Part shown: piece after piece, positions 1 through 64,000 of the stretch | How the letters are laid out: every line of letters starts with the position of its first letter | How positions within the stretch are numbered: the first letter of the stretch is position 1 | NCBI GenBank assembly: GCA_025558095.1 | Contig: JAIVFI010000002.1 | Location: 1,054,001-1,118,000 of the forward strand | DNA: 64,000 nt | Reading direction: 5' to 3' | From: Hyaloraphidium curvatum | Taxonomy: Eukaryota; Monoblepharomycota; Hyaloraphidiomycetes; Hyaloraphidiales; Hyaloraphidiaceae | Notes under the pieces: generated by a model | What the model was told of the DNA's origin: nothing | The model's input: only the letters and a program-made list of their open reading frames with translations | Database searches by the model: none | Program-made: the position numbers and the translations under genes

Positions 1-124
1 AGTCCATTGCGGTGCTGGCGCGTGACTCTGGCACCCAGCATCTCCCATTGTTCGTCTCCCCGTCCGCGCCTCCCAGTGCTGCCGGCAGTTCCCGCCCCGC
101 GCCTCCGCGCTCATCGACGGCGCG

Positions 125-1705
125 ATGGAGTCCCACGCGATCGAACGCGATCCGGAGGCGGGCGACGCGCCGGGCGGCGGCGGGGATCCGGATCCGGCCC
201 CGCTTCGGGACAAGCAGCCTCCCGCCCCGCCGTCCTCCTTCCCGGACGCGGTCCCTTTTGCCCTTTCGCCGTGGGAATGGCTCACGCTGTTCCCGATGGC
301 GCCCGTTCCCGACCACGACTCGGGATCCCCGCCGCCCCCGGACCCGGCGTTGTCCCTGCGCGCCGCCGACCCGCTCACCCCCGCCGCCATGCTCGCCGGC
401 CTCGGCGCCGCCTCCCCCGTGCTCCGCGGCTGGACAAGGGCGCAGCTTGCCGTGTCGCCGTGGGCCGCCGGCCGTACGCGGCTGCGGTTCGCGACCAACA
501 TCGGGTTGGGTCTCGCGCTGCTCTCGGTGCAGTGGACGTTCAACGGCGAGGCGGGGCGATTCGGCGTGCCGCAGCTGGCCGCAGCGACGGTGTGCACCGC
601 CACGGCGGGGATCGCCAGCCTCATGCTGGGCTTCTATACGGGAAGGAGGCGGTACGCCGGTCCAAAGGACCTTTCGACGCACCCGCTCGCGGTCGTCGTC
701 CGCTGGGTGCAGCTCCAGCAGCTTTCGGGCAAGGATGGGTCGCCGCTGCTGGCACACGATCCGGGAGACAAGCTCTGTCCTTGTTCCCAATGCGGCATGC
801 GGGTGGTCACCAGGGCGGCTTGGCTGCGGACCGCCGAGTTCGCCGTCAGGATCCTCGTGATCGGGACCGGGTTCATGTTCTACTTCTTTTGGATGCCGGC
901 CGTCGTCTACCGGAGCTACACGTGGAGCACCTCCTGGGCCGCCGTGCTCTGCGTCCTGTTTGCTATTTCGTCGTTCGAATTCCACGTCAACAACCTCCTC
1001 GTGGTGCAGCCCCTGACCGTCGGCCCGCTGGACCTCTCCCTGCGGCTGCACAACCGCGCCGTCTCGCTCGCGCTCGTGGATTTCCGGCGGCGGTACCGGA
1101 TCCTCCTGGCCGGCGCGGACGGGCCCTCGGTGACGCGCATGGTCCCGGAGGAGGAAACCTACATCGTGCTGCAGAGCTCCATGGTGCCGACCTGGATCCG
1201 GCGCTTGTCGATCGTCGCCTTCGGGCCCTTCTACTTCTTCGTCGTCGCGACGCCGAACCTGGTCGTCAGCCTGGTCGCGAGCCTGGCCGCGGGAAACTGC
1301 ATCCCCGCCGCGGTGCTGTTCGGCCTCGGATACCACCTCTGCATCGCCGGGACGGACCTCCTCAACTTTGCCGAGAGCAACGCGCACGTGTCGGTCGTGC
1401 GGGACCTGTACACGCGGACGCGCACCGCGCTGCTCGAGCTCGGCATCAAGTCGGACACGATGGAGGTGCGCGGCGGGACGGGGCGCAGGAGCCCCGCGGC
1501 CGTCGCCTTGCTGGAGCGGCACGACGCGCTCCTGGGGAGCTACATCGCGGCGTCGGGGAACTACCTGGCCCGCTACATGGGCTTTGCGGTGGACGGGGCG
1601 GTGGTCCGGAACGTGGTCGCGACGTTCGTGACCGTCGCCGTCGGCCTGCTGGGAATCCTGCGCGGATCCGGTGTGTACGTCACATGGAACATGGCCTGCG
1701 GGTGA
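125..1705 (+). CDS. 7-TM gustatory-receptor-like protein, paralogue A (GRL-A)
   Basis: Single-exon ORF of 526 residues, and one of four paralogues in the window (others at 15924, 27062 and 28854). The N-terminal about 115 residues are proline-rich and hold a conserved SPWEWLTLFP-type motif. Hydrophobic segments lie near residues 122-142, 150-172, 238-262, 266-285, 360-385, 390-412 and 494-514, giving seven predicted membrane spans. If the N-terminus is cytosolic, all three long loops are cytosolic. The first of these carries the family motif HDPxDxLCPCxxCG (residues 211-224), possibly metal-binding. The last span, reading RNVVATFVTVAVGLLGILRG, is the best conserved part. This layout and the TM7 pattern resemble the insect gustatory/odorant receptor superfamily, whose distant relatives have been described in chytrid fungi. 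That assignment is inference; the membrane topology and paralogy are directly visible. The ATG at 125 precedes the first family motif by about 48 codons. Confidence 0.8.
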   Translation: MESHAIERDPEAGDAPGGGGDPDPAPLRDKQPPAPPSSFPDAVPFALSPWEWLTLFPMAPVPDHDSGSPPPPDPALSLRAADPLTPAAMLAGLGAASPVLRGWTRAQLAVSPWAAGRTRLRFATNIGLGLALLSVQWTFNGEAGRFGVPQLAAATVCTATAGIASLMLGFYTGRRRYAGPKDLSTHPLAVVVRWVQLQQLSGKDGSPLLAHDPGDKLCPCSQCGMRVVTRAAWLRTAEFAVRILVIGTGFMFYFFWMPAVVYRSYTWSTSWAAVLCVLFAISSFEFHVNNLLVVQPLTVGPLDLSLRLHNRAVSLALVDFRRRYRILLAGADGPSVTRMVPEEETYIVLQSSMVPTWIRRLSIVAFGPFYFFVVATPNLVVSLVASLAAGNCIPAAVLFGLGYHLCIAGTDLLNFAESNAHVSVVRDLYTRTRTALLELGIKSDTMEVRGGTGRRSPAAVALLERHDALLGSYIAASGNYLARYMGFAVDGAVVRNVVATFVTVAVGLLGILRGSGVYVTWNMACG

Positions 1706-1833
1706 TTGGAAGGGGAAGTCTTGGCATTGCGGTAGCCCATTTAGTTGTTGATCCGGATCAGATTGGTGATCGAAGAAAAAGTCCGTTTTCTGCCACGTCA
1801 ACCTCCGTCACCCTCCCGCGCGTAGACAGGACA

Positions 1834-2458
1834 ATGGCCGCCGAGACCAGCGCGGAAAGTATTGCCATCGACGTCAATGTCAGCATCGGCGGTGCGGGAG
1901 AAACCGCGTCAAGGTTCACTATTGCCGTGAATCCGACTGGCGCGACCCGTCGCGACCTGCACCGCGCCGTAGCGGAGGAACTGCGCCTCACCAGACTCCA
2001 GCGCGGCTACCTGCGCCTGGTGGTCCCGAACGAGCCCAAGATGAATGCGCCTGCAACCCCAAGGGAACTCGCGAGACTGCTCGCCGTGGAGGAGCCGGTG
2101 CGCTCAGAGGAGGTCCTTGGGGACCGCCTTGTCCCCGGATGCTGGATCTACGGTGCTTGCAACGTCGCGTACGGTGCGTGGTTTTCGGTCAGCCGTGATC
2201 CGAGCAGGGGAACCAACAGCCTGCTGGGCCCCGCCAGCTGTGTACTGGGCCAATCGATCGATTGGCAACCACCTGGCTCACCATACCGTCTTTATATCTG
2301 TCACCCTCAGCGTCGTGGTGGGCCCCGTTGTTACAAACGTGATCCTGGCGGGTTTGTCGAGGGAATGGGCGGCACTGGTGCTGTGCATTCTTGGGGGCAT
2401 CATCGGCTTCCACCACTGGGGAACGAGCACGGACATTGGCGCACGATGGATCCTGTGA
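1834..2458 (+). CDS. Small protein with ubiquitin-like N-terminus and two C-terminal membrane spans
   Basis: Unrecognised gene. Exon 1 (1834-2173) starts MAAETSAESIAIDVNVSIGG. It reads like a beta-grasp/ubiquitin-like strand-helix pattern: two beta strands, then the helix RDLHRAVAEEL, then YLRLVV. A GT-AG intron is needed to join it to the next open frame. The best fit is 2174-2237 (64 bases), but AGs at 2207 and 2219 would keep the same frame. Exon 2 (2238-2458) gives two hydrophobic spans, HTVFISVTLSVVVGPVV and WAALVLCILGGIIGF, and ends DIGARWIL. The predicted product is 186 residues, perhaps a ubiquitin-like protein tethered by a tail hairpin. No family could be named. The gene lies 129 bases after GRL-A on the same strand. 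Confidence 0.45.
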
Positions 2459-3366
2459 TCATTGGTGCGCGACCAACGTAGATTCCTCGTAGGATAACTG
2501 TTCGATTTGTACCTTTCGGAGTCGAAAGGTGTAGTCGAGGTCCTCAGAATGTCAGGTCGGACTCCAACCAAACACGACCGGTCTCCCGGGCTCTTCCCGG
2601 GCTCTTCCGCCCCTCCTCAAAGCTCAGAATCAGAGATCACGAGGTTTCGGGACCTCCCGAACGCTAGGCAGGCGCAATGCAGGAAGAGGAGGCAGCTGCG
2701 ACGTCGCCTAGACGCGGACCTCTAGCTGTCGGGCGACCAGCGCTTCCTGCCATCACCAACAGCCTCCGTCGCTTACAGCCTTACGTTGCAAAGATCTGAA
2801 GACTTCCAAACGCCAGGCAGGCGCCGAGGAGGAGGGAGAATGAGGCGAAGCATCGCCACCCAGCACCACCTCGAGCATGGTGCCGAGTCGCGTGTTCGTC
2901 GCACCCATGCCCCGCCCGGTCCTCTCACGCGGACGGTTACCTTGGGAGTCAGCAGCCTGAGGGGCGGCGGCCCACTGGGGACTAGATCTGACACTTTCAC
3001 GGGCTTGGTTTGAAAACCTGCTCGCCAACCTCCATTTCCCCGGACAACGTCGCGCTGGCCAGCAAATCACCCCTGGAAAGCGGTAGAGGAAAGATGAAAC
3101 TGAATGAAGGTTCCAACGCCGTCACGGGGGCCGATCAGGCCTTTGTCGGACAAGATCTGGCCAAGCTTGCTCCCACAACAACCTTCGCTGCTGACAGGGC
3201 ACCAGATCAAGCTCGCTATGCGGATCAAGGTGGCTCCGACGCGAGGCAGCGACCCGATACTTCCGCGTCTATCGGGCGCGCGGCGTACCCAACCTCACGA
3301 GTCCGGAGCTGCACAGCCTGCTGCGAAGCACTTTCGCGTCCTCCACACTGGCAAGCAGCGTTGAGG
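2459..3366. other. Intergenic, no gene recognised
   Basis: About 0.9 kb without a convincing coding pattern. Open frames here lack homology-like features. The motif CGCTAGGCAGGCGC/CGCCAGGCAGGCGC occurs twice (about 2662 and 2813). The frame of the next gene stays open upstream of its chosen ATG from 3010, so a longer N-terminus cannot be fully excluded. Confidence 0.4.
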
Positions 3367-3981
3367 ATGGCCGCAGCGGCGGCCGGGGGCGGCAGCGACG
3401 AGCCGTCCATCTGGCTGCGCGTGCTGCCGGACGCGGCGTTCGTGCGCGTGCCGCTGCGCAGCGCGACGGGCCGCCCGGTGCAGCACGACACGGACCTGCG
3501 CGGCCGCGTCGGCGCGGCGCTACGGCTGTCTGGCGCGCACACCGGCTGCATGCAGTTCGCGCTGTGTGCGCCCCCGGGTGGTGTCCCGTCGCGCGACGCC
3601 GCGCAGCTCGCGGCGTTCCTCCCCTCCGGCGCCGGCCCGGGCGCGCCTTTCGCCGCGCCCGACTCGCGGCTCGAGCGCGGCGCGTTCGTCGTCGCGCGCG
3701 CGGTGCCGGGCCGCTCGTGGCTGGGCGCCGTCGGGGGCGCCGTCGACGGCGCGCTGGACAGCCTGTTCGGCGCCGGCGGCGCCGGGGAAACCGCCGCCCG
3801 CTTCCGCAGCCCGGGCGACCCGCTGCCCCCGGGGCTGGAGACGTATGCGTACCCCGAACCCGAACCCGAACCCGAAGCCGGCACCGGTCCCGGAACCAGC
3901 CCCGCGGAGGCGCTGCCCGAGCTGCCCCGTGCGCCCGGGGTGCCCCGCGATCTCCGCGAACGCCACCCCAAGCGGGACTGA
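3367..3981 (+). CDS. Hypothetical protein with possible ubiquitin-like N-terminal domain and Glu-Pro tail
   Basis: ORF of 204 residues from the ATG at 3367. The N-terminus (SIWLRVLPDAAFVRVPLRS, then DLRGRVGAALRLSG, then FALCAPPGG) has the strand-strand-helix-strand rhythm of a ubiquitin-like fold, similar in plan to the product of the gene at 1834. The middle is Gly/Ala-rich. The tail has an EPEPEPE run encoded by a short CCCGAA hexamer repeat at about 3855-3880. The frame is open upstream to 3010, but that stretch has no structure I can support, so the internal ATG was chosen. Function unknown. The gene converges on the epoxide-hydrolase-like gene. Confidence 0.4.
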   Translation: MAAAAAGGGSDEPSIWLRVLPDAAFVRVPLRSATGRPVQHDTDLRGRVGAALRLSGAHTGCMQFALCAPPGGVPSRDAAQLAAFLPSGAGPGAPFAAPDSRLERGAFVVARAVPGRSWLGAVGGAVDGALDSLFGAGGAGETAARFRSPGDPLPPGLETYAYPEPEPEPEAGTGPGTSPAEALPELPRAPGVPRDLRERHPKRD

Positions 3982-4208
3982 GCGCCGTGTGGGCGTTGAC
4001 TGTGGTTCCAGAGGTCGCTGCACGGGTGCCGTGGCTTCTGCCAGTCCGGCCCGTCTCCATCGCGTGGGGAGTCGAGTTGCTACACATCGACGGACCGTAG
4101 CCATTGGGACAGCCTTTGAGGGCGATCCGTCGAGAAGATTGCGAAGAGGGCGTGCTTCTTTGGTCTCGTGTGTGATTGGTTCCAGTGTACCATGCCCAGC
4201 TCTGTCTT

Positions 4209-5553
4209 CTAGAGGGTCTTCTTGCCTCCCGCCAGCCACTCCGACACCATCCCCACCACCAGGTCCGGCACCTCGTCCACGACAAAGTGCCCGATCCCGT
4301 CCAGCGCCCTTATCTCCATGTCCCCCGGCCGCTCCATGATGTGCTCCGGCAGCCCCGTCAGGCACGTTGCGGCGTCCAGCGCGATGTCGTTCAGGCCCCA
4401 GATGACCAGCGTGCGGCACTGGACCTTGCCGGGCAGCTCCAGGGTCGTCCGCGCGTTGGAGCGGTAGTAGTTCACCATCGCGGTGATGGCCCCGGGTTGC
4501 AGCGCGTTGAATCTGTGCACGTCCGCCGTGCGCTGGGGGAACATGGTGCTCAGGCCGCGGGCGTCCTCGCCCGTGAGGAGGAGCTCGGGGAGGCCGGGGA
4601 TTTGGAAGAAGATGACGTACCAGGATTTGCCGAGCTGGAGGGGCCGGTTAGGCGACAAGAAGCGGGGGCAAACGGTCCTCTCTCACCTGACGCCAGGTCA
4701 TGTTGCTGGCGTACAGCGATCCGGGCGGGCAGTTGATGATCACGAGGTCCGAAACCATCTCTGGGAACCTGGTCCGACGAATCAGCCTCGACGGGTCGGC
4801 CAAACCGCGTCCGCGCAATCACCTCTGTGTGTAGGCCCAGCTCAGCATCCCGCCCCAGTCGTGTGCGACGACGGCCGTCTTGCCGCCCTTCTTCCCCTTG
4901 CGCTCGAGCACCGCTTCCGCCACCGCCTTGAGGTCGTCCGTCAGCTCCTTGACCGTGTAGTGCTGCAAACCCGTGGGCCTCGACGATCCGCCGTAGCCCC
5001 GAAGGCTGACTGCGACCATGTGCCACCGCGACATCCTCTCGTCCGTGAGCAGCGGTTCCCAAGTGAACCACGATTCAGGAAACCCGTGGACGAGCATGAC
5101 GACGCCCGCGTCGGGATCGTCCACGGCACCGGCCTCGACGACCTGGAGCGAGATCCCGGGCTTGCCGCCGGGCAGCTTGCCGTGCTTCAGCTTCGGGTCG
5201 TCCACGCTGCTGGCGGGCTCCGGGCCGGTGTAGAGCGGCCCGAGCAGCCTCTTCCCGGCCTCCCTCTTGCGCTCCTCGGTCCACTGCGCCTGCTTCTCCT
5301 CGGCGCCGGGCTTGGCGCCGAACCCCAGCAACCTGGCGATCCCGCCGCCGATGCCGCGCACGACGATCGCCTTGAGGAATATCTCGACCACCACCACGCG
5401 CACGACCTGGTAGCTCCCGTAGGCGGCGAACATCAGGAAGCGCGAGAAGGGGTTGGCCCAGACGCGGCGCAGCAGGCGGTCCCAGAAGGTGATGGGCGGG
5501 ATCAGGCCCGCGGGGAAGGGGTGGCGGTGGATCTTGGGCGCGGGGGCGGACAT
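4209..5553 (-). CDS. Alpha/beta hydrolase, epoxide-hydrolase-like (EPHX3/4 type)
   Basis: Three exons (5553-4823, 4768-4687, 4634-4209) give 412 residues. Introns 4769-4822 (54 bases, branch GCTGATT) and 4635-4686 (52 bases, branch CCTAAC) restore one continuous family pattern. The N-terminal hydrophobic segment, about residues 39-65, could anchor it in a membrane. The oxyanion motif is HGFPESW (156-162). The nucleophile is Asp in HDWGG (D232). The first intron joins AYTQR to FPEMVSDLVIIN, the usual region after the nucleophile elbow, and FFQIPGLPELLL follows. A late Asp in WGLNDIALD and the catalytic His in DGIGHFV complete the triad. Known members open epoxides through an ester on the Asp; the substrate here cannot be told. 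The start at 5553 (MSAPAPKIHR) was preferred over an upstream ATG at 5661 because the membrane segment follows it at normal spacing. Confidence 0.85.
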
Positions 5554-5833
5554 GGCGGGGGCCCGAGCGCGGCGCGAGGATAGGAAGGGAGGTACGGCGT
5601 CCGCGCGGCACCCGGACGGCGGCGAGACGGGGGAGACCGGATGCGGATGAACGGTTTCCACGGTCCCCGATCGCGCGCCGCGCCGCGCGAGACTTTGTTG
5701 ACCGCGTCGATCGCGTCATTGCCGTCTGCCTCCTGCACTTCTCCAGGCGCGGAGTCGCTGAGTCGGACCACCGAGTCGGACCTTCGGCGTCACATCTTCG
5801 CGCTCGAACGCGGTCTGCCGCCCGACGATCGCG

Positions 5834-8109
5834 ATGCGGGGCCATGTCGCGCTTCTCGCCGCCCTCCTCAAGCTGCTCCTGCTCCTCGCCGGCCCCGCCG
5901 ATGCCGAGAAGCGCCGACCCTCCATCATCGTCTACGTGGTCGACGACCTGGACGTGCACATGGGATCCCTCGAATCCATGCCCCACGTCCGCGCGAGGCT
6001 CCTCGAGAAGGGCACGCGCTGGAACAATGCCGTCGTAACGACGGCTCTGTGCTGCCCGACGCGTTCGACCTTCCTCACGGGGCTGCTGGCGCACAACACA
6101 AACTACACGTCGACGATGGAGCCGTACGGGGGCTACGAGCCGTTCCTCACCAAGGGGCTGACGAAGGACTACCTGCCGATTTGGCTCCGGGACGCGGGCT
6201 ACGTGGGTCTCCCTGGCCAGGGGCGCGTGGAGCTCGCTTACCGGACGTGCTGGGGCAGAAAACGTACTTCGTGGGCAAGCTGGTCAACGGGGTCACCACG
6301 GCCAACTACATGCGGCCGCTGGAGGGATGGGACGTGTTCGACGTGATGCTTCTCCCTTACCTCTGTGAGCCACCTTTCGCTGGGCATCAGATCGGCACTG
6401 ACGAGATGGCAGATGACTATTTGAATCCCGTGTTTTCGAGGAACGGGAACCCGCCGAAGCACTACAGGGGTCAATACCAGACCGACGTCATCACCAAGAA
6501 GAGTGGGACCTCTTCCCTACGCTGTCTGGTCAACAGCCTTCCTGACGCGGCTTTCCAGCGCTCGACATCCTCGCCTCCACCCCCGCCGACCGCCCCTTCT
6601 TCCTCTACGTCGCCCCCGGTGCCGCCCACTCGACCTACAAGTTCCCTCAGGTCCGCAGCGCGCTCGCCAACCGCGACCCGGCCCTCCCTTACGAGGCATT
6701 GGGCCTGGGCTGGACCTACCCCATCCCCGCGGAGCGCCACGCGCACCTGTTCAACGACTCCAAGGTGCCGCGCGAGCCGTGGTTCGACCCCGAAGTGTTC
6801 GAAGGCAAGCCCTCGTGGCACGCCCACCTGAAGCGCAAGACGCCCTACGAGCTCGAGGAGATGGACAGGTGGCACCGCGCGCGCCTGCGCACCCTGCAGG
6901 CCGTCGACGAGGGCATCGAGCACCTCTTCCTCGCCCTGGAGCGGATGGGCAGGCTCGACGACACGTACTTTTTGTTCCTGAGCGACAACGGTTACCACCT
7001 GGGCCAGCTGCGGATGAACGTCGGCAAGTCGTCGCCGTACGAGACGGATGTGAGGATACCGTTCGTCGTGCGGGGACCCGGCGTGGGCAAGGGGGAGAGG
7101 AAGAAGGACGTGGTGACGGCGGCGGACGTGGCCCCGACGGTGCTGCGGATGGCGGGCCTGGAGGGGAAGCCGTGGTTCGACGGCCAGCCGATCGACCTCT
7201 CGGGCACGGGGGAGGGGACGAAGCGGGAGGGCTTCCTCGTCGAGTACTGGGGTGGGTTCGAACGTTGCTGCGGCTCCTCTGCTTGGTCCTGACCACGGTG
7301 GGACCACCTCCTCGCAGACCTCGCGGCCGACGAAGGGTTCCAGAACGTCTACCGAAACAACATGTACAAGTCCATCCGCATCGTCTCCGACGAGCACAAC
7401 CTCTACTTTGCCGTGTGGTGCACCAACGAAACCGAGTTCTACGATCTGCGCAAGGACCCCTGGCAGCTCAGCAACGCGATCGGGACGGCGAACCCGCGGC
7501 TGGTGTCGAGGCTCGAGGCCCTCGTCAAGACGATGAAGGAGTGCAAGGGGGCGGGGTGCAGGGAGCCGTGGGGCGTGTTGCATCCGGACGGGAGTGTCAA
7601 GAGCCTGACGGACGCGCTGGATCCGGTGGGTTGCAAGGCGACGGCCAGCAAGGAGGTGATCGGCTGACTTGCAGGCAACTCGCCAGAAACACGACGCCAT
7701 CTACGCCAAGATCAAGCCGTTCCGCTACGGCCGCTGCATGCGGCACCTCTCCCCGCGCAACGAAGGCGTGCGCCGGATACCCGACACGGGGAACCACCCA
7801 CCGCCGCTAGAGGTAGCCCGCGTGAGCGCCGAATCGGGCGAGATCGTGTGGACCCGGGAATCGGTGCCGGCTCCGGACGGCCCGCCGCCGGCGGGGCCGA
7901 GGATCCCGCTCCTGGAGGAGACGGGGGGGGAGCCGCTGGACCGGCATCCCGCGGCGCAGGATCTGCTGACGCCCAAGTTCGATCACGCGGGCTTTGGCTT
8001 CATTGACATTCCGGGGTATCTGATTCAAAGAGGGTGGCAGGCAACGACGATGGCGCTGTGGAACAACCTCGTCGGCGGCTTTGCCTGGTGGAACGGGTTC
8101 CTCGAATGA
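5834..8109 (+). CDS. Secreted/lysosomal-type sulfatase (N-acetylglucosamine-6-sulfatase-like)
   Basis: Six exons: 5834-6202, 6259-6364, 6413-6502, 6559-7252, 7319-7625, 7675-8109. The introns are 56, 48, 56, 66 and 49 bases, and the total is 666 residues in one frame. A signal peptide (MRGHVALLAALLKLLLLLAG) leads into the metal-binding VVDDLD. The sulfatase signature CCPTRSTFLTG follows at residues 73-83, where Cys73 would become formylglycine (C-x-P-x-R). Later come FFLYVAPGAAHS, FLSDNGYHLGQ and the C-terminal LRKDPWQLSN, all in family order. The intron joins produce family-like sequence (AGY-KTYFVGK, LPYLY-DDYLNPVFSRNG, ITK-KTLDILAS, EYW-DLAADEGF). Such enzymes hydrolyse sulfate esters of glycans or arylsulfates. 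The last exon adds about 145 residues beyond the usual end and has no recognised domain. Confidence 0.88.
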
Positions 8110-8214
8110 TCTGCAATAGATGGATCTTCTGGACGGTTTCGACCTCGGCATGGTTCTTTCACGGGGGCGTGAGACGCGTGATTGAACCGTCAAGTCCGCC
8201 TATCCGTCGCCGCA

Positions 8215-9282
8215 ATGGCCAACGAGGTGGAGCTGTTTCTCCGGCGCAAGGAGCTTGACGAGGCCACGATCTCCGCGTTCCGGACCGCCGGCTGGGCCCA
8301 GCTTCGGCGACTGGCCATTCCCCCCTTCCCTCCCCCCTCTCTCTCCCCCCCCCCTCCCCCCTCTTTCCCCTCCCCCCCCTCCCCTCTCGGAATCGCCGCG
8401 GCGCTCGATCCGGCTCCGCAAGACGCGTCGTATCAGTCCCACACCCCCGTCGTCGCCGAAAGACGATGCTGGAGCGCAGAGCGACAACGAAAAGGCAGCT
8501 CAGGAAGTGCATTCGGCCGGATCGAGTGCTCGACCTCACACGCACATGCCGTCGCCGGGACCCTCCGATCTTGGGAGAGACTTGTTCGGAGATTCGGATA
8601 GCGAGCTCTCTGAGCACTCCGATTCCGACGACGAGGCAGGACCGCATGCCGGAGAAAACACCGGCGGATGTTTCCATAGTCGAAAGCAAATTCGCGCTAT
8701 GCTTGGCGGCAGTGACCAGCCAACCTTGCCCAACGTGAGGGTCTTCCTTTCGCGTGACCGCCGTGTCTACTTGCTGACATATCGCGTCAGTCCTTGACCC
8801 TATCCGGAACCGTTGGCGTCTTCCTGAGGCCGGATCAGAACGCACAGTGCGGCAATCCCGGCTGCGACAAGCTCGATTGCCCTGCTCTGTGTGCGGAGGA
8901 TGACACCAGCGTCCGCTTCCGGGCCAAGATGCCCAAGGTCGTCATCGTCACGTATCCAGAATACTGCGGCCGAATCGTGAAGTTCTGCGGGCCGGGTAAC
9001 GGCGGCGCCCTACCAATCTGGGTTCGCCGTGGGGAAAGGCGATGGGAGTACCTCGGACACTACCGGTTCGAAAGCGAAAGCGGGGCTGTTCCGCGGAAGA
9101 AGATGTGGCCTGAGCGCAAGGACTGCGTCGTGGATGGATTCGGCAGGGTGCTTGTGAGCGGAGCCAAAGTGGAGGGCCACCGAAAGCGGCAGTTCTGGCA
9201 CGCCATCACGATGGTCTTTGTTGGCTTCGACGACCCGGTGGAGAGGTACAAGCGGTTGGGGAGGGATCAGTATTGGTTTTAG
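8215..9282 (+). CDS. Hypothetical multi-exon protein with acidic linker and W-x-Y-L-G-x-Y motif
   Basis: Unrecognised gene with uncertain N-terminus. The first frame (from 8215, MANEVELFLRRKELDEATIS) resembles the start of a SAM-like helical domain. It then meets a 71-base pure pyrimidine tract at 8318-8388. A second frame continues with a Ser/Asp/Glu-rich acidic stretch (FGDSDSELSEHSDSDDEAG). Intron 8786-8838 (53 bases) joins LLTYR to NAQCGNPGCDKLDCPAL and on to a conserved-looking module with VIVTYPEY, RRGERRWEYLGHYRF and KMWPERKDCV. This W-x-Y-L-G-x-Y pattern resembles an uncharacterised fungal domain (DUF6697-like, from memory). The join across the pyrimidine tract is not resolved. Confidence 0.35.
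8318..8388 (+). repeat. 71-base pure polypyrimidine tract
   Basis: Every base from 8318 to 8388 on the + strand is C or T, mostly C runs of 4-10 with TCT interruptions. It falls inside or beside the first part of the hypothetical gene at 8215, where the reading frame changes. It may be an unusually long intron pyrimidine tract, a Pro/Ser/Leu low-complexity coding run, or a potential triplex-forming element. Length errors in sequencing are likely here. Confidence 0.8.
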
Positions 9283-9357
9283 GCATCTCCTGTCGGCGCC
9301 TTCGTCTCTTTTGGAACCTCCAGCATTGTTCTTGATCTTCACCCAATCCATTACACG

Positions 9358-10419
9358 CTACGTCATTGCCGCGTCGCGATCGGGAACCCAACCATCCGCC
9401 CGTGCCTTCTTGAGCAGCTCCGCGCACGGGTGCATTTCGCCCGCATCAATGAGCCTGTCCAGAGCGAGCAAGGGGGCCTCATCGTCCCGAAGGGCCTCCA
9501 ACCTAGCGAGGAACTGTGTCCGCGGCACATCGCCAGCTCCGTATGTCGCGTACTTGTACTGCAGGCCCATTCCAAGGTCCCAGAGCTTGAAGCCGCAACG
9601 CACCAGCAGCGCCGCCATCGAGTACATCTGCACCGTCCCCGCCCCGTCTTCCGAACAAAATCCCGAATAAGAGACGTAGATGGAGCCGACGCAAACGCCG
9701 ATCTCGCCGGCAACGAGGATCCGGTCCCGTTCGCCAGCGTCCACCATCTCATCGCCGTCAGAATCCCCGCCGTCCGCCCCATTCCCTTGCGGCGCCCAGA
9801 TTTCGAAGGAGACGATCCGAATCTTTCCGTTTCGGAGGTCACGCCGCCGCGACATGTCGCCCAAGGTCTCCCGCAACCGTCGGTAAAGCCAGGCCTCCCC
9901 GTGCCAGGTAACTATCTCGCTGCACACGCCCTCAAAGACCTTGGAAACGGTAATCGTGTGTTTCCGCTTCGTGGCGCGCTTGACGGAGGACTTTTGCGGC
10001 CGCGTGACGCGGGCAAAGTCCACCATGCACCGCTGGGTGTGGAGCTTCGGCGTCAGAAACTCCAGTCCCCGCGCGCTGCCCGCCATGGTGATGAAGCCGT
10101 GGTACATGAGGTCCGCGATGAAACGAGGGTCGAAGCTCGCTGCCAGGCAGAACTCAAGGCCTTCGTCGTCCTCGGCCGACGCGATGGCGGCGAGAGTCTC
10201 TGCCGATGGGGGTCCGTTCGCGAGCTCGGCTTCAAGGAGGCGGTTCCGGGTCTCGATCGCCTTTTGCCGGCCTTCCTCGAACCGGACCAGCGCCGCGATG
10301 AACGCATTGAGGTCCGTGGCCTGCGCGATAAAGGGGTGCGAGGACGTGTAGTTCGGGGCCACGCGCATCAGGGTGCCGAGCACCGCCCGCTCCGGAGGCG
10401 ACAGCGCGGCCGAGCTCAT
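9358..10419 (-). CDS. Leucyl/phenylalanyl-tRNA-protein transferase (Aat) family protein
   Basis: Intronless frame; the ATG at 10419 gives 353 residues, and an upstream ATG at 10536 would give 392. The C-terminal two-thirds follows the Aat family order. YHGFITMAG comes first; RPQKSSVKRATKRKHTITVSKVFEGVC matches the hvsrSlrk...vt.d.aFe.Vi.gCA block; TWHGEAWLYRRLRETL stands at the tWI..eM..AY..LH position; VSFEIW corresponds to SvEvW. LVAGEIGVCVGSIYVSYSGF, then KLWDLGMGLQYKYATYGAGDVPRTQFLARL, corresponds to the end block liDcQ..t.HL.SLGA..i.R..Fl..L. In bacteria the enzyme transfers Leu/Phe to N-terminal Arg/Lys of proteins and marks them for ClpAP degradation. Eukaryotes normally use Ate1 instead, so this is an unusual gene here. 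An acidic insert (DGGDSDGDEMVDAGERD) interrupts the GNAT-like core. Activity is untested. Confidence 0.7.
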   Translation of the reverse strand: MSSAALSPPERAVLGTLMRVAPNYTSSHPFIAQATDLNAFIAALVRFEEGRQKAIETRNRLLEAELANGPPSAETLAAIASAEDDEGLEFCLAASFDPRFIADLMYHGFITMAGSARGLEFLTPKLHTQRCMVDFARVTRPQKSSVKRATKRKHTITVSKVFEGVCSEIVTWHGEAWLYRRLRETLGDMSRRRDLRNGKIRIVSFEIWAPQGNGADGGDSDGDEMVDAGERDRILVAGEIGVCVGSIYVSYSGFCSEDGAGTVQMYSMAALLVRCGFKLWDLGMGLQYKYATYGAGDVPRTQFLARLEALRDDEAPLLALDRLIDAGEMHPCAELLKKARADGWVPDRDAAMT

Positions 10420-10609
10420 CGGCGTAGAAGCCTGATGGGCCGGATTGTCGGCGATCGAGGGTATACGGCAGCAGCAGGCGCCCATGCACGACGACAGGCT
10501 GCTACGCGCGTCGCATCTGGCTGAACACTTTTTCAAATCTCAAGTTGAGAGTCCAAACTCTCCGCCGGGCCCGCTGTAATGCTTGCTCGATTTGAACGAC
10601 GACGCGCTG

Positions 10610-11842
10610 ATGCTTGTTCTGGAACGGCTGGACGGTCGGGTTCTGTTCAGCCTGGCTCGGAAGCTGTGCCGGCGACTGAGGACGGTGACCTGCCGGATCT
10701 TTGAAGCCCGTGTCCGCGTGGCGCTCAGCTCCGATGCCTCTGCTCGCCGCCGAGCAGCCTCTCAAATGGCAATGTGCTGGGCTGCCTCGCACGGAGTCCT
10801 TTCTCGCGTTCAGAACTTTGGGTCTGCCTTGGAATCGGGTTGCCGCCGGTTGGGCGGGCTCCTGCGGGCGTCAGCTTTTCGCGACGAAGATTTCACGGTG
10901 GCAACGGAAGAGTTTTCAACACCTTCTCGCGGACGCTGATAAGATTGATTGGCCAGAGCAACGAGGCGGAGTGCAGGGAGAGTCAGATACGCTCTCCCGG
11001 ACCTTTCAACGAGGTGTTCGCGGAAACGGAGCTTCTCCGCAGTGCCGCTTGGGCCCTGAGATTATCGGAACGTCGAGCTGCAGAGTTCTTCCGCCGTGCG
11101 GCCAATTTCCAGCTTCTACCGCGCAAGGGGTCACGTGAGGAATACCAGATCAGGTGCACTTTGCACTTCGCCCGCTTTCTTCGCGGGGACGTTCCAAACG
11201 GCAGAGCAGTGCCCTTGGAAAGGTCGTGGCTTTTTGATGGGGATCAGGAAGTTCCGTACATTGTCGATGCCCTTGTGCTGGCGTCGCAAAAGACCTTGAA
11301 CGGTGATAGCTACCGCTCCATTGCAGCCGGGCCAAAGCACTTTGCGTCCAAGGTCAGGTGGAGCCGGGTAGAGCTCGGCTTTAGGGATGTTGATCCCGTC
11401 GGCTTTGCGTCGCGGTTGGTGGACGCGATGATTTTGAATGACCCAGCAGTGGCACCCAGAGAACTCTGGAGGGCATGCCATTTGGTTACCGCGGAATCGG
11501 TCTACCCGGCGTTTAATGATAAGGCGGGGGATTCTCGAATGACGCAAGTCTTTGCTGGCGGATGTCCAAACCTCCGTGCGCGAATCGACGCGGATCCATC
11601 AAGAGCTGATTACCTCGTCTTTGCCGGACCCGACACATACAGAATCTGGGACGCGCATCTCATACGATTCCTCGTGGAAAGCCGCGGACGGCAGACTAGA
11701 TTTGGCTTGCTATTTGCCCCGTGACGGAAAGCGCATGGGATGGTTGCGGAAAAAGTATGGCGTCGAAACAATTTTCGGACTCGAAAGCAATCCGCAAGGC
11801 GACCGCTTGGTGGAGTTTCTGGCTTGTGGACCATGGCGTTGA
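10610..11842 (+). CDS. F-box-like protein
   Basis: Three exons (10610-10897, 10957-11673, 11732-11842) join in frame through introns of 59 bases (branch GCTGATA) and 58 bases, giving about 371 residues. The N-terminus resembles an F-box (ALMLVLERLDGRVLFSLARKLCRRLRTVT). The first helix starts upstream of the only in-frame ATG (LDLNDD before it), so the true start may lie in another exon or use a near-cognate codon. The body has SNEAECRESQIRS, then LRSAAWALRLSERRAAEFFRRAANF, and later WSRVELGFRDVDP, with no repeat family I can name. The protein ends VEFLACGPWR. F-box proteins recruit substrates to SCF ubiquitin ligases; that role is inferred only from the N-terminal motif. The gene is divergent from the Aat-like gene. 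Confidence 0.5.
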
Positions 11843-12011
11843 AGGTTACGAGGACCATTTCAGTGAGCCGCTGAAGGCGGGGCCGTGGATGCCGTCCTTT
11901 AGGGAGAGGCTCTACAGCGCATTGGCAAGGTGCGGTGCGGATGCTGCTCGATTTGCCATGCAATGCATTCCTTTCTGCGGTGACTCTCCGGTCGTTCCAA
12001 TCCAAGCCCCG

Positions 12012-14131
12012 TCACTCCACCATTTGCTCCCCCTCGCTCGCCGTCACCGCCTCCTCGTCCCCGTCGCCGTCCTGCTCCACCCAGATCTCTTCCAGCTCCG
12101 CCAGCACCGTCACCACGCGCTCCTTCATCTTGTTCCACTTGGAGATCCTCGAGTTCGGGTTCTCGTAGTCGAGCAGCTCCGTGTGTGGAATCTTATGCGG
12201 CATTAGACCTCGCCAAAAGCGCCGAACAGCACGAGACCCACCATCGGATTCACGCCCGACACCCACTTGCGCTCCTTCTTCATCCGGTCGAACACGTTCT
12301 TCCGCCGCCGCTTGGTCGGCGTGCCGCCGGGGCTCGGCTTGGCCTCCTTCTCCTTGCCCTTGCCCTCCTCGGCCGCCGCCTCGGACCGGCGCTTGCTGAA
12401 CCTCGCCACCCTCTCCCCGCCGTCCTCGCGCTCCTCCTCCTCCGCATCCGCGCCGTCCTGCTCCTTGAGCTTCTCCGCCCGCCGCTGCTGCACCGGGTCC
12501 GCGCGGGGATCGGTCAGCGGCTTGGGCGCTTTCGCCGCGTGCTTCGACGGGGTCGCCAGCGGGGCCCTCTTTGGCTGCGGCTGCTGCTCCTCCTCAGCCT
12601 CGTCCTCGGACGATTCGGAATCGGCTTCCGGTGCGGGCGCCTTGGCCGGATCGGCGGCCTCCTTGCCCTTGCCCTTCTTCTTTGCTTCCTGGTCCCTCTC
12701 GGCCGCGCGCTGCACGGCACGAAGCACGCGGGCGACCTTGCCCTCGTTCTGGAGCTGCTCGAAGCTCTGGTTGACGAGCTTGCTCGAAGGGTGGATGCCC
12801 TTGGGCGGCAGACACTGGATCACTTTGGCGGCCGTGAAGTTTTTCTGTTCCGAAGCAGGAGCGCCGAGGTCAATCAAACAGCAGGCCGGGAAACGGACGC
12901 ATGACCCACCCCTCTGGCAACGGACAGCGCCCTGACCGCGCCCGCCACAACAGCCGGGCCCCTAGTCCACCTTCGCCTCGCGGCTTCCGTTCCCTGGGAC
13001 AACGACTCGGCGTACGCATCCAAGACCGCTTCCAGGTCGCCGCGCCACTCGGGCAGCCCGAGCTTGTTGAGCAGCGCCGAAATGTCGGACGGCGTGAGGT
13101 GCACCGCGCCGTCGTCCGCGGCAGGGGAGCCGAGAGCCCGCGAAGCCGACGCCGGGGGCAGGTCGAGGTAGGAGAGGAGCTCCGCGCAGTGCTGCTTGAA
13201 GAGGTTGCGCTGCCCGGCTGCACCGCCCTTGGTGGGGAGCTGGGATTGGGCGATGAGCTCGTTGAGGTACTCGTTGTTCTCGCCGACGCTGAGGGACGGG
13301 GTGATCAGGCAGACGTTATGGCGGAAACACAGACGATACGAACATCTGGCAGGCGAGGTCGATGCAGCCGGCCTCGGGAAACCCAATAGGGGGAAACAGG
13401 TGGTTCAAGCCCCGCGACCGTCGCGACTGATAGCGGTCATAGAGGGACCTGGCCTTGTTCTGCACAGCCTCCGAAAGCGTACCGTTCAGGCCGAGACGGG
13501 TAATCAGGCTGACGGTCGCGTGCGTCGGGGTCCGGTTGCGCAGGTTCGCGATGCTGGTCGGCGTCGTCGCCCCATGCCGGCCAGTCGGCGTCTTTACGGG
13601 CGTCGGGTTCGATGACCTCGTCCGCGGCTTGCTTGGCGTCTCTGCGCCGTCGTCGTCCTCCGAGTCCTTTCCTTCTTCAGCGGGATCTGCCTGCCGCACC
13701 TTCGCTCCCTCGGCGAAGCGGACGCTCCGCGGCGTTGCCTCGGCCGGTTCCGCGCCGTGCCTTTTCAGCACCCCCTTGCCGGCAGGAGACGCCTGCGGGC
13801 CCTGAGACTGCAGCGTCAAGGCCGTCGACGGGGTGTGCGGAAGCGCGGCGCGGATCCTCGCGGCCGAGGGTGTGTCCGGCCGGCCCGCCGCGGAATCGCC
13901 GGCAGGCGAAATGCGCGGCCGCTTCCGCGGCGAGTACTGCGCGGCCTCGTCGTCCGAGTCGGCGGCGGCGGTCGGCAGGGGCGGCGTCGACGCATGCGGC
14001 GGTGGGCCGGGCGAAGGGCGGCCCGACACGGGCGCCGACTGCGCGCCGCCGACATTGCGCTTCCGACGTGTGAGCTTAACCGCCTTCGGGCCCGCCGAAC
14101 GAATGTTTGTCGACGGCCCTTGTCCGAGCAT
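12012..14131 (-). CDS. ORC6-like protein (origin recognition complex subunit 6 candidate)
   Basis: Four exons (14131-13335, 13288-12910, 12844-12240, 12189-12012) join in frame through introns of 46, 65 and 50 bases to give 652 residues. The long N-terminus is disordered, with basic and SP/TP sites (TRRKRNVGG, SPRKRPRISP, possible CDK sites). Next comes a TFIIB/cyclin-box-like helical domain beginning VSLITRLGLN and continuing KARSLYDRYQ, then EAGCIDLACQMF, as in the ORC6 N-terminal domain. A second helical part (RNLFKQHCAELLSYLDLP, HLTPSDISALLNKLGL, KNFTAAKVIQCL) follows. The charged linker has KAAKAPKPL-like and RRRKNVFDRMKKERKW stretches. A conserved-looking C-terminal helix, LLDYENPNSRISKWNKMKERV, is similar in place to the ORC2/3-binding end of ORC6. 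The protein is much longer than the human one (about 250). Moderate confidence; a TFIIB-fold protein of another kind is the main alternative. Confidence 0.5.
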
Positions 14132-14436
14132 CGCGGAGAGGGCCTAAGTGGAGAAAGGCGCGACCGCGGTCCCGCAGTCTTCAGTCGGGGCGACGCGACG
14201 GGTCCTCCGCAGCGCACTCTAATCCAAAAGGACTCAGCACTGTTGATGTGCTGAAGGAGCCCTCGGGCCCAAGAAAGAAGGGAGGAGCGGTGGGTAGAAG
14301 AGAATTCGGAGATCCGGGAGCTTCATCAATTCAATTTCATGGATGCCGCAACGTTTCGCGGTGCTGCGGAGCAGGAGAATCTACATTGGATTGCAATCAA
14401 GCTGTAGCTATTAGACTGTGCCCGGAACCATCTCAA

Positions 14437-15313
14437 TCAGATGTTGGTGCCGGCCACTTCGCGGAGTCTGTCGAGATTGAGCACACGAGCACCATCCAGG
14501 GCGCCGAAGGCGCGGCGCACCTCCTTGAAACGGTTCGCCGGAAACGCGGACAGCTCGAACCTCTCAAACGTCAGCCTTCGAAGGTTGGGCGGCAGCTGTA
14601 TGCCACGCAGGTCGGCCATGCTGGCATTGTAGCGAGTGAGCCTCCAGCCCGTGCACGCTGCGCAGCTCCGGCATAATCGGCCAAGCGCTCGCGAAATCCG
14701 TGCCCGGATCGAAGCTAATTTCCCTCGCTCTGAAGTGGCCGCTGCGAATGAGGATGGGGAGATCGCTTCCTTTCGAACACCAGCTGAGGGTTGTACAGGG
14801 TATTTTCGAGGAGCCTTGGGGAAAAACTCTCCAAGTGTTTAGCGTCGCAACGACGAAGTCCAAATGAGCTTCCTCGAGACAGGATTCCTCCACTCTGTGA
14901 AGGAAGTGGATACTAAAGTTGCCCGACAGAGAGATCCTCGTGAGGGCTGGGAGCTCTGGGAAGTCCATGGCATCTAGAACCGCAAGCAAACTGTCACGGA
15001 GGCTCAAACGCTGCAGGAGCGTGAACTCGGTTTTGGCGAAAGCTTTGACGGCGTCTTCGGAGGACGACGTGACCCGCATTTCCATCACGCGCGGAAACCT
15101 TCCGAGGGCGTGCCCGATCAGCCGGCGGTGGACCTTCCTGCTTTCCGCGACCCTGTACAATTGGCCATTCGAGTCCAGATCCAGGTCCCTGACGAGGCGA
15201 AGAGCGCCGCCCTTTTCGAGGCCCCGACGCACCTCCTTGGCGCGCCTCTCGCCCAGCGGGGTGATCCAAGAGAGGCAAAAAGACGAGTAGCGAGGTTCTG
15301 ACGCGCTCTGCAT
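14437..15313 (-). CDS. Leucine-rich-repeat-like protein
   Basis: Two exons (15313-14657 and 14595-14437) joined by a 61-base GT-AG intron (14596-14656) give 271 residues. Irregular leucine-rich repeats run through it: LVRDLDLDSNGQLYRV, LLQRLSLRDSLLAVLDAMDF, ALTRISLSGNFSIHFL, LEEAHLDFVV, and after the intron LPPNLRRLTFERFELSAFP, ending with DGARVLNLDRLREVAGTNI. The spacing is of the F-box-associated or short LRR type. No F-box is visible in the part given. An upstream frame to 15434 might add an exon. Function unknown; protein interaction is the usual role of such repeats. Confidence 0.5.
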
Positions 15314-15923
15314 TGCTGCCGAAGGCCAGTTTGAAGATTTTGCGCGGTTGTGTCTTCGAGCACCAGAATTCGAAGTCCCGAGAGGTGCTAGGCGGCGTCC
15401 GGAGACTCCGGACCGGCGCCGGGCGCGGAAACACGCGCGCCTTCGAAAAGACCGCTGGGGAACGCGGGGCCCTGGTAGGAACCGCCGGCGCGCCCGGCCC
15501 CCCGGCGCGCGAGCGAGCGTCGCTGGCTGACTGGCTGGCTCCTGGCAGTGTACTCGAATCGAACAGGCGACACAGACTGCTTCATGCTTCCACTGGCGTC
15601 GTCCGCTAATGAGACAATGAATTCCTGGACGGCGTTTTAGATGATGGATTCCCTTTCCGCATTGCTCGATCCATCCGTCCCGGTCTGCCTCACTTTGCCT
15701 CGGCTGGCACTACCGAAAACCGGCATCATTGAGCGGGTGACACTGGCCCTTCAAATCTACAAAGGCCAGGTAATTATCCGGTTGCCCCGATTGAGGTGCT
15801 GTGTGAAGGTTGCGGAGAACGTGGGAACATTCCAAGGGGAAATTCGGGGATTTCCGCCATCAGCGCCAGCAGCCGCCCGGCCGCGGCCGAAACCAGCCCC
15901 GCCCCGCCGACGACCCCGCCCCA

Positions 15924-17593
15924 ATGAGTACGGGGACCTGGGGCTCCTCGCGGACCCTCCCGTCGCCTCATGCCTCCGGTCCGTTCCGCTTCACCAGCTC
16001 GGAGTGGGCGGCGCTCTTCCCCGCCGGCCCCGCTCCGCCGCAGACCCTTTCGTTGGCGTCCGCATCGCCGCCGGCCCGGCCGCGCCCGGAGCCGCTGACG
16101 CGGGCCGCCATGCTTGCGGCCCTGGAGCCCGCGCCGGTCCTGCGAGCGGTGGCCGCGGCGCAACTCGCGCTGGGACCCTGGTCGGCCCGTTTACTCATGC
16201 CAGTGAATCTCGGATCGGCCGTCTCGATGTTGTCCATGCTGGCGCCGCTGTGGGTGTTTGGAGCTGGCACATTCGGAACAAAAGACCTCGCGGCCTGTAG
16301 GTGGCCGCAACTTTGTTCCCGCCGAGCCGCCCGATGACCGTCCCACAGTATCGGCCACGTGCGTCTGGAGCTGCATCGGCATGCCAATGCTACTCATCAT
16401 CCGCGGCACCTCGGTCAAGTCCCGCGCGGCACCGGAGCCCGATGACGCGCTCTCGGTCGCCAGCTTGCCGAGGTCTGGAACGGGGGAGCCTGCGCTGGAT
16501 GACCACGTTCTTGCTGGCGTGGCGCGGTACTACCACCTCGCCCGCATGGACAGCGACTACAGGAAATCCCATGAGGAACACAAGGATGATCCAGAGCACG
16601 GTCATGGCACAGGGTTTTCCCGCCGGAACGAGGGCACGAGCCTGCTGCTGGCCCACGAGCCTGACGACGAACTTTGCCCGTGCCCACTCCCTTCGTGCGC
16701 CGGCTCTCGCGTCGCTTCGGCGGGCATCATCTGCATCGTCGAGGCGACCGTTCGCGCCATTTGGATGCTGCTCATGCTTTCTCTGATCCTGAACTGGACC
16801 GCATTCTGGACCTTTGCATCCCAGAACTGGTACACCTGGTGGTCCTGCATCCTCTCGATCGCCAACGTAGCTGTGCAGCTCCTGCTCGCCGTGCTCAAGG
16901 AGTACGGCACGGTATGGAGCAACGCCAGAATCCTCGGCTTGCACGAGAGGCTCCACCGCCGCGCCGTTTACCTCGCCCTGTCCACCTTCCTGCAGCGGCA
17001 CCGCGACGCCCTGCAGTACCCGGACATGGATCAGCCCGAGCCCGCTGGGCCCGAACCGTACCAGGAGCTGCACGCGAACCTCGCTTCGATCTGGCGCGGC
17101 CGCATTCCGTACATCGCCGACAACATGTACTTCTGATACCCTCGTCTTCACCGTCAACGGCGTATCGGCCGTGATCCTGGCCAGCACTGGCCTGTGCATT
17201 CCCCTCTGGCTCATCCTCCACCTCTCGCACGGCTTCCTCAGCCTGCTCGTGGACCTGGTCAACCTCAGCGTCTCGAACCACCAGATCAGCGCAGTGACCA
17301 ACCTTTACCACGATGCCATCCGCGAGATCCGCGAAACTGTGGCCAGTGGGCGCCGGACCGCCTGCCCCGCGCGCAAGGAGATCCTGGAATCGCTGCGCGA
17401 CCACGGCGCTGTGCTGCGGTCGTACCTCGAGGTGGACCGCTATCGGGCGAGGGTGTTTGGGGTGCCGGTGGACTTCGCGCTCGTGCGGACGCTGTTCATG
17501 GCGACGGTGACTTTGGGTGTTGGGTTGTGGACGGTGCTCAGGGGGAGCGGGCTGTACGTGACCGTCGAGACAGCGTGCCCTGCGGCGGGGTGA
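15924..17593 (+). CDS. 7-TM gustatory-receptor-like protein, paralogue B (GRL-B), possibly disrupted
   Basis: Paralogue of the gene at 125. The N-terminal motif FTSSEWAALFP matches the family. A 52-base intron (16297-16348) restores TM1-TM2 homology (KDLAA-LSATCVW). The motif LLLAHEPDDELCPCPLPSCAG follows, then TM3-TM4, the cytosolic loop with LHERLHRRAVYLAL, and TM7 ending TLFMATVTLGVGLWTVLRG. At 17134-17136 an in-frame TGA interrupts TM5. There are two readings. A 58-base intron (17127-17184) keeps the frame (519 residues) but removes the TM5 core. Alternatively, one extra T is a frameshift, after which DTLVFTVNGVSAVILAS supplies TM5 exactly where the paralogues have it. Unlike the other three family members it needs at least one intron. 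Confidence 0.65.
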
Positions 17594-17660
17594 GCCGCCT
17601 GTTTATTGGATGCGATGAAGTGCAATGAAACCATTCATTCTCGAGACAGATTACAACGCT

Positions 17661-19016
17661 TCAGGCGACGAGCTCCTTGGAGAGCCTGGGCACGATCTCC
17701 CCCTCGATCGCCGCGATCTCGACCTCCAGCGCGTGCACTTTGGCGCCCAGCTCCGGGTGGTTTGCGTCCGCCTGTTGCGCCTCGAGCAGGGCGTTCCGAG
17801 CTTGGGCTCTGCTGAACTTCGCGGCCGCCAGCTGCTTCTGAGCGGCCCCGAGAGCGCGGTAGGCCGCCACCCTCCTCGCCGCCCTGATCTGGTCCTCCTC
17901 GGGGTTGGCGACCGGCGGGTCGACCGCGACGGCCGACTGCTGTGCGAGGGAGGCGTTCGCGGGGGCCACCGAGCCGCCGTAGGGGCAGCTGGAGCCGTCG
18001 GGGCTCCAGTAGGTGATCACGGCGTAGCCTGCGTTCCCGCCGTAGCCCGAAGGGAGGACGCTGTAGCCCCTCGAGTTCATGGGGGCACCTTGCCCTGCGG
18101 CCGCCGGCGGGTTGATGGTCCAGGTGGGTGCCATCGAGGCAGCACCGAGCTGAGCTGGGGATTCGAGGCCGTCCTGCGCGAACACGCCGTCGCCCGCATC
18201 GCTTCCTCCGGCGCCGCCATAGAACCTGGTCGCCGGCGAGCCCTGGTTGTCCATGGTGTCGCCCCCGCCCTGGCCGCCGCCCGAGCCGTAGCCGGCCCCG
18301 CCGCCAGCGGCCATGTTCCATTGCGAGCCGCCCGTGTTGCTGTTGCCGGGGAGCCCGCCCTGCTCGTTGAGCGAGCCGCCCTTCCCGCCCACGTCCGGCT
18401 GGCCCGGGGTCGCGCCGTCGCCCGCTGCACCGGCCTGCATGGGGCCGTCGGCCTCGCCGCCCCCGCTGATGCCGTGGCCGAAGGCGCTCGCGTCGCTGCC
18501 GCCTCCGCCGCCAATGGCTCCGGCCCCGCCGCCTCCGCCCGCGCCGACGTCGCCGCTGGCCCCGGGCGGCCTGTAGTCCGTTTGCGCCGAGGCCCCTCCG
18601 CCTCCGCCCCCGACCTTGACGACGATGTCGTCCCCGGGCAGCGCGGTGAAGGCGAGCGTGACGCGGCCGCCGTCGCCGCCCACGGTGTCCGGCATCGCGT
18701 TGGCTCCGTCGCCGCCCCACGCGTAGAACCGGTTCTGGCCGACGGTGATGGCCGTCGAGCCGCCTCCTCCGCCTCCTCCGCGCTTGGTCCCCGACCCGCC
18801 GCCGCCTCCAACGAGGGTGACGTTGAACGGGAGCGGCGCGGCCGAGGCCGGGAGGGCCACGTTGAATGTGGTGACGACGTTGTTGATGCAAAGGACGCCC
18901 TGTTGCTGGGCGGCTGCCGGGGTTGCCAGGGCGAGGCCGGCCACGAGGGCGGCGGCGATCGAGGCCACGGAGCGGCGGCGGTGGGAGACGTTGGAGTTGG
19001 TTGCGGTTGGCGACAT
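17661..19016 (-). CDS. Secreted glycine-rich protein GRP1, left copy
   Basis: Single exon, 451 residues. A signal peptide (VASIAAALVAGLALATPAAA) is followed by VLCINNVVTTFNVAL and the family core: PFNVTLVGGGGGSG, GGGGSTAITVGQNRFYAWGGDG, GGRVTLAFTALPGDDIVVKVGGGGGG. A long Gly/Ser/Asn-rich region and the module GYGGNAGYAVITYWSPDGSSCPYGGS follow. The C-terminal about 75 residues form a charged coiled coil (EEDQIRAARR...). The alternating beta-strand and polyglycine pattern is like glycine-rich domains of ALK-type receptors and phage tail proteins; extracellular matrix or wall use is inference. The start MSPTATNSN was chosen because the signal peptide follows it. A TATA box lies about 100 bases upstream, and the gene is divergent from GRP2. 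Confidence 0.85.
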   Translation of the reverse strand: MSPTATNSNVSHRRRSVASIAAALVAGLALATPAAAQQQGVLCINNVVTTFNVALPASAAPLPFNVTLVGGGGGSGTKRGGGGGGGSTAITVGQNRFYAWGGDGANAMPDTVGGDGGRVTLAFTALPGDDIVVKVGGGGGGASAQTDYRPPGASGDVGAGGGGGAGAIGGGGGSDASAFGHGISGGGEADGPMQAGAAGDGATPGQPDVGGKGGSLNEQGGLPGNSNTGGSQWNMAAGGGAGYGSGGGQGGGDTMDNQGSPATRFYGGAGGSDAGDGVFAQDGLESPAQLGAASMAPTWTINPPAAAGQGAPMNSRGYSVLPSGYGGNAGYAVITYWSPDGSSCPYGGSVAPANASLAQQSAVAVDPPVANPEEDQIRAARRVAAYRALGAAQKQLAAAKFSRAQARNALLEAQQADANHPELGAKVHALEVEIAAIEGEIVPRLSKELVA

Positions 19017-19113
19017 GTCGCGTTTCGGAATGGGATGAATCGTCGGTATTGGCAAAGTCAACGGGTTCTTTGTGACTGCGCGTGATTCCTGCTGCTCCGA
19101 GCCATCGCGGAGC

Positions 19114-19120
19114 TATATAT
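19114..19120 (-). promoter_or_regulatory. TATA box of GRP1 (left)
   Basis: TATATA on the minus strand, about 98 bases before the GRP1 ATG at 19016. It shares a roughly 400-base divergent promoter with GRP2. Confidence 0.7.
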
Positions 19121-19283
19121 CCTTGTCTCCCGGGTTTTAGAGCGCGCTGTTCGGGAAGCGAGGCGGAGCGGGCTGTGCCAAGGGATTGGATTACCCCGGC
19201 GAGTGCTCGCCAGAACCGTCGCGAGAACTGCTCCGAAACGTGCAATGCTCCGCCGCCGCCACCTCCAAAACCCGCACGACGCG

Positions 19284-19290
19284 TATATAA
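19284..19290 (+). promoter_or_regulatory. TATA box of GRP2 (left)
   Basis: TATATAA on the plus strand, 124 bases before the GRP2 ATG at 19414. The spacing is similar to the other glycine-rich genes. Confidence 0.7.
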
Positions 19291-19413
19291 TGGCGCCGGG
19301 TGCAGGGGGCCCCATCACCAGCGCCAACGGACACACAGAGCAACCCAGCTACTCTCTCCGATTCTCGCTCGACTCCAACTCCAACCTTCTCATACATACT
19401 TCACTCCGATAAA

Positions 19414-20403
19414 ATGTCGACCGACACGCGCCGCAACGCGTCCCCCCTCCGCGCCCTGGCGCTTGGCCTCGCCGGCCTCGCCCTCATCGGCACCGCCGCG
19501 GCCGCGCCGCTCGCGGCCCGCCAGGCAAAGACCTGCACGACGGACATCCGCACGTACCTCGCCCGGCCCAACCCCTACAACGCGGACTTCTCCCTCGCCT
19601 TCACCCTCGTCGGCGCCGGCGGCGGGGCCGGAGGCAGCCACGGATCGGGAGGCGGCGGCGGGTCGACCGCCATCGCCGTGTCGTCGGATCCGACCGACAC
19701 CGACGGCAAGTCGGGATCGCGGCGCTACGCCGCCGGCGGGACCGGGGGCAAGAGCGCGTCGGGCGACAACCCCGGGGCCAACGGCGCCGTGGTCAAGGGC
19801 ACAATCACCCTCTCGGCGGGACAGTACCTCTTCGTCAAGGTCGGAGGCGGTGGCGGTGCGGGCGGCGGGTGGAGCAAGGACAATGCCGGCGGCGGCGGCG
19901 GCTCGGGTGCATACGGTGGCGGCGGGGGCTCGACCGGGAAGAACGGGGGCAACGGCGGGGAGGGCGGCAACGGAGAGTTCCACGGCGGCAACGGCGGCTC
20001 GGGCGACGCCTCGAACGGCGGCTTCGAGAAGGGCGGCTACGGCGCACCCGGCGTGGGCACGGGCGGGCAGGGCGCGACCGGCAACTACTCGCAAGCCTCG
20101 TTCGCCTACGCCTACGGCGGCTCGGGCGGGGGCTTCGGCTCGGGAGGCGGTTGCGGCACGCCCAGCGGCACCAAGGGCGCCAAGCAGGGCATGCCCGGCG
20201 GGTCCTTTGGCACGGACGGCGGGTCGTACTTTTACCCCTCGGTGCTGCTCGGCGGCAAGGGGGCGCTGAGCTTCGTCTCCACGGGCTCGCTGGATGCGCC
20301 GGCCGATGCGGGCAAGGGCGCGCTGAAGGGCGGCTACGGGGGGAACGCCGGGTACGCCATCGTCCAGTACGCCTCGCCGGACGGTGTCAGCTGCCTGCTG
20401 TAA
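19414..20403 (+). CDS. Secreted glycine-rich protein GRP2, left copy
   Basis: Single exon, 329 residues, starting MSTDTRRN with a signal peptide (ALALGLAGLALIGTAAAAPLA) and a short leader ending AARQAK. The core has FSLAFTLVGAGGGAGGS, GGGGGSTAIAVSSDPTD, GTITLSAGQYLFVKVGGGGGA, then long Gly/Asn/Ser-rich stretches. It ends with the family module GYGGNAGYAIVQYASPDGVSCLL. It lacks the coiled-coil tail of GRP1 and GRP3. The chosen ATG is preceded by AAAA and follows the TATA box by 124 bases; an upstream in-frame ATG at 19300 lies only about 10 bases after the TATA box and is unlikely to be used. Confidence 0.85.
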   Translation: MSTDTRRNASPLRALALGLAGLALIGTAAAAPLAARQAKTCTTDIRTYLARPNPYNADFSLAFTLVGAGGGAGGSHGSGGGGGSTAIAVSSDPTDTDGKSGSRRYAAGGTGGKSASGDNPGANGAVVKGTITLSAGQYLFVKVGGGGGAGGGWSKDNAGGGGGSGAYGGGGGSTGKNGGNGGEGGNGEFHGGNGGSGDASNGGFEKGGYGAPGVGTGGQGATGNYSQASFAYAYGGSGGGFGSGGGCGTPSGTKGAKQGMPGGSFGTDGGSYFYPSVLLGGKGALSFVSTGSLDAPADAGKGALKGGYGGNAGYAIVQYASPDGVSCLL

Positions 20404-21028
20404 AGTGGCTCTCGAAATGGATAATTGCTTGAATGAGTCGATTGCCGTCCTTGATGCCCGGGGTCCATTTCCAATCATGTCTCCTGCAAATCACTCTGGT
20501 GGACGAAGCCGCCCCCAATCTTACCGCATCGTCCTCAATCTCGGGCTCCCGCCGTCCTCCAGATGGGCTTGCCCGAAATTCGGGTCCGCTCCGTCATTGA
20601 GGGACACCGATCTCTGGGGGTGGACGTCCGTCTTCATGAGGCAGACGACAGGCGGCCCGGGACTATGGCCGAGCCGGATAGGCGACCGCGAGCAGTTCCT
20701 GATGAGCTGGCTGATGCAAGCCTCGGAGTACATTTCTGGACCAACAGAGCTCCGTTCCCCATTTGCTCCGCCGAATCAAAGGTGCCTCTGCAGGTCCGAA
20801 AACCAATTGAATTCCCCCACGACACTGCCGTCACCGGGCGGCATTCCATCCGAGTCCGAATTTCATGAAGATGCGAAAAGTACAGGATCTCCGGGCATGG
20901 GATTCGCGCGTCATTGGGCCGTCAGAACTCCGAGCCCAGCCGGCTGTGCTGTGCGTGGCGAAGCAGAACCTTCCACCATCCCCGCCAGAACGCGATGCGC
21001 TCCAAATCTCCGACTTTACGCGGCGCCG
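20404..21028. other. Intergenic between GRP2 and GRP3 (left), no gene recognised
   Basis: About 0.6 kb of less GC-rich DNA upstream of GRP3. Short open frames here show no domain or repeat. The mirror copy in the right arm is 31929-32553. Confidence 0.4.
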
Positions 21029-21035
21029 TATATAT
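21029..21035 (+). promoter_or_regulatory. TATA box of GRP3 (left)
   Basis: TATATAT inside CGCCGTATATATGCGG, 113 bases before the GRP3 ATG at 21148. Confidence 0.7.
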
Positions 21036-21147
21036 GCGGTGCCTCTGCAGATGTCGGCGGCACCATCCTGCGACGACCTGAGCGGCACTCAGGCCACAGA
21101 GCGGACCTCCTTCTTCACCTCAATATCGAACCAACACCAACAACAAC

Positions 21148-22479
21148 ATGCCCAGCCGCGTCGCGCTCATCGCGCTCGCCGCGTCCTCCCTTCTCTTGGC
21201 CTCGCCCGCCGCGGCCTCCCAGCTCCTCTGCGTCAACAACATCCCCGTGCAGTTCTCGGCCACGCTGGACGCCTCGGCCGCGCCGCTGCCGTTCAACATC
21301 ACGCTCGTCGGCGGCGGCGGCGGCTCGGGCGCCGGAGGCGGCGCGGGAGGCGGCGGCGGATCGACGGCCGTCACGGTCGGCGGCAACCGATTCTATGCGT
21401 GGGGCGGCGACGGGGGGGCGGCGGCGCTCACCACGGGCAACGACGGCGGACGCGTCACCCTGGCATTCTACGCGCTGCCGGGAGACGTCGTCACCGTCAC
21501 GGTCGGCGGGGGCGGCGGCGGAGGGGCCGAGTACTACCCGGCGAACTTCTTCTCCCCCAACTCGGACCCATGCTCGCTCGGCGGGGGCGGAGGCGGCGGG
21601 GCCGGCTCCGTGGGGGGCGGCGGCGGCACCGCCAACGACCAGCACGCCGACCGCGGGGGCGGCGGCGGCGAGGCGAGCGGGCCCCTCGCATGGGGCGCCG
21701 CCGGCAAGGGCGCCATGCCCGGCAAGGCCGGCGTGGGCGGCACGGGCGCCCGCAACCTCGGCTTGCAGGTGCAGGGCGGCGTCGGAGGCAACAATCTCGC
21801 GGGCGGCTCCGTGGGCGGCCAGCTCGCCGCGGGCTGCGGAGGGGGCTTCGGAGGCGGCGGCGGCCAGGGCACGGGGCAGGCAACCAACAACCCGGATCCC
21901 TCCGGTTACGACCCCGTGTACGGCGGCGGCAACGGCGGATCGGCCGGGGCCAACGGGCAGCTGTTCAGCACGAACCTGCCGGCGCCGCAGCCCCAGCTCG
22001 GCGCCAACGCCTTCGTTCCCACCGGCACGATCAACCCCCCCGCCGCCGCCGGGCTCGGAGGCATCAAGTACAGCACGGGCGACTACCAGATCCCCATGCT
22101 CGTGCCCTCGGGCTACGGCGGCAACGCCGGGTACGCCGTCATGACCTACTGGAGCCCCGACGGCGCCTCGTGCCCCCTCGGCGGGTCGCCGCCCGCTTCC
22201 GGCGGGGGCTCGGCGCAGAACGCGATCGCCGTGGACCCGCCCGTGGAGCACCCGGAGCGGGACCAGATCGGGATGGGGAGGATGTCGGCCCGCGAGCGCG
22301 CCGAGGAGGACCTGGCCGGTGCCAAGGCGTACCAAGCCCAGCTCGAGGACGCGATCGCGAGGGCCGAGGCGGCGGGGCAGGACACCGCGGCGCTGCGCGC
22401 GCAGGCGGATCGGGTGCGGATGGCGATCGCCAAGCGCGAGATGCCGGCGGCGCACCTGTTCAGGCGGTGCATTCGGTGA
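21148..22479 (+). CDS. Secreted glycine-rich protein GRP3, left copy
   Basis: Single exon, 443 residues. The signal peptide is MPSRVALIALAASSLLLASP. The same architecture as GRP1 follows: LLCVNNIPVQFSATL, PFNITLVGGGGGSG, GGSTAVTVGGNRFYAWGGDG, RVTLAFYALPGDVVTVTVGGG, a long glycine-rich region, and GYGGNAGYAVMTYWSPDGASCPLGGS. The coiled coil ends in AHLFRRCIR. The translated sequence is identical to the right-arm copy. The stop codon is only about 10-25 bases from the inner end of the repeat arm. Confidence 0.85.
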   Translation: MPSRVALIALAASSLLLASPAAASQLLCVNNIPVQFSATLDASAAPLPFNITLVGGGGGSGAGGGAGGGGGSTAVTVGGNRFYAWGGDGGAAALTTGNDGGRVTLAFYALPGDVVTVTVGGGGGGGAEYYPANFFSPNSDPCSLGGGGGGGAGSVGGGGGTANDQHADRGGGGGEASGPLAWGAAGKGAMPGKAGVGGTGARNLGLQVQGGVGGNNLAGGSVGGQLAAGCGGGFGGGGGQGTGQATNNPDPSGYDPVYGGGNGGSAGANGQLFSTNLPAPQPQLGANAFVPTGTINPPAAAGLGGIKYSTGDYQIPMLVPSGYGGNAGYAVMTYWSPDGASCPLGGSPPASGGGSAQNAIAVDPPVEHPERDQIGMGRMSARERAEEDLAGAKAYQAQLEDAIARAEAAGQDTAALRAQADRVRMAIAKREMPAAHLFRRCIR

Positions 22480-22490
22480 ACTGCTTTGCA

Positions 22491-23100
22491 TAAATGAAAA
22501 CTCAGTTTGCCATCACAATTGTTCCGACACGCCCTCATTCGCGCCGGTGCTGCGCGCGCGAAGACACCCCCCACGGTGCCAGCTGCAATAGACCTCTGCG
22601 TCTATTGATCCGCTGGCCCCTGTCTAACCCAGGCAACCTCCCGGTCTCGCCGGCACGAGTGGACCGTGCGAACCGTCGTCGGGCTCCGGTTAGCAAGGAG
22701 ACAATTGTTCCGACACGCGCAGCCTCGCTGCTGAAGCATCCAGTCCTTGAAGGTCAATCCGCGAGATATGATAGTATCCTTCTGAGTCTCTCCACGGGCA
22801 TTTGCAAACAGGGCCTCCCTGGAGCCCGCGCACATGCATCCACCGCCTGAGGTCACCTTTGCTTTGGACAACTTTGCCCGTACGCATCTTGATTGAGCTT
22901 GCGCTAACCCGCTCGGATTCGAACAGCAGCATCTCGTCGGACTCGGACAGCACACAAGTTTGCCAATGTTTCCATTGATCGTCCTTTTCGTTTACATTAG
23001 AGGTTCCCCCGTTGAAATCCCGTCCCGCCCCGATGTCAAGCCTAGTTACCCCTCGGCGCCATGATGAAAACTTGGTTGCGCTATGAAGCGCGGTCGCCGC
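22491..23100. other. Start of inverted-repeat spacer, no gene recognised
   Basis: Non-coding as far as can be seen. It contains an 18-base perfect direct repeat, ACAATTGTTCCGACACGC, at 22515-22532 and 22701-22718. An 87-codon minus-strand ORF (22953-22690) has no recognisable feature. Confidence 0.4.
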
Positions 23101-25505
23101 TCAGCAGCGCGGGCCCCAGTGGCCGCGGCCGCCGCAGTGGTGGGGAGGGCACATGCCGGGGCGGTGCCATCCGCCGTGACCGTGGTGGGGAGGAGGGCAC
23201 ATGCCGGGGCGGTGCCATCCGCCGTGGCCACCGTGAGCGGGAGGGCACATGCCGGGGCGGTGCCAGCCCCCGTGGTGGGGAGGGCACATCCCGGGGCGGT
23301 GCCATCCGCCGCGGCCAGGAGGGCACATGCCGGGCCCGTGCACGGGGACGTTGCCCGGCCCGCACGCGATGCGCTGCCACCCGTCGAGCGAACCGGCGAT
23401 CGTGCGGCGCTCGTCGGCCAGGGCGTCGAGCTTGGCCTGCGCGTCGCCGATCTCGCGATGGATCTTGGCCGACTCGCCGGCGATCTCCCTGATCCGGGCG
23501 AGCTTGGCCTGGCGCTCGGGGTCGGCATGCTTGGCGGGCTCGGGCTTGGCGGTCTTGCCGGCGGCGTCCGCGACGAGCTTCTCCGCCGCGGCCCCCGACT
23601 CGGCGGCGATCGCCGCCGCGCGCTTGCCCATCTGCTCGTACCGCACCCTCGCGCACCTGGCCCGCATCTCGGCGAACCTCGCGCGCTGCTCGTCCGTGCA
23701 CGCGGCCATCCTGATCTCCCTCCCGAGCGCGAACGCGGCGCGCGTGAGCTCCTTGATGGCGGCGTCGCGCGCGGCGGCGACCGAGGCCTCGGCAGGGGGC
23801 GCGTCGGCGCGCTTCTCGGCGAGCAGCGTGCGGAGCTGTTCCTTGAGGCGGTCGAGCTGCGCCTGCTTGGCGGTGTCGGCGGGCTTGGCGGATTCGGATT
23901 CGGCCGGCGCCGGGGCGTCGGCGAGCTTGGCGGCCTTGCGCCAGCGGCACACCGTCGGCGGCTTGGAGGCGCGGATGGCGGCGGTGATGGCGTTGAACTC
24001 GGTGCGCAGCTCCGCGGCGCGGGCCTCCCGGGCCTCGGCGATCGCGGGGTCGACGGGTGTGCCGGCGGCCTTCTCGGCGGCCGTGGCCTTGGCGATCTCG
24101 ACGAGCTCCTGCCACAGGGGCTTGAGCTGCTGCCTGGCCTCGGCCTCGTCGAACGGCTTGTCCTCGAGCGCGGTGTCGTCGGCGGGCTGCTCGGTGGCGG
24201 GCTTGGCGGCGACCTTGCGCGCGCACATGCGGTTGAACATGCAGATGCCGGCACCGCCCGCGGGGCGCACCACGAGCGAGAGCTCCTTGACCTGCGCGCG
24301 CAGCTCCGCGGCCTTGGCCTCGCGGGCCTCGCTGACGGCGGGGTCGACGATCGTGCCGGCGGCCTTCTCGGCGGCCTTGTCCTTGGCGATCACGACGAGC
24401 TCGGCAAAGGCCGACTTGAGCTGGGCCCTCTTGGCCTCGAGGTCCTCGACGGGGGTGGGCTGCACCTCGGAGGCGGGCACGTCGGCCTCGGCGGCCTTCT
24501 TGGCGCGGTGCTCCTCGCGCAGCCTGATCAGCTTCTCGCGGAGCTCCGCGATCTTGGCCTTGCGCTCGTCCGCGGCCCCGGCGGGCTGCTCGGCGAGCCT
24601 GGCGGCGCGGATCTCCTGCTGCACCGCAAACACCTTGGTGCGGAGCTCCTTGGCGCGGGCCTCGCGGGCCTCGTTGATGGCGGGGTCGACGGTGGTGCCG
24701 GCGGCCTTCTCGGCGAGCTTCTCCTTGCGGATCGCGCTGAGCTCCTGCCAGAGGCGGTACAGCTCGGCCTTGCGCTCGTCGGCGATCGGGGGCGCCGCGG
24801 CGGCGGGCTTGCCCTTGTTCGCGGCGAGCCAGGCCTCGCGGGCCTCGGTCTGCAGCCTGAAGATGTCGGCGCGGAGGGCGTCCAGCCTGGCCTGCCTCTC
24901 CAGCTCGGCCTTGGGATCGGCGGGGACGCCGGCGAGCTTCTCGACCCTGCGCTCCTCGGCGATGGCGCGCACGGCGGCCCACAGCGCGCGCAGTTCGGCG
25001 CGGCGGGGCTCGCCGGCGGGGTCGGACGCGGCGAGGGAGGCGCGGCGCTCCTCGCGGAGCTTGGCGATCCTGTCGCGGAGCTCGGCGATCTTGGCCTTCT
25101 GCTCGTCGGTCATGTCGGCGGGTTTGAGCGACCTGAGCATGGGCCTGGAGGGCGAAGGGGTCAGAGCGGTCCGCGAGAATGGCTGCGCAACACCGACCTG
25201 TTGGCCTTGAACAGGTAGACGGGCTTGACCGGGGCGAGCGCGGCCGCGGCGGTGACTTCTCCGGTCTGCGCGGGCGCGACGTCGAGCCTGGGCACGCCGG
25301 CCGCGAGCAGCTCGCGCAGCTCGTCGGTGGTCGAAACCGTCACGCGGTCGCCGTCGGCGTCGACGTACGTGGCGCGCAGCGCGCCCGCGATGCCGAACAC
25401 CTTCTTGACGCGCTCCTCGAAGCCGGCCCAGTCGGCCGACGCGAGCGGGACCATGCGGCCCTCGCCGGCGGAGAACACCTTGGCCTTGAGCACGGCGGGG
25501 TCCAT
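23101..25505 (-). CDS. PB1-domain, repeat coiled-coil protein with C-terminal Cys/His repeats
   Basis: Two exons (25505-25198 and 25144-23101) joined by a 53-base intron (25145-25197, branch CTCTGAC) give 783 residues. Residues 1-100 look like a PB1 domain: VLKAKVFSAGEGRMVPL, FEERVKKVFGI, and the acidic OPCA-like YVDADGDRVTVSTTDELREL. The body is a long charged coiled coil built from 4-5 degenerate repeats of about 75-95 residues, each with EKAAGTxVDPAxxEAREAxAxELR. The tail has five copies of a WHRPGMCPP-type unit (RPGMCPPxH), dense in Cys, His, Pro and Gly and possibly metal-binding. PB1 domains join in head-to-tail polymers, so a scaffold or filament role is plausible. A TATA box of the same layout as the glycine-rich genes suggests strong expression. 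I know of no protein with this combination. Confidence 0.75.
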
Positions 25506-25620
25506 CGCGTGCTGTTGCGGGTTGGAACGGGTGGGTGCGAGTTGCAAGTTGGTTGCGAGTGCTATCGTCCGCTGTCTGATGACGGAAGACGATGGGGAAC
25601 GGCCCCGGGGAGACGGGCCC

Positions 25621-25626
25621 TTTATA
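25621..25626 (-). promoter_or_regulatory. TATA box of PB1/coiled-coil gene
   Basis: TATAAA on the minus strand (GCTATAAAGGG), about 116 bases upstream of the ATG at 25505. Confidence 0.65.
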
Positions 25627-25993
25627 GCTTGCGTCATGTGGCGGAGCTCCTCAGCGCGAACCCCACGTTCTTGACGTCACCGTGCATCGCCCTCCGGCCT
25701 CTGCACCCCGCTCGCACGCTCCGAAACGACCGATATAATTCTTTTGTCATCGCTCCGCGGCATCGGGGCCGAAAGCGGGGGCTAGGGGGTCCGAAACGGG
25801 GAGATGGGACTGGTGTACCAATCTGGATCCAATCGCGGTCCCACGGGCGCCCAGAGGCCCCAATCCACCTCCAAACCGCGGTTCTCGATAGTTTATTCGT
25901 CTAGATGCCCGCAATCCGGGTCTCTGTCTTGCAAACGGCGACCAATCGCCCCCCGACCCGCCGCACGGCCCCTTCCCCGCATGCGTCCCGGCC

Positions 25994-26809
25994 CTAGAAC
26001 CCCGCCATCCCCGCCCACCCCCTCAACCTCTCGTACGACACCCAAAAGCAAAGCTGCCACGGTCCCAGCCTCGCCCACGTCGGCCAGAACCCCCTGTACA
26101 GCCCCCTCAGTCCCTCCTCCCCCCACGTCCGCCATAGGCAGTCCCACGCCCCCACGTACCGCGGGTTCGACGGATCTTGCGCCATCAACCGGGTTTTCAC
26201 GACGTCGGCGGGGGTGGAGAGCAGGCTGGATACCAGGCCGGAGCAGATTGCCGCGCCCACGTGCGCCGCGAGGTTGTCGCCGCCCGCCAGGGGCACCACG
26301 CGCGCCTTGGCGGCATCGTAGGTGGCCAGTTCCCCGAGGTTGACGATCGCCGCGCGCTGCACGGCCGGCAGGCCCCCGCGGAACAGCCCCCGCGGCCCCG
26401 CTCCGACCGCCGTCCGCAACGCGGCCCCGAGGGTCGGGTTGGCCCGCGGGTCCGCGACCATCCTGATCTTTGCCAGGTCCAGCGGCACCGCAACCGCCTG
26501 CCCCGCCGCCCCCGAGACGAACCCGAACGCCAGGAGCGCGGGCAGCGGCGGCCTGCCATCGCTCCCCGTCCGCGACGCGTGCCACCGCTTCAGCGACTCG
26601 AACATGGCCACCCGCACCGACGTGTACGGCAAATGGCGGAGCACCGCGGCCGACACGCCCGCGTAGAGATGGCCCGTCCGGGGGGGGCCGGCGAGCTGCC
26701 GCCGCGTTTTGAACGCGTCGACGGGGTACGTGGCCAGCTCGGCCGCCGCCGCCGCGCAGGCGGATAAGGAGAGGCGGGGGGGGAGCGCGTCCGATGCGCG
26801 GGTCGACAT
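25994..26809 (-). CDS. Mitochondrial carrier family protein, uncoupling-protein-like
   Basis: Single exon, 271 residues from the ATG at 26809. All three carrier repeats are present with their P-x-[DE]-x-x-[KR]-x-R signatures: YPVDAFKTRR, VPLDLAKIRM and TPADVVKTRL. Matching loop motifs are GLFRGGLPAVQR and GLYRGFWPTWARLGPWQL. The last half (ADVVKTRLMAQ, YVGAWDCL, LYRGFWPTWARLGPW, FWVSYERLR) is closest to the UCP4/UCP5 branch. These are inner-membrane transporters with six helices. The substrate is not determined; UCP4-like members are thought to carry anions or protons. The N-terminus begins directly at helix 1, so it is slightly short. Confidence 0.88.
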   Translation of the reverse strand: MSTRASDALPPRLSLSACAAAAAELATYPVDAFKTRRQLAGPPRTGHLYAGVSAAVLRHLPYTSVRVAMFESLKRWHASRTGSDGRPPLPALLAFGFVSGAAGQAVAVPLDLAKIRMVADPRANPTLGAALRTAVGAGPRGLFRGGLPAVQRAAIVNLGELATYDAAKARVVPLAGGDNLAAHVGAAICSGLVSSLLSTPADVVKTRLMAQDPSNPRYVGAWDCLWRTWGEEGLRGLYRGFWPTWARLGPWQLCFWVSYERLRGWAGMAGF

Positions 26810-27061
26810 CGCGAGGAGGTGCGAGGGCGCCAGAGCTGACTGGATCGGGTCTGCGGTCCCGCGTCGACGGGGCTCCTCGGATTGTGGCGAAAGCAACCTT
26901 GCTTTGCTGGGCACAGAGAGATGAGCATCGACTGCTCTGCATTCCGCAATCAAGCACGAAATCAGTACATGATCAGGCTGCCGGGGTTGAGAAGTGCCCG
27001 TGGCCCGTGGCCAACAGCCGATGACGACCGAAGCCTCACTAGCAACTGTCCCACGCCCCCA

Positions 27062-28624
27062 TCAGAAGATCGGACACACCGACTGCAGCGTCGTCCGGGT
27101 CCCCACGGCCCTCAGCACACCCCACAACCCCACCGCCACGGTGAAGCCCGAAGCCGCGACGGTCCCGACCAGCCCGAAGGTCACCCCGAAACCGAGGAAC
27201 TTTGTCCTGAGCCCGCCCACGTTGGCGAACGAGGCGAGCATCCCCGCGTGGGCCTCGAGCACCGCGATCGCGCGGTCGTCGGGCTGGGGGGCATGGGGAT
27301 CCGTGCGCGCCGCACGGCCGCGGAGGACCAGCATCCGCGCGCGCTCGACGGCCCCCGAATAGGCGACCGCCGCGCCGTCGATGTCGCGGTTGGCCGCGGC
27401 GCAGGTGAGCAGGTCGAATGCGAGGAACGCGGCGACCACGGCGACGTCGGCGATGTTGTAGGCCGTGAGGCAGCCGCCGGCAAAGAGGTTGCAGAGGCAC
27501 ACGACGACGGCACCGACGGCCGTGGACACGACGATAGAGCGGGAGGCCGTATACGACCGCAGCCTGGTCTCCCAAGAAGATACCAGCTGCCGATGCAGCG
27601 AGATGTAGGTCTCGTCGTCGGGCGGGGGCAGCGGGATCGGGTGCCCGCCAAAGGCGGAGGCTTCGCAGCGCGAGACGAGGTCGTCCAGCGTGAGGTCCAC
27701 AGCGCGCAGCCGCAGCCGTCGCTCCAGGGCAATCACTGAGAACGGAGGAAGCAGGGTCACTTGCCGGAAGTAGATGTCGGCGAGGTAGGTCGAGATGTAG
27801 ACAAGGAGGTAGATTGCTGCCAGCGTGGCGGCCCACGGTGCTTTCCACGTTGGGAGAAAGAAAAACTGGGTCCAGGTGAGCAAAATGACCCAGGCCATAA
27901 AGAACAAAACAAAGACCACCGCAAAACTCGAAAAGACCAGTGTCGGAGTGATTTGCACGAGCGAGGTGCCGCAGGAAGGTGACGGGCACGGGCACCGACC
28001 GGCCGCGCGGTCCTTCGAAGAGTGGCGGAGAAGGGCCGATGATGAATCTCCAGCAGCGAGCTCGAGCCAGCGGGCTAGCGGGGCAAGAGCATGGTGGTCC
28101 ATCTGCCCCGGTTGCGCCTGCGAGTCCTCGCTTTTGAGGCCCTCCTGCGGGCCATCCTTCTGCTGCTCGACATCAGCGTCGCCGAGACGAGCTTCCCTCT
28201 GGGCGGCCATGACGACACCGACGACGGTGCCAGCATACAAGATGCTGCGGAGGAGGACGCCCACGGTGGTCCCCGCCATTGCGGCGGTAGAAAACGCCCC
28301 CGTAGCCGGCGCCAAGGCCCAGAGGATCGAGATCCACGTCGCATCGATAAAGACCCTCATTCCGACCACCTTGCCGACCGAGTCGGTGCTGAAGAGCCTC
28401 ATAATCGGCGCCATGCCCACGGCGGCGGCCAGCGCGGGCGCGGCGCGGTCGAAGTCCGCGGCCATGCGCGGCAGCGTGAGCGGCGGCACCTCGCCCGGGG
28501 CACCATCTGCGGCAAAAAGCGCGGCGGTCTCGGCGGGCGAGAAGCGCAGCGGGGCGGCCGGAGCGGGGCGGTCTTCGCGCGGCGCGAGCCCCTCCGCGGC
28601 GGTGGAGGGCTCAGATTCCGTCAT
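27062..28624 (-). CDS. 7-TM gustatory-receptor-like protein, paralogue C (GRL-C)
   Basis: Single exon, 520 residues from MTESEPSTAAEG (an upstream ATG at 28711 would add 29). It has the family motifs FSPAETAALFA near the N-terminus, LLRHSSKDRAAGRCPCPSPSCG in the first long loop, and ALERRLRLRAVDLTLDDLVSR before TM5. FLGFGVTFGLVGTVAASGFT, then VAVGLWGVLRAVG, marks TM7. The loop between TM2 and the CPCP motif is longer than in A and D and is charged (DVEQQKDGPQEGLKSEDSQ). Like its paralogues it ends with a Cys a few residues from the C-terminus. It is the most divergent member, sits head to head with GRL-D (start codons about 230 bases apart), and lies inside the inverted-repeat spacer. Confidence 0.78.
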   Translation of the reverse strand: MTESEPSTAAEGLAPREDRPAPAAPLRFSPAETAALFAADGAPGEVPPLTLPRMAADFDRAAPALAAAVGMAPIMRLFSTDSVGKVVGMRVFIDATWISILWALAPATGAFSTAAMAGTTVGVLLRSILYAGTVVGVVMAAQREARLGDADVEQQKDGPQEGLKSEDSQAQPGQMDHHALAPLARWLELAAGDSSSALLRHSSKDRAAGRCPCPSPSCGTSLVQITPTLVFSSFAVVFVLFFMAWVILLTWTQFFFLPTWKAPWAATLAAIYLLVYISTYLADIYFRQVTLLPPFSVIALERRLRLRAVDLTLDDLVSRCEASAFGGHPIPLPPPDDETYISLHRQLVSSWETRLRSYTASRSIVVSTAVGAVVVCLCNLFAGGCLTAYNIADVAVVAAFLAFDLLTCAAANRDIDGAAVAYSGAVERARMLVLRGRAARTDPHAPQPDDRAIAVLEAHAGMLASFANVGGLRTKFLGFGVTFGLVGTVAASGFTVAVGLWGVLRAVGTRTTLQSVCPIF

Positions 28625-28853
28625 CGCGCCGGCGCGTGTCAAAGCGACGAAGAGTGACAACTTCCAATAGAGAGACTTCCAATGCAAGGGCTCTTTGATG
28701 GTGGGATACACTTCCGACGCGTGGAAGATTCGCGCGGAAGCTGACTGCGGATTCGCGCCGTATCGTCTTCCCCGGTGACAGACGGCGGAGCCTAGACACC
28801 CAGCGCGGGACCGATTTCCTGCTCCTTATTTCGCCCTTAGCGCGATTCGCGCC

Positions 28854-30350
28854 ATGGCGGCCGAGATTGCCGCCGAGACGCTTGTGCCAATGTGCTGCAC
28901 GCCGGACGACGCACCGCCTGAGGCCTTCACGCCCCGCGAGTGGATCGCATTGTTCCCGGCCCCGGCCGTGCGCGCCCAGGGCTCGCTGGAGCCGCCGCCC
29001 GCCGACCCCGCGAAGCTGCTGCGGGCGGAATCGCCGCTCTCCCGGCGCGACCTCCTCGCTGCGGTCGGCGCCTCACCCGCGCTCGCGCTGCTCGTGCGTG
29101 CGCAGCTGTCCCTGGCGCCGTACGTCGTGCCCTACCACGGGTGGCGCGTCACGGCCTACTACGTCACGGGATTGGCGCTCCTGTCGGTGCAGTGGGCCTT
29201 TGTCGGCGACCTCGGCCGTTTCTCCACGGCGCAACTCGCCGTGGGCACCTTTGTGACCGCGCTGCACACCACGTTTGCCTTTGTCATCTTTGCTTTCTTT
29301 GCCGGGGTATTTACGAGGCGCATCGTGCTCCCCTCGGACCTCTCGGAGCACCCTTTCGCGGTCTTCGTGCGCTGGTCGCAGCTCTGCGACGAGGAGCCCG
29401 GTTCCCGCCTGCTGCGCCACGATCCCGCCGACGCACTGTGCCCGTGCCCCGCCGCGGGGTGCGCGGGCAAGCTGCTCGACCGGGCCGCGCTGCTTCGGGT
29501 GGTCGAGGTGGCCTCGCATATCTGCGTCGGGTTCCAGTTGTACTTCTTCATCTACCTCGTCATGCCCGCTGTGGCCTACGCGGCCTACAGCTGGACTTCC
29601 CCATGGGCCGCCACGCTGTGCGTTGCCAACGCTTTGCTGATCGCCGAAACCGTCATCCTCCAGGTCCTCGCCGGGGCGCGGCACAACGTCGCGACGATGC
29701 AGCTCACCCTGCGCCTGCATAAGCGGGCGTGCCGACTGGCCCTGGATGGCTTGCTCTCGCGGTACCGGGCCCTCGCCGCGGGCAGCCAATCCGGCCCGCA
29801 CCCCGTGCTGGTGGACGAGCCTTACCTCGCGCTGCAGGACTCCCTCGGGCCCACATGGCGCACGCGACTCCAAAGGGTGGCCTCCGGCCCGGTGTTCATC
29901 CTCACCCTCCCTCTGTACGCGCTGATCGTGGCCGCCGCGGGCATCGCCCTGGGCAACTGCATCCCCTTCGCCGCCGTCGGCGCCCTGATCATGGTGGCCT
30001 TCCTCGCCGCACTGGACCTCACCGTGTTCACCGCCAGCAACTCGCACGTGGCCGCCGTGGCGGAGCTCTTCGACGAGGCGCGGTCGGCCCTCCGCCGCGC
30101 GCGGTACGAGGCCGACGCCGCGGGCCCAGCGCCCTCGGTCGCGGCTCGGGAGCTCGGCGAGCACCACGACCGCCTCCTGTCGGCGTTTTCCCGCGCGCCC
30201 GAGGCGTTCTTTGCCCGCTTCATGGGGTTCAGGGTCGACGCCGCCGTGTCACGCAACGTGGCGGCGACCGCGATGACCCTGGCAATAGGGCTGTGGAGCA
30301 TCCTGCGCAGCTCGGGCGTCCGGCTGACCCTGTATACGACCTGTGGATGA
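28854..30350 (+). CDS. 7-TM gustatory-receptor-like protein, paralogue D (GRL-D)
   Basis: Single exon, 498 residues. FTPREWIALFP stands at residues 25-35. Predicted spans are near 98-118, 130-152, 216-242, 248-272, 342-365, 370-392 and 466-486. The cytosolic motif LLRHDPADALCPCPAAGCAG is at 186-205, the loop helix LRLHKRACRLALDGLLSRYR precedes TM5, and MGFRVDAAVSRNVAATAMTL leads into AIGLWSILRSSG in TM7. Closest in sequence to GRL-A. The last residues LTLYTTCG keep the family's near-terminal Cys. Role inferred from fold similarity to gustatory-type receptors is a ligand-gated channel in the plasma membrane; no ligand can be proposed. Confidence 0.8.
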   Translation: MAAEIAAETLVPMCCTPDDAPPEAFTPREWIALFPAPAVRAQGSLEPPPADPAKLLRAESPLSRRDLLAAVGASPALALLVRAQLSLAPYVVPYHGWRVTAYYVTGLALLSVQWAFVGDLGRFSTAQLAVGTFVTALHTTFAFVIFAFFAGVFTRRIVLPSDLSEHPFAVFVRWSQLCDEEPGSRLLRHDPADALCPCPAAGCAGKLLDRAALLRVVEVASHICVGFQLYFFIYLVMPAVAYAAYSWTSPWAATLCVANALLIAETVILQVLAGARHNVATMQLTLRLHKRACRLALDGLLSRYRALAAGSQSGPHPVLVDEPYLALQDSLGPTWRTRLQRVASGPVFILTLPLYALIVAAAGIALGNCIPFAAVGALIMVAFLAALDLTVFTASNSHVAAVAELFDEARSALRRARYEADAAGPAPSVAARELGEHHDRLLSAFSRAPEAFFARFMGFRVDAAVSRNVAATAMTLAIGLWSILRSSGVRLTLYTTCG

Positions 30351-30477
30351 GTTGTGTCATATCTACTAGTGGCCCTTGCAGGAGTGGACTCAAGGTCCTA
30401 TGGGGCCGGATGCTTCAGCTGGGGGACAGCTCATCGGCCAACAATGAATAGACTGATTCATTTATTTGAAAGCAGCT

Positions 30478-31809
30478 TCACCGAATGCACCGCCTGAACA
30501 GGTGCGCCGCCGGCATCTCGCGCTTGGCGATCGCCATCCGCACCCGATCCGCCTGCGCGCGCAGCGCCGCGGTGTCCTGCCCCGCCGCCTCGGCCCTCGC
30601 GATCGCGTCCTCGAGCTGGGCTTGGTACGCCTTGGCACCGGCCAGGTCCTCCTCGGCGCGCTCGCGGGCCGACATCCTCCCCATCCCGATCTGGTCCCGC
30701 TCCGGGTGCTCCACGGGCGGGTCCACGGCGATCGCGTTCTGCGCCGAGCCCCCGCCGGAAGCGGGCGGCGACCCGCCGAGGGGGCACGAGGCGCCGTCGG
30801 GGCTCCAGTAGGTCATGACGGCGTACCCGGCGTTGCCGCCGTAGCCCGAGGGCACGAGCATGGGGATCTGGTAGTCGCCCGTGCTGTACTTGATGCCTCC
30901 GAGCCCGGCGGCGGCGGGGGGGTTGATCGTGCCGGTGGGAACGAAGGCGTTGGCGCCGAGCTGGGGCTGCGGCGCCGGCAGGTTCGTGCTGAACAGCTGC
31001 CCGTTGGCCCCGGCCGATCCGCCGTTGCCGCCGCCGTACACGGGGTCGTAACCGGAGGGATCCGGGTTGTTGGTTGCCTGCCCCGTGCCCTGGCCGCCGC
31101 CGCCTCCGAAGCCCCCTCCGCAGCCCGCGGCGAGCTGGCCGCCCACGGAGCCGCCCGCGAGATTGTTGCCTCCGACGCCGCCCTGCACCTGCAAGCCGAG
31201 GTTGCGGGCGCCCGTGCCGCCCACGCCGGCCTTGCCGGGCATGGCGCCCTTGCCGGCGGCGCCCCATGCGAGGGGCCCGCTCGCCTCGCCGCCGCCGCCC
31301 CCGCGGTCGGCGTGCTGGTCGTTGGCGGTGCCGCCGCCGCCCCCCACGGAGCCGGCCCCGCCGCCTCCGCCCCCGCCGAGCGAGCATGGGTCCGAGTTGG
31401 GGGAGAAGAAGTTCGCCGGGTAGTACTCGGCCCCTCCGCCGCCGCCCCCGCCGACCGTGACGGTGACGACGTCTCCCGGCAGCGCGTAGAATGCCAGGGT
31501 GACGCGTCCGCCGTCGTTGCCCGTGGTGAGCGCCGCCGCCCCCCCGTCGCCGCCCCACGCATAGAATCGGTTGCCGCCGACCGTGACGGCCGTCGATCCG
31601 CCGCCGCCTCCCGCGCCGCCTCCGGCGCCCGAGCCGCCGCCGCCGCCGACGAGCGTGATGTTGAACGGCAGCGGCGCGGCCGAGGCGTCCAGCGTGGCCG
31701 AGAACTGCACGGGGATGTTGTTGACGCAGAGGAGCTGGGAGGCCGCGGCGGGCGAGGCCAAGAGAAGGGAGGACGCGGCGAGCGCGATGAGCGCGACGCG
31801 GCTGGGCAT
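30478..31809 (-). CDS. Secreted glycine-rich protein GRP3, right copy
   Basis: 443 residues, translated sequence identical to the left-arm copy at 21148-22479: signal peptide, NRFYAWGGDG core, GYGGNAGYAVMTYW module and coiled-coil tail. Its stop codon is at the inner edge of the repeat. The next upstream gene on the other side of the junction is GRL-D, which ends at 30350. Confidence 0.85.
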   Translation of the reverse strand: MPSRVALIALAASSLLLASPAAASQLLCVNNIPVQFSATLDASAAPLPFNITLVGGGGGSGAGGGAGGGGGSTAVTVGGNRFYAWGGDGGAAALTTGNDGGRVTLAFYALPGDVVTVTVGGGGGGGAEYYPANFFSPNSDPCSLGGGGGGGAGSVGGGGGTANDQHADRGGGGGEASGPLAWGAAGKGAMPGKAGVGGTGARNLGLQVQGGVGGNNLAGGSVGGQLAAGCGGGFGGGGGQGTGQATNNPDPSGYDPVYGGGNGGSAGANGQLFSTNLPAPQPQLGANAFVPTGTINPPAAAGLGGIKYSTGDYQIPMLVPSGYGGNAGYAVMTYWSPDGASCPLGGSPPASGGGSAQNAIAVDPPVEHPERDQIGMGRMSARERAEEDLAGAKAYQAQLEDAIARAEAAGQDTAALRAQADRVRMAIAKREMPAAHLFRRCIR

Positions 31810-31921
31810 GTTGTTGTTGGTGTTGGTTCGATATTGAGGTGAAGAAGGAGGTCCGCTCTGTGGCCTGAGTGCCGCTCAGGTCGTCGCAGGATGGTGCCGC
31901 CGACATCTGCAGAGGCACCGC

Positions 31922-31928
31922 ATATATA
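31922..31928 (-). promoter_or_regulatory. TATA box of GRP3 (right)
   Basis: Mirror of the TATATAT at 21029-21035, about 113 bases upstream of the ATG at 31809. Confidence 0.7.
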
Positions 31929-32553
31929 CGGCGCCGCGTAAAGTCGGAGATTTGGAGCGCATCGCGTTCTGGCGGGGATGGTGGAAGGTTCTGCTTCGCC
32001 ACGCACAGCACAGCCGGCTGGGCTCGGAGTTCTGACGGCCCAATGACGCGCGAATCCCATGCCCGGAGATCCTGTACTTTTCGCATCTTCATGAAATTCG
32101 GACTCGGATGGAATGCCGCCCGGTGACGGCAGTGTCGTGGGGGAATTCAATTGGTTTTCGGACCTGCAGAGGCACCTTTGATTCGGCGGAGCAAATGGGG
32201 AACGGAGCTCTGTTGGTCCAGAAATGTACTCCGAGGCTTGCATCAGCCAGCTCATCAGGAACTGCTCGCGGTCGCCTATCCGGCTCGGCCATAGTCCCGG
32301 GCCGCCTGTCGTCTGCCTCATGAAGACGGACGTCCACCCCCAGAGATCGGTGTCCCTCAATGACGGAGCGGACCCGAATTTCGGGCAAGCCCATCTGGAG
32401 GACGGCGGGAGCCCGAGATTGAGGACGATGCGGTAAGATTGGGGGCGGCTTCGTCCGCCAGAGTGATTTGCAGGAGACATGATTGGAAATGGACCCCGGG
32501 CATCAAGGACGGCAATCGACTCATTCAAGCAATTATCCATTTCGAGAGCCACT

Positions 32554-33543
32554 TTACAGCAGGCAGCTGACACCGTCCGGCGAGGCGTACTGGACGATGG
32601 CGTACCCGGCGTTCCCCCCGTAGCCGCCCTTCAGCGCGCCCTTGCCCGCATCGGCCGGCGCATCCAGCGAGCCCGTGGAGACGAAGCTCAGCGCCCCCTT
32701 GCCGCCGAGCAGCACCGAGGGGTAAAAGTACGACCCGCCGTCCGTGCCAAAGGACCCGCCGGGCATGCCCTGCTTGGCGCCCTTGGTGCCGCTGGGCGTG
32801 CCGCAACCGCCTCCCGAGCCGAAGCCCCCGCCCGAGCCGCCGTAGGCGTAGGCGAACGAGGCTTGCGAGTAGTTGCCGGTCGCGCCCTGCCCGCCCGTGC
32901 CCACGCCGGGTGCGCCGTAGCCGCCCTTCTCGAAGCCGCCGTTCGAGGCGTCGCCCGAGCCGCCGTTGCCGCCGTGGAACTCTCCGTTGCCGCCCTCCCC
33001 GCCGTTGCCCCCGTTCTTCCCGGTCGAGCCCCCGCCGCCACCGTATGCACCCGAGCCGCCGCCGCCGCCGGCATTGTCCTTGCTCCACCCGCCGCCCGCA
33101 CCGCCACCGCCTCCGACCTTGACGAAGAGGTACTGTCCCGCCGAGAGGGTGATTGTGCCCTTGACCACGGCGCCGTTGGCCCCGGGGTTGTCGCCCGACG
33201 CGCTCTTGCCCCCGGTCCCGCCGGCGGCGTAGCGCCGCGATCCCGACTTGCCGTCGGTGTCGGTCGGATCCGACGACACGGCGATGGCGGTCGACCCGCC
33301 GCCGCCTCCCGATCCGTGGCTGCCTCCGGCCCCGCCGCCGGCGCCGACGAGGGTGAAGGCGAGGGAGAGGTCCGCGTTGTAGGGGTTGGGCCGGGCGAGG
33401 TACGTGCGGATGTCCGTCGTGCAGGTCTTTGCCTGGCGGGCCGCGAGCGGCGCGGCCGCGGCGGTGCCGATGAGGGCGAGGCCGGCGAGGCCAAGCGCCA
33501 GGGCGCGGAGGGGGGACGCGTTGCGGCGCGTGTCGGTCGACAT
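32554..33543 (-). CDS. Secreted glycine-rich protein GRP2, right copy
   Basis: 329 residues. It differs from the left copy by a single residue seen in translation: NADLSLAFTL here against NADFSLAFTL on the left (one T/C change). The signal peptide, glycine-rich body and terminal SPDGVSCLL are the same. It is divergent from the right GRP1 copy. Confidence 0.85.
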   Translation of the reverse strand: MSTDTRRNASPLRALALGLAGLALIGTAAAAPLAARQAKTCTTDIRTYLARPNPYNADLSLAFTLVGAGGGAGGSHGSGGGGGSTAIAVSSDPTDTDGKSGSRRYAAGGTGGKSASGDNPGANGAVVKGTITLSAGQYLFVKVGGGGGAGGGWSKDNAGGGGGSGAYGGGGGSTGKNGGNGGEGGNGEFHGGNGGSGDASNGGFEKGGYGAPGVGTGGQGATGNYSQASFAYAYGGSGGGFGSGGGCGTPSGTKGAKQGMPGGSFGTDGGSYFYPSVLLGGKGALSFVSTGSLDAPADAGKGALKGGYGGNAGYAIVQYASPDGVSCLL

Positions 33544-33666
33544 TTTATCGGAGTGAAGTATGTATGAGAAGGTTGGAGTTGGAGTCGAGCGAGAATCGGA
33601 GAGAGTAGCTGGGTTGCTCTGTGTGTCCGTTGGCGCTGGTGATGGGGCCCCCTGCACCCGGCGCCA

Positions 33667-33673
33667 TTATATA
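33667..33673 (-). promoter_or_regulatory. TATA box of GRP2 (right)
   Basis: Mirror of the TATATAA at 19284-19290, about 124 bases upstream of the ATG at 33543. Confidence 0.7.
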
Positions 33674-33836
33674 CGCGTCGTGCGGGTTTTGGAGGTGGCG
33701 GCGGCGGAGCATTGCACGTTTCGGAGCAGTTCTCGCGACGGTTCTGGCGAGCACTCGCCGGGGTAATCCAATCCCTTGGCACAGCCCGCTCCGCCTCGCT
33801 TCCCGAACAGCGCGCTCTAAAACCCGGGAGACAAGG

Positions 33837-33843
33837 ATATATA
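33837..33843 (+). promoter_or_regulatory. TATA box of GRP1 (right)
   Basis: GATATATAGC on the plus strand, about 98 bases before the ATG at 33941. Confidence 0.7.
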
Positions 33844-33940
33844 GCTCCGCGATGGCTCGGAGCAGCAGGAATCACGCGCAGTCACAAAGAACCCGTGGAC
33901 TTTGCCAATACCGACGATTCATCCCATTCCGAAACGCGAC

Positions 33941-35296
33941 ATGTCGCCAACCGCAACCAACTCCAACGTCTCCCACCGCCGCCGCTCCGTGGCCTCGATC
34001 GCCGCCGCCCTCGTGGCCGGCCTCGCCCTGGCAACCCCGGCAGCCGCCCAGCAACAGGGCGTCCTTTGCATCAACAACGTCGTGACCACATTCAACGTCG
34101 CGCTTCCATCGTCGGCCGCGCCGCTCCCGTTCAACGTCACCCTCGTCGGAGGCGGAGGCGGGTCGGGGACCAAGCGCGGAGGGGGCGGAGGAGGGGGCTC
34201 AACGGCCATCACGGTCGGCCAGAACCGGTTCTACGCGTGGGGCGGCGAGGGCGCCAACGCGATGCCGGACACCGTGGGCGGCGACGGCGGCCGCGTCACG
34301 CTCGCCTTCACCGCGCTGCCCGGGGACGACATCGTCGTCAAGGTCGGGGGCGGAGGCGGAGGGGCCTCGGCGCAAACGGACTACAGGCCGCCCGGGGCCA
34401 GCGGCGACGTCGGCGCGGGCGGAGGCGGCGGGGCCGGAGCCATTGGCGGCGGAGGCGGCAGCGACGCGAGCGCCTTCGGCCACGGCATCAGCGGGGGCGG
34501 CGAGGCCGACGGCCCCATGCAGGCCGGTGCAGCGGGCGACGGCGCGACCCCGGGCCAGCCGGACGTGGGCGGGAAGGGCGGCTCGCTCAACGAGCAGGGC
34601 GGGCTCCCCGGCAACAGCAACACGGGCGGCTCGCAATGGAACATGGCCGCTGGCGGCGGGGCCGGCTACGGCTCGGGCGGCGGCCAGGGCGGGGGCGACA
34701 CCATGGACAACCAGGGCTCGCCGGCGACCAGGTTCTATGGCGGCGCCGGAGGAAGCGATGCGGGCGACGGCGTGTTCGCGCAGGACGGCCTCGAATCCCC
34801 AGCTCAGCTCGGTGCTGCCTCGATGGCACCCACCTGGACCATCAACCCGCCGGCGGCCGCAGGGCAAGGTGCCCCCATGAACTCGAGGGGCTACAGCGTC
34901 CTCCCTTCGGGCTACGGCGGGAACGCAGGCTACGCCGTGATCACCTACTGGAGCCCCGACGGCTCCAGCTGCCCCTACGGCGGCTCGGTGGCCCCCGCGA
35001 GCGCCTCCCTCGCACAGCAGTCGGCCGTCGCGGTCGACCCGCCGGTCGCCAACCCAGAGGAGGACCAGATCAGGGCGGCGAGGAGGGCGGCGGCCTACCG
35101 CGCTCTGGGGGCCGCTCAGAAGCAGCTGGCCGCCGCGAAGTTCAGCAGGGCACAGGCTCGGACTGCCCTGCTCGAGGCGCAAGAGGCCGGTGCAAACCAT
35201 CCGGAGCTGAGGGCCAAAGTGCACGGGCTGGAGGTCGAGATCGCGGCGATCGAGGGCGAGATCGTGCCGAGGCTCTCCAAGGAGCTCGTGGCCTGA
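33941..35296 (+). CDS. Secreted glycine-rich protein GRP1, right copy
   Basis: 451 residues, same architecture as the left copy. Nine substitutions are visible. Three are scattered (ALPSSAAP, WGGEGANA, APASASLA). Six are clustered in the coiled-coil tail (RRAAAY, ARTALLEAQEAGANHPELRA, VHGLEVE). This is the copy pair that shows where homogenisation between the arms stops. Confidence 0.85.
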   Translation: MSPTATNSNVSHRRRSVASIAAALVAGLALATPAAAQQQGVLCINNVVTTFNVALPSSAAPLPFNVTLVGGGGGSGTKRGGGGGGGSTAITVGQNRFYAWGGEGANAMPDTVGGDGGRVTLAFTALPGDDIVVKVGGGGGGASAQTDYRPPGASGDVGAGGGGGAGAIGGGGGSDASAFGHGISGGGEADGPMQAGAAGDGATPGQPDVGGKGGSLNEQGGLPGNSNTGGSQWNMAAGGGAGYGSGGGQGGGDTMDNQGSPATRFYGGAGGSDAGDGVFAQDGLESPAQLGAASMAPTWTINPPAAAGQGAPMNSRGYSVLPSGYGGNAGYAVITYWSPDGSSCPYGGSVAPASASLAQQSAVAVDPPVANPEEDQIRAARRAAAYRALGAAQKQLAAAKFSRAQARTALLEAQEAGANHPELRAKVHGLEVEIAAIEGEIVPRLSKELVA

Positions 35297-35393
35297 AACT
35301 TTGTAGTCTGTGGCGAGAACACAGTTTTTTACTGCCTATCAATGAGATTCGAAAGTTACTGCATGACGCTACTCGATGCCGCCGATCCACCAA

Positions 35394-36286
35394 TCACAGC
35401 TTCGCCTTCGACGCCCCCTTGGCGGTCTTGCCGCCCTCCCTATCCCACAGCGACCTGTACGTCTCCACGTTCTTGTTGGTCCCCGACACGCTCGCCCCGA
35501 AGATGCCGGGCGGCTTGCCGAGCTCCAGCTCGGCGATGACGTTGAGGTGCTGTGCGTCCGGCCCGTCGGCGAGGCGGATCGTGCGCACACCTGTCCACAT
35601 GCCCGAGAGTCCGCTGTCCTGGCTAACGCCGTGCGCGCCGTGCAGCTGGATGGCTTCGTCGAGGATCGACAGCGCCGCGCGCGGGGCCGCAACTTTGATC
35701 ATTGAGATGTACTTGCGCGCCTCCTTGAATCCCTTTTCGTCCGCAATGATCGCTGCTAAATAGCAAAGCTGACGGATCTGTGTGATGGCCAATCTCGCCT
35801 CGGCGACGGCACGTTTGACCGAGTCCTTCTCCGCAAGCAGGCCGCCGAACGCCGACCGGTGCTTGGCGCGGTGGATCATGCTTTCGAGCGCAATCTCGGC
35901 CAAGCCAACGGTGCGCATGGCGTGGTGGATGCGGCCCGGGCCGAGCCTGCCCTGCGCAATCTCGAACCCGCGGCCCTCGCCGAGCACTACGTTCTCCGCG
36001 GGCAGACCTACGCAGTCGAAAACCATCTCGGCGTGGTCGTGCGCGTGGCCAAACACGGCCATGGCGCGGAGTATCTTGACGCCGGGCCAGTCCATCGGGA
36101 CGATGATCATGGTCTGCCGCTTCTGGCCAGGTCCTTCGTCGCCCGAGCGGCCCAGCACCAGTGCAAACTTGCACTCGGGACGAATGGCTCCTGATATGTA
36201 CCATTTGTGGCCCCTGACGGAGTAAGTTCCGTCCGGCTGCCGCTCGATCCGGGTCGAAATTTGCGAGGCGTCCGAAGAGGCCACGC

Positions 36287-36320
<34 letters not shown>

Positions 36321-36779
36321 TCCGGCGAGCAGCGGCTCGAGGTACTTGGCCTTCTGCTCGGGCGACCCGAACTTGGCCAGCACCTCCATGTTGCCCGTGT
36401 CGGGCGCCGAGCAGTTCAGAGCTAGGTTGGCCAGCGGGAAGGCACCCAGAATCTCGGCCAGAGGCGCATACTCGAGGACCGAGAGCCGGGAAACCTCCTC
36501 CAGGAAGAGATTGAACAGGCCCCGCTTCTTCGCCTCGCCCTGGAGCTCCTTCAGGATCGGCGGCTGCGGCGTGTGAAGGTCGTCTGTGCCGAGCTGCTGC
36601 TTGAGCTCGCGGCGCTGGTCCGCGTACTTCTGGCGCGCCGGCAGCACGCGAGAAAACAGGAAGTTGACGAGGTCCTTGCGGACCTCGAAGAACCGCGGCG
36701 ACAGGCGTGCGCGGTGCGGCAGGAGCTCGTCCGGGAGGCCGTCGTCCGCGGACTTGAGCGCGAGCAGGGACTCGAGCAT
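35394..36779 (-). CDS. Acyl-CoA dehydrogenase, peroxisomal type (ACAD10/11-like)
   Basis: Single exon, 461 residues from MLESLLALKS; the frame is open a further 99 codons upstream, without recognisable content. Family blocks appear in order: PLAEILGAFPLANLALNCSA, the flavin motif CFAMTEPGVASSDASQI, GHKWYISGAIRPECKFALVLG, RLGPGRIHHAMRTVGLAE, AEARLAITQIRQLCYLAA, and the C-terminal QLHGAHGVSQDSGLS. It uses FAD to make the 2-enoyl-CoA. The protein ends SKAKL; a terminal AKL is a type-1 peroxisomal targeting signal, so it probably acts in peroxisomal beta-oxidation. Human ACAD11 is a related peroxisomal enzyme. The gene is divergent from the LRR-like gene at 37310 and converges with the right repeat arm. 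Confidence 0.9.
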
Positions 36780-37309
36780 CTTGTTCGGGATTCGCTGTCC
36801 GGGCGGCGCGCTACTCGTGGACGTCTCTACGGCGCGGTCTCGTCCGCTTTTGGGTGCGTTTCGCTTTTCAACAGATGCCTGAGCCGTGCAACGTTTCTCC
36901 GGTCCCCGGTCTGCGAGTGTCTCCCACTTCCCATCCCGTCCGCGGAAGCTATCGGAAGCCCGGGTGAGGACTGAGCTTGAGCTATTGTGATAACTTGCTA
37001 GCTCTACAGCTGAATTGTCATCGGCTGGAAGGGATAGCTCGATCGGGGTAGGATATGGCAACGGATGAGATGGCAATGGACCCCGAGTATGGCTCCTATA
37101 CTGAAGCGAGAAGGCAAGGCCCCTTGATTTCGTGCCGATTTCAGGGGATTGTTGTGGTGTACTGCGGAAGAAACGCCAATTAAGTCACCAGCGCACGCGG
37201 ACGAGCAGCGACTGCACAGTCACCAACCTGCGTGCGAACAAGTGAAAGACGGAGCGCGGGAAGGTGCTTCTTCCCTTCACCACACCCGCGTCGTCCGCAA
37301 CTCCACGCC

Positions 37310-38335
37310 ATGCATACTACTGCCACCCACCCTCCTGACTTCACGGCCCTCTTCAGCCGCGCGCGGGTCCTGGCAAAGGACTTCGACGAGGCGCTGGCGG
37401 CGATCGAGGAATCTTCCTCGGCCGCGGACGGCTCCAACGACGTCGCGAGGGCGCTGAAGGAAACTCGAGAGAAGGTTGAGGGAGCTGCCAGCGCCTTGAG
37501 CAGGCTGGGAGACGCGACAAGCGCGGCGGGGCGGCCTTTCAAGACCGCGCGCCACGAGCCCGCGTGGGAACTCTGGCTCCATGGTGGGCCAGAAACGGCC
37601 CAAGTCCTCAACGGGCTTGCCGGCACGAAAGGCGAAAAGCTGCGATCCATGTACTGCACGCTCTACGGGGCGGAGGAGGTGGCCGCGTTCGCGCAGCTCG
37701 CCTTGCCCGCTCTGAAGGACCTCGAAGTCTACGTGATCGAGCTCGAGGATGACGAGGAGATTTTCGAGATTGGGTTCGAGCAGTTCAGGCTCCCGCGGCT
37801 ACGCCGTCTCATCTACCGGGGCAAGATCTTGCAAGGCTTCTTCATCACCCTCGACGCCAGCTCTTTTTCCCTTGAACACATCGATCTGGCGCCCTTCGCC
37901 GCCGACGAGGCGCTGGAGCTACCCGACCGCATCCTCGTCGCAATCAGGTCCTTCGGCCCGCCGATCGACGTATCGGACGGCACCGCGGCGCTGGTGCGGA
38001 AGTCCACCTTCAGGCCCAGTGTCCTATGCCTGACGGACATGAACGAGTTCGATACCGAGTGGGCCGGGCTTTGCGGGGAGCGGTGGATAGGGGGACTTTC
38101 GGAGTTGAGGGTGCGGAGTTTCCCCACCCGCCTGCTGGCGAAGGCGCTGCCCAGCTGGTTCCCGACGCTCAAGATATAAAGCCTCACGCTCGATCACGAC
38201 GAGAACGACCATGAAGAGGTGATGCACGAGCTCAAGATGAGACCGGAGGCGACCAAGGGCGCTCGCCTTGCGCTGCCTGGCGGGTTTCTCGCTGCGATCT
38301 GCCCCGATTTCTCCGCCCCCGATCCCTGGGATTGA
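37310..38335 (+). pseudogene. Leucine-rich-like protein with an in-frame premature stop
   Basis: An ORF starting MHTTATHPPDFTALFSRAR runs 290 codons to TAA at 38177-38179. The N-terminal part is a helical coiled region (ALKETREKVEGAASALSRLG). The rest has leucine-rich character: LALPALKDLEVYVIELED, FRLPRLRRLIYRGKI, FSLEHIDLAPF, LSELRVRSFPTRLL, WFPTLKI. After the stop the same frame continues with clearly coding-like sequence (SLTLDHDENDHEEVMHELKM) to TGA at 38333-38335. One substitution (TAY to TAA) would therefore explain the break. An intron of about 105 bases from GTGGAT could bypass the stop but would delete good LRR-like sequence. It may also be a real 290-residue protein. Confidence 0.5.
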
Positions 38336-38437
38336 GCGGCCCGCCTGTGTACAAACCGAAGGCGTAGCTGGTATCTCCTTCCTCTCCCGATCATGTGGTA
38401 CACACAGAATCAATGGCTTCCTTTCCGCGATCAAGCT

Positions 38438-40361
38438 TCACCCGCTCATCTGTCCGCCGCGCATAGCCTTCCCGATCATCTCGCACTCGCTCTCCTTCCC
38501 CTCCCTTCTCGCGCTCCTGACCCCGTGGATCCCGTTCGTCCCCTTGTAGTCAGCCTTCTGGCAAGCCGCGGAGCAGTACGAGACCGCGATCGACCTGCAG
38601 CCGCCGCACCTTTTGAGCCTCTCCACGCCCGCTTCCTGCGCCGTCTTGCCGCAAAACAGGCACTGCAGCTTGCTCCAGAAGGCCTCCTTCGGTCCGGCTT
38701 CCGAGAGGGGCTTGTCATGGCCGCTGAGCACGTGCATGTTTCCGGCGAGGTGCTTGTACCGGAGCAGGGCGCTTTCGATCCGGGCCAGGGTGTCTTCGCG
38801 CTCCTGCGGAACGCCGACGTCGTCGCCCAGGATCCAGCGCGCATCCTTGAGGGGGTCCTTGGAGTGTTTTCCTTCGATCGCGTCGTCCGTAAGCTCGTTC
38901 TTGACGTCTTGCGGCAGCGACTTGTTCCCTCCGTACATCACGTTCCACGAAGGGAAGAGGGTTGTCAAGACGTCCCGGAACTGATCTTCGGTGTAGCCGA
39001 TGGAGCTTGCTTTCGATGCATCTGCACCGCGAAGGCGGCCGAGCCCCTCGAGCTCCCAGAGCGCCCGCCCCATGATCTGGGGCCCCTCAAAGCTCCCCGT
39101 GGCAAGCAGCCTATCGCAAATGCGGAACGTGTTCTCGAGAGAATCGATCTTCAGACCGCAGAGCACCTTCTCGACCTGGTCCAGCGGAACCCGGCATTCC
39201 GTCGCGATCGCACGAGCTCCGAAGCCCCGGACGGTCCCATGATCGAAGACGTCCTGCCCGGCATCGATGCCCGCGAGAATATCGCCGACCGGGCCGGCCT
39301 TGCCCAACCACTCCTTCGCCTTTGTGTGCGGTGCTGCGCGGAACGCCGCTTCCGGACCGGAAGCTGCTCGAAATGTTCAGGGCCGACTGCACGTAACCTC
39401 CGTCGAAAGCTCGTAGCCAGTACTCGTTTGCCTTTTTCGCGTTGGGCACCTGGCCTTCGAAACCTCTGCAAAGATTGCACGGGGCGATAAGATTCCCTAC
39501 TACTCGAATCAAGGACGGAGCTACTTACTAAGTATCAAGACACCCATGCTGTGCCACGCCCTGGCGATGTGCATGCGATCTTCGAGATCAGTGGAGCCCG
39601 CTTCGACGCACCGGTTCAGTGCTTTGAAGGCACGCGCAGACGCAGCTTTCTTGGGCATGCCGAGATCCCACGTGTCCCAAACCTTGGCCAGATTGCGGGA
39701 TGTCACGCAGATATAGTGCTTGACCAGCCCGATCTGTCTCGGCAGGGCACTCGGATCCATTTAATCCGTGGAACGCAATACCGGCCGCCATTAGCTCCGA
39801 GTTTTCGGTGAGCCTCCCCGGCGCCACGTCCAGCACGCCCAGAAGTCTTCCCGCGAGATCGACGAATGCTTTTCCGTCCCTTTTGTCGCCAGGAAGGTCC
39901 TCGCCAGCGGTAGCCGCGCAGTCGAGGGCCTGCATCGCATCGTCAAGCTCATCCGGGCCCAGATCGCCGCTTTTAAGCACCCTCAGGGCCAGCTCCCATG
40001 CCTTGAAAGCCATCGCGTGCGCCAATTCGAGGTCCGCGTTGAACCCGACTCGGCCCAGCAGGTTGAACCACGCAAGGGAGATGGAGCAGGCAACGTTTCG
40101 TGCACTGACGCCGGCGTCGAGGACGGACCTGGCAAAGCGAACAGCCGCGGGCGACGTCGGTAGCACCGTGAGATTCGGCGATGATATGGCGATGTCAGGG
40201 AAGTAGCCGATGAGGCGGGCCAGGCCGTAGAGCTGCCGGATATCGTCGGAGGCTTCCACAGCGAGGACGTCTCGGCCGGCCTCGGGGACGGGCGCGAGGC
40301 AGCGGGCGCAGAGCTTTTCGGGCGTGCATCGCAGGCAGCGGCGGGGCAGAGCGTAGGGCAT
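38438..40361 (-). CDS. Sel1/TPR-like repeat protein with C-terminal MYND zinc finger
   Basis: Multi-exon gene. The N-terminal exon starts MPYALPRRCLRCTPEKLCARC, a Cys-rich element, and continues with helical repeats (AHAMAFKAWELALRVLKSG). A later exon reads MPKKAASARAFKALNRCVEAGSTD, then RAWHSMGVLILS. Intron 39464-39528 (65 bases) joins this to FEGQVPNAKKANEYWLRAFDG. A 64-base intron inside about 39340-39405 joins that to APHTKAKEWLGKAGPVGDI; together these are Sel1-like units. The C-terminus is a MYND finger: CLFCGK, then RLKRCGGCRSIAVSYCSAACQ and KADY. The join near 39700-39830 is not resolved. MYND proteins with Sel1/TPR repeats are common in chytrids and act as protein-interaction adaptors or methyltransferase partners. 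Confidence 0.6.
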
Positions 40362-40439
40362 CGTGCAGAACGCATAGCCGAAAAAGTCGTCCAGCAGGGG
40401 CTCGGAAAGTGCGCCTTGGGTTTCTTGGCGCCTCAAACG

Positions 40440-40891
40440 AGCGAGGAGTCGCTGTCCCGTGAGAGTGGTTTGTGCTTCAGCGGGTTGTTTGGGAGCAACC
40501 GACGTCTGCCGTCAGAGTGCCTCGGAATCATCACAGACCCGATCACAACAAGATCAGGCCAGGAGGCCGACATAGGGACGGGAAAAGCACAGTTCCACGA
40601 GGAGGAGCAGATCGACGCCCTGTCTGGCGGGCTATTCATATCGACCAGAGGATGGGGACGCAGACCGATGGCGGAAGCCCCGGTATATCGCGCGACGTGG
40701 TCCTCTAGGTCGATTTTAAGGACGAGGTGTGAAGAGACGGAAAGAGAATAGTGTAATCGAGGGCTTCACGAACAGTTGGATTGGGATCTGGGTAGAGCTT
40801 TCGTATCCGCGGGCGTTAATGAGAGTTGCCAGTTGGCTCCGGCCAGCGCAAGATCACCGGTATCTCGGGACCTCTGGAACAGGGCTTCAGG
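40440..40891. other. Intergenic between MYND gene and NAR1
   Basis: Divergent intergenic region of about 0.5 kb. No gene, RNA or clear repeat seen; the promoters of the two flanking genes must lie here. Confidence 0.4.
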
Positions 40892-42729
40892 ATGTCTTCC
40901 GGGCTCTCCCTGGCGCTGCTGAACGACTATATTGCGCCGTCCGTCGAGTGCATAAAGCCGGTCGAGACGCTGCGGCCGGCGGAGCCTCTGGCGAGGGAGA
41001 TCCGGTTCGAGGACTCGGGGGCCGCCGGGCCGGCCAACGGCCACCCTGCGCCCGGCCAGGCCAACGGAGATGGCTTTTCGGCCAACGGGTTCGCGCTCGA
41101 CGGCTATCCGGCGTCGAAGGCGGCGGCCAAGCCGGTGCCCGCGGAGCCCGCGCCGCCGGCGACCATAAACCTGACCGACTGCCTCGCGTGCTCGGGCTGC
41201 ATCACAACCGCCGAGTCGGTGCTCGTCGCGATGCAGTCGCACAAGGACCTCGCCACCGCGCTGGACCGCAACGCGCGCGCGATGGCTGACAGCCCCGCCG
41301 ACCCGTACGCGGCCGGCTACCGCCGCCTAGTGGTCACCCTGTCGCCGCAGTCCCGCGCGTCGATCGCGAACAAGTACGGGATGAGCTCGCGCGAGGTGCA
41401 CGCGCGGTTGGCGGCGTGGCTGAGGTCGCTGGGCGTGCACGAGGTGTGGGATCTGGGATGGGCGCGCGAGCTCGCGTTGGAGGAGCTGGCGCGCGAGTTC
41501 GGGGAGCGCTGGGACGCTGCGCAATCCGGTGGCAGTTCCGCCAAGGTGGACGGGAAGAAGGTCGACGGGCGACGCGGTGGGCCGCTGCCCATCCTGGCTG
41601 CCTCCTGTCCAGGTTGGTTCTTCTCCCGCCTGGGGCTCCGGATCCTCTCTGACTGACGATTCGAATCATTCTTTCTTGCCTTGCAGGCTTCGTCTGCTAC
41701 CTCGAGACCACGCATCCGGCGTACCTGCCCCACTTATCTTCGGTCCGCTCCCCCGTCTCCTCCCTGGCCTCCCTCCTCAAAGCGCGCTCCTCGCGGCTTT
41801 TCAACATCCCGATGGAGCACGTCTGGCACGCCAGCATCCAGCCCTGCTACGACAGGAAGCTGGAAGCGTCGCGCCCGGAGCTCGGCTCGGGCTCGTTGCG
41901 CGATACTGACACGGTCATCACCACGGGCGAGCTCGAGACGTTCTGGCGCGAGATGGGCCTCCGCTTCCCGGACGACTTCCCGCTCCCCGAGGACCCGGCC
42001 CTCGCGGACCCGTGGTACCGCCCCCTGCACCTCCCCCTCTCGTCTTCCGACGCCTCCCTCCCGCACCTCCTCCTGCACTCCCTCCGCACCCTGTTTGCCA
42101 CCCCGGCCACCCCCGCGGACCTCGCCCGCGCCCTCGAATCCGGCGAGCACCGCTTCCCCAACGGCGTCGTGCTCTCGACCTCCCAGGGCCGCAACGCCGA
42201 CGTGCGCGACTGGGCCGTCTCGGTGCCCGACGGGGCCGGCGGCACCGAGGAGCGCCTGCGCATGGCGCAGAGCTACGGCTTCCGCAACATCCAGAACCTC
42301 CTTCGGAAGCTCCCCGCCCCCGCATCCGGCGCCGCCCCCGCGAAATCCCGCGCGGTGGTCCGCAAGCCCCGCGCCGGCAGGGAAACCGAGCGGCCGTACC
42401 ACTTTGTCGAGGTCATGGCCTGCCCCTCGGGGTGCCTCAACGGCGGGGGCCAGCTGCGCCCCGACCCCACGCCCGAGAACCCGTCGGGGTCGGCGGGGGA
42501 GGGGTGGTTGGAGGGGGTCAGGGCGCGGTACAATGAGGAGATGGCGGCGCCTGCTGCGGACGGCATGGACGTGGACGGCGAGTGGGAGGCGGCCGAGGCC
42601 GAGAGGCGGGCGCGGCTGGCGGAGATCTACGCGCTGCTGGGTGAGGGCGGGTCGGACCTGCTGCGGACCACGTACAGAGGCGTGGAGGAGGAGAACAAGG
42701 AGGCGATTGGGCTGGGGGCCAAGTGGTGA
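40892..42729 (+). CDS. NAR1: NAR1-like cytosolic iron-sulfur protein assembly factor
   Basis: Two exons (40892-41612 and 41687-42729) joined by a 74-base intron, which restores AASCPGFVCYLETTHPAYLP; 587 residues. The start MSSGLSLALLNDYIAPSVEC matches the family N-terminus, whose Cys20 with the trio C97, C100, C103 (DCLACSGC) binds the first 4Fe-4S cluster. The hydrogenase-like domain follows: ASCPG-FVCYLE, the PCYDRKLEA motif, DTVITTGEL, and the C-terminal VMACPSGCLNGGGQ with the second cluster ligands. NAR1/IOP1 is a non-catalytic [FeFe]-hydrogenase relative that works in the CIA targeting pathway in the cytosol. A Gly/Asn/Ala-rich insert (residues 42-90) precedes the CxxCxxC motif. It is essential and single-copy in eukaryotes, a good phylogenetic marker. 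Confidence 0.95.
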
Positions 42730-42762
42730 TCTTTTGGAATTCGGCATTTGAGGCGCGCTGCG

Positions 42763-43686
42763 TCACATGCCCAGGAAGGCCCTCGCGTTCTGCCCCGTCC
42801 TCTTGGCGCACTCCTCACGGGTCCACCCGAGCGCCCCCGCGACCGCGCCGCACACGGTCCACATGGCCGCGTCGACCTCGGCGGGGTGGTGCACGTCCGA
42901 CTCCAACAGGATCCGATCCTGCGGCACGCCAGACAGGCACGCGGGCGCGCCATGGCGCAGGTTCAGCGGCGAAAAAGAAAAGTAGAGGCGCGAGGCCGTT
43001 TCCTTGGGCAGCTTGTTCAGGAGCTGGGCCAGAACCTCGGGCTTGCCCGAGAATGAGTGAAGCATGATTCGAGGCGGCAGATCCGCCGGATCCGTCCCCT
43101 TCAGCACGTCGAACGCATGTCCGTGCGCTCGGACGATGTGCACAGAGGCCGGCAGATCCAACGCGGCGCCCAGCGCGAGCTGCGCGCGGAAGATCCGGAG
43201 CTGCGCCTCGAACGAGTATAGCTCCTTGGTCCCCGGCTTGGTCGCCACGCGGTCCAGTCCGAACTCGGCGAGCACCACGCGCCGGCCCGACGCGATCGCG
43301 GGCAGCAGATGGCCGTCCAGCAGGTCCCGGCCCCAATCCGTCCTCCGCAGCGCGTCCTTCACGTTGTCCCGCGTGGCACCCTCCGACAGCGCGTCCGTGC
43401 CGACGGCCTCGGCGAACCAAGGATGCACCGCGAATCCCGGCACGACCACGGCGGGTTCGGCCGCGGCGAACGCCTCGGCGGCCGCGAAATCGTTGGGCCG
43501 CGTGGCGAACGCGCACACCGTCCGCGTCCGGACGCCCTCCAGCAGCTCTCGCGCCCGCCGCACCGTCTCCTCGCCAAGTTCGGTACCCGCTGGCGAAGCT
43601 GGAGAGAAGCACGCCGGCGACGCGTAGTTTGTAAAGTCGGCAGAGAGCGAATGGTGGATATGCGATTTGGACTTCACACGCCACAC
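42763..43686 (-). CDS. TatD-family metal-dependent hydrolase (Scn1-like), N-terminus missing or in an unseen exon
   Basis: An open frame of 307 codons, with the family recognisable from about 43627 down. Seen in order: AFATRPNDF, VPGFAVHPWFAE, VVLAEFGLD (metal Glu), LPASVHIVRAHGHAFDVL (His), RIMLHSFSGKPEVL (His), ILLESDVHHP (metal Asp). The pattern is closest to fungal Scn1/Cut9-interacting TatD proteins. The usual first block D-x-H-C-H, which binds the metal pair, is not found. The sequence before ACFSPASPAG looks like an intron ending CTTCTCTCCAG, and no exon with HxH was found within about 400 bases upstream. Either the first exon is tiny and missed, or the gene is truncated. It is convergent with NAR1, 33 bases between stops. 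Confidence 0.7.
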   Translation of the reverse strand: MWRVKSKSHIHHSLSADFTNYASPACFSPASPAGTELGEETVRRARELLEGVRTRTVCAFATRPNDFAAAEAFAAAEPAVVVPGFAVHPWFAEAVGTDALSEGATRDNVKDALRRTDWGRDLLDGHLLPAIASGRRVVLAEFGLDRVATKPGTKELYSFEAQLRIFRAQLALGAALDLPASVHIVRAHGHAFDVLKGTDPADLPPRIMLHSFSGKPEVLAQLLNKLPKETASRLYFSFSPLNLRHGAPACLSGVPQDRILLESDVHHPAEVDAAMWTVCGAVAGALGWTREECAKRTGQNARAFLGM

Positions 43687-43815
43687 TCCGGTACTTCGTA
43701 CCGTTCGTATGAGTGGATGAATAGCATGCGGTCCACCCCTTTCGGCTCATGTACTCCGCCGATATGTTGCGCGAATGCAATGATACAACGGATAGCAATG
43801 TTCTCGTCGCGCCGA

Positions 43816-44082
43816 TCACAACGACGCGCTCGCATTTCCCTTCCGCGCCCGCTCATCCGCCTCCCTCTTGCGCAGGATGTCCGCCGTCCCCGGCGGGAAG
43901 TACGGCGGCTTCAGCTCGCCCTCGAACGCCATCTCGACGAACTCGTTCCCAAGCTGGCCGTCCTTGCCGAGGTCCAGGACGCGGATCCCGTTGCGTGAAT
44001 CCTCCACATCGGGAACCAGCATCGTCGTGCCGGCCACGGAGTACGAAGGGACGCCCCCGTCCCGCATCCAGAGCTGATTCAT
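43816..44082 (-). CDS. Small hypothetical ORF
   Basis: 88 codons beginning MNQLWMRDGGVPSYSVAG and ending in a charged helix (ADILRKREADERARKGN). It has a plausible codon pattern but no family; it could be the last exon of a longer gene. Low confidence. Confidence 0.25.
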   Translation of the reverse strand: MNQLWMRDGGVPSYSVAGTTMLVPDVEDSRNGIRVLDLGKDGQLGNEFVEMAFEGELKPPYFPPGTADILRKREADERARKGNASASL

Positions 44083-44224
44083 GTAATTTGTGGGCGGATT
44101 AATAGGTCTAGGACTGGACGTGGCGAAGTGGATGCGGAGCAGTGTCAGCAGATGTCAATTCAAAAGTCTACAATTCCCGAACAGTCCACCAAAGTCGGCA
44201 GGCTTCGTCTGAATCAGCATCACC

Positions 44225-47200
44225 TTACTCGCCCCCGCTTGAATCCTCATCGTTTTCAGTCGCAGCGCCTGTCTTGTAGATTGATTTCTTTGTCCGCTGC
44301 TGCGCGTACCGTGTACCGATAGTGTCGGCGTCCGTCACTTTCTTGTGCACGTCCAACACGGAATACGTGACACGGATGCGAGGACACCAAAGTATCGAGT
44401 CTCCAATGTCCAGTACCTTAAGACCGAGTGCGTTCTCGACTTCTGTGCCAAGGCTCCGGACAGATCTCGCCTCTTCTTTCCATCCGCGCCTCTCCCCCGG
44501 GGGCGGGAAACCGAGGCAATTCAGCATCAAATCATGAAATCCGTTCGACGAAAAGCCGCTGAAAAAGTCACCTGTCTGCACCTTCAAAAGGCCGAGGTCT
44601 CGCGTAGAAGAGAGTGCAGCATTGACCTGCTGACCGGAGAGCGCACGAGACTGGTCGTTCAGCCGGAAAAACAGATCATTATGCGCCTGGAGTTTTGTAT
44701 CGTACGAAATGTTCACGATAGGGCAGCCAAGGACCGTAAGCACGATGGCATTCGTGCCCTCGGCGGTGCTTGACCGCCCAATCTTTTGAAACACATGGAG
44801 GTGACCATGTCCAAGTCGTTGAACCCAACGATCATCGCTCTGCGCGTGCGTGGCGTACTTCGGAATGGCATCATCCGGAACCTGCCCATATCCTTGCGTG
44901 ACAACGTCCAGGAGCCGGAAAGGCCGGGTCATCCGCTCAGCGTGCAGAGGCCTGGCGACGCCTTTAGGAACCTCACCCATTTCCACGACGAACACTCGAT
45001 TGCTCGCAATTCGGTCGCGGGATTGCTTCGCGGCAAGCTTCGATGCAAGCTGGATGTGGCTCATCTTGGACACCAGCATCATGAACTCTTCGCGGTTGAA
45101 CTGCAGATCTTTGGGATGCTGCGGAAAAGATCCAGCAAAGATTGCGAGATCGCCTGGAGGCTCGCACATCCTGTCGCTCTTCCTCATGCGGCTCCCGAGT
45201 GGATGAGGGCTGCGCCACGCCTCGAGGAACTCCTTGGGAGCACCATCAAGCCCCAGAACGGACCACTCGGGCTCAGCAGAGCCTTGCCTGAATGTCACGT
45301 ACTTAGTGAGGAAGGATGCGTATATGATCTTTCCCTCAGCATCACGACGGACCTTCCCCAACTCGTCCATCATGGGCATGAAGAACGCATCGTTAATGGC
45401 GCCGTTGCACGCGGCATCGAGCTGCGCAACAACATCCATAGTCATAATGACGCTCTTGCCTTCAAAAGCTCGATTGGCGATAGCTGCTTGGCCGGGATGC
45501 CCACGAACCCTGAAGTGCGGGCTCGCCGTCGGACCGCTAAGAGACAGGGCCCCCTTTCTGATTGGTCCGATCAGGGGTTTGTATTCGTCCGTGACGATGA
45601 CTTGGCCTTCGTCGCGGACGTGCTTTGCCGATATCGGGTCCGTCAGGATCAGGTCCAGCATCGTGTCACCCTTCGCCTTGAAATCCGCCTCAAAAAAAGG
45701 ACGCCATTCGGCTTCCGTCGGGAGCTGTGAAAAGCTTTTGAACTCCGAAGCAACGTTCAGGTACTTTTGCATCAAGTTCCGAAACTTCTCAAGCTTCTCA
45801 TGCAGCGGTCCCACAGGGCGCGGTTGGACCCGCATGAGGCTGTGCCCCGCCGCGAGCGCGCGCCCGAGCTGGAGCTTGATCTCCTCGTTGCTCACGATGC
45901 CCTTCGTCCTCACTCGACCGTTCAACTTTGAATCGGAACCCCCGTACGAGACGATGATGGGCCGGTCCTTCTTTTGGATGGGGACGGACGGAACAGAGAG
46001 AAACCCCTCCGGGTGCTCATGGATCTCTTCCTGCGGCCAACCCTGCATTGTGTGCTCTCGCACATCATCCGCAATAAGGTTGAGACTGTATTTCAGGAGC
46101 GCGCAAATGCATATGTTTGACACCCTGCCGAGTCCCCGGTGGTTCCTCGAAGCAAACCAGCCGGGGACCCAGAACAGGTCGCTCTCATCAGCCAGCGTGA
46201 CCTTGCACCTATCCATGCCACGATACTTGAGCAGCCTCACGAAGAACGTGAGATGCGTATCAAGGAGCTGGAATGAAGCGTTCTTGTACAGCCCACCGTC
46301 GCCCGGCGTGAATAGCTTCAGCGCCATGGTTCTCATGGTTTCAGTCGTCAGGAACAGAATCGACTTCTTCACGACCTTGTAGTTCGCACTGTAGTCACAT
46401 CCTGGGACAAATATTGTGAACTCCAGGATGCCGGTTGTCTGGCTGACAATGGCGCCGATCGCTAAGTACGGGGAACCAGCCTTCTCTTTCCCACCAGGCG
46501 GGACGACCTGCTTCCGTTCTTTTGCCATGGTCTCGAGCAGGTCGATCGTCTCGGGAAACCGCGAGTCCAGGTTGTGCTCGGCAATCATGGCAGCCAGCTC
46601 CCTCTCGCGCGCCTTCGTGGGCAAGCGCTCCTTCGGTGCCTCGTCCGGATTGCAGTGCTCCCGGATGATCTTGTCCAACGTGGACGGCTTTTCCCGCATG
46701 ATTCCGATTGCACGCAGTGCCTCGCGCGCCTGTTCAGGCGTCTCACTGTCCACATCTTCGCGGTCTTGAACGTCATCGTCCGCCTCTTCCTCCTCGTAGT
46801 CGACGTCACCGAGCATTGTGGGTTCGAGGTAATCATCCCGATCTTTGTCCAGCGAAGCAAGGAACGCATCTCGCTCCGCTTCCGGTAGGGGGGCATTCTG
46901 AGGAGATCTCGATCCCCTTGGCCCACGCCGTCGCTGGCCCGGCCCCGCGGACACAGCGTCTGCGCCTGCCAGTGCATCGTCGAGCGCGTGAGTACGCTGG
47001 AGCCGAGCAACAGCGCCCGCAGCGTCCATTTCTCCTTCCTGCGGATTGGGTCCGGCAGATGATGCCTCGGAGTGAGCGCTCACTGCGCCGCCGGCTTCCG
47101 CCATCGGCACATCTTCGTCACCGCCTACAAACAGTCTGCGGAAAGTGGACAGTCCAGGCTGGGGCGCGGTGGTGGGCTCCACACCCCTCATCGGCGATCC

Positions 47201-47554
47201 CAGGTTACTGCTGCTCGTCATCCGGTAGCGGGGCGGGGACTGCGGCGCCTCCACCATCTCAGACCACATCGCCCATCCGCCCTCCTCATGTTGAAGGTAC
47301 CCGCCTTCGGGAAGGGGGAGGAGAGCCGACGACGTGGGACCCGGGATAGGAGCTGCGCCCGCACCCTGCGGAGGGCCGTGCGCGACTTTTTCCACGTCCA
47401 TCATGTAGTTGCCGTGCGGCGGAGTGGCCGGCACGGTGAACCCGGAGGGGGACAGCGGGGGAGGCCGCGGCCGCGGCGGCGAACTCTCGGGGGCGAGAAT
47501 GTCGGGCTCCATTGTCCAAGATTCCGCCGCTATTCGCCGGCGCTCTTCAATCAA
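44225..47554 (-). CDS. Orphan 1109-residue intronless protein
   Basis: One uninterrupted frame of 1109 codons (or 1096 from a second ATG at 47515). I do not recognise it. The first about 300 residues are Pro/Ser-rich then strongly acidic (DVDYEEEEADDDVQDREDVD). The remainder is folded-looking and hydrophobic in parts. Notable segments are GILEFTIFVPGCDYSANYKV, FFVRLLKYRGMDRCKVTL, DLFWVPGWFASRNHRGLGRV, PIIVSYGGSDSKLNGRVRT, KSVIMTMDVVAQLDAACNGA, RWVQRLGHGHLHVFQKIG and CPIVNISYDTKLQAHNDLFF. The tail is acidic (ATENDEDSSGGE). Its codons use visibly more A/T than the neighbours and it has no intron in 3.3 kb, unlike most genes here. Acquisition by transfer or from a mobile or viral element is one possibility; a lineage-specific fungal gene is another. 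Confidence 0.7.
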   Translation of the reverse strand: MIEERRRIAAESWTMEPDILAPESSPPRPRPPPLSPSGFTVPATPPHGNYMMDVEKVAHGPPQGAGAAPIPGPTSSALLPLPEGGYLQHEEGGWAMWSEMVEAPQSPPRYRMTSSSNLGSPMRGVEPTTAPQPGLSTFRRLFVGGDEDVPMAEAGGAVSAHSEASSAGPNPQEGEMDAAGAVARLQRTHALDDALAGADAVSAGPGQRRRGPRGSRSPQNAPLPEAERDAFLASLDKDRDDYLEPTMLGDVDYEEEEADDDVQDREDVDSETPEQAREALRAIGIMREKPSTLDKIIREHCNPDEAPKERLPTKARERELAAMIAEHNLDSRFPETIDLLETMAKERKQVVPPGGKEKAGSPYLAIGAIVSQTTGILEFTIFVPGCDYSANYKVVKKSILFLTTETMRTMALKLFTPGDGGLYKNASFQLLDTHLTFFVRLLKYRGMDRCKVTLADESDLFWVPGWFASRNHRGLGRVSNICICALLKYSLNLIADDVREHTMQGWPQEEIHEHPEGFLSVPSVPIQKKDRPIIVSYGGSDSKLNGRVRTKGIVSNEEIKLQLGRALAAGHSLMRVQPRPVGPLHEKLEKFRNLMQKYLNVASEFKSFSQLPTEAEWRPFFEADFKAKGDTMLDLILTDPISAKHVRDEGQVIVTDEYKPLIGPIRKGALSLSGPTASPHFRVRGHPGQAAIANRAFEGKSVIMTMDVVAQLDAACNGAINDAFFMPMMDELGKVRRDAEGKIIYASFLTKYVTFRQGSAEPEWSVLGLDGAPKEFLEAWRSPHPLGSRMRKSDRMCEPPGDLAIFAGSFPQHPKDLQFNREEFMMLVSKMSHIQLASKLAAKQSRDRIASNRVFVVEMGEVPKGVARPLHAERMTRPFRLLDVVTQGYGQVPDDAIPKYATHAQSDDRWVQRLGHGHLHVFQKIGRSSTAEGTNAIVLTVLGCPIVNISYDTKLQAHNDLFFRLNDQSRALSGQQVNAALSSTRDLGLLKVQTGDFFSGFSSNGFHDLMLNCLGFPPPGERRGWKEEARSVRSLGTEVENALGLKVLDIGDSILWCPRIRVTYSVLDVHKKVTDADTIGTRYAQQRTKKSIYKTGAATENDEDSSGGE

Positions 47555-47565
47555 CGCTCCTCCCT

Positions 47566-47780
47566 GCGAGCAACGCTCCAGCGGTCCTGTTGCGCGAGCG
47601 GCGCTCAGCGAAACCTCCCGCGAGCGGCGCTCAGCGAAACCTCCCGCGAGCGGCGCTCAGCGAAACCTCCCGCGAGCGGCGCTCAGCGGTCGTCCCCCGC
47701 GAGCGGCGCTCCAACGGGGCTCCTTGCGAGCAGCGCTCGAGCACTTTACTCCGCGAGCCGCGCTCGAGCGGTCCCAGCGA
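47566..47780. repeat. 26-bp minisatellite (about 8 units)
   Basis: Tandem unit GCGAGCGGCGCTCAGCGAAA plus CCTCCC, perfect in three copies (47594-47671) and degenerate on both sides. Each unit contains the small inverted repeat GAGC-GGC-GCTC. It lies immediately upstream of the orphan ORF's start and may overlap its promoter or 5' leader. Confidence 0.85.
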
Positions 47781-47916
47781 TGTTGATCCCCGACCTGAAG
47801 TCAACCCCTACCCAACCCCAACACGAACGATCCGTCAATTCTCTTTTCTTCGCGGTTCCTCCGCGGCGTCAGCAGCGAAAGCAGAGATACACTAGTTGCA
47901 AGCAGAACACGAGCGA

Positions 47917-49258
47917 TCAGTTTTCCTGTGGCTTTTCCCCCTCTCCTCCGGCCGCCTTTCCTTCGATTGCCCCCAACCTATCCCCTCCACCCCCACCCTG
48001 CTCCGGCCCTTTCTTCGGGTCATCCTCGGGCCTCGGATTCCCCTTCTCATTCACGGGGTGGAAGTTACCCTCGAGATCGACCCACCAGCCCCCAGCAGCC
48101 TTGATGGTGACGAAGGCGGTGTACCCGTCAGAGGTCCAGTACCCCGGCAGCGTCGGATGCACTGGCTTGCCGGCCCTCTTGGCTTCCGCCCAGGCGCTCA
48201 TCATGTTCAGCGCTAGGCGCTTGCGCTCCTCCCTTTTCTCGGCAGTCTCCTTCCAACCCCCCTCGTCAACATCCATCTCGCGCCGCTGGTCTTGGTCGTC
48301 TTGCTTCGCCTCCGCGGCGGTCTCCGGCTTGAACGCGATGTCGGCGACCTGCATCGCTCCGACCGGAACAAGCGCATGGCGGGCGGTGCGGTGCGGTGAC
48401 TGCGAGCGACCCCGGCGATCGGCCCCTCCCTGCTGCGATCCGCCAGCGTGGCCGTCGCGGCGTCCACCGCCGGAGTCGCCGCGAGAAGGGCCGTAACCGC
48501 CGCCGCCTCCTCCGCCGTAGCCGCCTGCGCCGTAGCGCCCGTCGTGGTCCCGTCCGCCGTGTCCGCCTCCGTAGATCGACGCGGAGCCCGGCCCTGCTGG
48601 CGCTCCGTAGCGGTCCCCGCCGCCGCCACCGCCGTACCACGCGTCACCGGAGGGAGAGTAGGGGCTCCGGCCGTGACGAAATGGCTGCGATCTCTCGTCA
48701 CTGGCCGGCCTTTCGTCATTCCGGTTTCGACGCCGGCGCTCGCGAAGGTCTTCCAGGGTCAGCTGGTTCCGCAGCTGCGACAGGAAATCAGAAAGGGCTA
48801 GAACAACACACAGAAATGGGACTAACCTCCTTCGCAAACACGTCCGCCTCGAAGTCGCGCTGCTGCGTCGACTTGCTGTCCAGCTGCTGGCGAACCAGCC
48901 GTTCCGCGACATCGCCGAGATCACCGAGGTACGGATGACCGTGAGATCCACCGCCACGAGCACCTCGACCGCCGCGACCACCGGAACCGCCTCGTCCGCT
49001 GGGAAAGCACAAGAGGGTCGATGGCCGCCAGGCAACGACAGATGATACGGCTCCAACCTGGACGACCTCCTCTGCTGCCTTGGCTCCGCATCTGGCCAGT
49101 CCTCCGGACGAAGAGCATCGCACTTGCAACAGGAATCCTTGCTGCCGAAGACGTACGCCTTGCAGTGCGGGCACTCCCTGCGGGCCGCGTCAGCGCCATG
49201 ACGGGCCTGCGCGCGGCCTAGAGACGTACCAGTCGCCTTTCTTCGGACGTTCGGCCAT
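47917..49258 (-). CDS. RanBP2-type zinc finger, RGG-rich putative RNA-binding protein
   Basis: Four exons: 49258-49230, 49177-49058, 48998-48827, 48774-47917. The introns are 52, 59 and 52 bases, and the total is 392 residues. The first intron rebuilds a textbook RanBP2/ZRANB2 finger: KKGDW-ECPHCKAYVFGSKD then SCCKCDALRP, with Cys at 12, 15, 26 and 29. The second intron joins RRSS to GRGGSGGRGGRGARGGG. A helix (DLGDVAERLVRQQL) follows, then a Gly/Arg/Tyr-rich low-complexity region (WYGGGGGGDRYG, GGYGGGGGGGYG), an acidic/basic helix, and a C-terminal module GYWTSDGYTAFVTIKAAGGWW. Such proteins bind single-stranded RNA and can phase-separate. The Asn usual in RNA-binding fingers is replaced (AYVFGS), so binding specificity is uncertain. 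Confidence 0.8.
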
Positions 49259-49417
49259 CGTGACGGAGCGCCAACCGAGGGAAGGTAAAATGCGAAAAGG
49301 AGGCGCTTGTGATGATTCGATGGCGTGAGAAGAGAAACCAGCCCGCGTTCGGAACGCTGACCTGTCCCCCAGGGGGCTTCAACTACCCGCGAATACACGA
49401 ATAGTTGGTGGATTCGT

Positions 49418-50167
49418 TTATTTCAATCTTCTTTGTTGGCATTTGACGCCCATGGCAACGCCTTGTATGGCAGAGGAGCGTATGGATCCAAAAGAGGTGC
49501 TTTCGCAGCCCTGACATCGACCTCTGCACAGTCGCAGGTACCGTCCCTCCATCGCACCAACGGCTACCATAGGACCACAATTGTATGCGGCAACTTTGTG
49601 CCGCTCCAGCAGCGCGAGGAACCTCGCCCGCTCCTCTCGCCGGAAGCACTCGAGCCTGAAGTCGTCCGAGTGGAACATGGCCGCCCAGTGCGGCGGCAGC
49701 GTCGACAGCAGCTTCGAATCCGGCGGCGGTCCCCGTCCGTCCTCATCAGGATCGGTGGACCACGGGGGGTGGTGCCCGAACGCGAGCACCCGCTTCCCCT
49801 CGTGCTCCGCGAGCGTGCGTTCGAGCCAGGCCCACTGCTGCGCCTTCTCGGCGAGCAGGCCCGATTCCGGGCTCGCGTTGAGGACGACGGTGTCGAGCAG
49901 CACGAGCACGCAGCCCCCGATTTCGGCGGCGGACCAGGTGCTCTCCATCCCGTGGTCGCGGAGGAACTTGCGGTGCGTGGCGTGGTTCCAGATGTCGTGG
50001 TTCATGAAATCGCTCCAAAGGGGATGCGCGGCCTCGGGAAGGTCGCCGGCAGAGGCAGAGGCCTTCGATAGCAGGGCCATGCCACGGCGATGCGGTCGTA
50101 GGCGCACGGGAGGGCGCCGGAGCCTCTCAAAGAAGTGTCGCATGGTGTGGGGCACCCGATTCATCAC
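49418..50167 (-). pseudogene. Calcineurin-like metallophosphoesterase fragment
   Basis: The 249-codon frame holds the middle of a metallophosphoesterase of the CPPED1-like kind: FMNHDIWNHATHRKFL (the GNHD block, with Gly changed to Met), AAEIGGCVLVLLDTVVLN, QQWAWLERTLAEHEGKRVLA, and the metal His block FGHHPPWS. The N-terminal D-x-H and GD blocks are absent. The final G-H-x-H block, expected after LLERHKVAAYNCG, is not seen in this frame; the frame drifts into unrelated sequence. No join on either side was found that restores them. It is probably a truncated or decayed copy, though missed exons are possible. Confidence 0.45.
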
Positions 50168-50334
50168 TTGGTTCGCTCTCGTGCTCGGAAAATGAAGTGC
50201 AGCAAGCTTCTATCTTTCGATGTGCAGATCGGAACATTCCAATGCAGGTAACACTACAGCCCTGCAGCCATGAACAAGGTTCAGTAAGCGTGTCTCGAGA
50301 CACATGCGTGGCCGTCCTCCCGACGGCATCGACT
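50168..50334. other. Short intergenic region
   Basis: About 170 bases between the phosphoesterase fragment and the 3' end of the giant repeat gene. Nothing recognised. Confidence 0.4.
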
Positions 50335-53300
50335 CTAGTTCGGTATTTCGATGAAGTCTTGCGACAGGAATGTTTGGCCCGAGGTGATCTGGATGTTCAG
50401 GTACGTGGTCCCGCTGGGCGGCACGGGCCCGTTAATGTACCCGTTCGGTTGCGCTGCCGAGGCCCGGTCAGGCTGCCGAAAAAGAGCGAACGCGCACCGA
50501 CGGAGACCCACTCTCGTAAAGATTCCAGGTGCCCGCAGGAACGGGATTGAACAAGAAAGTCCCCGTTTGAGGCTGCAAGGCAAGCGGGAGGAAGTCAGCG
50601 CGAGCGCACAGAGCTTCCGGGCAAGCGACCCACGTTGGTGAGCTGTGTAAAGCTCCGGAAAACCCCTGTCCAGTCGGTTCCATTTAACGTCATCAAAATC
50701 TGTCCAATTGGCGTGTCGATGACGTCCCCGTCGTACTGCTGATTCCCGTTGTCGTCCGAGTAGATGCGTCCGCCGATCGCCCCGGGCAAAGGGGTGGTCG
50801 AGGTCGTGCGCGTTTGCGACTTGGTGGTGGTCGCCGAACGCGTCGTCGAGGAGAGCGAGGTCTGCCGGGGATGGATATGGATGAGCGCTGTGGCGCAAGG
50901 GGGATCAAAGGCCAAGGACTCACCGATGTCTGCGACTTGGTCGTGCTGCTCCGCGTGAACGAGGTCGTGGAAGATGCCGAGAAGGTGGTCGTTCTGCTAA
51001 GACTCGACGTCGTGAAGGTGGTCGTTCTGCTAAGACTCGTCGTCGAAGTGCGCGTTTGCGACTTGGTGGCCGTCGAACTCGCGGTCGTCGTGCGCGACAG
51101 CGATGTCGTGCTCGTCAGCGACGTAGAACTCGTCCTCGTCAAAGTTCCCGTGCCAGTTGCCGTTCGGGAAGTGCTCCTCGTGAAAGAAGTGGTCGAGGAG
51201 CGCGTCTGTACGCAATGGTCAGTAAATGGGGCACCATGTCGCAAAGACGTGACCCACAAAGCTGGTCGTCGGAGTGCGAGTTTCCGAGACCGTCCTAGTG
51301 CTCGAAGTGCGAGTTTCCGTGACCGTCCTAGTGCTCGACGTGAGAGTTTGAGTGCCAGTGGTGGTCTGAGAAGTCTGCAGGCAAAACTGCGTGAGATGGC
51401 AGAGGCAGACGGCCGTCGCGCAACCAACCGTCCGCGTCCTCGAGGAGGTGGTAGGCGTGGCCGTCCTGGAAGTGCTGGTCCGGCTCGTGCTGCTCGTGCT
51501 GCTCGTCCGCGTCTGCGTCGTGAAGGAAGTGGAGGTGGTCTCGGTGGTCCGGGTCCACAGCACTTAAGGCCCGGTCAGTGCCCGGAAAAGCCAAGACAAA
51601 CAACCCTCAACCCACCGGTCTCGCCAAAGTCATTGTCCAGCTTCGAATCCCCGTTCAGCAGGACCACACCGAGAATCTCCTCCTGGGGGCCTAGCGGCGA
51701 ATTGCTGGCGCCCGCGGGCTGGCGCTGTAAGACGTCGTACGTGCCAGGACGCTGAACGGCAAGAAGAACTTAGAAACGGAGGAAGAATCAACAAGGAGAT
51801 CGCCGTACCAGGTTTGTGATGATCCAGGATCCGTCCGGCTTCGTAATCACGGTGCGGTTGACGAGTTGACCAAGGTCATTGATACCAACAACGTTGATGA
51901 CGCAGCCCGAAATGCCGGTTTCTGAAAAGGTTGGAAGGGGCTGTCAGCCAAGCAAAAGTACGTGGGCATGTGCAACTCACCGCTGTCATCGACGCCGTTC
52001 TCGTTCCAGTCCACGTAGACGCGACCGCCGATCTCTGCAGCCGGTGTGTTCGTGGAGGTCGAGGATGTCCGAGTCTCGCTCGTGGTGGTAGGAGTCTCGG
52101 TTTCGGTGGTCTGGAGGAAGGAGGAAGAAAGTGACGGAAGTTAGAGAGCAGGCCTAGAGGCGGACGAGTTGAGCTAACCGTTGTGGGCGTTTCACTCGTC
52201 GTGCGCGACGACGTGGTTTCGGTCGTCAAGGTCTCCGTCGTCAGCGACTCAGCCGTCACTGTCTCCGTCGTCAACGTCTCCGTGGTCACAGTCTCGCTCG
52301 TGCTGGTTTCCGTCGTGAGCGTCTCGGACGTCGAGCTCGGCGTTTCCGTAGTGAGCGTCTCGGACGTCGAGCTCGGCGTTTCCGTGGTAAGCGTCTCGGA
52401 CGTCGAGCTCGGCGTTTCCGTGGTAAGCGTCTCGGACGTCGAGCTCGGCGTCTCCGTAGTGAGCGTCTCGGACGTCGAGCTGGGCGTCTCCGTGGTAAGC
52501 GTCTCGGACGTCGAGCTCGGCGTCTCCGTAGTGAGCGTCTCGGACGTCGAGCTGGGCGTCTCCGTGGTGAGAGACTCAGACGTCGTGCTCGGTGTCGCCG
52601 ACTCGGAAGTCTGGAATCCGACGAGCATTAGAGCTGTCACTGGTTCGGTAGCAGGCAAAACAAACGAACCGTCGATGACGTGAAGGATTCGGACGTCGTG
52701 CTCGAAGTTGCGGTCTCGGTCGTCTGCGGGAACCAAAAACCAATCAGCAACCACCCGAAGACGTGCACCAAGACGACACAAACCTGCGTCTCCGTCGTGA
52801 GCGAAATCGTGAGCGAGGTCGAGGAGGTGAGCGACTCCGAAGTCGTGCTCGACGTCGCGGACTCCGAGGTCTGCGAGGAAGGCAGCCATGATCAGCACAA
52901 TTCTGGTGGCCAAACGCGAATGTCGCTGACCGTCGACGACGTGCTCGGCGTTTCCGTAGTGAGCGTCTCGGACGTCGAGCTCGGCGTCTCCGTGGTCAGC
53001 GTCTTGGACGTCGAGCTGGGCGTCTCCGTGGTGAGAGACTCAGACGTCGTGCTCGGTGTCGCCGACTCGGAAGTCTGGAATCCGACGAGCATTAGAGCTG
53101 TCACTGGGTTCGGTAGCAGGCAAAACAAACGAACCGTCGATGACGTGAAGGATTCGGACGTCGTGCTCGAAGTTGCGGTCTCGGTCGTCTGCGGGAACCA
53201 AAAACCAATCAGCAACCACCCGAAGACGTGCACCAAGACGACACAAACCTGCGTCTCCGTCGTGAGCGAAATCGTGAGCGAGGTCGAGGAGGTGAGCGAC

Positions 53301-56300
53301 TCCGAAGTCGTGCTCGACGTCGCGGACTCCGAGGTCTGCGAGGAAGGCAGCCATGATCAGCACAATTCTGGTGGCCAAACGCGAATGTCGCTGACCGTCG
53401 ACGACGTGCTCGGCGTTTCCGTAGTGAGCGTCTCGGACGTCGAGCTCGGCGTCTCCGTGGTCAGCGTCTTGGACGTCGAGCTGGGCGTCTCCGTGGTGAG
53501 AGACTCAGACGTCGTGCTCGGTGTCGCCGACTCGGAAGTCTGGAATCCGACGAGCATTAGAGCTGTCACTGGGTTCGGTAGCAGGCAAAACAAACGAACC
53601 GTCGATGACGTGAAGGACTCGGACGTCGTGCTCGAAGTTGCGGTCTCGGTCGTCTGCGGGAACCAAAACCAATCAGCACCCACCCGAAAACGAGCACCAA
53701 GACGACACTAACCTGCGTCTCCGTCGTGAGCGAAATGGTGAGCGAGGTTGACGAAGTGATCGACTCCGAAGTAGTGCTCGACGTCGCGGACTCCGAGGTC
53801 TACGAAGCAAAGTGACATATATCAGTACACACCAAGTGGCGAACGCGCCGCTCACTCACTGTAGTAAGCGTCTCCGTGGTAACGCTTGTGGAAGTCAGGC
53901 TGGACGTCGTGGAGGTCATCTGGATCTCGCCAAAGTCGTTGTCGAGCTTGGAATCGCCATTCAGAAGCACGACGCCGAGAATCTGCGTGCCGGGGCCGAG
54001 CGGCGAGTCCGTGAACCCGGCGGGCTGCACCTCGATCACGTCGTAGGTGCCAGGCCGCAAATTCGGGAACAGGTAGGTGCCGTCGGGGCCGGTGGTCGTC
54101 GTGAGGCTAACCGGGTTGCCGAGGTCATCCGTGCCGACCAGGTTGACCGTCACGCCTGGGATCGGGACCTCGCCATCGTCCACGCCGTTGAGGTTGGCAT
54201 CGACGTAGACGCGGCCACCAAGCTCCGCGGCCGGCGTGGGCGTGCTCGTCGCCGAGGTGAGGCTCGTGGTCGTCTCCGTGTGCTGGATCTCGCCAAAGTC
54301 GTTGTCGAGCTTGGAATCGCCGTTGACCAGCACGACGTTGAGGATCTGCGTGCCGGGGCCGAGGGGCGAGTCCGTGAAGCCCGCGGGCTGCACCTCGAAG
54401 ATGCTGTAGGTGCCAGGCGGCAGGTTCGGGAACAGGTAGGTGCCGTCGGGGCCCGTGGTCGTGGTGAGGCTGACCGGGTTGCCGAGATCGTCCGTGCCGA
54501 CCAGGTTGACCGTCACGCCGGGGATGCCAGTTTCTGGTGGAAGCAAGCAGTCAGGGAAAGATCCGCAATGCCAGTGCGCGCAACTCACCGCCGTCGTCGA
54601 CGCCGTTCAGGTTCGAGTCCACGTAGACGCGGCCTCCGAGCTCCGCGGCCGGCGTGGGCGTGCTCGTGCCGGAGGTAAGGCTCGAGGTCGTCTGCGTCAT
54701 CTGGATCTCGCCAAAGTCGTTGTCGAGCTTGGAATCGCCATTCAGAAGCACGACGCCGAGAATCTGCGTGCCGGGGCCGAGCGGCGAGTCCGTGAACCCG
54801 GCGGGCTGCACCTCGATCACGTCGTAGGTGCCAGGCCGCAAATTCGGGAACAGGTAGGTGCCGTCGGGGCCGGTGGTCGTCGTGAGGCTAACCGGGTTGC
54901 CGAGGTCATCCGTGCCGACCAGGTTGACCGTCACGCCTGGGATCGGGACCTCGCCATCGTCCACGCCGTTGAGGTTGGCATCGACGTAGACGCGGCCACC
55001 AAGCTCCGCGGCCGGCGTGGGCGTGCTCGTCGCCGAGGTGAGGCTCGTGGTCGTCTCCGTGTGCTGGATCTCGCCAAAGTCGTTGTCGAGCTTGGAATCG
55101 CCGTTGACCAGCACGACGTTGAGGATCTGCGTGCCGGGGCCGAGGGGCGAGTCCGTGAAGCCCGCGGGCTGCACCTCGAAGATGCTGTAGGTGCCAGGCG
55201 GCAGGTTCGGGAACAGGTAGGTGCCGTCGGGGCCCGTGGTCGTGGTGAGGCTGACCGGGTTGCCGAGATCGTCCGTGCCGACCAGGTTGACCGTCACGCC
55301 GGGGATGCCAGTTTCTGGTGGAAGCAAGCAGTCAGGGAAAGATCCGCAATGCCAGTGCGCGCAACTCACCGCCGTCGTCGACGCCGTTCAGGTTCGAGTC
55401 CACGTAGACGCGGCCTCCGAGCTCCGCGGCCGGCGTGGGCGTGCTCGTGCCGGAGGTAAGGCTCGAGGTCGTCTGCGTCATCTGGATCTCGCCAAAGTCG
55501 TTGTCGAGCTTGGAATCGCCATTCAGAAGCACGACGCCGAGAATCTGCGTGCCGGGGCCGAGCGGCGAGTCCGTGAACCCGGCGGGCTGCACCTCGATCA
55601 CGTCGTAGGTGCCAGGCCGCAAATTCGGGAACAGGTAGGTGCCGTCGGGGCCGGTGGTCGTCGTGAGGCTAACCGGGTTGCCGAGGTCATCCGTGCCGAC
55701 CAGGTTGACCGTCACGCCTGGGATCGGGACCTCGCCATCGTCCACGCCGTTGAGGTTGGCATCGACGTAGACGCGGCCACCAAGCTCCGCGGCCGGCGTG
55801 GGCGTGCTCGTCGCCGAGGTGAGGCTCGTGGTCGTCTCCGTGTGCTGGATCTCGCCAAAGTCGTTGTCGAGCTTGGAATCGCCGTTGACCAGCACGACGT
55901 TGAGGATCTGCGTGCCGGGGCCGAGGGGCGAGTCCGTGAAGCCCGCGGGCTGCACCTCGAAGATGCTGTAGGTGCCAGGCGGCAGGTTCGGGAACAGGTA
56001 GGTGCCGTCGGGGCCCGTGGTCGTGGTGAGGCTGACCGGGTTGCCGAGATCGTCCGTGCCGACCAGGTTGACCGTCACGCCGGGGATGCCAGTTTCTGGT
56101 GGAAGCAAGCAGTCAGGGAAAGATCCGCAATGCCAGTGCGCGCAACTCACCGCCGTCGTCGACGCCGTTCAGGTTCGAGTCCACGTAGACGCGGCCTCCG
56201 AGCTCCGCGGCCGGCGTGGGCGTGCTCGTGCCGGAGGTAAGGCTCGAGGTCGTCTGCGTCATCTGGATCTCGCCAAAGTCGTTGTCGAGCTTGGAATCGC

Positions 56301-59300
56301 CATTCAGAAGCACGACGCCGAGAATCTGCGTGCCGGGGCCGAGCGGCGAGTCCGTGAACCCGGCGGGCTGCACCTCGATCACGTCGTAGGTGCCAGGCCG
56401 CAAATTCGGGAACAGGTAGGTGCCGTCGGGGCCGGTGGTCGTCGTGAGGCTAACCGGGTTGCCGAGGTCATCCGTGCCGACCAGGTTGACCGTCACGCCT
56501 GGGATCGGGACCTCGCCATCGTCCACGCCGTTGAGGTTGGCATCGACGTAGACGCGGCCACCAAGCTCCGCGGCCGGCGTGGGCGTGCTCGTCGCCGAGG
56601 TGAGGCTCGTGGTCGTCTCCGTGTGCTGGATCTCGCCAAAGTCGTTGTCGAGCTTGGAATCGCCGTTGACCAGCACGACGTTGAGGATCTGCGTGCCGGG
56701 GCCGAGGGGCGAGTCCGTGAAGCCCGCGGGCTGCACCTCGAAGATGCTGTAGGTGCCAGGCGGCAGGTTCGGGAACAGGTAGGTGCCGTCGGGGCCCGTG
56801 GTCGTGGTGAGGCTGACCGGGTTGCCGAGATCGTCCGTGCCGACCAGGTTGACCGTCACGCCGGGGATGCCAGTTTCTGGTGGAAGCAAGCAGTCAGGGA
56901 AAGATCCGCAATGCCAGTGCGCGCAACTCACCGCCGTCGTCGACGCCGTTCAGGTTCGAGTCCACGTAGACGCGGCCTCCGAGCTCCGCGGCCGGCGTGG
57001 GCGTGCTCGTGCCGGAGGTAAGGCTCGAGGTCGTCTGCGTCATCTGGATCTCGCCAAAGTCGTTGTCGAGCTTGGAATCGCCATTCAGAAGCACGACGCC
57101 GAGAATCTGCGTGCCGGGGCCGAGCGGCGAGTCCGTGAACCCGGCGGGCTGCACCTCGATCACGTCGTAGGTGCCAGGCCGCAAATTCGGGAACAGGTAG
57201 GTGCCGTCGGGGCCGGTGGTCGTCGTGAGGCTAACCGGGTTGCCGAGGTCATCCGTGCCGACCAGGTTGACCGTCACGCCTGGGATCGGGACCTCGCCAT
57301 CGTCCACGCCGTTGAGGTTGGCATCGACGTAGACGCGGCCACCAAGCTCCGCGGCCGGCGTGGGCGTGCTCGTCGCCGAGGTGAGGCTCGTGGTCGTCTC
57401 CGTGTGCTGGATCTCGCCAAAGTCGTTGTCGAGCTTGGAATCGCCGTTGACCAGCACGACGTTGAGGATCTGCGTGCCGGGGCCGAGGGGCGAGTCCGTG
57501 AAGCCCGCGGGCTGCACCTCGAAGATGCTGTAGGTGCCAGGCGGCAGGTTCGGGAACAGGTAGGTGCCGTCGGGGCCCGTGGTCGTGGTGAGGCTGACCG
57601 GGTTGCCGAGATCGTCCGTGCCGACCAGGTTGACCGTCACGCCGGGGATGCCAGTTTCTGGTGGAAGCAAGCAGTCAGGGAAAGATCCGCAATGCCAGTG
57701 CGCGCAACTCACCGCCGTCGTCGACGCCGTTCAGGTTCGAGTCCACGTAGACGCGGCCTCCGAGCTCCGCGGCCGGCGTGGGCGTGCTCGTGCCGGAGGT
57801 AAGGCTCGAGGTCGTCTGCGTCATCTGGATCTCGCCAAAGTCGTTGTCGAGCTTGGAATCGCCATTCAGAAGCACGACGCCGAGAATCTGCGTGCCGGGG
57901 CCGAGCGGCGAGTCCGTGAACCCGGCGGGCTGCACCTCGATCACGTCGTAGGTGCCAGGCCGCAAATTCGGGAACAGGTAGGTGCCGTCGGGGCCGGTGG
58001 TCGTCGTGAGGCTAACCGGGTTGCCGAGGTCATCCGTGCCGACCAGGTTGACCGTCACGCCTGGGATCGGGACCTCGCCATCGTCCACGCCGTTGAGGTT
58101 GGCATCGACGTAGACGCGGCCACCAAGCTCCGCGGCCGGCGTGGGCGTGCTCGTCGCCGAGGTGAGGCTCGTGGTCGTCTCCGTGTGCTGGATCTCGCCA
58201 AAGTCGTTGTCGAGCTTGGAATCGCCGTTGACCAGCACGACGTTGAGGATCTGCGTGCCGGGGCCGAGGGGCGAGTCCGTGAAGCCCGCGGGCTGCACCT
58301 CGAAGATGCTGTAGGTGCCAGGCGGCAGGTTCGGGAACAGGTAGGTGCCGTCGGGGCCCGTGGTCGTGGTGAGGCTGACCGGGTTGCCGAGATCGTCCGT
58401 GCCGACCAGGTTGACCGTCACGCCGGGGATGGCAGTTTCTGATGGAACCACCAGTCAGAAGTAGGTCAGCGCAACCAGTGCGAGCAACGCACCGCCGTCG
58501 TCCACGCCGTTGAGGTTGGCATCCACGTACACGCGGCCGCCAAGTTCGGCCCGCACGGTAAACGTCGAGGAGGTCCTTGCCCGCGTCGAAGTGCTCGGCG
58601 ACAGCGTGCTGGTCGTCATCTGGATCTCGCCGAAATCGTTGTCGAGCTTCGAGTCGCCGTTGACTAGCACGACGTTCAGGATCTCGGTCTGCGGCCCCAG
58701 GGGCGAGTTCGTGAACCCGGCGGGCTGGATCTCGAACACGCTGTAGGTGCCCGGGCGCAGGTTGGGGAACAGGTAGGTGCCGTCGGGCCCCGTGGTCGTC
58801 GTGAGGCTGACCGGGTTGCCGAGATCGTCCGTGCCGACCAGGTTGACCGTCACGCCGGGGATGGCAGTTTCTGATGGAACCAGCAGTCAGAAGTAGGTCA
58901 GCGCAACCAGTGCGAGCAACGCACCGCCGTCGTCCATGCCGTTGAGGTTGGCATCCACGTATACGCGGCCGCCAAGTTCGGCCCGCACGGTAAACGTCGA
59001 GGAGGTCCTTGCCCGTGTCGAGGTGCTCGGCGAGAGCGTGCTGGTCGTCATCTGGATCTCGCCGAAATCGTTGTCGAGCTTCGAGTCGCCGTTGACTAGC
59101 ACGACGTTCAGGATCTCGGTCTGCGGCCCCAGGGGCGAGTTCGTGAACCCGGCGGGCTGGATCTCGAACACGCTGTAGGTGCCCGGGCGCAGGTTGGGGA
59201 ACAGGTAGGTGCCGTCGGGCCCCGTGGTCGTCGTGAGGCTGACCGGGTTGCCGAGATCGTCCGTGCCGACCAGGTTGACCGTCACGCCGGGGATGGCAGT

Positions 59301-62066
59301 TTCTGATGGAACCAGCAGTCAGAAGTAGGTCAGCGCAACCAGTGCGAGCAACGCACCGCCGTCGTCCATGCCGTTGAGGTTGGCATCCACGTATACGCGG
59401 CCGCCAAGTTCGGCCCGCACGGTAAACGTCGAGGAGGTCCTTGCCCGTGTCGAGGTGCTCGGCGAGAGCGTGCTGGTCGTCATCTGGATCTCGCCGAAAT
59501 CGTTGTCGAGCTTCGAGTCGCCGTTGACTAGCACGACGTTCAGGATCTCGGTCTGCGGCCCCAGGGGCGAGTTCGTGAACCCGGCGGGCTGGATCTCGAA
59601 CACGCTGTAGGTGCCCGGGCGCAGGTTGGGGAACAGGTAGGTGCCGTCGGGCCCCGTGGTCGTCGTGAGGCTGACCGGGTTGCCGAGATCGTCCGTGCCG
59701 ACCAGGTTGACCGTCACGCCGGGGATGGCAGTTTCTGATGGAACCAGCAGTCAGAAGTAGGTCAGCGCAACCAGTGCGAGCAACGCACCGCCGTCGTCCA
59801 TGCCGTTGAGGTTGGCATCCACGTATACGCGGCCGCCAAGTTCGGCCCGCACGGTAAACGTCGAGGAGGTCCTTGCCCGTGTCGAGGTGCTCGGCGAGAG
59901 CGTACTGGTCGTCATTTGGATCTCGCCGATTATCTGGATCTCGCCGAAATCGTTGTCAAGCTTCGAGTCACCGGCCTTCAGCGCGATGTTGAGGATCTCG
60001 GTCTGCGGTCCCAGCGGAGAGTTTTGGTACACGGCGGGCTGGATCTCGAAGACGCTGTACGTCCCGGGCGGCTGCGGGCGTGGTCCGGGTCAGCGAGGCT
60101 CAAGGGAGGCAAGGCCCGGCTCGGTGCTCACAAGGTTCGTGAACAGGTAGGTACCATCCGGCCCGGTCGTAGTCGTGCGATTGATGAGGAATCCGGCGCT
60201 ATCCGTGCCGACGAGGTTGATCGTGACGCCGGTGATTGCGATTTCTGTAGCAGGAATGGGGAGCCTTTAGCCGCGTTCAAAACCCGCAAAGGACCACGGC
60301 CTACCGTTGTCATCGACTCCATTCCTGTTTGCGTCGATGTAGACGCGTCCTCCGAGCTGTGCGGGGGCCGGGGGCTGCGCGGACGGTCAGCGAAAAGGCG
60401 GCGGTCCTTCTGAGACGGGCCAAACTCACCGCCGGGGGAGGCGGCGCGATGCAGCTGGTCATGGCTAGCGTGGCCACGCTGGAGGTCCGCACCCCATTCG
60501 CATCGATGACCGTGTATGAGAACGAATCGGTGCCCGAGAATCCCGTGGAAGGCGTGTAGATGAAGGAGCCGTTGGCGTTGATCTGCACCGGGAAGCCCTG
60601 CGCCGTGACGACGTTGCGCTCGACGATGGTGAGGAGCGCGCCGACCGAGTCTTTGAGCAGGCCTTGAGAAGCCGGGATGAACATGGGGATGCAGCTGTCG
60701 CCCGTGAACGTGGGGCTCGTGGCCACCTGCGGCAGGCAGGTCACGGAGGCGCCGCTGACGGTCGAGGTGACCCTGCGCGAAAGCGGGATGTTAGGCGATT
60801 CGGATGTCCAGTGCGCGGAGCAGCTACCCACGAGACGGTTCCGGCAGCCGTGAGGGTGGTTGTGAGGGTGGGCCCGACGTCCGACTCGGGATCGTGGGCA
60901 AACACGGTGCGGACAGTTGGGGGCCGCGTGCTCGTCTGGGTCACGATGGTCGTCGAGAAGACGGCCGAAAAGGTGCCGTTTCCGGTGGAGTCCTGCCAGA
61001 CGCAGTCGACCGACGCGACGTGGGTGGGCACCTGGCATCCACCGGTGCCTGCGAGCTGCACCACCCGGGTCGTGGTGCGCGTCGTCGTGGTGCGCCTCGT
61101 CGACAAGACCAGCTTTGTGCTGGTTCGGCGGTAGGTCCGGGTAGTCCACCGGGTCCTCCAGCACTGCGACTTCCACGTGGTGCACATGACCGCGCAGTTG
61201 CCCCAGTTGGTGCGCCGCTCAAGATCCAACAGATGGTCGGCATCCTCCTCCTCGTCGATTTCCGTAGCGTCCGGTGTGTCAAAGATTTCCTCAGGCTCCA
61301 GATCGCGGCGGACCAGCTGGCGGGGGCCGGGCTTGGACGCCCCCATGTCGATGGCCACCCCCGGCAGCTCATAGATCTGGTCCTCGACTTCGAGCGCGCC
61401 GGCCGAGAGCATGCCGGCGGCCGGGGCACCGATGCGGCGCCTGGCCCGCGCGGCGTCGGTCAGGTTGGTCTGCGGGCAGCTGACGACCACGCTGGCGGTC
61501 ACGAAGCGGGTCGTCGTGGGGGTGAGCGTGGTCGAGGCGGTCGAGCCGGGCAGATCCGTGTTGGCGGTGAGCGTCCGGGTCTTTGTGCTCCCGGACTGCC
61601 ACACGGTTGACGTGCTTTGCACCACGTAGGTGGCCTGGGAGGCCAAGCCGGTGGGGTCCATGCCGATGGTGGTCTTGATGCCCGTGATGATGGCCTGGGT
61701 CACCTTGGTGACCTGCAGCCGCACCACGGTCTTTGTCGTCGTGCGCTTGACGCGCTTTGTCGCCGTGACGAATTTGCCGGCCGTGCGGGTCTTCGTGCTG
61801 GTGCGCTGGCACGACGTGACCGAGCAGGTGTTGTGCCGCCGGAACAGGTTGCCGACACCGCGGCGGTACAGCTGCCTGCACTCCGGCGGCTTGTCGAACG
61901 TGCGGCGGTCGAGCGCGTGCGGCTCCTCGGCGGCGGCGGGGCCCGCGATCGCGAGGGCGACGAGCACGGCCGCGAGGAGGGGGACCAGCGAAAGGAGCCG
62001 CCGGAGCGCGCCGCGCCCCGGCCGGGCCCGCGCAGACCCGCGATCCGCACGGTCTGCCGCGGACAT
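50335..62066 (-). CDS. Giant secreted adhesin-like protein with SdrD_B-like and cadherin-like domains
   Basis: An apparent single gene with many exons spread over 11.7 kb. It starts at 62066 (MSAADRADRG) with a signal sequence (LLSLVPLLAAVLVALAIAGP). A Cys-containing Thr-rich N-terminal region has several RR sites (LDRRTF, LYRRGV, LVRRDL, LERRTN) that suit Kex2-type cleavage. A bacterial-type cadherin/VCBS-like domain (NGSFIYTPSTGFSGTDSFSY) follows at about 60.7-60.5 kb. Then come about 18 SdrD_B-like beta-sandwich units (GGRVYVDANLNGVDDG, PGVTVNLVGTDDLGNPV, GPDGTYLFPNL, PAGFTDSPLG, LDNDFGEIQ), separated by Ser/Thr linkers. The left third is mostly Ser/Thr linker with two or three more units, ending LSQDFIEIPN. 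GT-AG introns of about 54-60 bases lie inside repeats, for example after DDG-G. No GPI signal is seen. It could be two genes. Confidence 0.7.
52321..52572 (-). repeat. 36-bp coding tandem repeat (7 copies)
   Basis: Unit of exactly 36 bases, starting at 52321, 52357, 52393, 52429, 52465, 52501 and 52537. On the minus strand it encodes the 12-residue Ser/Thr unit SETLTTETPSST. It forms a stalk-like, probably O-glycosylated linker within the giant adhesin. Confidence 0.9.
52567..53715 (-). repeat. 465-bp tandem repeat (two full copies and a partial)
   Basis: Anchor sequence GTCGATGACGTGAAGGA recurs at 52671, 53136 and 53601 (period 465). The first two copies are almost identical and the third is broken off after about 100 bases. 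Each unit contains several small Ser/Thr exons (SESATPSTTSESLTTE, TETATSSTTSESF) and their introns, so the exon-intron structure itself is duplicated. A single-G difference (TGGTTCGG against TGGGTTCGG) separates copy 1 from copies 2 and 3. Confidence 0.85.
53918..58440 (-). repeat. 781-bp tandem repeat array, near-perfect (five full copies plus partial)
   Basis: Homologous positions recur every 781 bases (for example 54551, 55332, 56113, 56894, 57675). The copies look identical except at the ends of the array. Each unit encodes two SdrD_B-like domains, one with DANLNGVDDGEVPIPG and one with DSNLNGVDDG, plus two Thr/Ser linkers and one 55-base intron (GTGAGTTGCGCGC to CTTCCACCAG, branch CCTGACT). 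The unit is not a multiple of three by itself, but removing the 55-base intron leaves 726 bases (242 codons), so copy number can change without losing frame. Confidence 0.93.
58441..59920 (-). repeat. 432-bp tandem repeat array (four copies)
   Basis: Homologous points at 58455, 58887, 59319 and 59751 (period 432). Each unit encodes one SdrD_B-like domain and one linker (STLSPSTSTRARTSSTFTVR) and contains one 54-base intron (GTGCGTTGCTCGC to GGTTCCATCAG). Removal of the intron leaves 378 bases, 126 codons. Copies 2 and 3 appear identical; copies 1 and 4 carry a few changes. This is an independent amplification of a diverged version of the 781-bp array's domain. Confidence 0.92.
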
Positions 62067-64000
62067 GGCGGGCGACGGTGCGCCGCGGGGCGGATCCGAT
62101 GAAGGAAGGCGGGTCGGGGTTCGAAGAGCTGACGGCGAGGCGGGGCTGGTCGGTCGGCGCGGCACGGCTAGGGTCCGCAACCGGCCGACCGGTGCCGCGA
62201 TCCGCGGTCCCGCAGAACCGAGCACGGACGGCACCTCCCCGCAATCCAGGCTTCCGGAACGAGTTCTGCGTACTGATTGGACGATCCCGCGGCCCGCACC
62301 GCTGGTCCGGTCCGCCCGATGCCGTTTCGCCCGATCCCCACCTGGGGCGTCCGGACCCTATCCTTATTGCCGGAGGCCGACAACCCCCGCCGCTCACCCC
62401 AATCACCTCCCCTGGCCTCCACAGAATGCGCATAGCCACTCCATCAATCGAATCGAGCCACATCAACCATCGTTGTGCAGTGGCGAATCCCCCGGACGGC
62501 CACGCCGAATCGCCGGGCTGGTGACCGAGCGCTGCGCAAATTCATCCCGCTCATCCCGTGCGCCCAGAGAAACGCAGGACTAGCTGCCACCTGATCGCGG
62601 CAGAATCTCTAGGCCTTCTCCACGTCGCCGCCATGCATAAATGCCGCTCCAGTTCCGTTTTGTCCCGGGAAAAGATTGGCCCGACCGCAAGGCGGCGGCA
62701 CGGACTCGGACCCTGAGTCGCCGGACCCCCGCCCGGCCGTCACTCGCGCCGCCGGGGCGGACGCCGCCAAAACCGCCCGATTCCGATCCCATGGCCGGTC
62801 TCTACCCAGGCCGTCCCTTCCGCCCCGGTCCCGCGGCCCGCGCGACCGGCGCGCGGCGCGGCCGTGTCGGGTGGCGCAGCAATGCGGTGTCCGGCCCCGA
62901 CCGCGGAACGGCCGGCGGCGGCGCAATTCGGCCGCCTGGATCTCAGATGGGCCTCTGTATGGCCGGCCAGGGCAATTCGATGCCGCTTCCTCAGCGGACG
63001 GCGCTCCTCCACGCTAGGAATCATCGGCACGGCATCCTGGCCCCTTCGGGCCTTCGGACACGGCCGTCGGATGCACAGCCAGAACCACCGACCGGTGGCC
63101 GACCGGTGTATGGAAAGCCCCATCGCGCCGAGATCCCGCCCGGAATGCCACCGTCCGCGCCCAAGTGAGACCACGCCGGCCCGGGGACGTGATGTTCGCC
63201 CGGTGGCTAACCGGGCCTGGCCCCTGCCGACAGGGCCGACAGTGGGGATCGCAGGGATTCGAGCGCCGTCCCCGCCGTCAGGATCTGTGATCCGCAGAGC
63301 TCGGACCGCTGCGATTGCGGAGGGTGACCGGTTCGGAAGTCCATTGTTGGACTAGGAGCCCATGCCTGTTCATTCGCGGTGCTACGAGGTTGCGAGCGAC
63401 AGCCACCAGTTCCGCTGCCGTTCAGTCCCGTCCCGCCACGAGTCCTCGCCTATCCGTGCCGCCGTCACCTTGCGTCCCTCCGTGCCCACCTTCACCGCGA
63501 TCCGGTCGAGTGAAATCGGGCCCGTGCCAGGGCCTCGGCTCGGCGATCCTGAAACTGCACCGAGGGGGCAGGAGGTCGAGCTCCCTGGCGTCGGCACCGC
63601 GGGACAATCCCGTTCGCGGGAGCGGCATCCAGGCAGGCATCGATGCGGATGGCTTCCAAATGCCGGCCAGGCGAAGCGAAGAGACGGATCGTGCGGGGTG
63701 CGGGACTCCTAGCTGGCACCGCTGTGACTCTACACCGGTGCGCGGACGGACAGTGACTCTAACTCGCGCTGCGGAAGTCTCATCCGCGCCCCCGCCGCTC
63801 CCTATCTTGCAAGTTTTGCCGCGGAGCGGCCCCGCGAGCGCCAGCGAGCGCCGCGCCAGCGGGCACGTACCCACGCCGCAGGCAGGCACGTTCCCCCGCC
63901 GCTACCTGCCAGCTATCTTCGCGCGGAGCGCGCCCCGAGCGTCAGCGCGGCAAACGGGGCGGTGCGAATCGCCGCGGGAAGTGCGGGAGGCGGGCCGGAG
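62067..64000. other. Upstream region of the giant adhesin gene, no gene recognised
   Basis: About 1.9 kb of GC-rich sequence. Many open frames exist on both strands, but they are Arg/Pro/Gly-rich shadows with no domain, signal peptide or consistent frame. The proximal part should hold the adhesin promoter; no clear TATA box was found within 150 bases. Near the right end, 63810-63860 and 63915-63945 share a GCGGAGCG...CGAGCG pattern. Confidence 0.4.

Follow-up and report, generated by a model that had tools for sequence, protein, structure and literature searches.

A large family of seven-helix membrane proteins with a predicted 7TMIC-type fold in the fungus Hyaloraphidium curvatum

Insect smell and taste depend on the 7TMIC channel superfamily. 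Other organisms possess only one or a few copies, and what these proteins do outside animals has for this reason stayed obscure. Four related genes for membrane proteins, found in a 64-kb stretch of Hyaloraphidium curvatum DNA (66% GC; hereafter "the window", meaning the whole stretch), raise the question of whether this fungus possesses such proteins and, if so, how many. The species is a non-flagellated fungus placed in the Monoblepharidomycota (PMC8371127), and its analysed genome comprises 31.9 Mb in 55 contigs. LYS2, the fungal aminoadipate reductase, was found there in two pieces, both scoring strongly (747 and 684 bits). As for cilium genes, IFT57 was matched only weakly, below the threshold, and IFT46 not at all, in a search that had no valid eukaryote control.

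The window genes and their family in the genome

The four gustatory-receptor-like (GRL-like) genes, named A to D, are the following:

125-1705, + strand: gene A, 526 aa, single exon; an open frame with blastp matches to B, C and D
15924-17593, + strand: gene B, interrupted by one intron and by a break of the frame near 17133
16297-16348, + strand: intron of gene B, 52 nt, GTAGGT...CCACAG (GT-AG)
27062-28624, - strand: gene C, 520 aa in one exon; its loop-1 motif is divergent
28854-30350, + strand: gene D, 498 aa, single exon

Pairwise blastp among the four was decisive for their paralogy, as originally predicted: A and D are 43% identical over 497 aa (E 6e-84), and A matches C with an E value of 1e-23 and B with E values of 4e-20 and 3e-12. 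All four were present at the expected positions, with the corrections that C lies on the minus strand and that B carries an intron and a frame break. Concerning B, a putative second intron (17127-17184) restores the frame at the cost of TM5, and it was disfavoured since this two-intron reading scores 424.6 bits with the family HMM vs. 452.5 bits for the two pieces joined across the frame break. This leaves three readings of gene B: pseudogene, assembly error, or alternative form that uses this second intron.

The surroundings of these genes include an inverted repeat of 4.84 kb (17638-22480 and 30477-35319; 99% identity, with 3.5 kb at 100%), which arose either by a recent inverted duplication or as an artefact of the assembly. 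Its spacer of 8.0 kb contains genes C and D, and its left arm starts about 45 nt past the stop of gene B. Glycine-rich proteins of one family, whose N-termini resemble signal peptides, are encoded at 17661-19112 (-), 19291-20403 (+), 21082-22479 (+) and 30478-31875 (-); the two members tested had no match in Pfam.

The family had been described as four-membered, which understates its size about a hundredfold. When the genome was searched with the proteins of A, C and two divergent members, each search gave at least about 80 scored loci; pooled with a random sample, the searches provided at least 180 distinct confirmed loci. The loop-1 motif described below, written as a strict DNA pattern, occurs at 116 genome sites (vs. 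0 for the reversed pattern) and, in a looser form, at 312 (vs. 2). When sites matching only the loose pattern and lying outside the earlier matches were sampled, 12 out of 13 encoded members (104-280 bits or more with the family HMM, main pieces), while shuffled frames, used as the control for these 13 sites, gave no match. The loose motif is present in 33 of the 53 members (62%) obtained by protein search on contigs C1-C13, and extrapolation from the motif leads to about 480 family loci (390-600), a rough figure because a few loci are duplicates of identical stretches. Such identical stretches of about 4 kb were seen on two contigs (C30:69262-70362, locus L007, and C48:24811-25911, locus L008); they are possibly haplotigs or a recent segmental duplication and may slightly inflate the copy counts.

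Allowing for one small intron, 11 of the 12 members in the random sample are intact, and eight of these contain one GT-AG intron each, of 52-65 nt, similar to that of B. The dN/dS ratios of seven paralog pairs (about 0.25-0.36) indicate that the family is under purifying selection. Clustering is modest, with 28 neighbour pairs within 15 kb vs. 11 expected. Close neighbours are most often divergent (-,+), as in 12 of 31 pairs within 15 kb; one such pair, C14:38288-39778 (-) and C14:40326-41819 (+) (L041 and L033), is 82% identical, and this arrangement hints at duplication by inversion. Relatives were also sought in prokaryote and viral contigs and none was found, so that no horizontal origin is visible there.

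Conserved anatomy

Anatomy and conservation were read from an alignment of 39 full-length paralogs with a mean identity of 30%. From the N- to the C-terminus, the order is a proline-rich N-terminus with a conserved P-EW-ALFPA box, TM1, a 5-aa loop, TM2, a 78-aa loop (loop 1) with the motif H-x3-D-x2-C-P-C-x(2-4)-C, TM3, a 7-aa loop, TM4, a 74-aa loop, TM5, a 5-aa loop with an invariant Cys, TM6, a 66-aa loop, TM7 and a short tail with a 97% conserved Cys. The seven hydrophobic spans and the three long loops on one side, first noticed in the window genes, are thus borne out in the 39 paralogs (78/74/66 aa on one side vs. 5/7/5 aa on the other). The long-loop side carries nearly all of the charges and, by the positive-inside rule, the N-terminus and the long loops are predicted to be cytosolic; for the N-terminus, this prediction also follows from the fold match presented below. 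With the long loops so placed, C392 and the tail residue C525 would be extracellular, and the two may form a disulfide. The main conserved sites of the window genes are listed here:

755-793, + strand: loop-1 motif of A, HDPGDKLCPCSQC, with its conservation in the 39 paralogs given below
27971-28024, - strand: loop-1 motif of C, divergent, HSSKDRAAGRCPCPSPSC
29418-29462, + strand: loop-1 motif of D, HDPADALCPCPAAGC
1298-1300, + strand: C392 of A, TM5-TM6 loop, 100% conserved; putative disulfide partner of C525
1697-1699, + strand: C525 of A, C-terminus, predicted extracellular, 97% conserved
1580-1675, + strand: GFxVD motif before TM7 and TM7 (predicted pore helix) of A
30225-30320, + strand: GFRVD motif and TM7 of D

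The loop-1 motif, predicted to be cytosolic, is common to most family members: in the 39 paralogs (A numbering), C218, C220 and C223 are 100% conserved, H211 97% and D215 92%. The HDPxDxLCPC form first described is altered in C. The motif is plausibly a metal or redox site. TM7 and the C-terminal tail are the best-conserved parts of the family. The TM7 consensus as first written fits A and D and differs from the family-wide form, G-F-x-V-[DT]-x3-V-R-[TN]-x3-T-x2-T-x3-GLW-[ST]-hLR-G-x-G-V, with the conserved arginines R495 and R513 on either side of TM7. A hypervariable outer ligand pocket was sought in the paralog variability and not found; some of the highest variability lies in the inner halves of TM3, TM4 and TM5, whereas ligands of the insect receptors bind in the outer halves.

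Predicted fold and comparison with known receptors

GRLs are recognised by seven TM helices, a length of about 350-500 aa, an intracellular N-terminus and intracellular loops longer than the extracellular ones (Benton 2020, PMC7746228; Benton and Himmel 2023, PMC9998090). The proteins studied here have 498-526 aa, their seven hydrophobic spans are seen in the 39-paralog average as well as in both structural models, and their loops show the asymmetry given above.

AlphaFold2 models were made for A and D, from alignments of window sequences with 3 and 6 rows, respectively, and their confidence is low (pLDDT 52.8 and pTM 0.46 for A; pLDDT 59.4 and pTM 0.58 for D); they are not fully independent, the two paralogs being 43% identical and their alignments overlapping. 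The AF2 ptm weights were trained on PDB structures no later than April 2018, and the first Orco structure dates from August of that year; the fold was probably not memorised, since the PDB is not known to have contained it at that time. Both models have seven helices, with TM4-TM6 extended into the cytosol. TM6 is long and a separate helix precedes TM7, two features that are also described for BmGr9 (PMC11100771).

In Foldseek searches of the PDB, ranks 1-9 for A (probability 0.82-1.00; best E 0.024) and ranks 1-15 for D (probability 0.90-1.00; best E 0.006) were all insect gustatory or odorant receptors (GR/OR), and GPCR entries appeared only as weak rows with a probability of at most 0.15. 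With VIA-align, whose Z is given on DALI's scale, rows 1-17 for A (Z 17.0-11.5, with Gr43a on top at 17.0) and rows 1-20 for D (Z 15.2-11.7) were again all GR/OR, over 300-345 residues, and the first unrelated folds followed at 9.4 and 9.9, respectively, these next-best rows being helical proteins. Mostly helical models may reach a Z near 14 without kinship. Against Orco (6c70_A), the low-confidence model of D scored Z 12.0, where the structural screen of Benton and Himmel used a cut-off of Dali Z > 10 (PMC9998090). TM-scores ranged from 0.24 to 0.49, as expected from models built on such shallow alignments. The anticipated resemblance to Orco and GRs was therefore recovered in the ranking, which is nearly exclusive, and not in the TM-score, which at its highest stays just under the proposed 0.5.

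At the sequence level, Pfam gave no match at E ≤ 10 for the window members and nothing meaningful, the GR family included, for the 39 members, and searches of PDB sequences with the family returned one chance match only (E 0.24). The helix number is seven and no unrelated family was matched in these Pfam and PDB sequence searches, so that neither outcome named beforehand as speaking against the receptor reading occurred. PF08395 was not found in the genome, in a search that was uninformative as no control rang. Profile similarity to animal GR/OR, which counts as supporting evidence for 7TMIC membership, was absent: HHalign against profiles of Gr43a, BmGr9 and Orco gave probabilities of 0.1-0.2%, the same as reversed decoys (for Gr43a and Orco, each letter of the sequence was compared with the PDB chains). 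Since neither Pfam nor HHalign found sequence-level similarity, the case for membership is one of fold and topology. The trypanosome members, too, were recognised by their fold after sequence searches had failed (PMC9998090).

Around TM7, a local resemblance was fitted by eye. A V or L before a polar residue stands 14 residues ahead of the TM7 threonine in Gr43a (GLCRVN...ATY), BmGr9 (GMCTLD...TTY) and Orco (FFTVS...VTY), as it does in GFxVD...xxT of the fungal family, the common segment being of the form G-h-x-(x)-V-[DNS]; this shared spacing is suggestive only. The TM7 motif (T/S)Yhhhhh(Q/K/E)(F/L/M) is diagnostic, albeit not definitive, for 7TMIC/GRL proteins (Benton 2020; Benton and Himmel 2023), and the Y, Q and F of TYhhhhhQF shape the pore gate of BmGr9 (PMC11100771). 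In the fungal family, the T (T503) is kept in 92% of members, while aliphatic, Ser/Thr/Gly and aliphatic residues replace Y, Q and F. Because of this replacement, a pore, if any, would differ from that of BmGr9.

In sum of likenesses, the family resembles insect GRs (Gr43a, BmGr9) and ORs (Orco, MhOr5, AgamOR28) in its predicted fold, its seven helices, its long cytosolic loops with extended helices and its separate helix before TM7; unlike them, it carries the CPC loop-1 motif, the conserved C392/C525 and a long proline-rich N-terminus. Previously, fungal GRLs comprised one gene each in two Spizellomyces species (SpunGRL1 and SpalGRL1; Benton et al. 2020, PMC7746228), to which a subsequent screen by structure added none in the fungi surveyed (PMC9998090). 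Compared by description only, these two belong to the same topology class and also keep one of the four TM7 motif positions. Each Spizellomyces species has one GRL, whereas the genome studied here has at least 180 confirmed loci and, by estimate, about 480. Protist and trypanosome GRLs and plant DUF3537 proteins, of the same proposed superfamily, form small families (1 to about 12 genes), and the CPC loop motif is not reported for them in PMC7746228, PMC9998090 or the other literature cited. With respect to PMC7746228 and PMC9998090, the fold is known, while the scale, the cytosolic motif and the altered pore helix appear to be new. The arrangement of the helices, the unequal loops and the helices extended into the cytosol agree with the GRL architecture, and we favour the 7TMIC reading: A to D are probably members of this superfamily (GR/OR/GRL fold), which has expanded to hundreds of genes in this fungus.

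Alternative readings and possible role

The resemblance to insect receptors could also have arisen by chance, since helical bundles may mimic them in low-confidence models of an unrelated, lineage-specific 7-TM family. The low pLDDT, the TM-scores under 0.5 and the lack of sequence similarity in Pfam and HHalign agree with this view. Such a coincidence appears improbable to us, as the models of both paralogs rank only GR/OR first, with a gap to all else, topology, loop pattern and helix extensions agree with GR/OR, and no fold of the GPCR, microbial rhodopsin or adiponectin-receptor type competes. Still less credible, to the point of being rejected, is the idea that the copies are cargo of mobile elements or a decaying repeat family and not host genes: the copies number in the hundreds and are dispersed, the frame is broken in some of them (B, L063), and identical duplicates such as those on C30 and C48 occur, all of which might suggest it, but the flanks of 33 loci, when compared, contained no common repeat and shared only neighbouring members and one duplicated contig stretch, and the low mean identity, the dN/dS ratios and the intactness of most sampled copies speak for genes.

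More deserving of attention, if on the whole unlikely, is a 7TMIC fold inherited by descent and put to a membrane role other than that of a ligand-gated channel, such as scaffolding, lipid handling or metal sensing. The pore-gate signature TYhhhhhQF is largely lost, with G and S at gate positions in place of hydrophobic residues and Q, the new Cys/His/Asp motif is the best-conserved feature of the soluble part, and the functions of most non-animal 7TMICs are not known (PMC7746228). Yet TM7, the pore helix of the known fold, is the best-conserved segment, and hundreds of divergent paralogs resemble a recognition repertoire.

Under the channel reading, which takes the insect receptors as its model, the N-terminus of each protein would lie in the cytosol, seven helices would cross the membrane, and four subunits, alike or mixed, would make up a tetramer. 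A central anchor would be built from the helix before TM7 and the parts of TM2, TM4, TM5 and TM6 that extend into the cytosol. TM7 would line the pore, and the channel would open when a small molecule binds in the outer bundle. The proteins may serve to sense external or internal chemicals. The loop-1 CPC-x(2-4)-C/His/Asp motif, probably metal- or redox-binding, would stabilise or modulate the anchor, and a putative extracellular C392-C525 disulfide may hold the end of the pore helix.

A bolder reading, somewhat less likely than not, is that a unicellular, early-diverging and possibly non-flagellated fungus has hundreds of ligand-gated 7TMIC channels with a cytosolic Cys/His/Asp metal or redox site that is not known from this superfamily. 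If true, the 7TMIC fold would be used as a large repertoire of divergent, selected copies outside animals, which would amount to the independent invention of a channel-type chemoreceptor system of insect scale. The predicted cytosolic site might control gating, and the family would offer a system for asking what non-animal 7TMICs sense.
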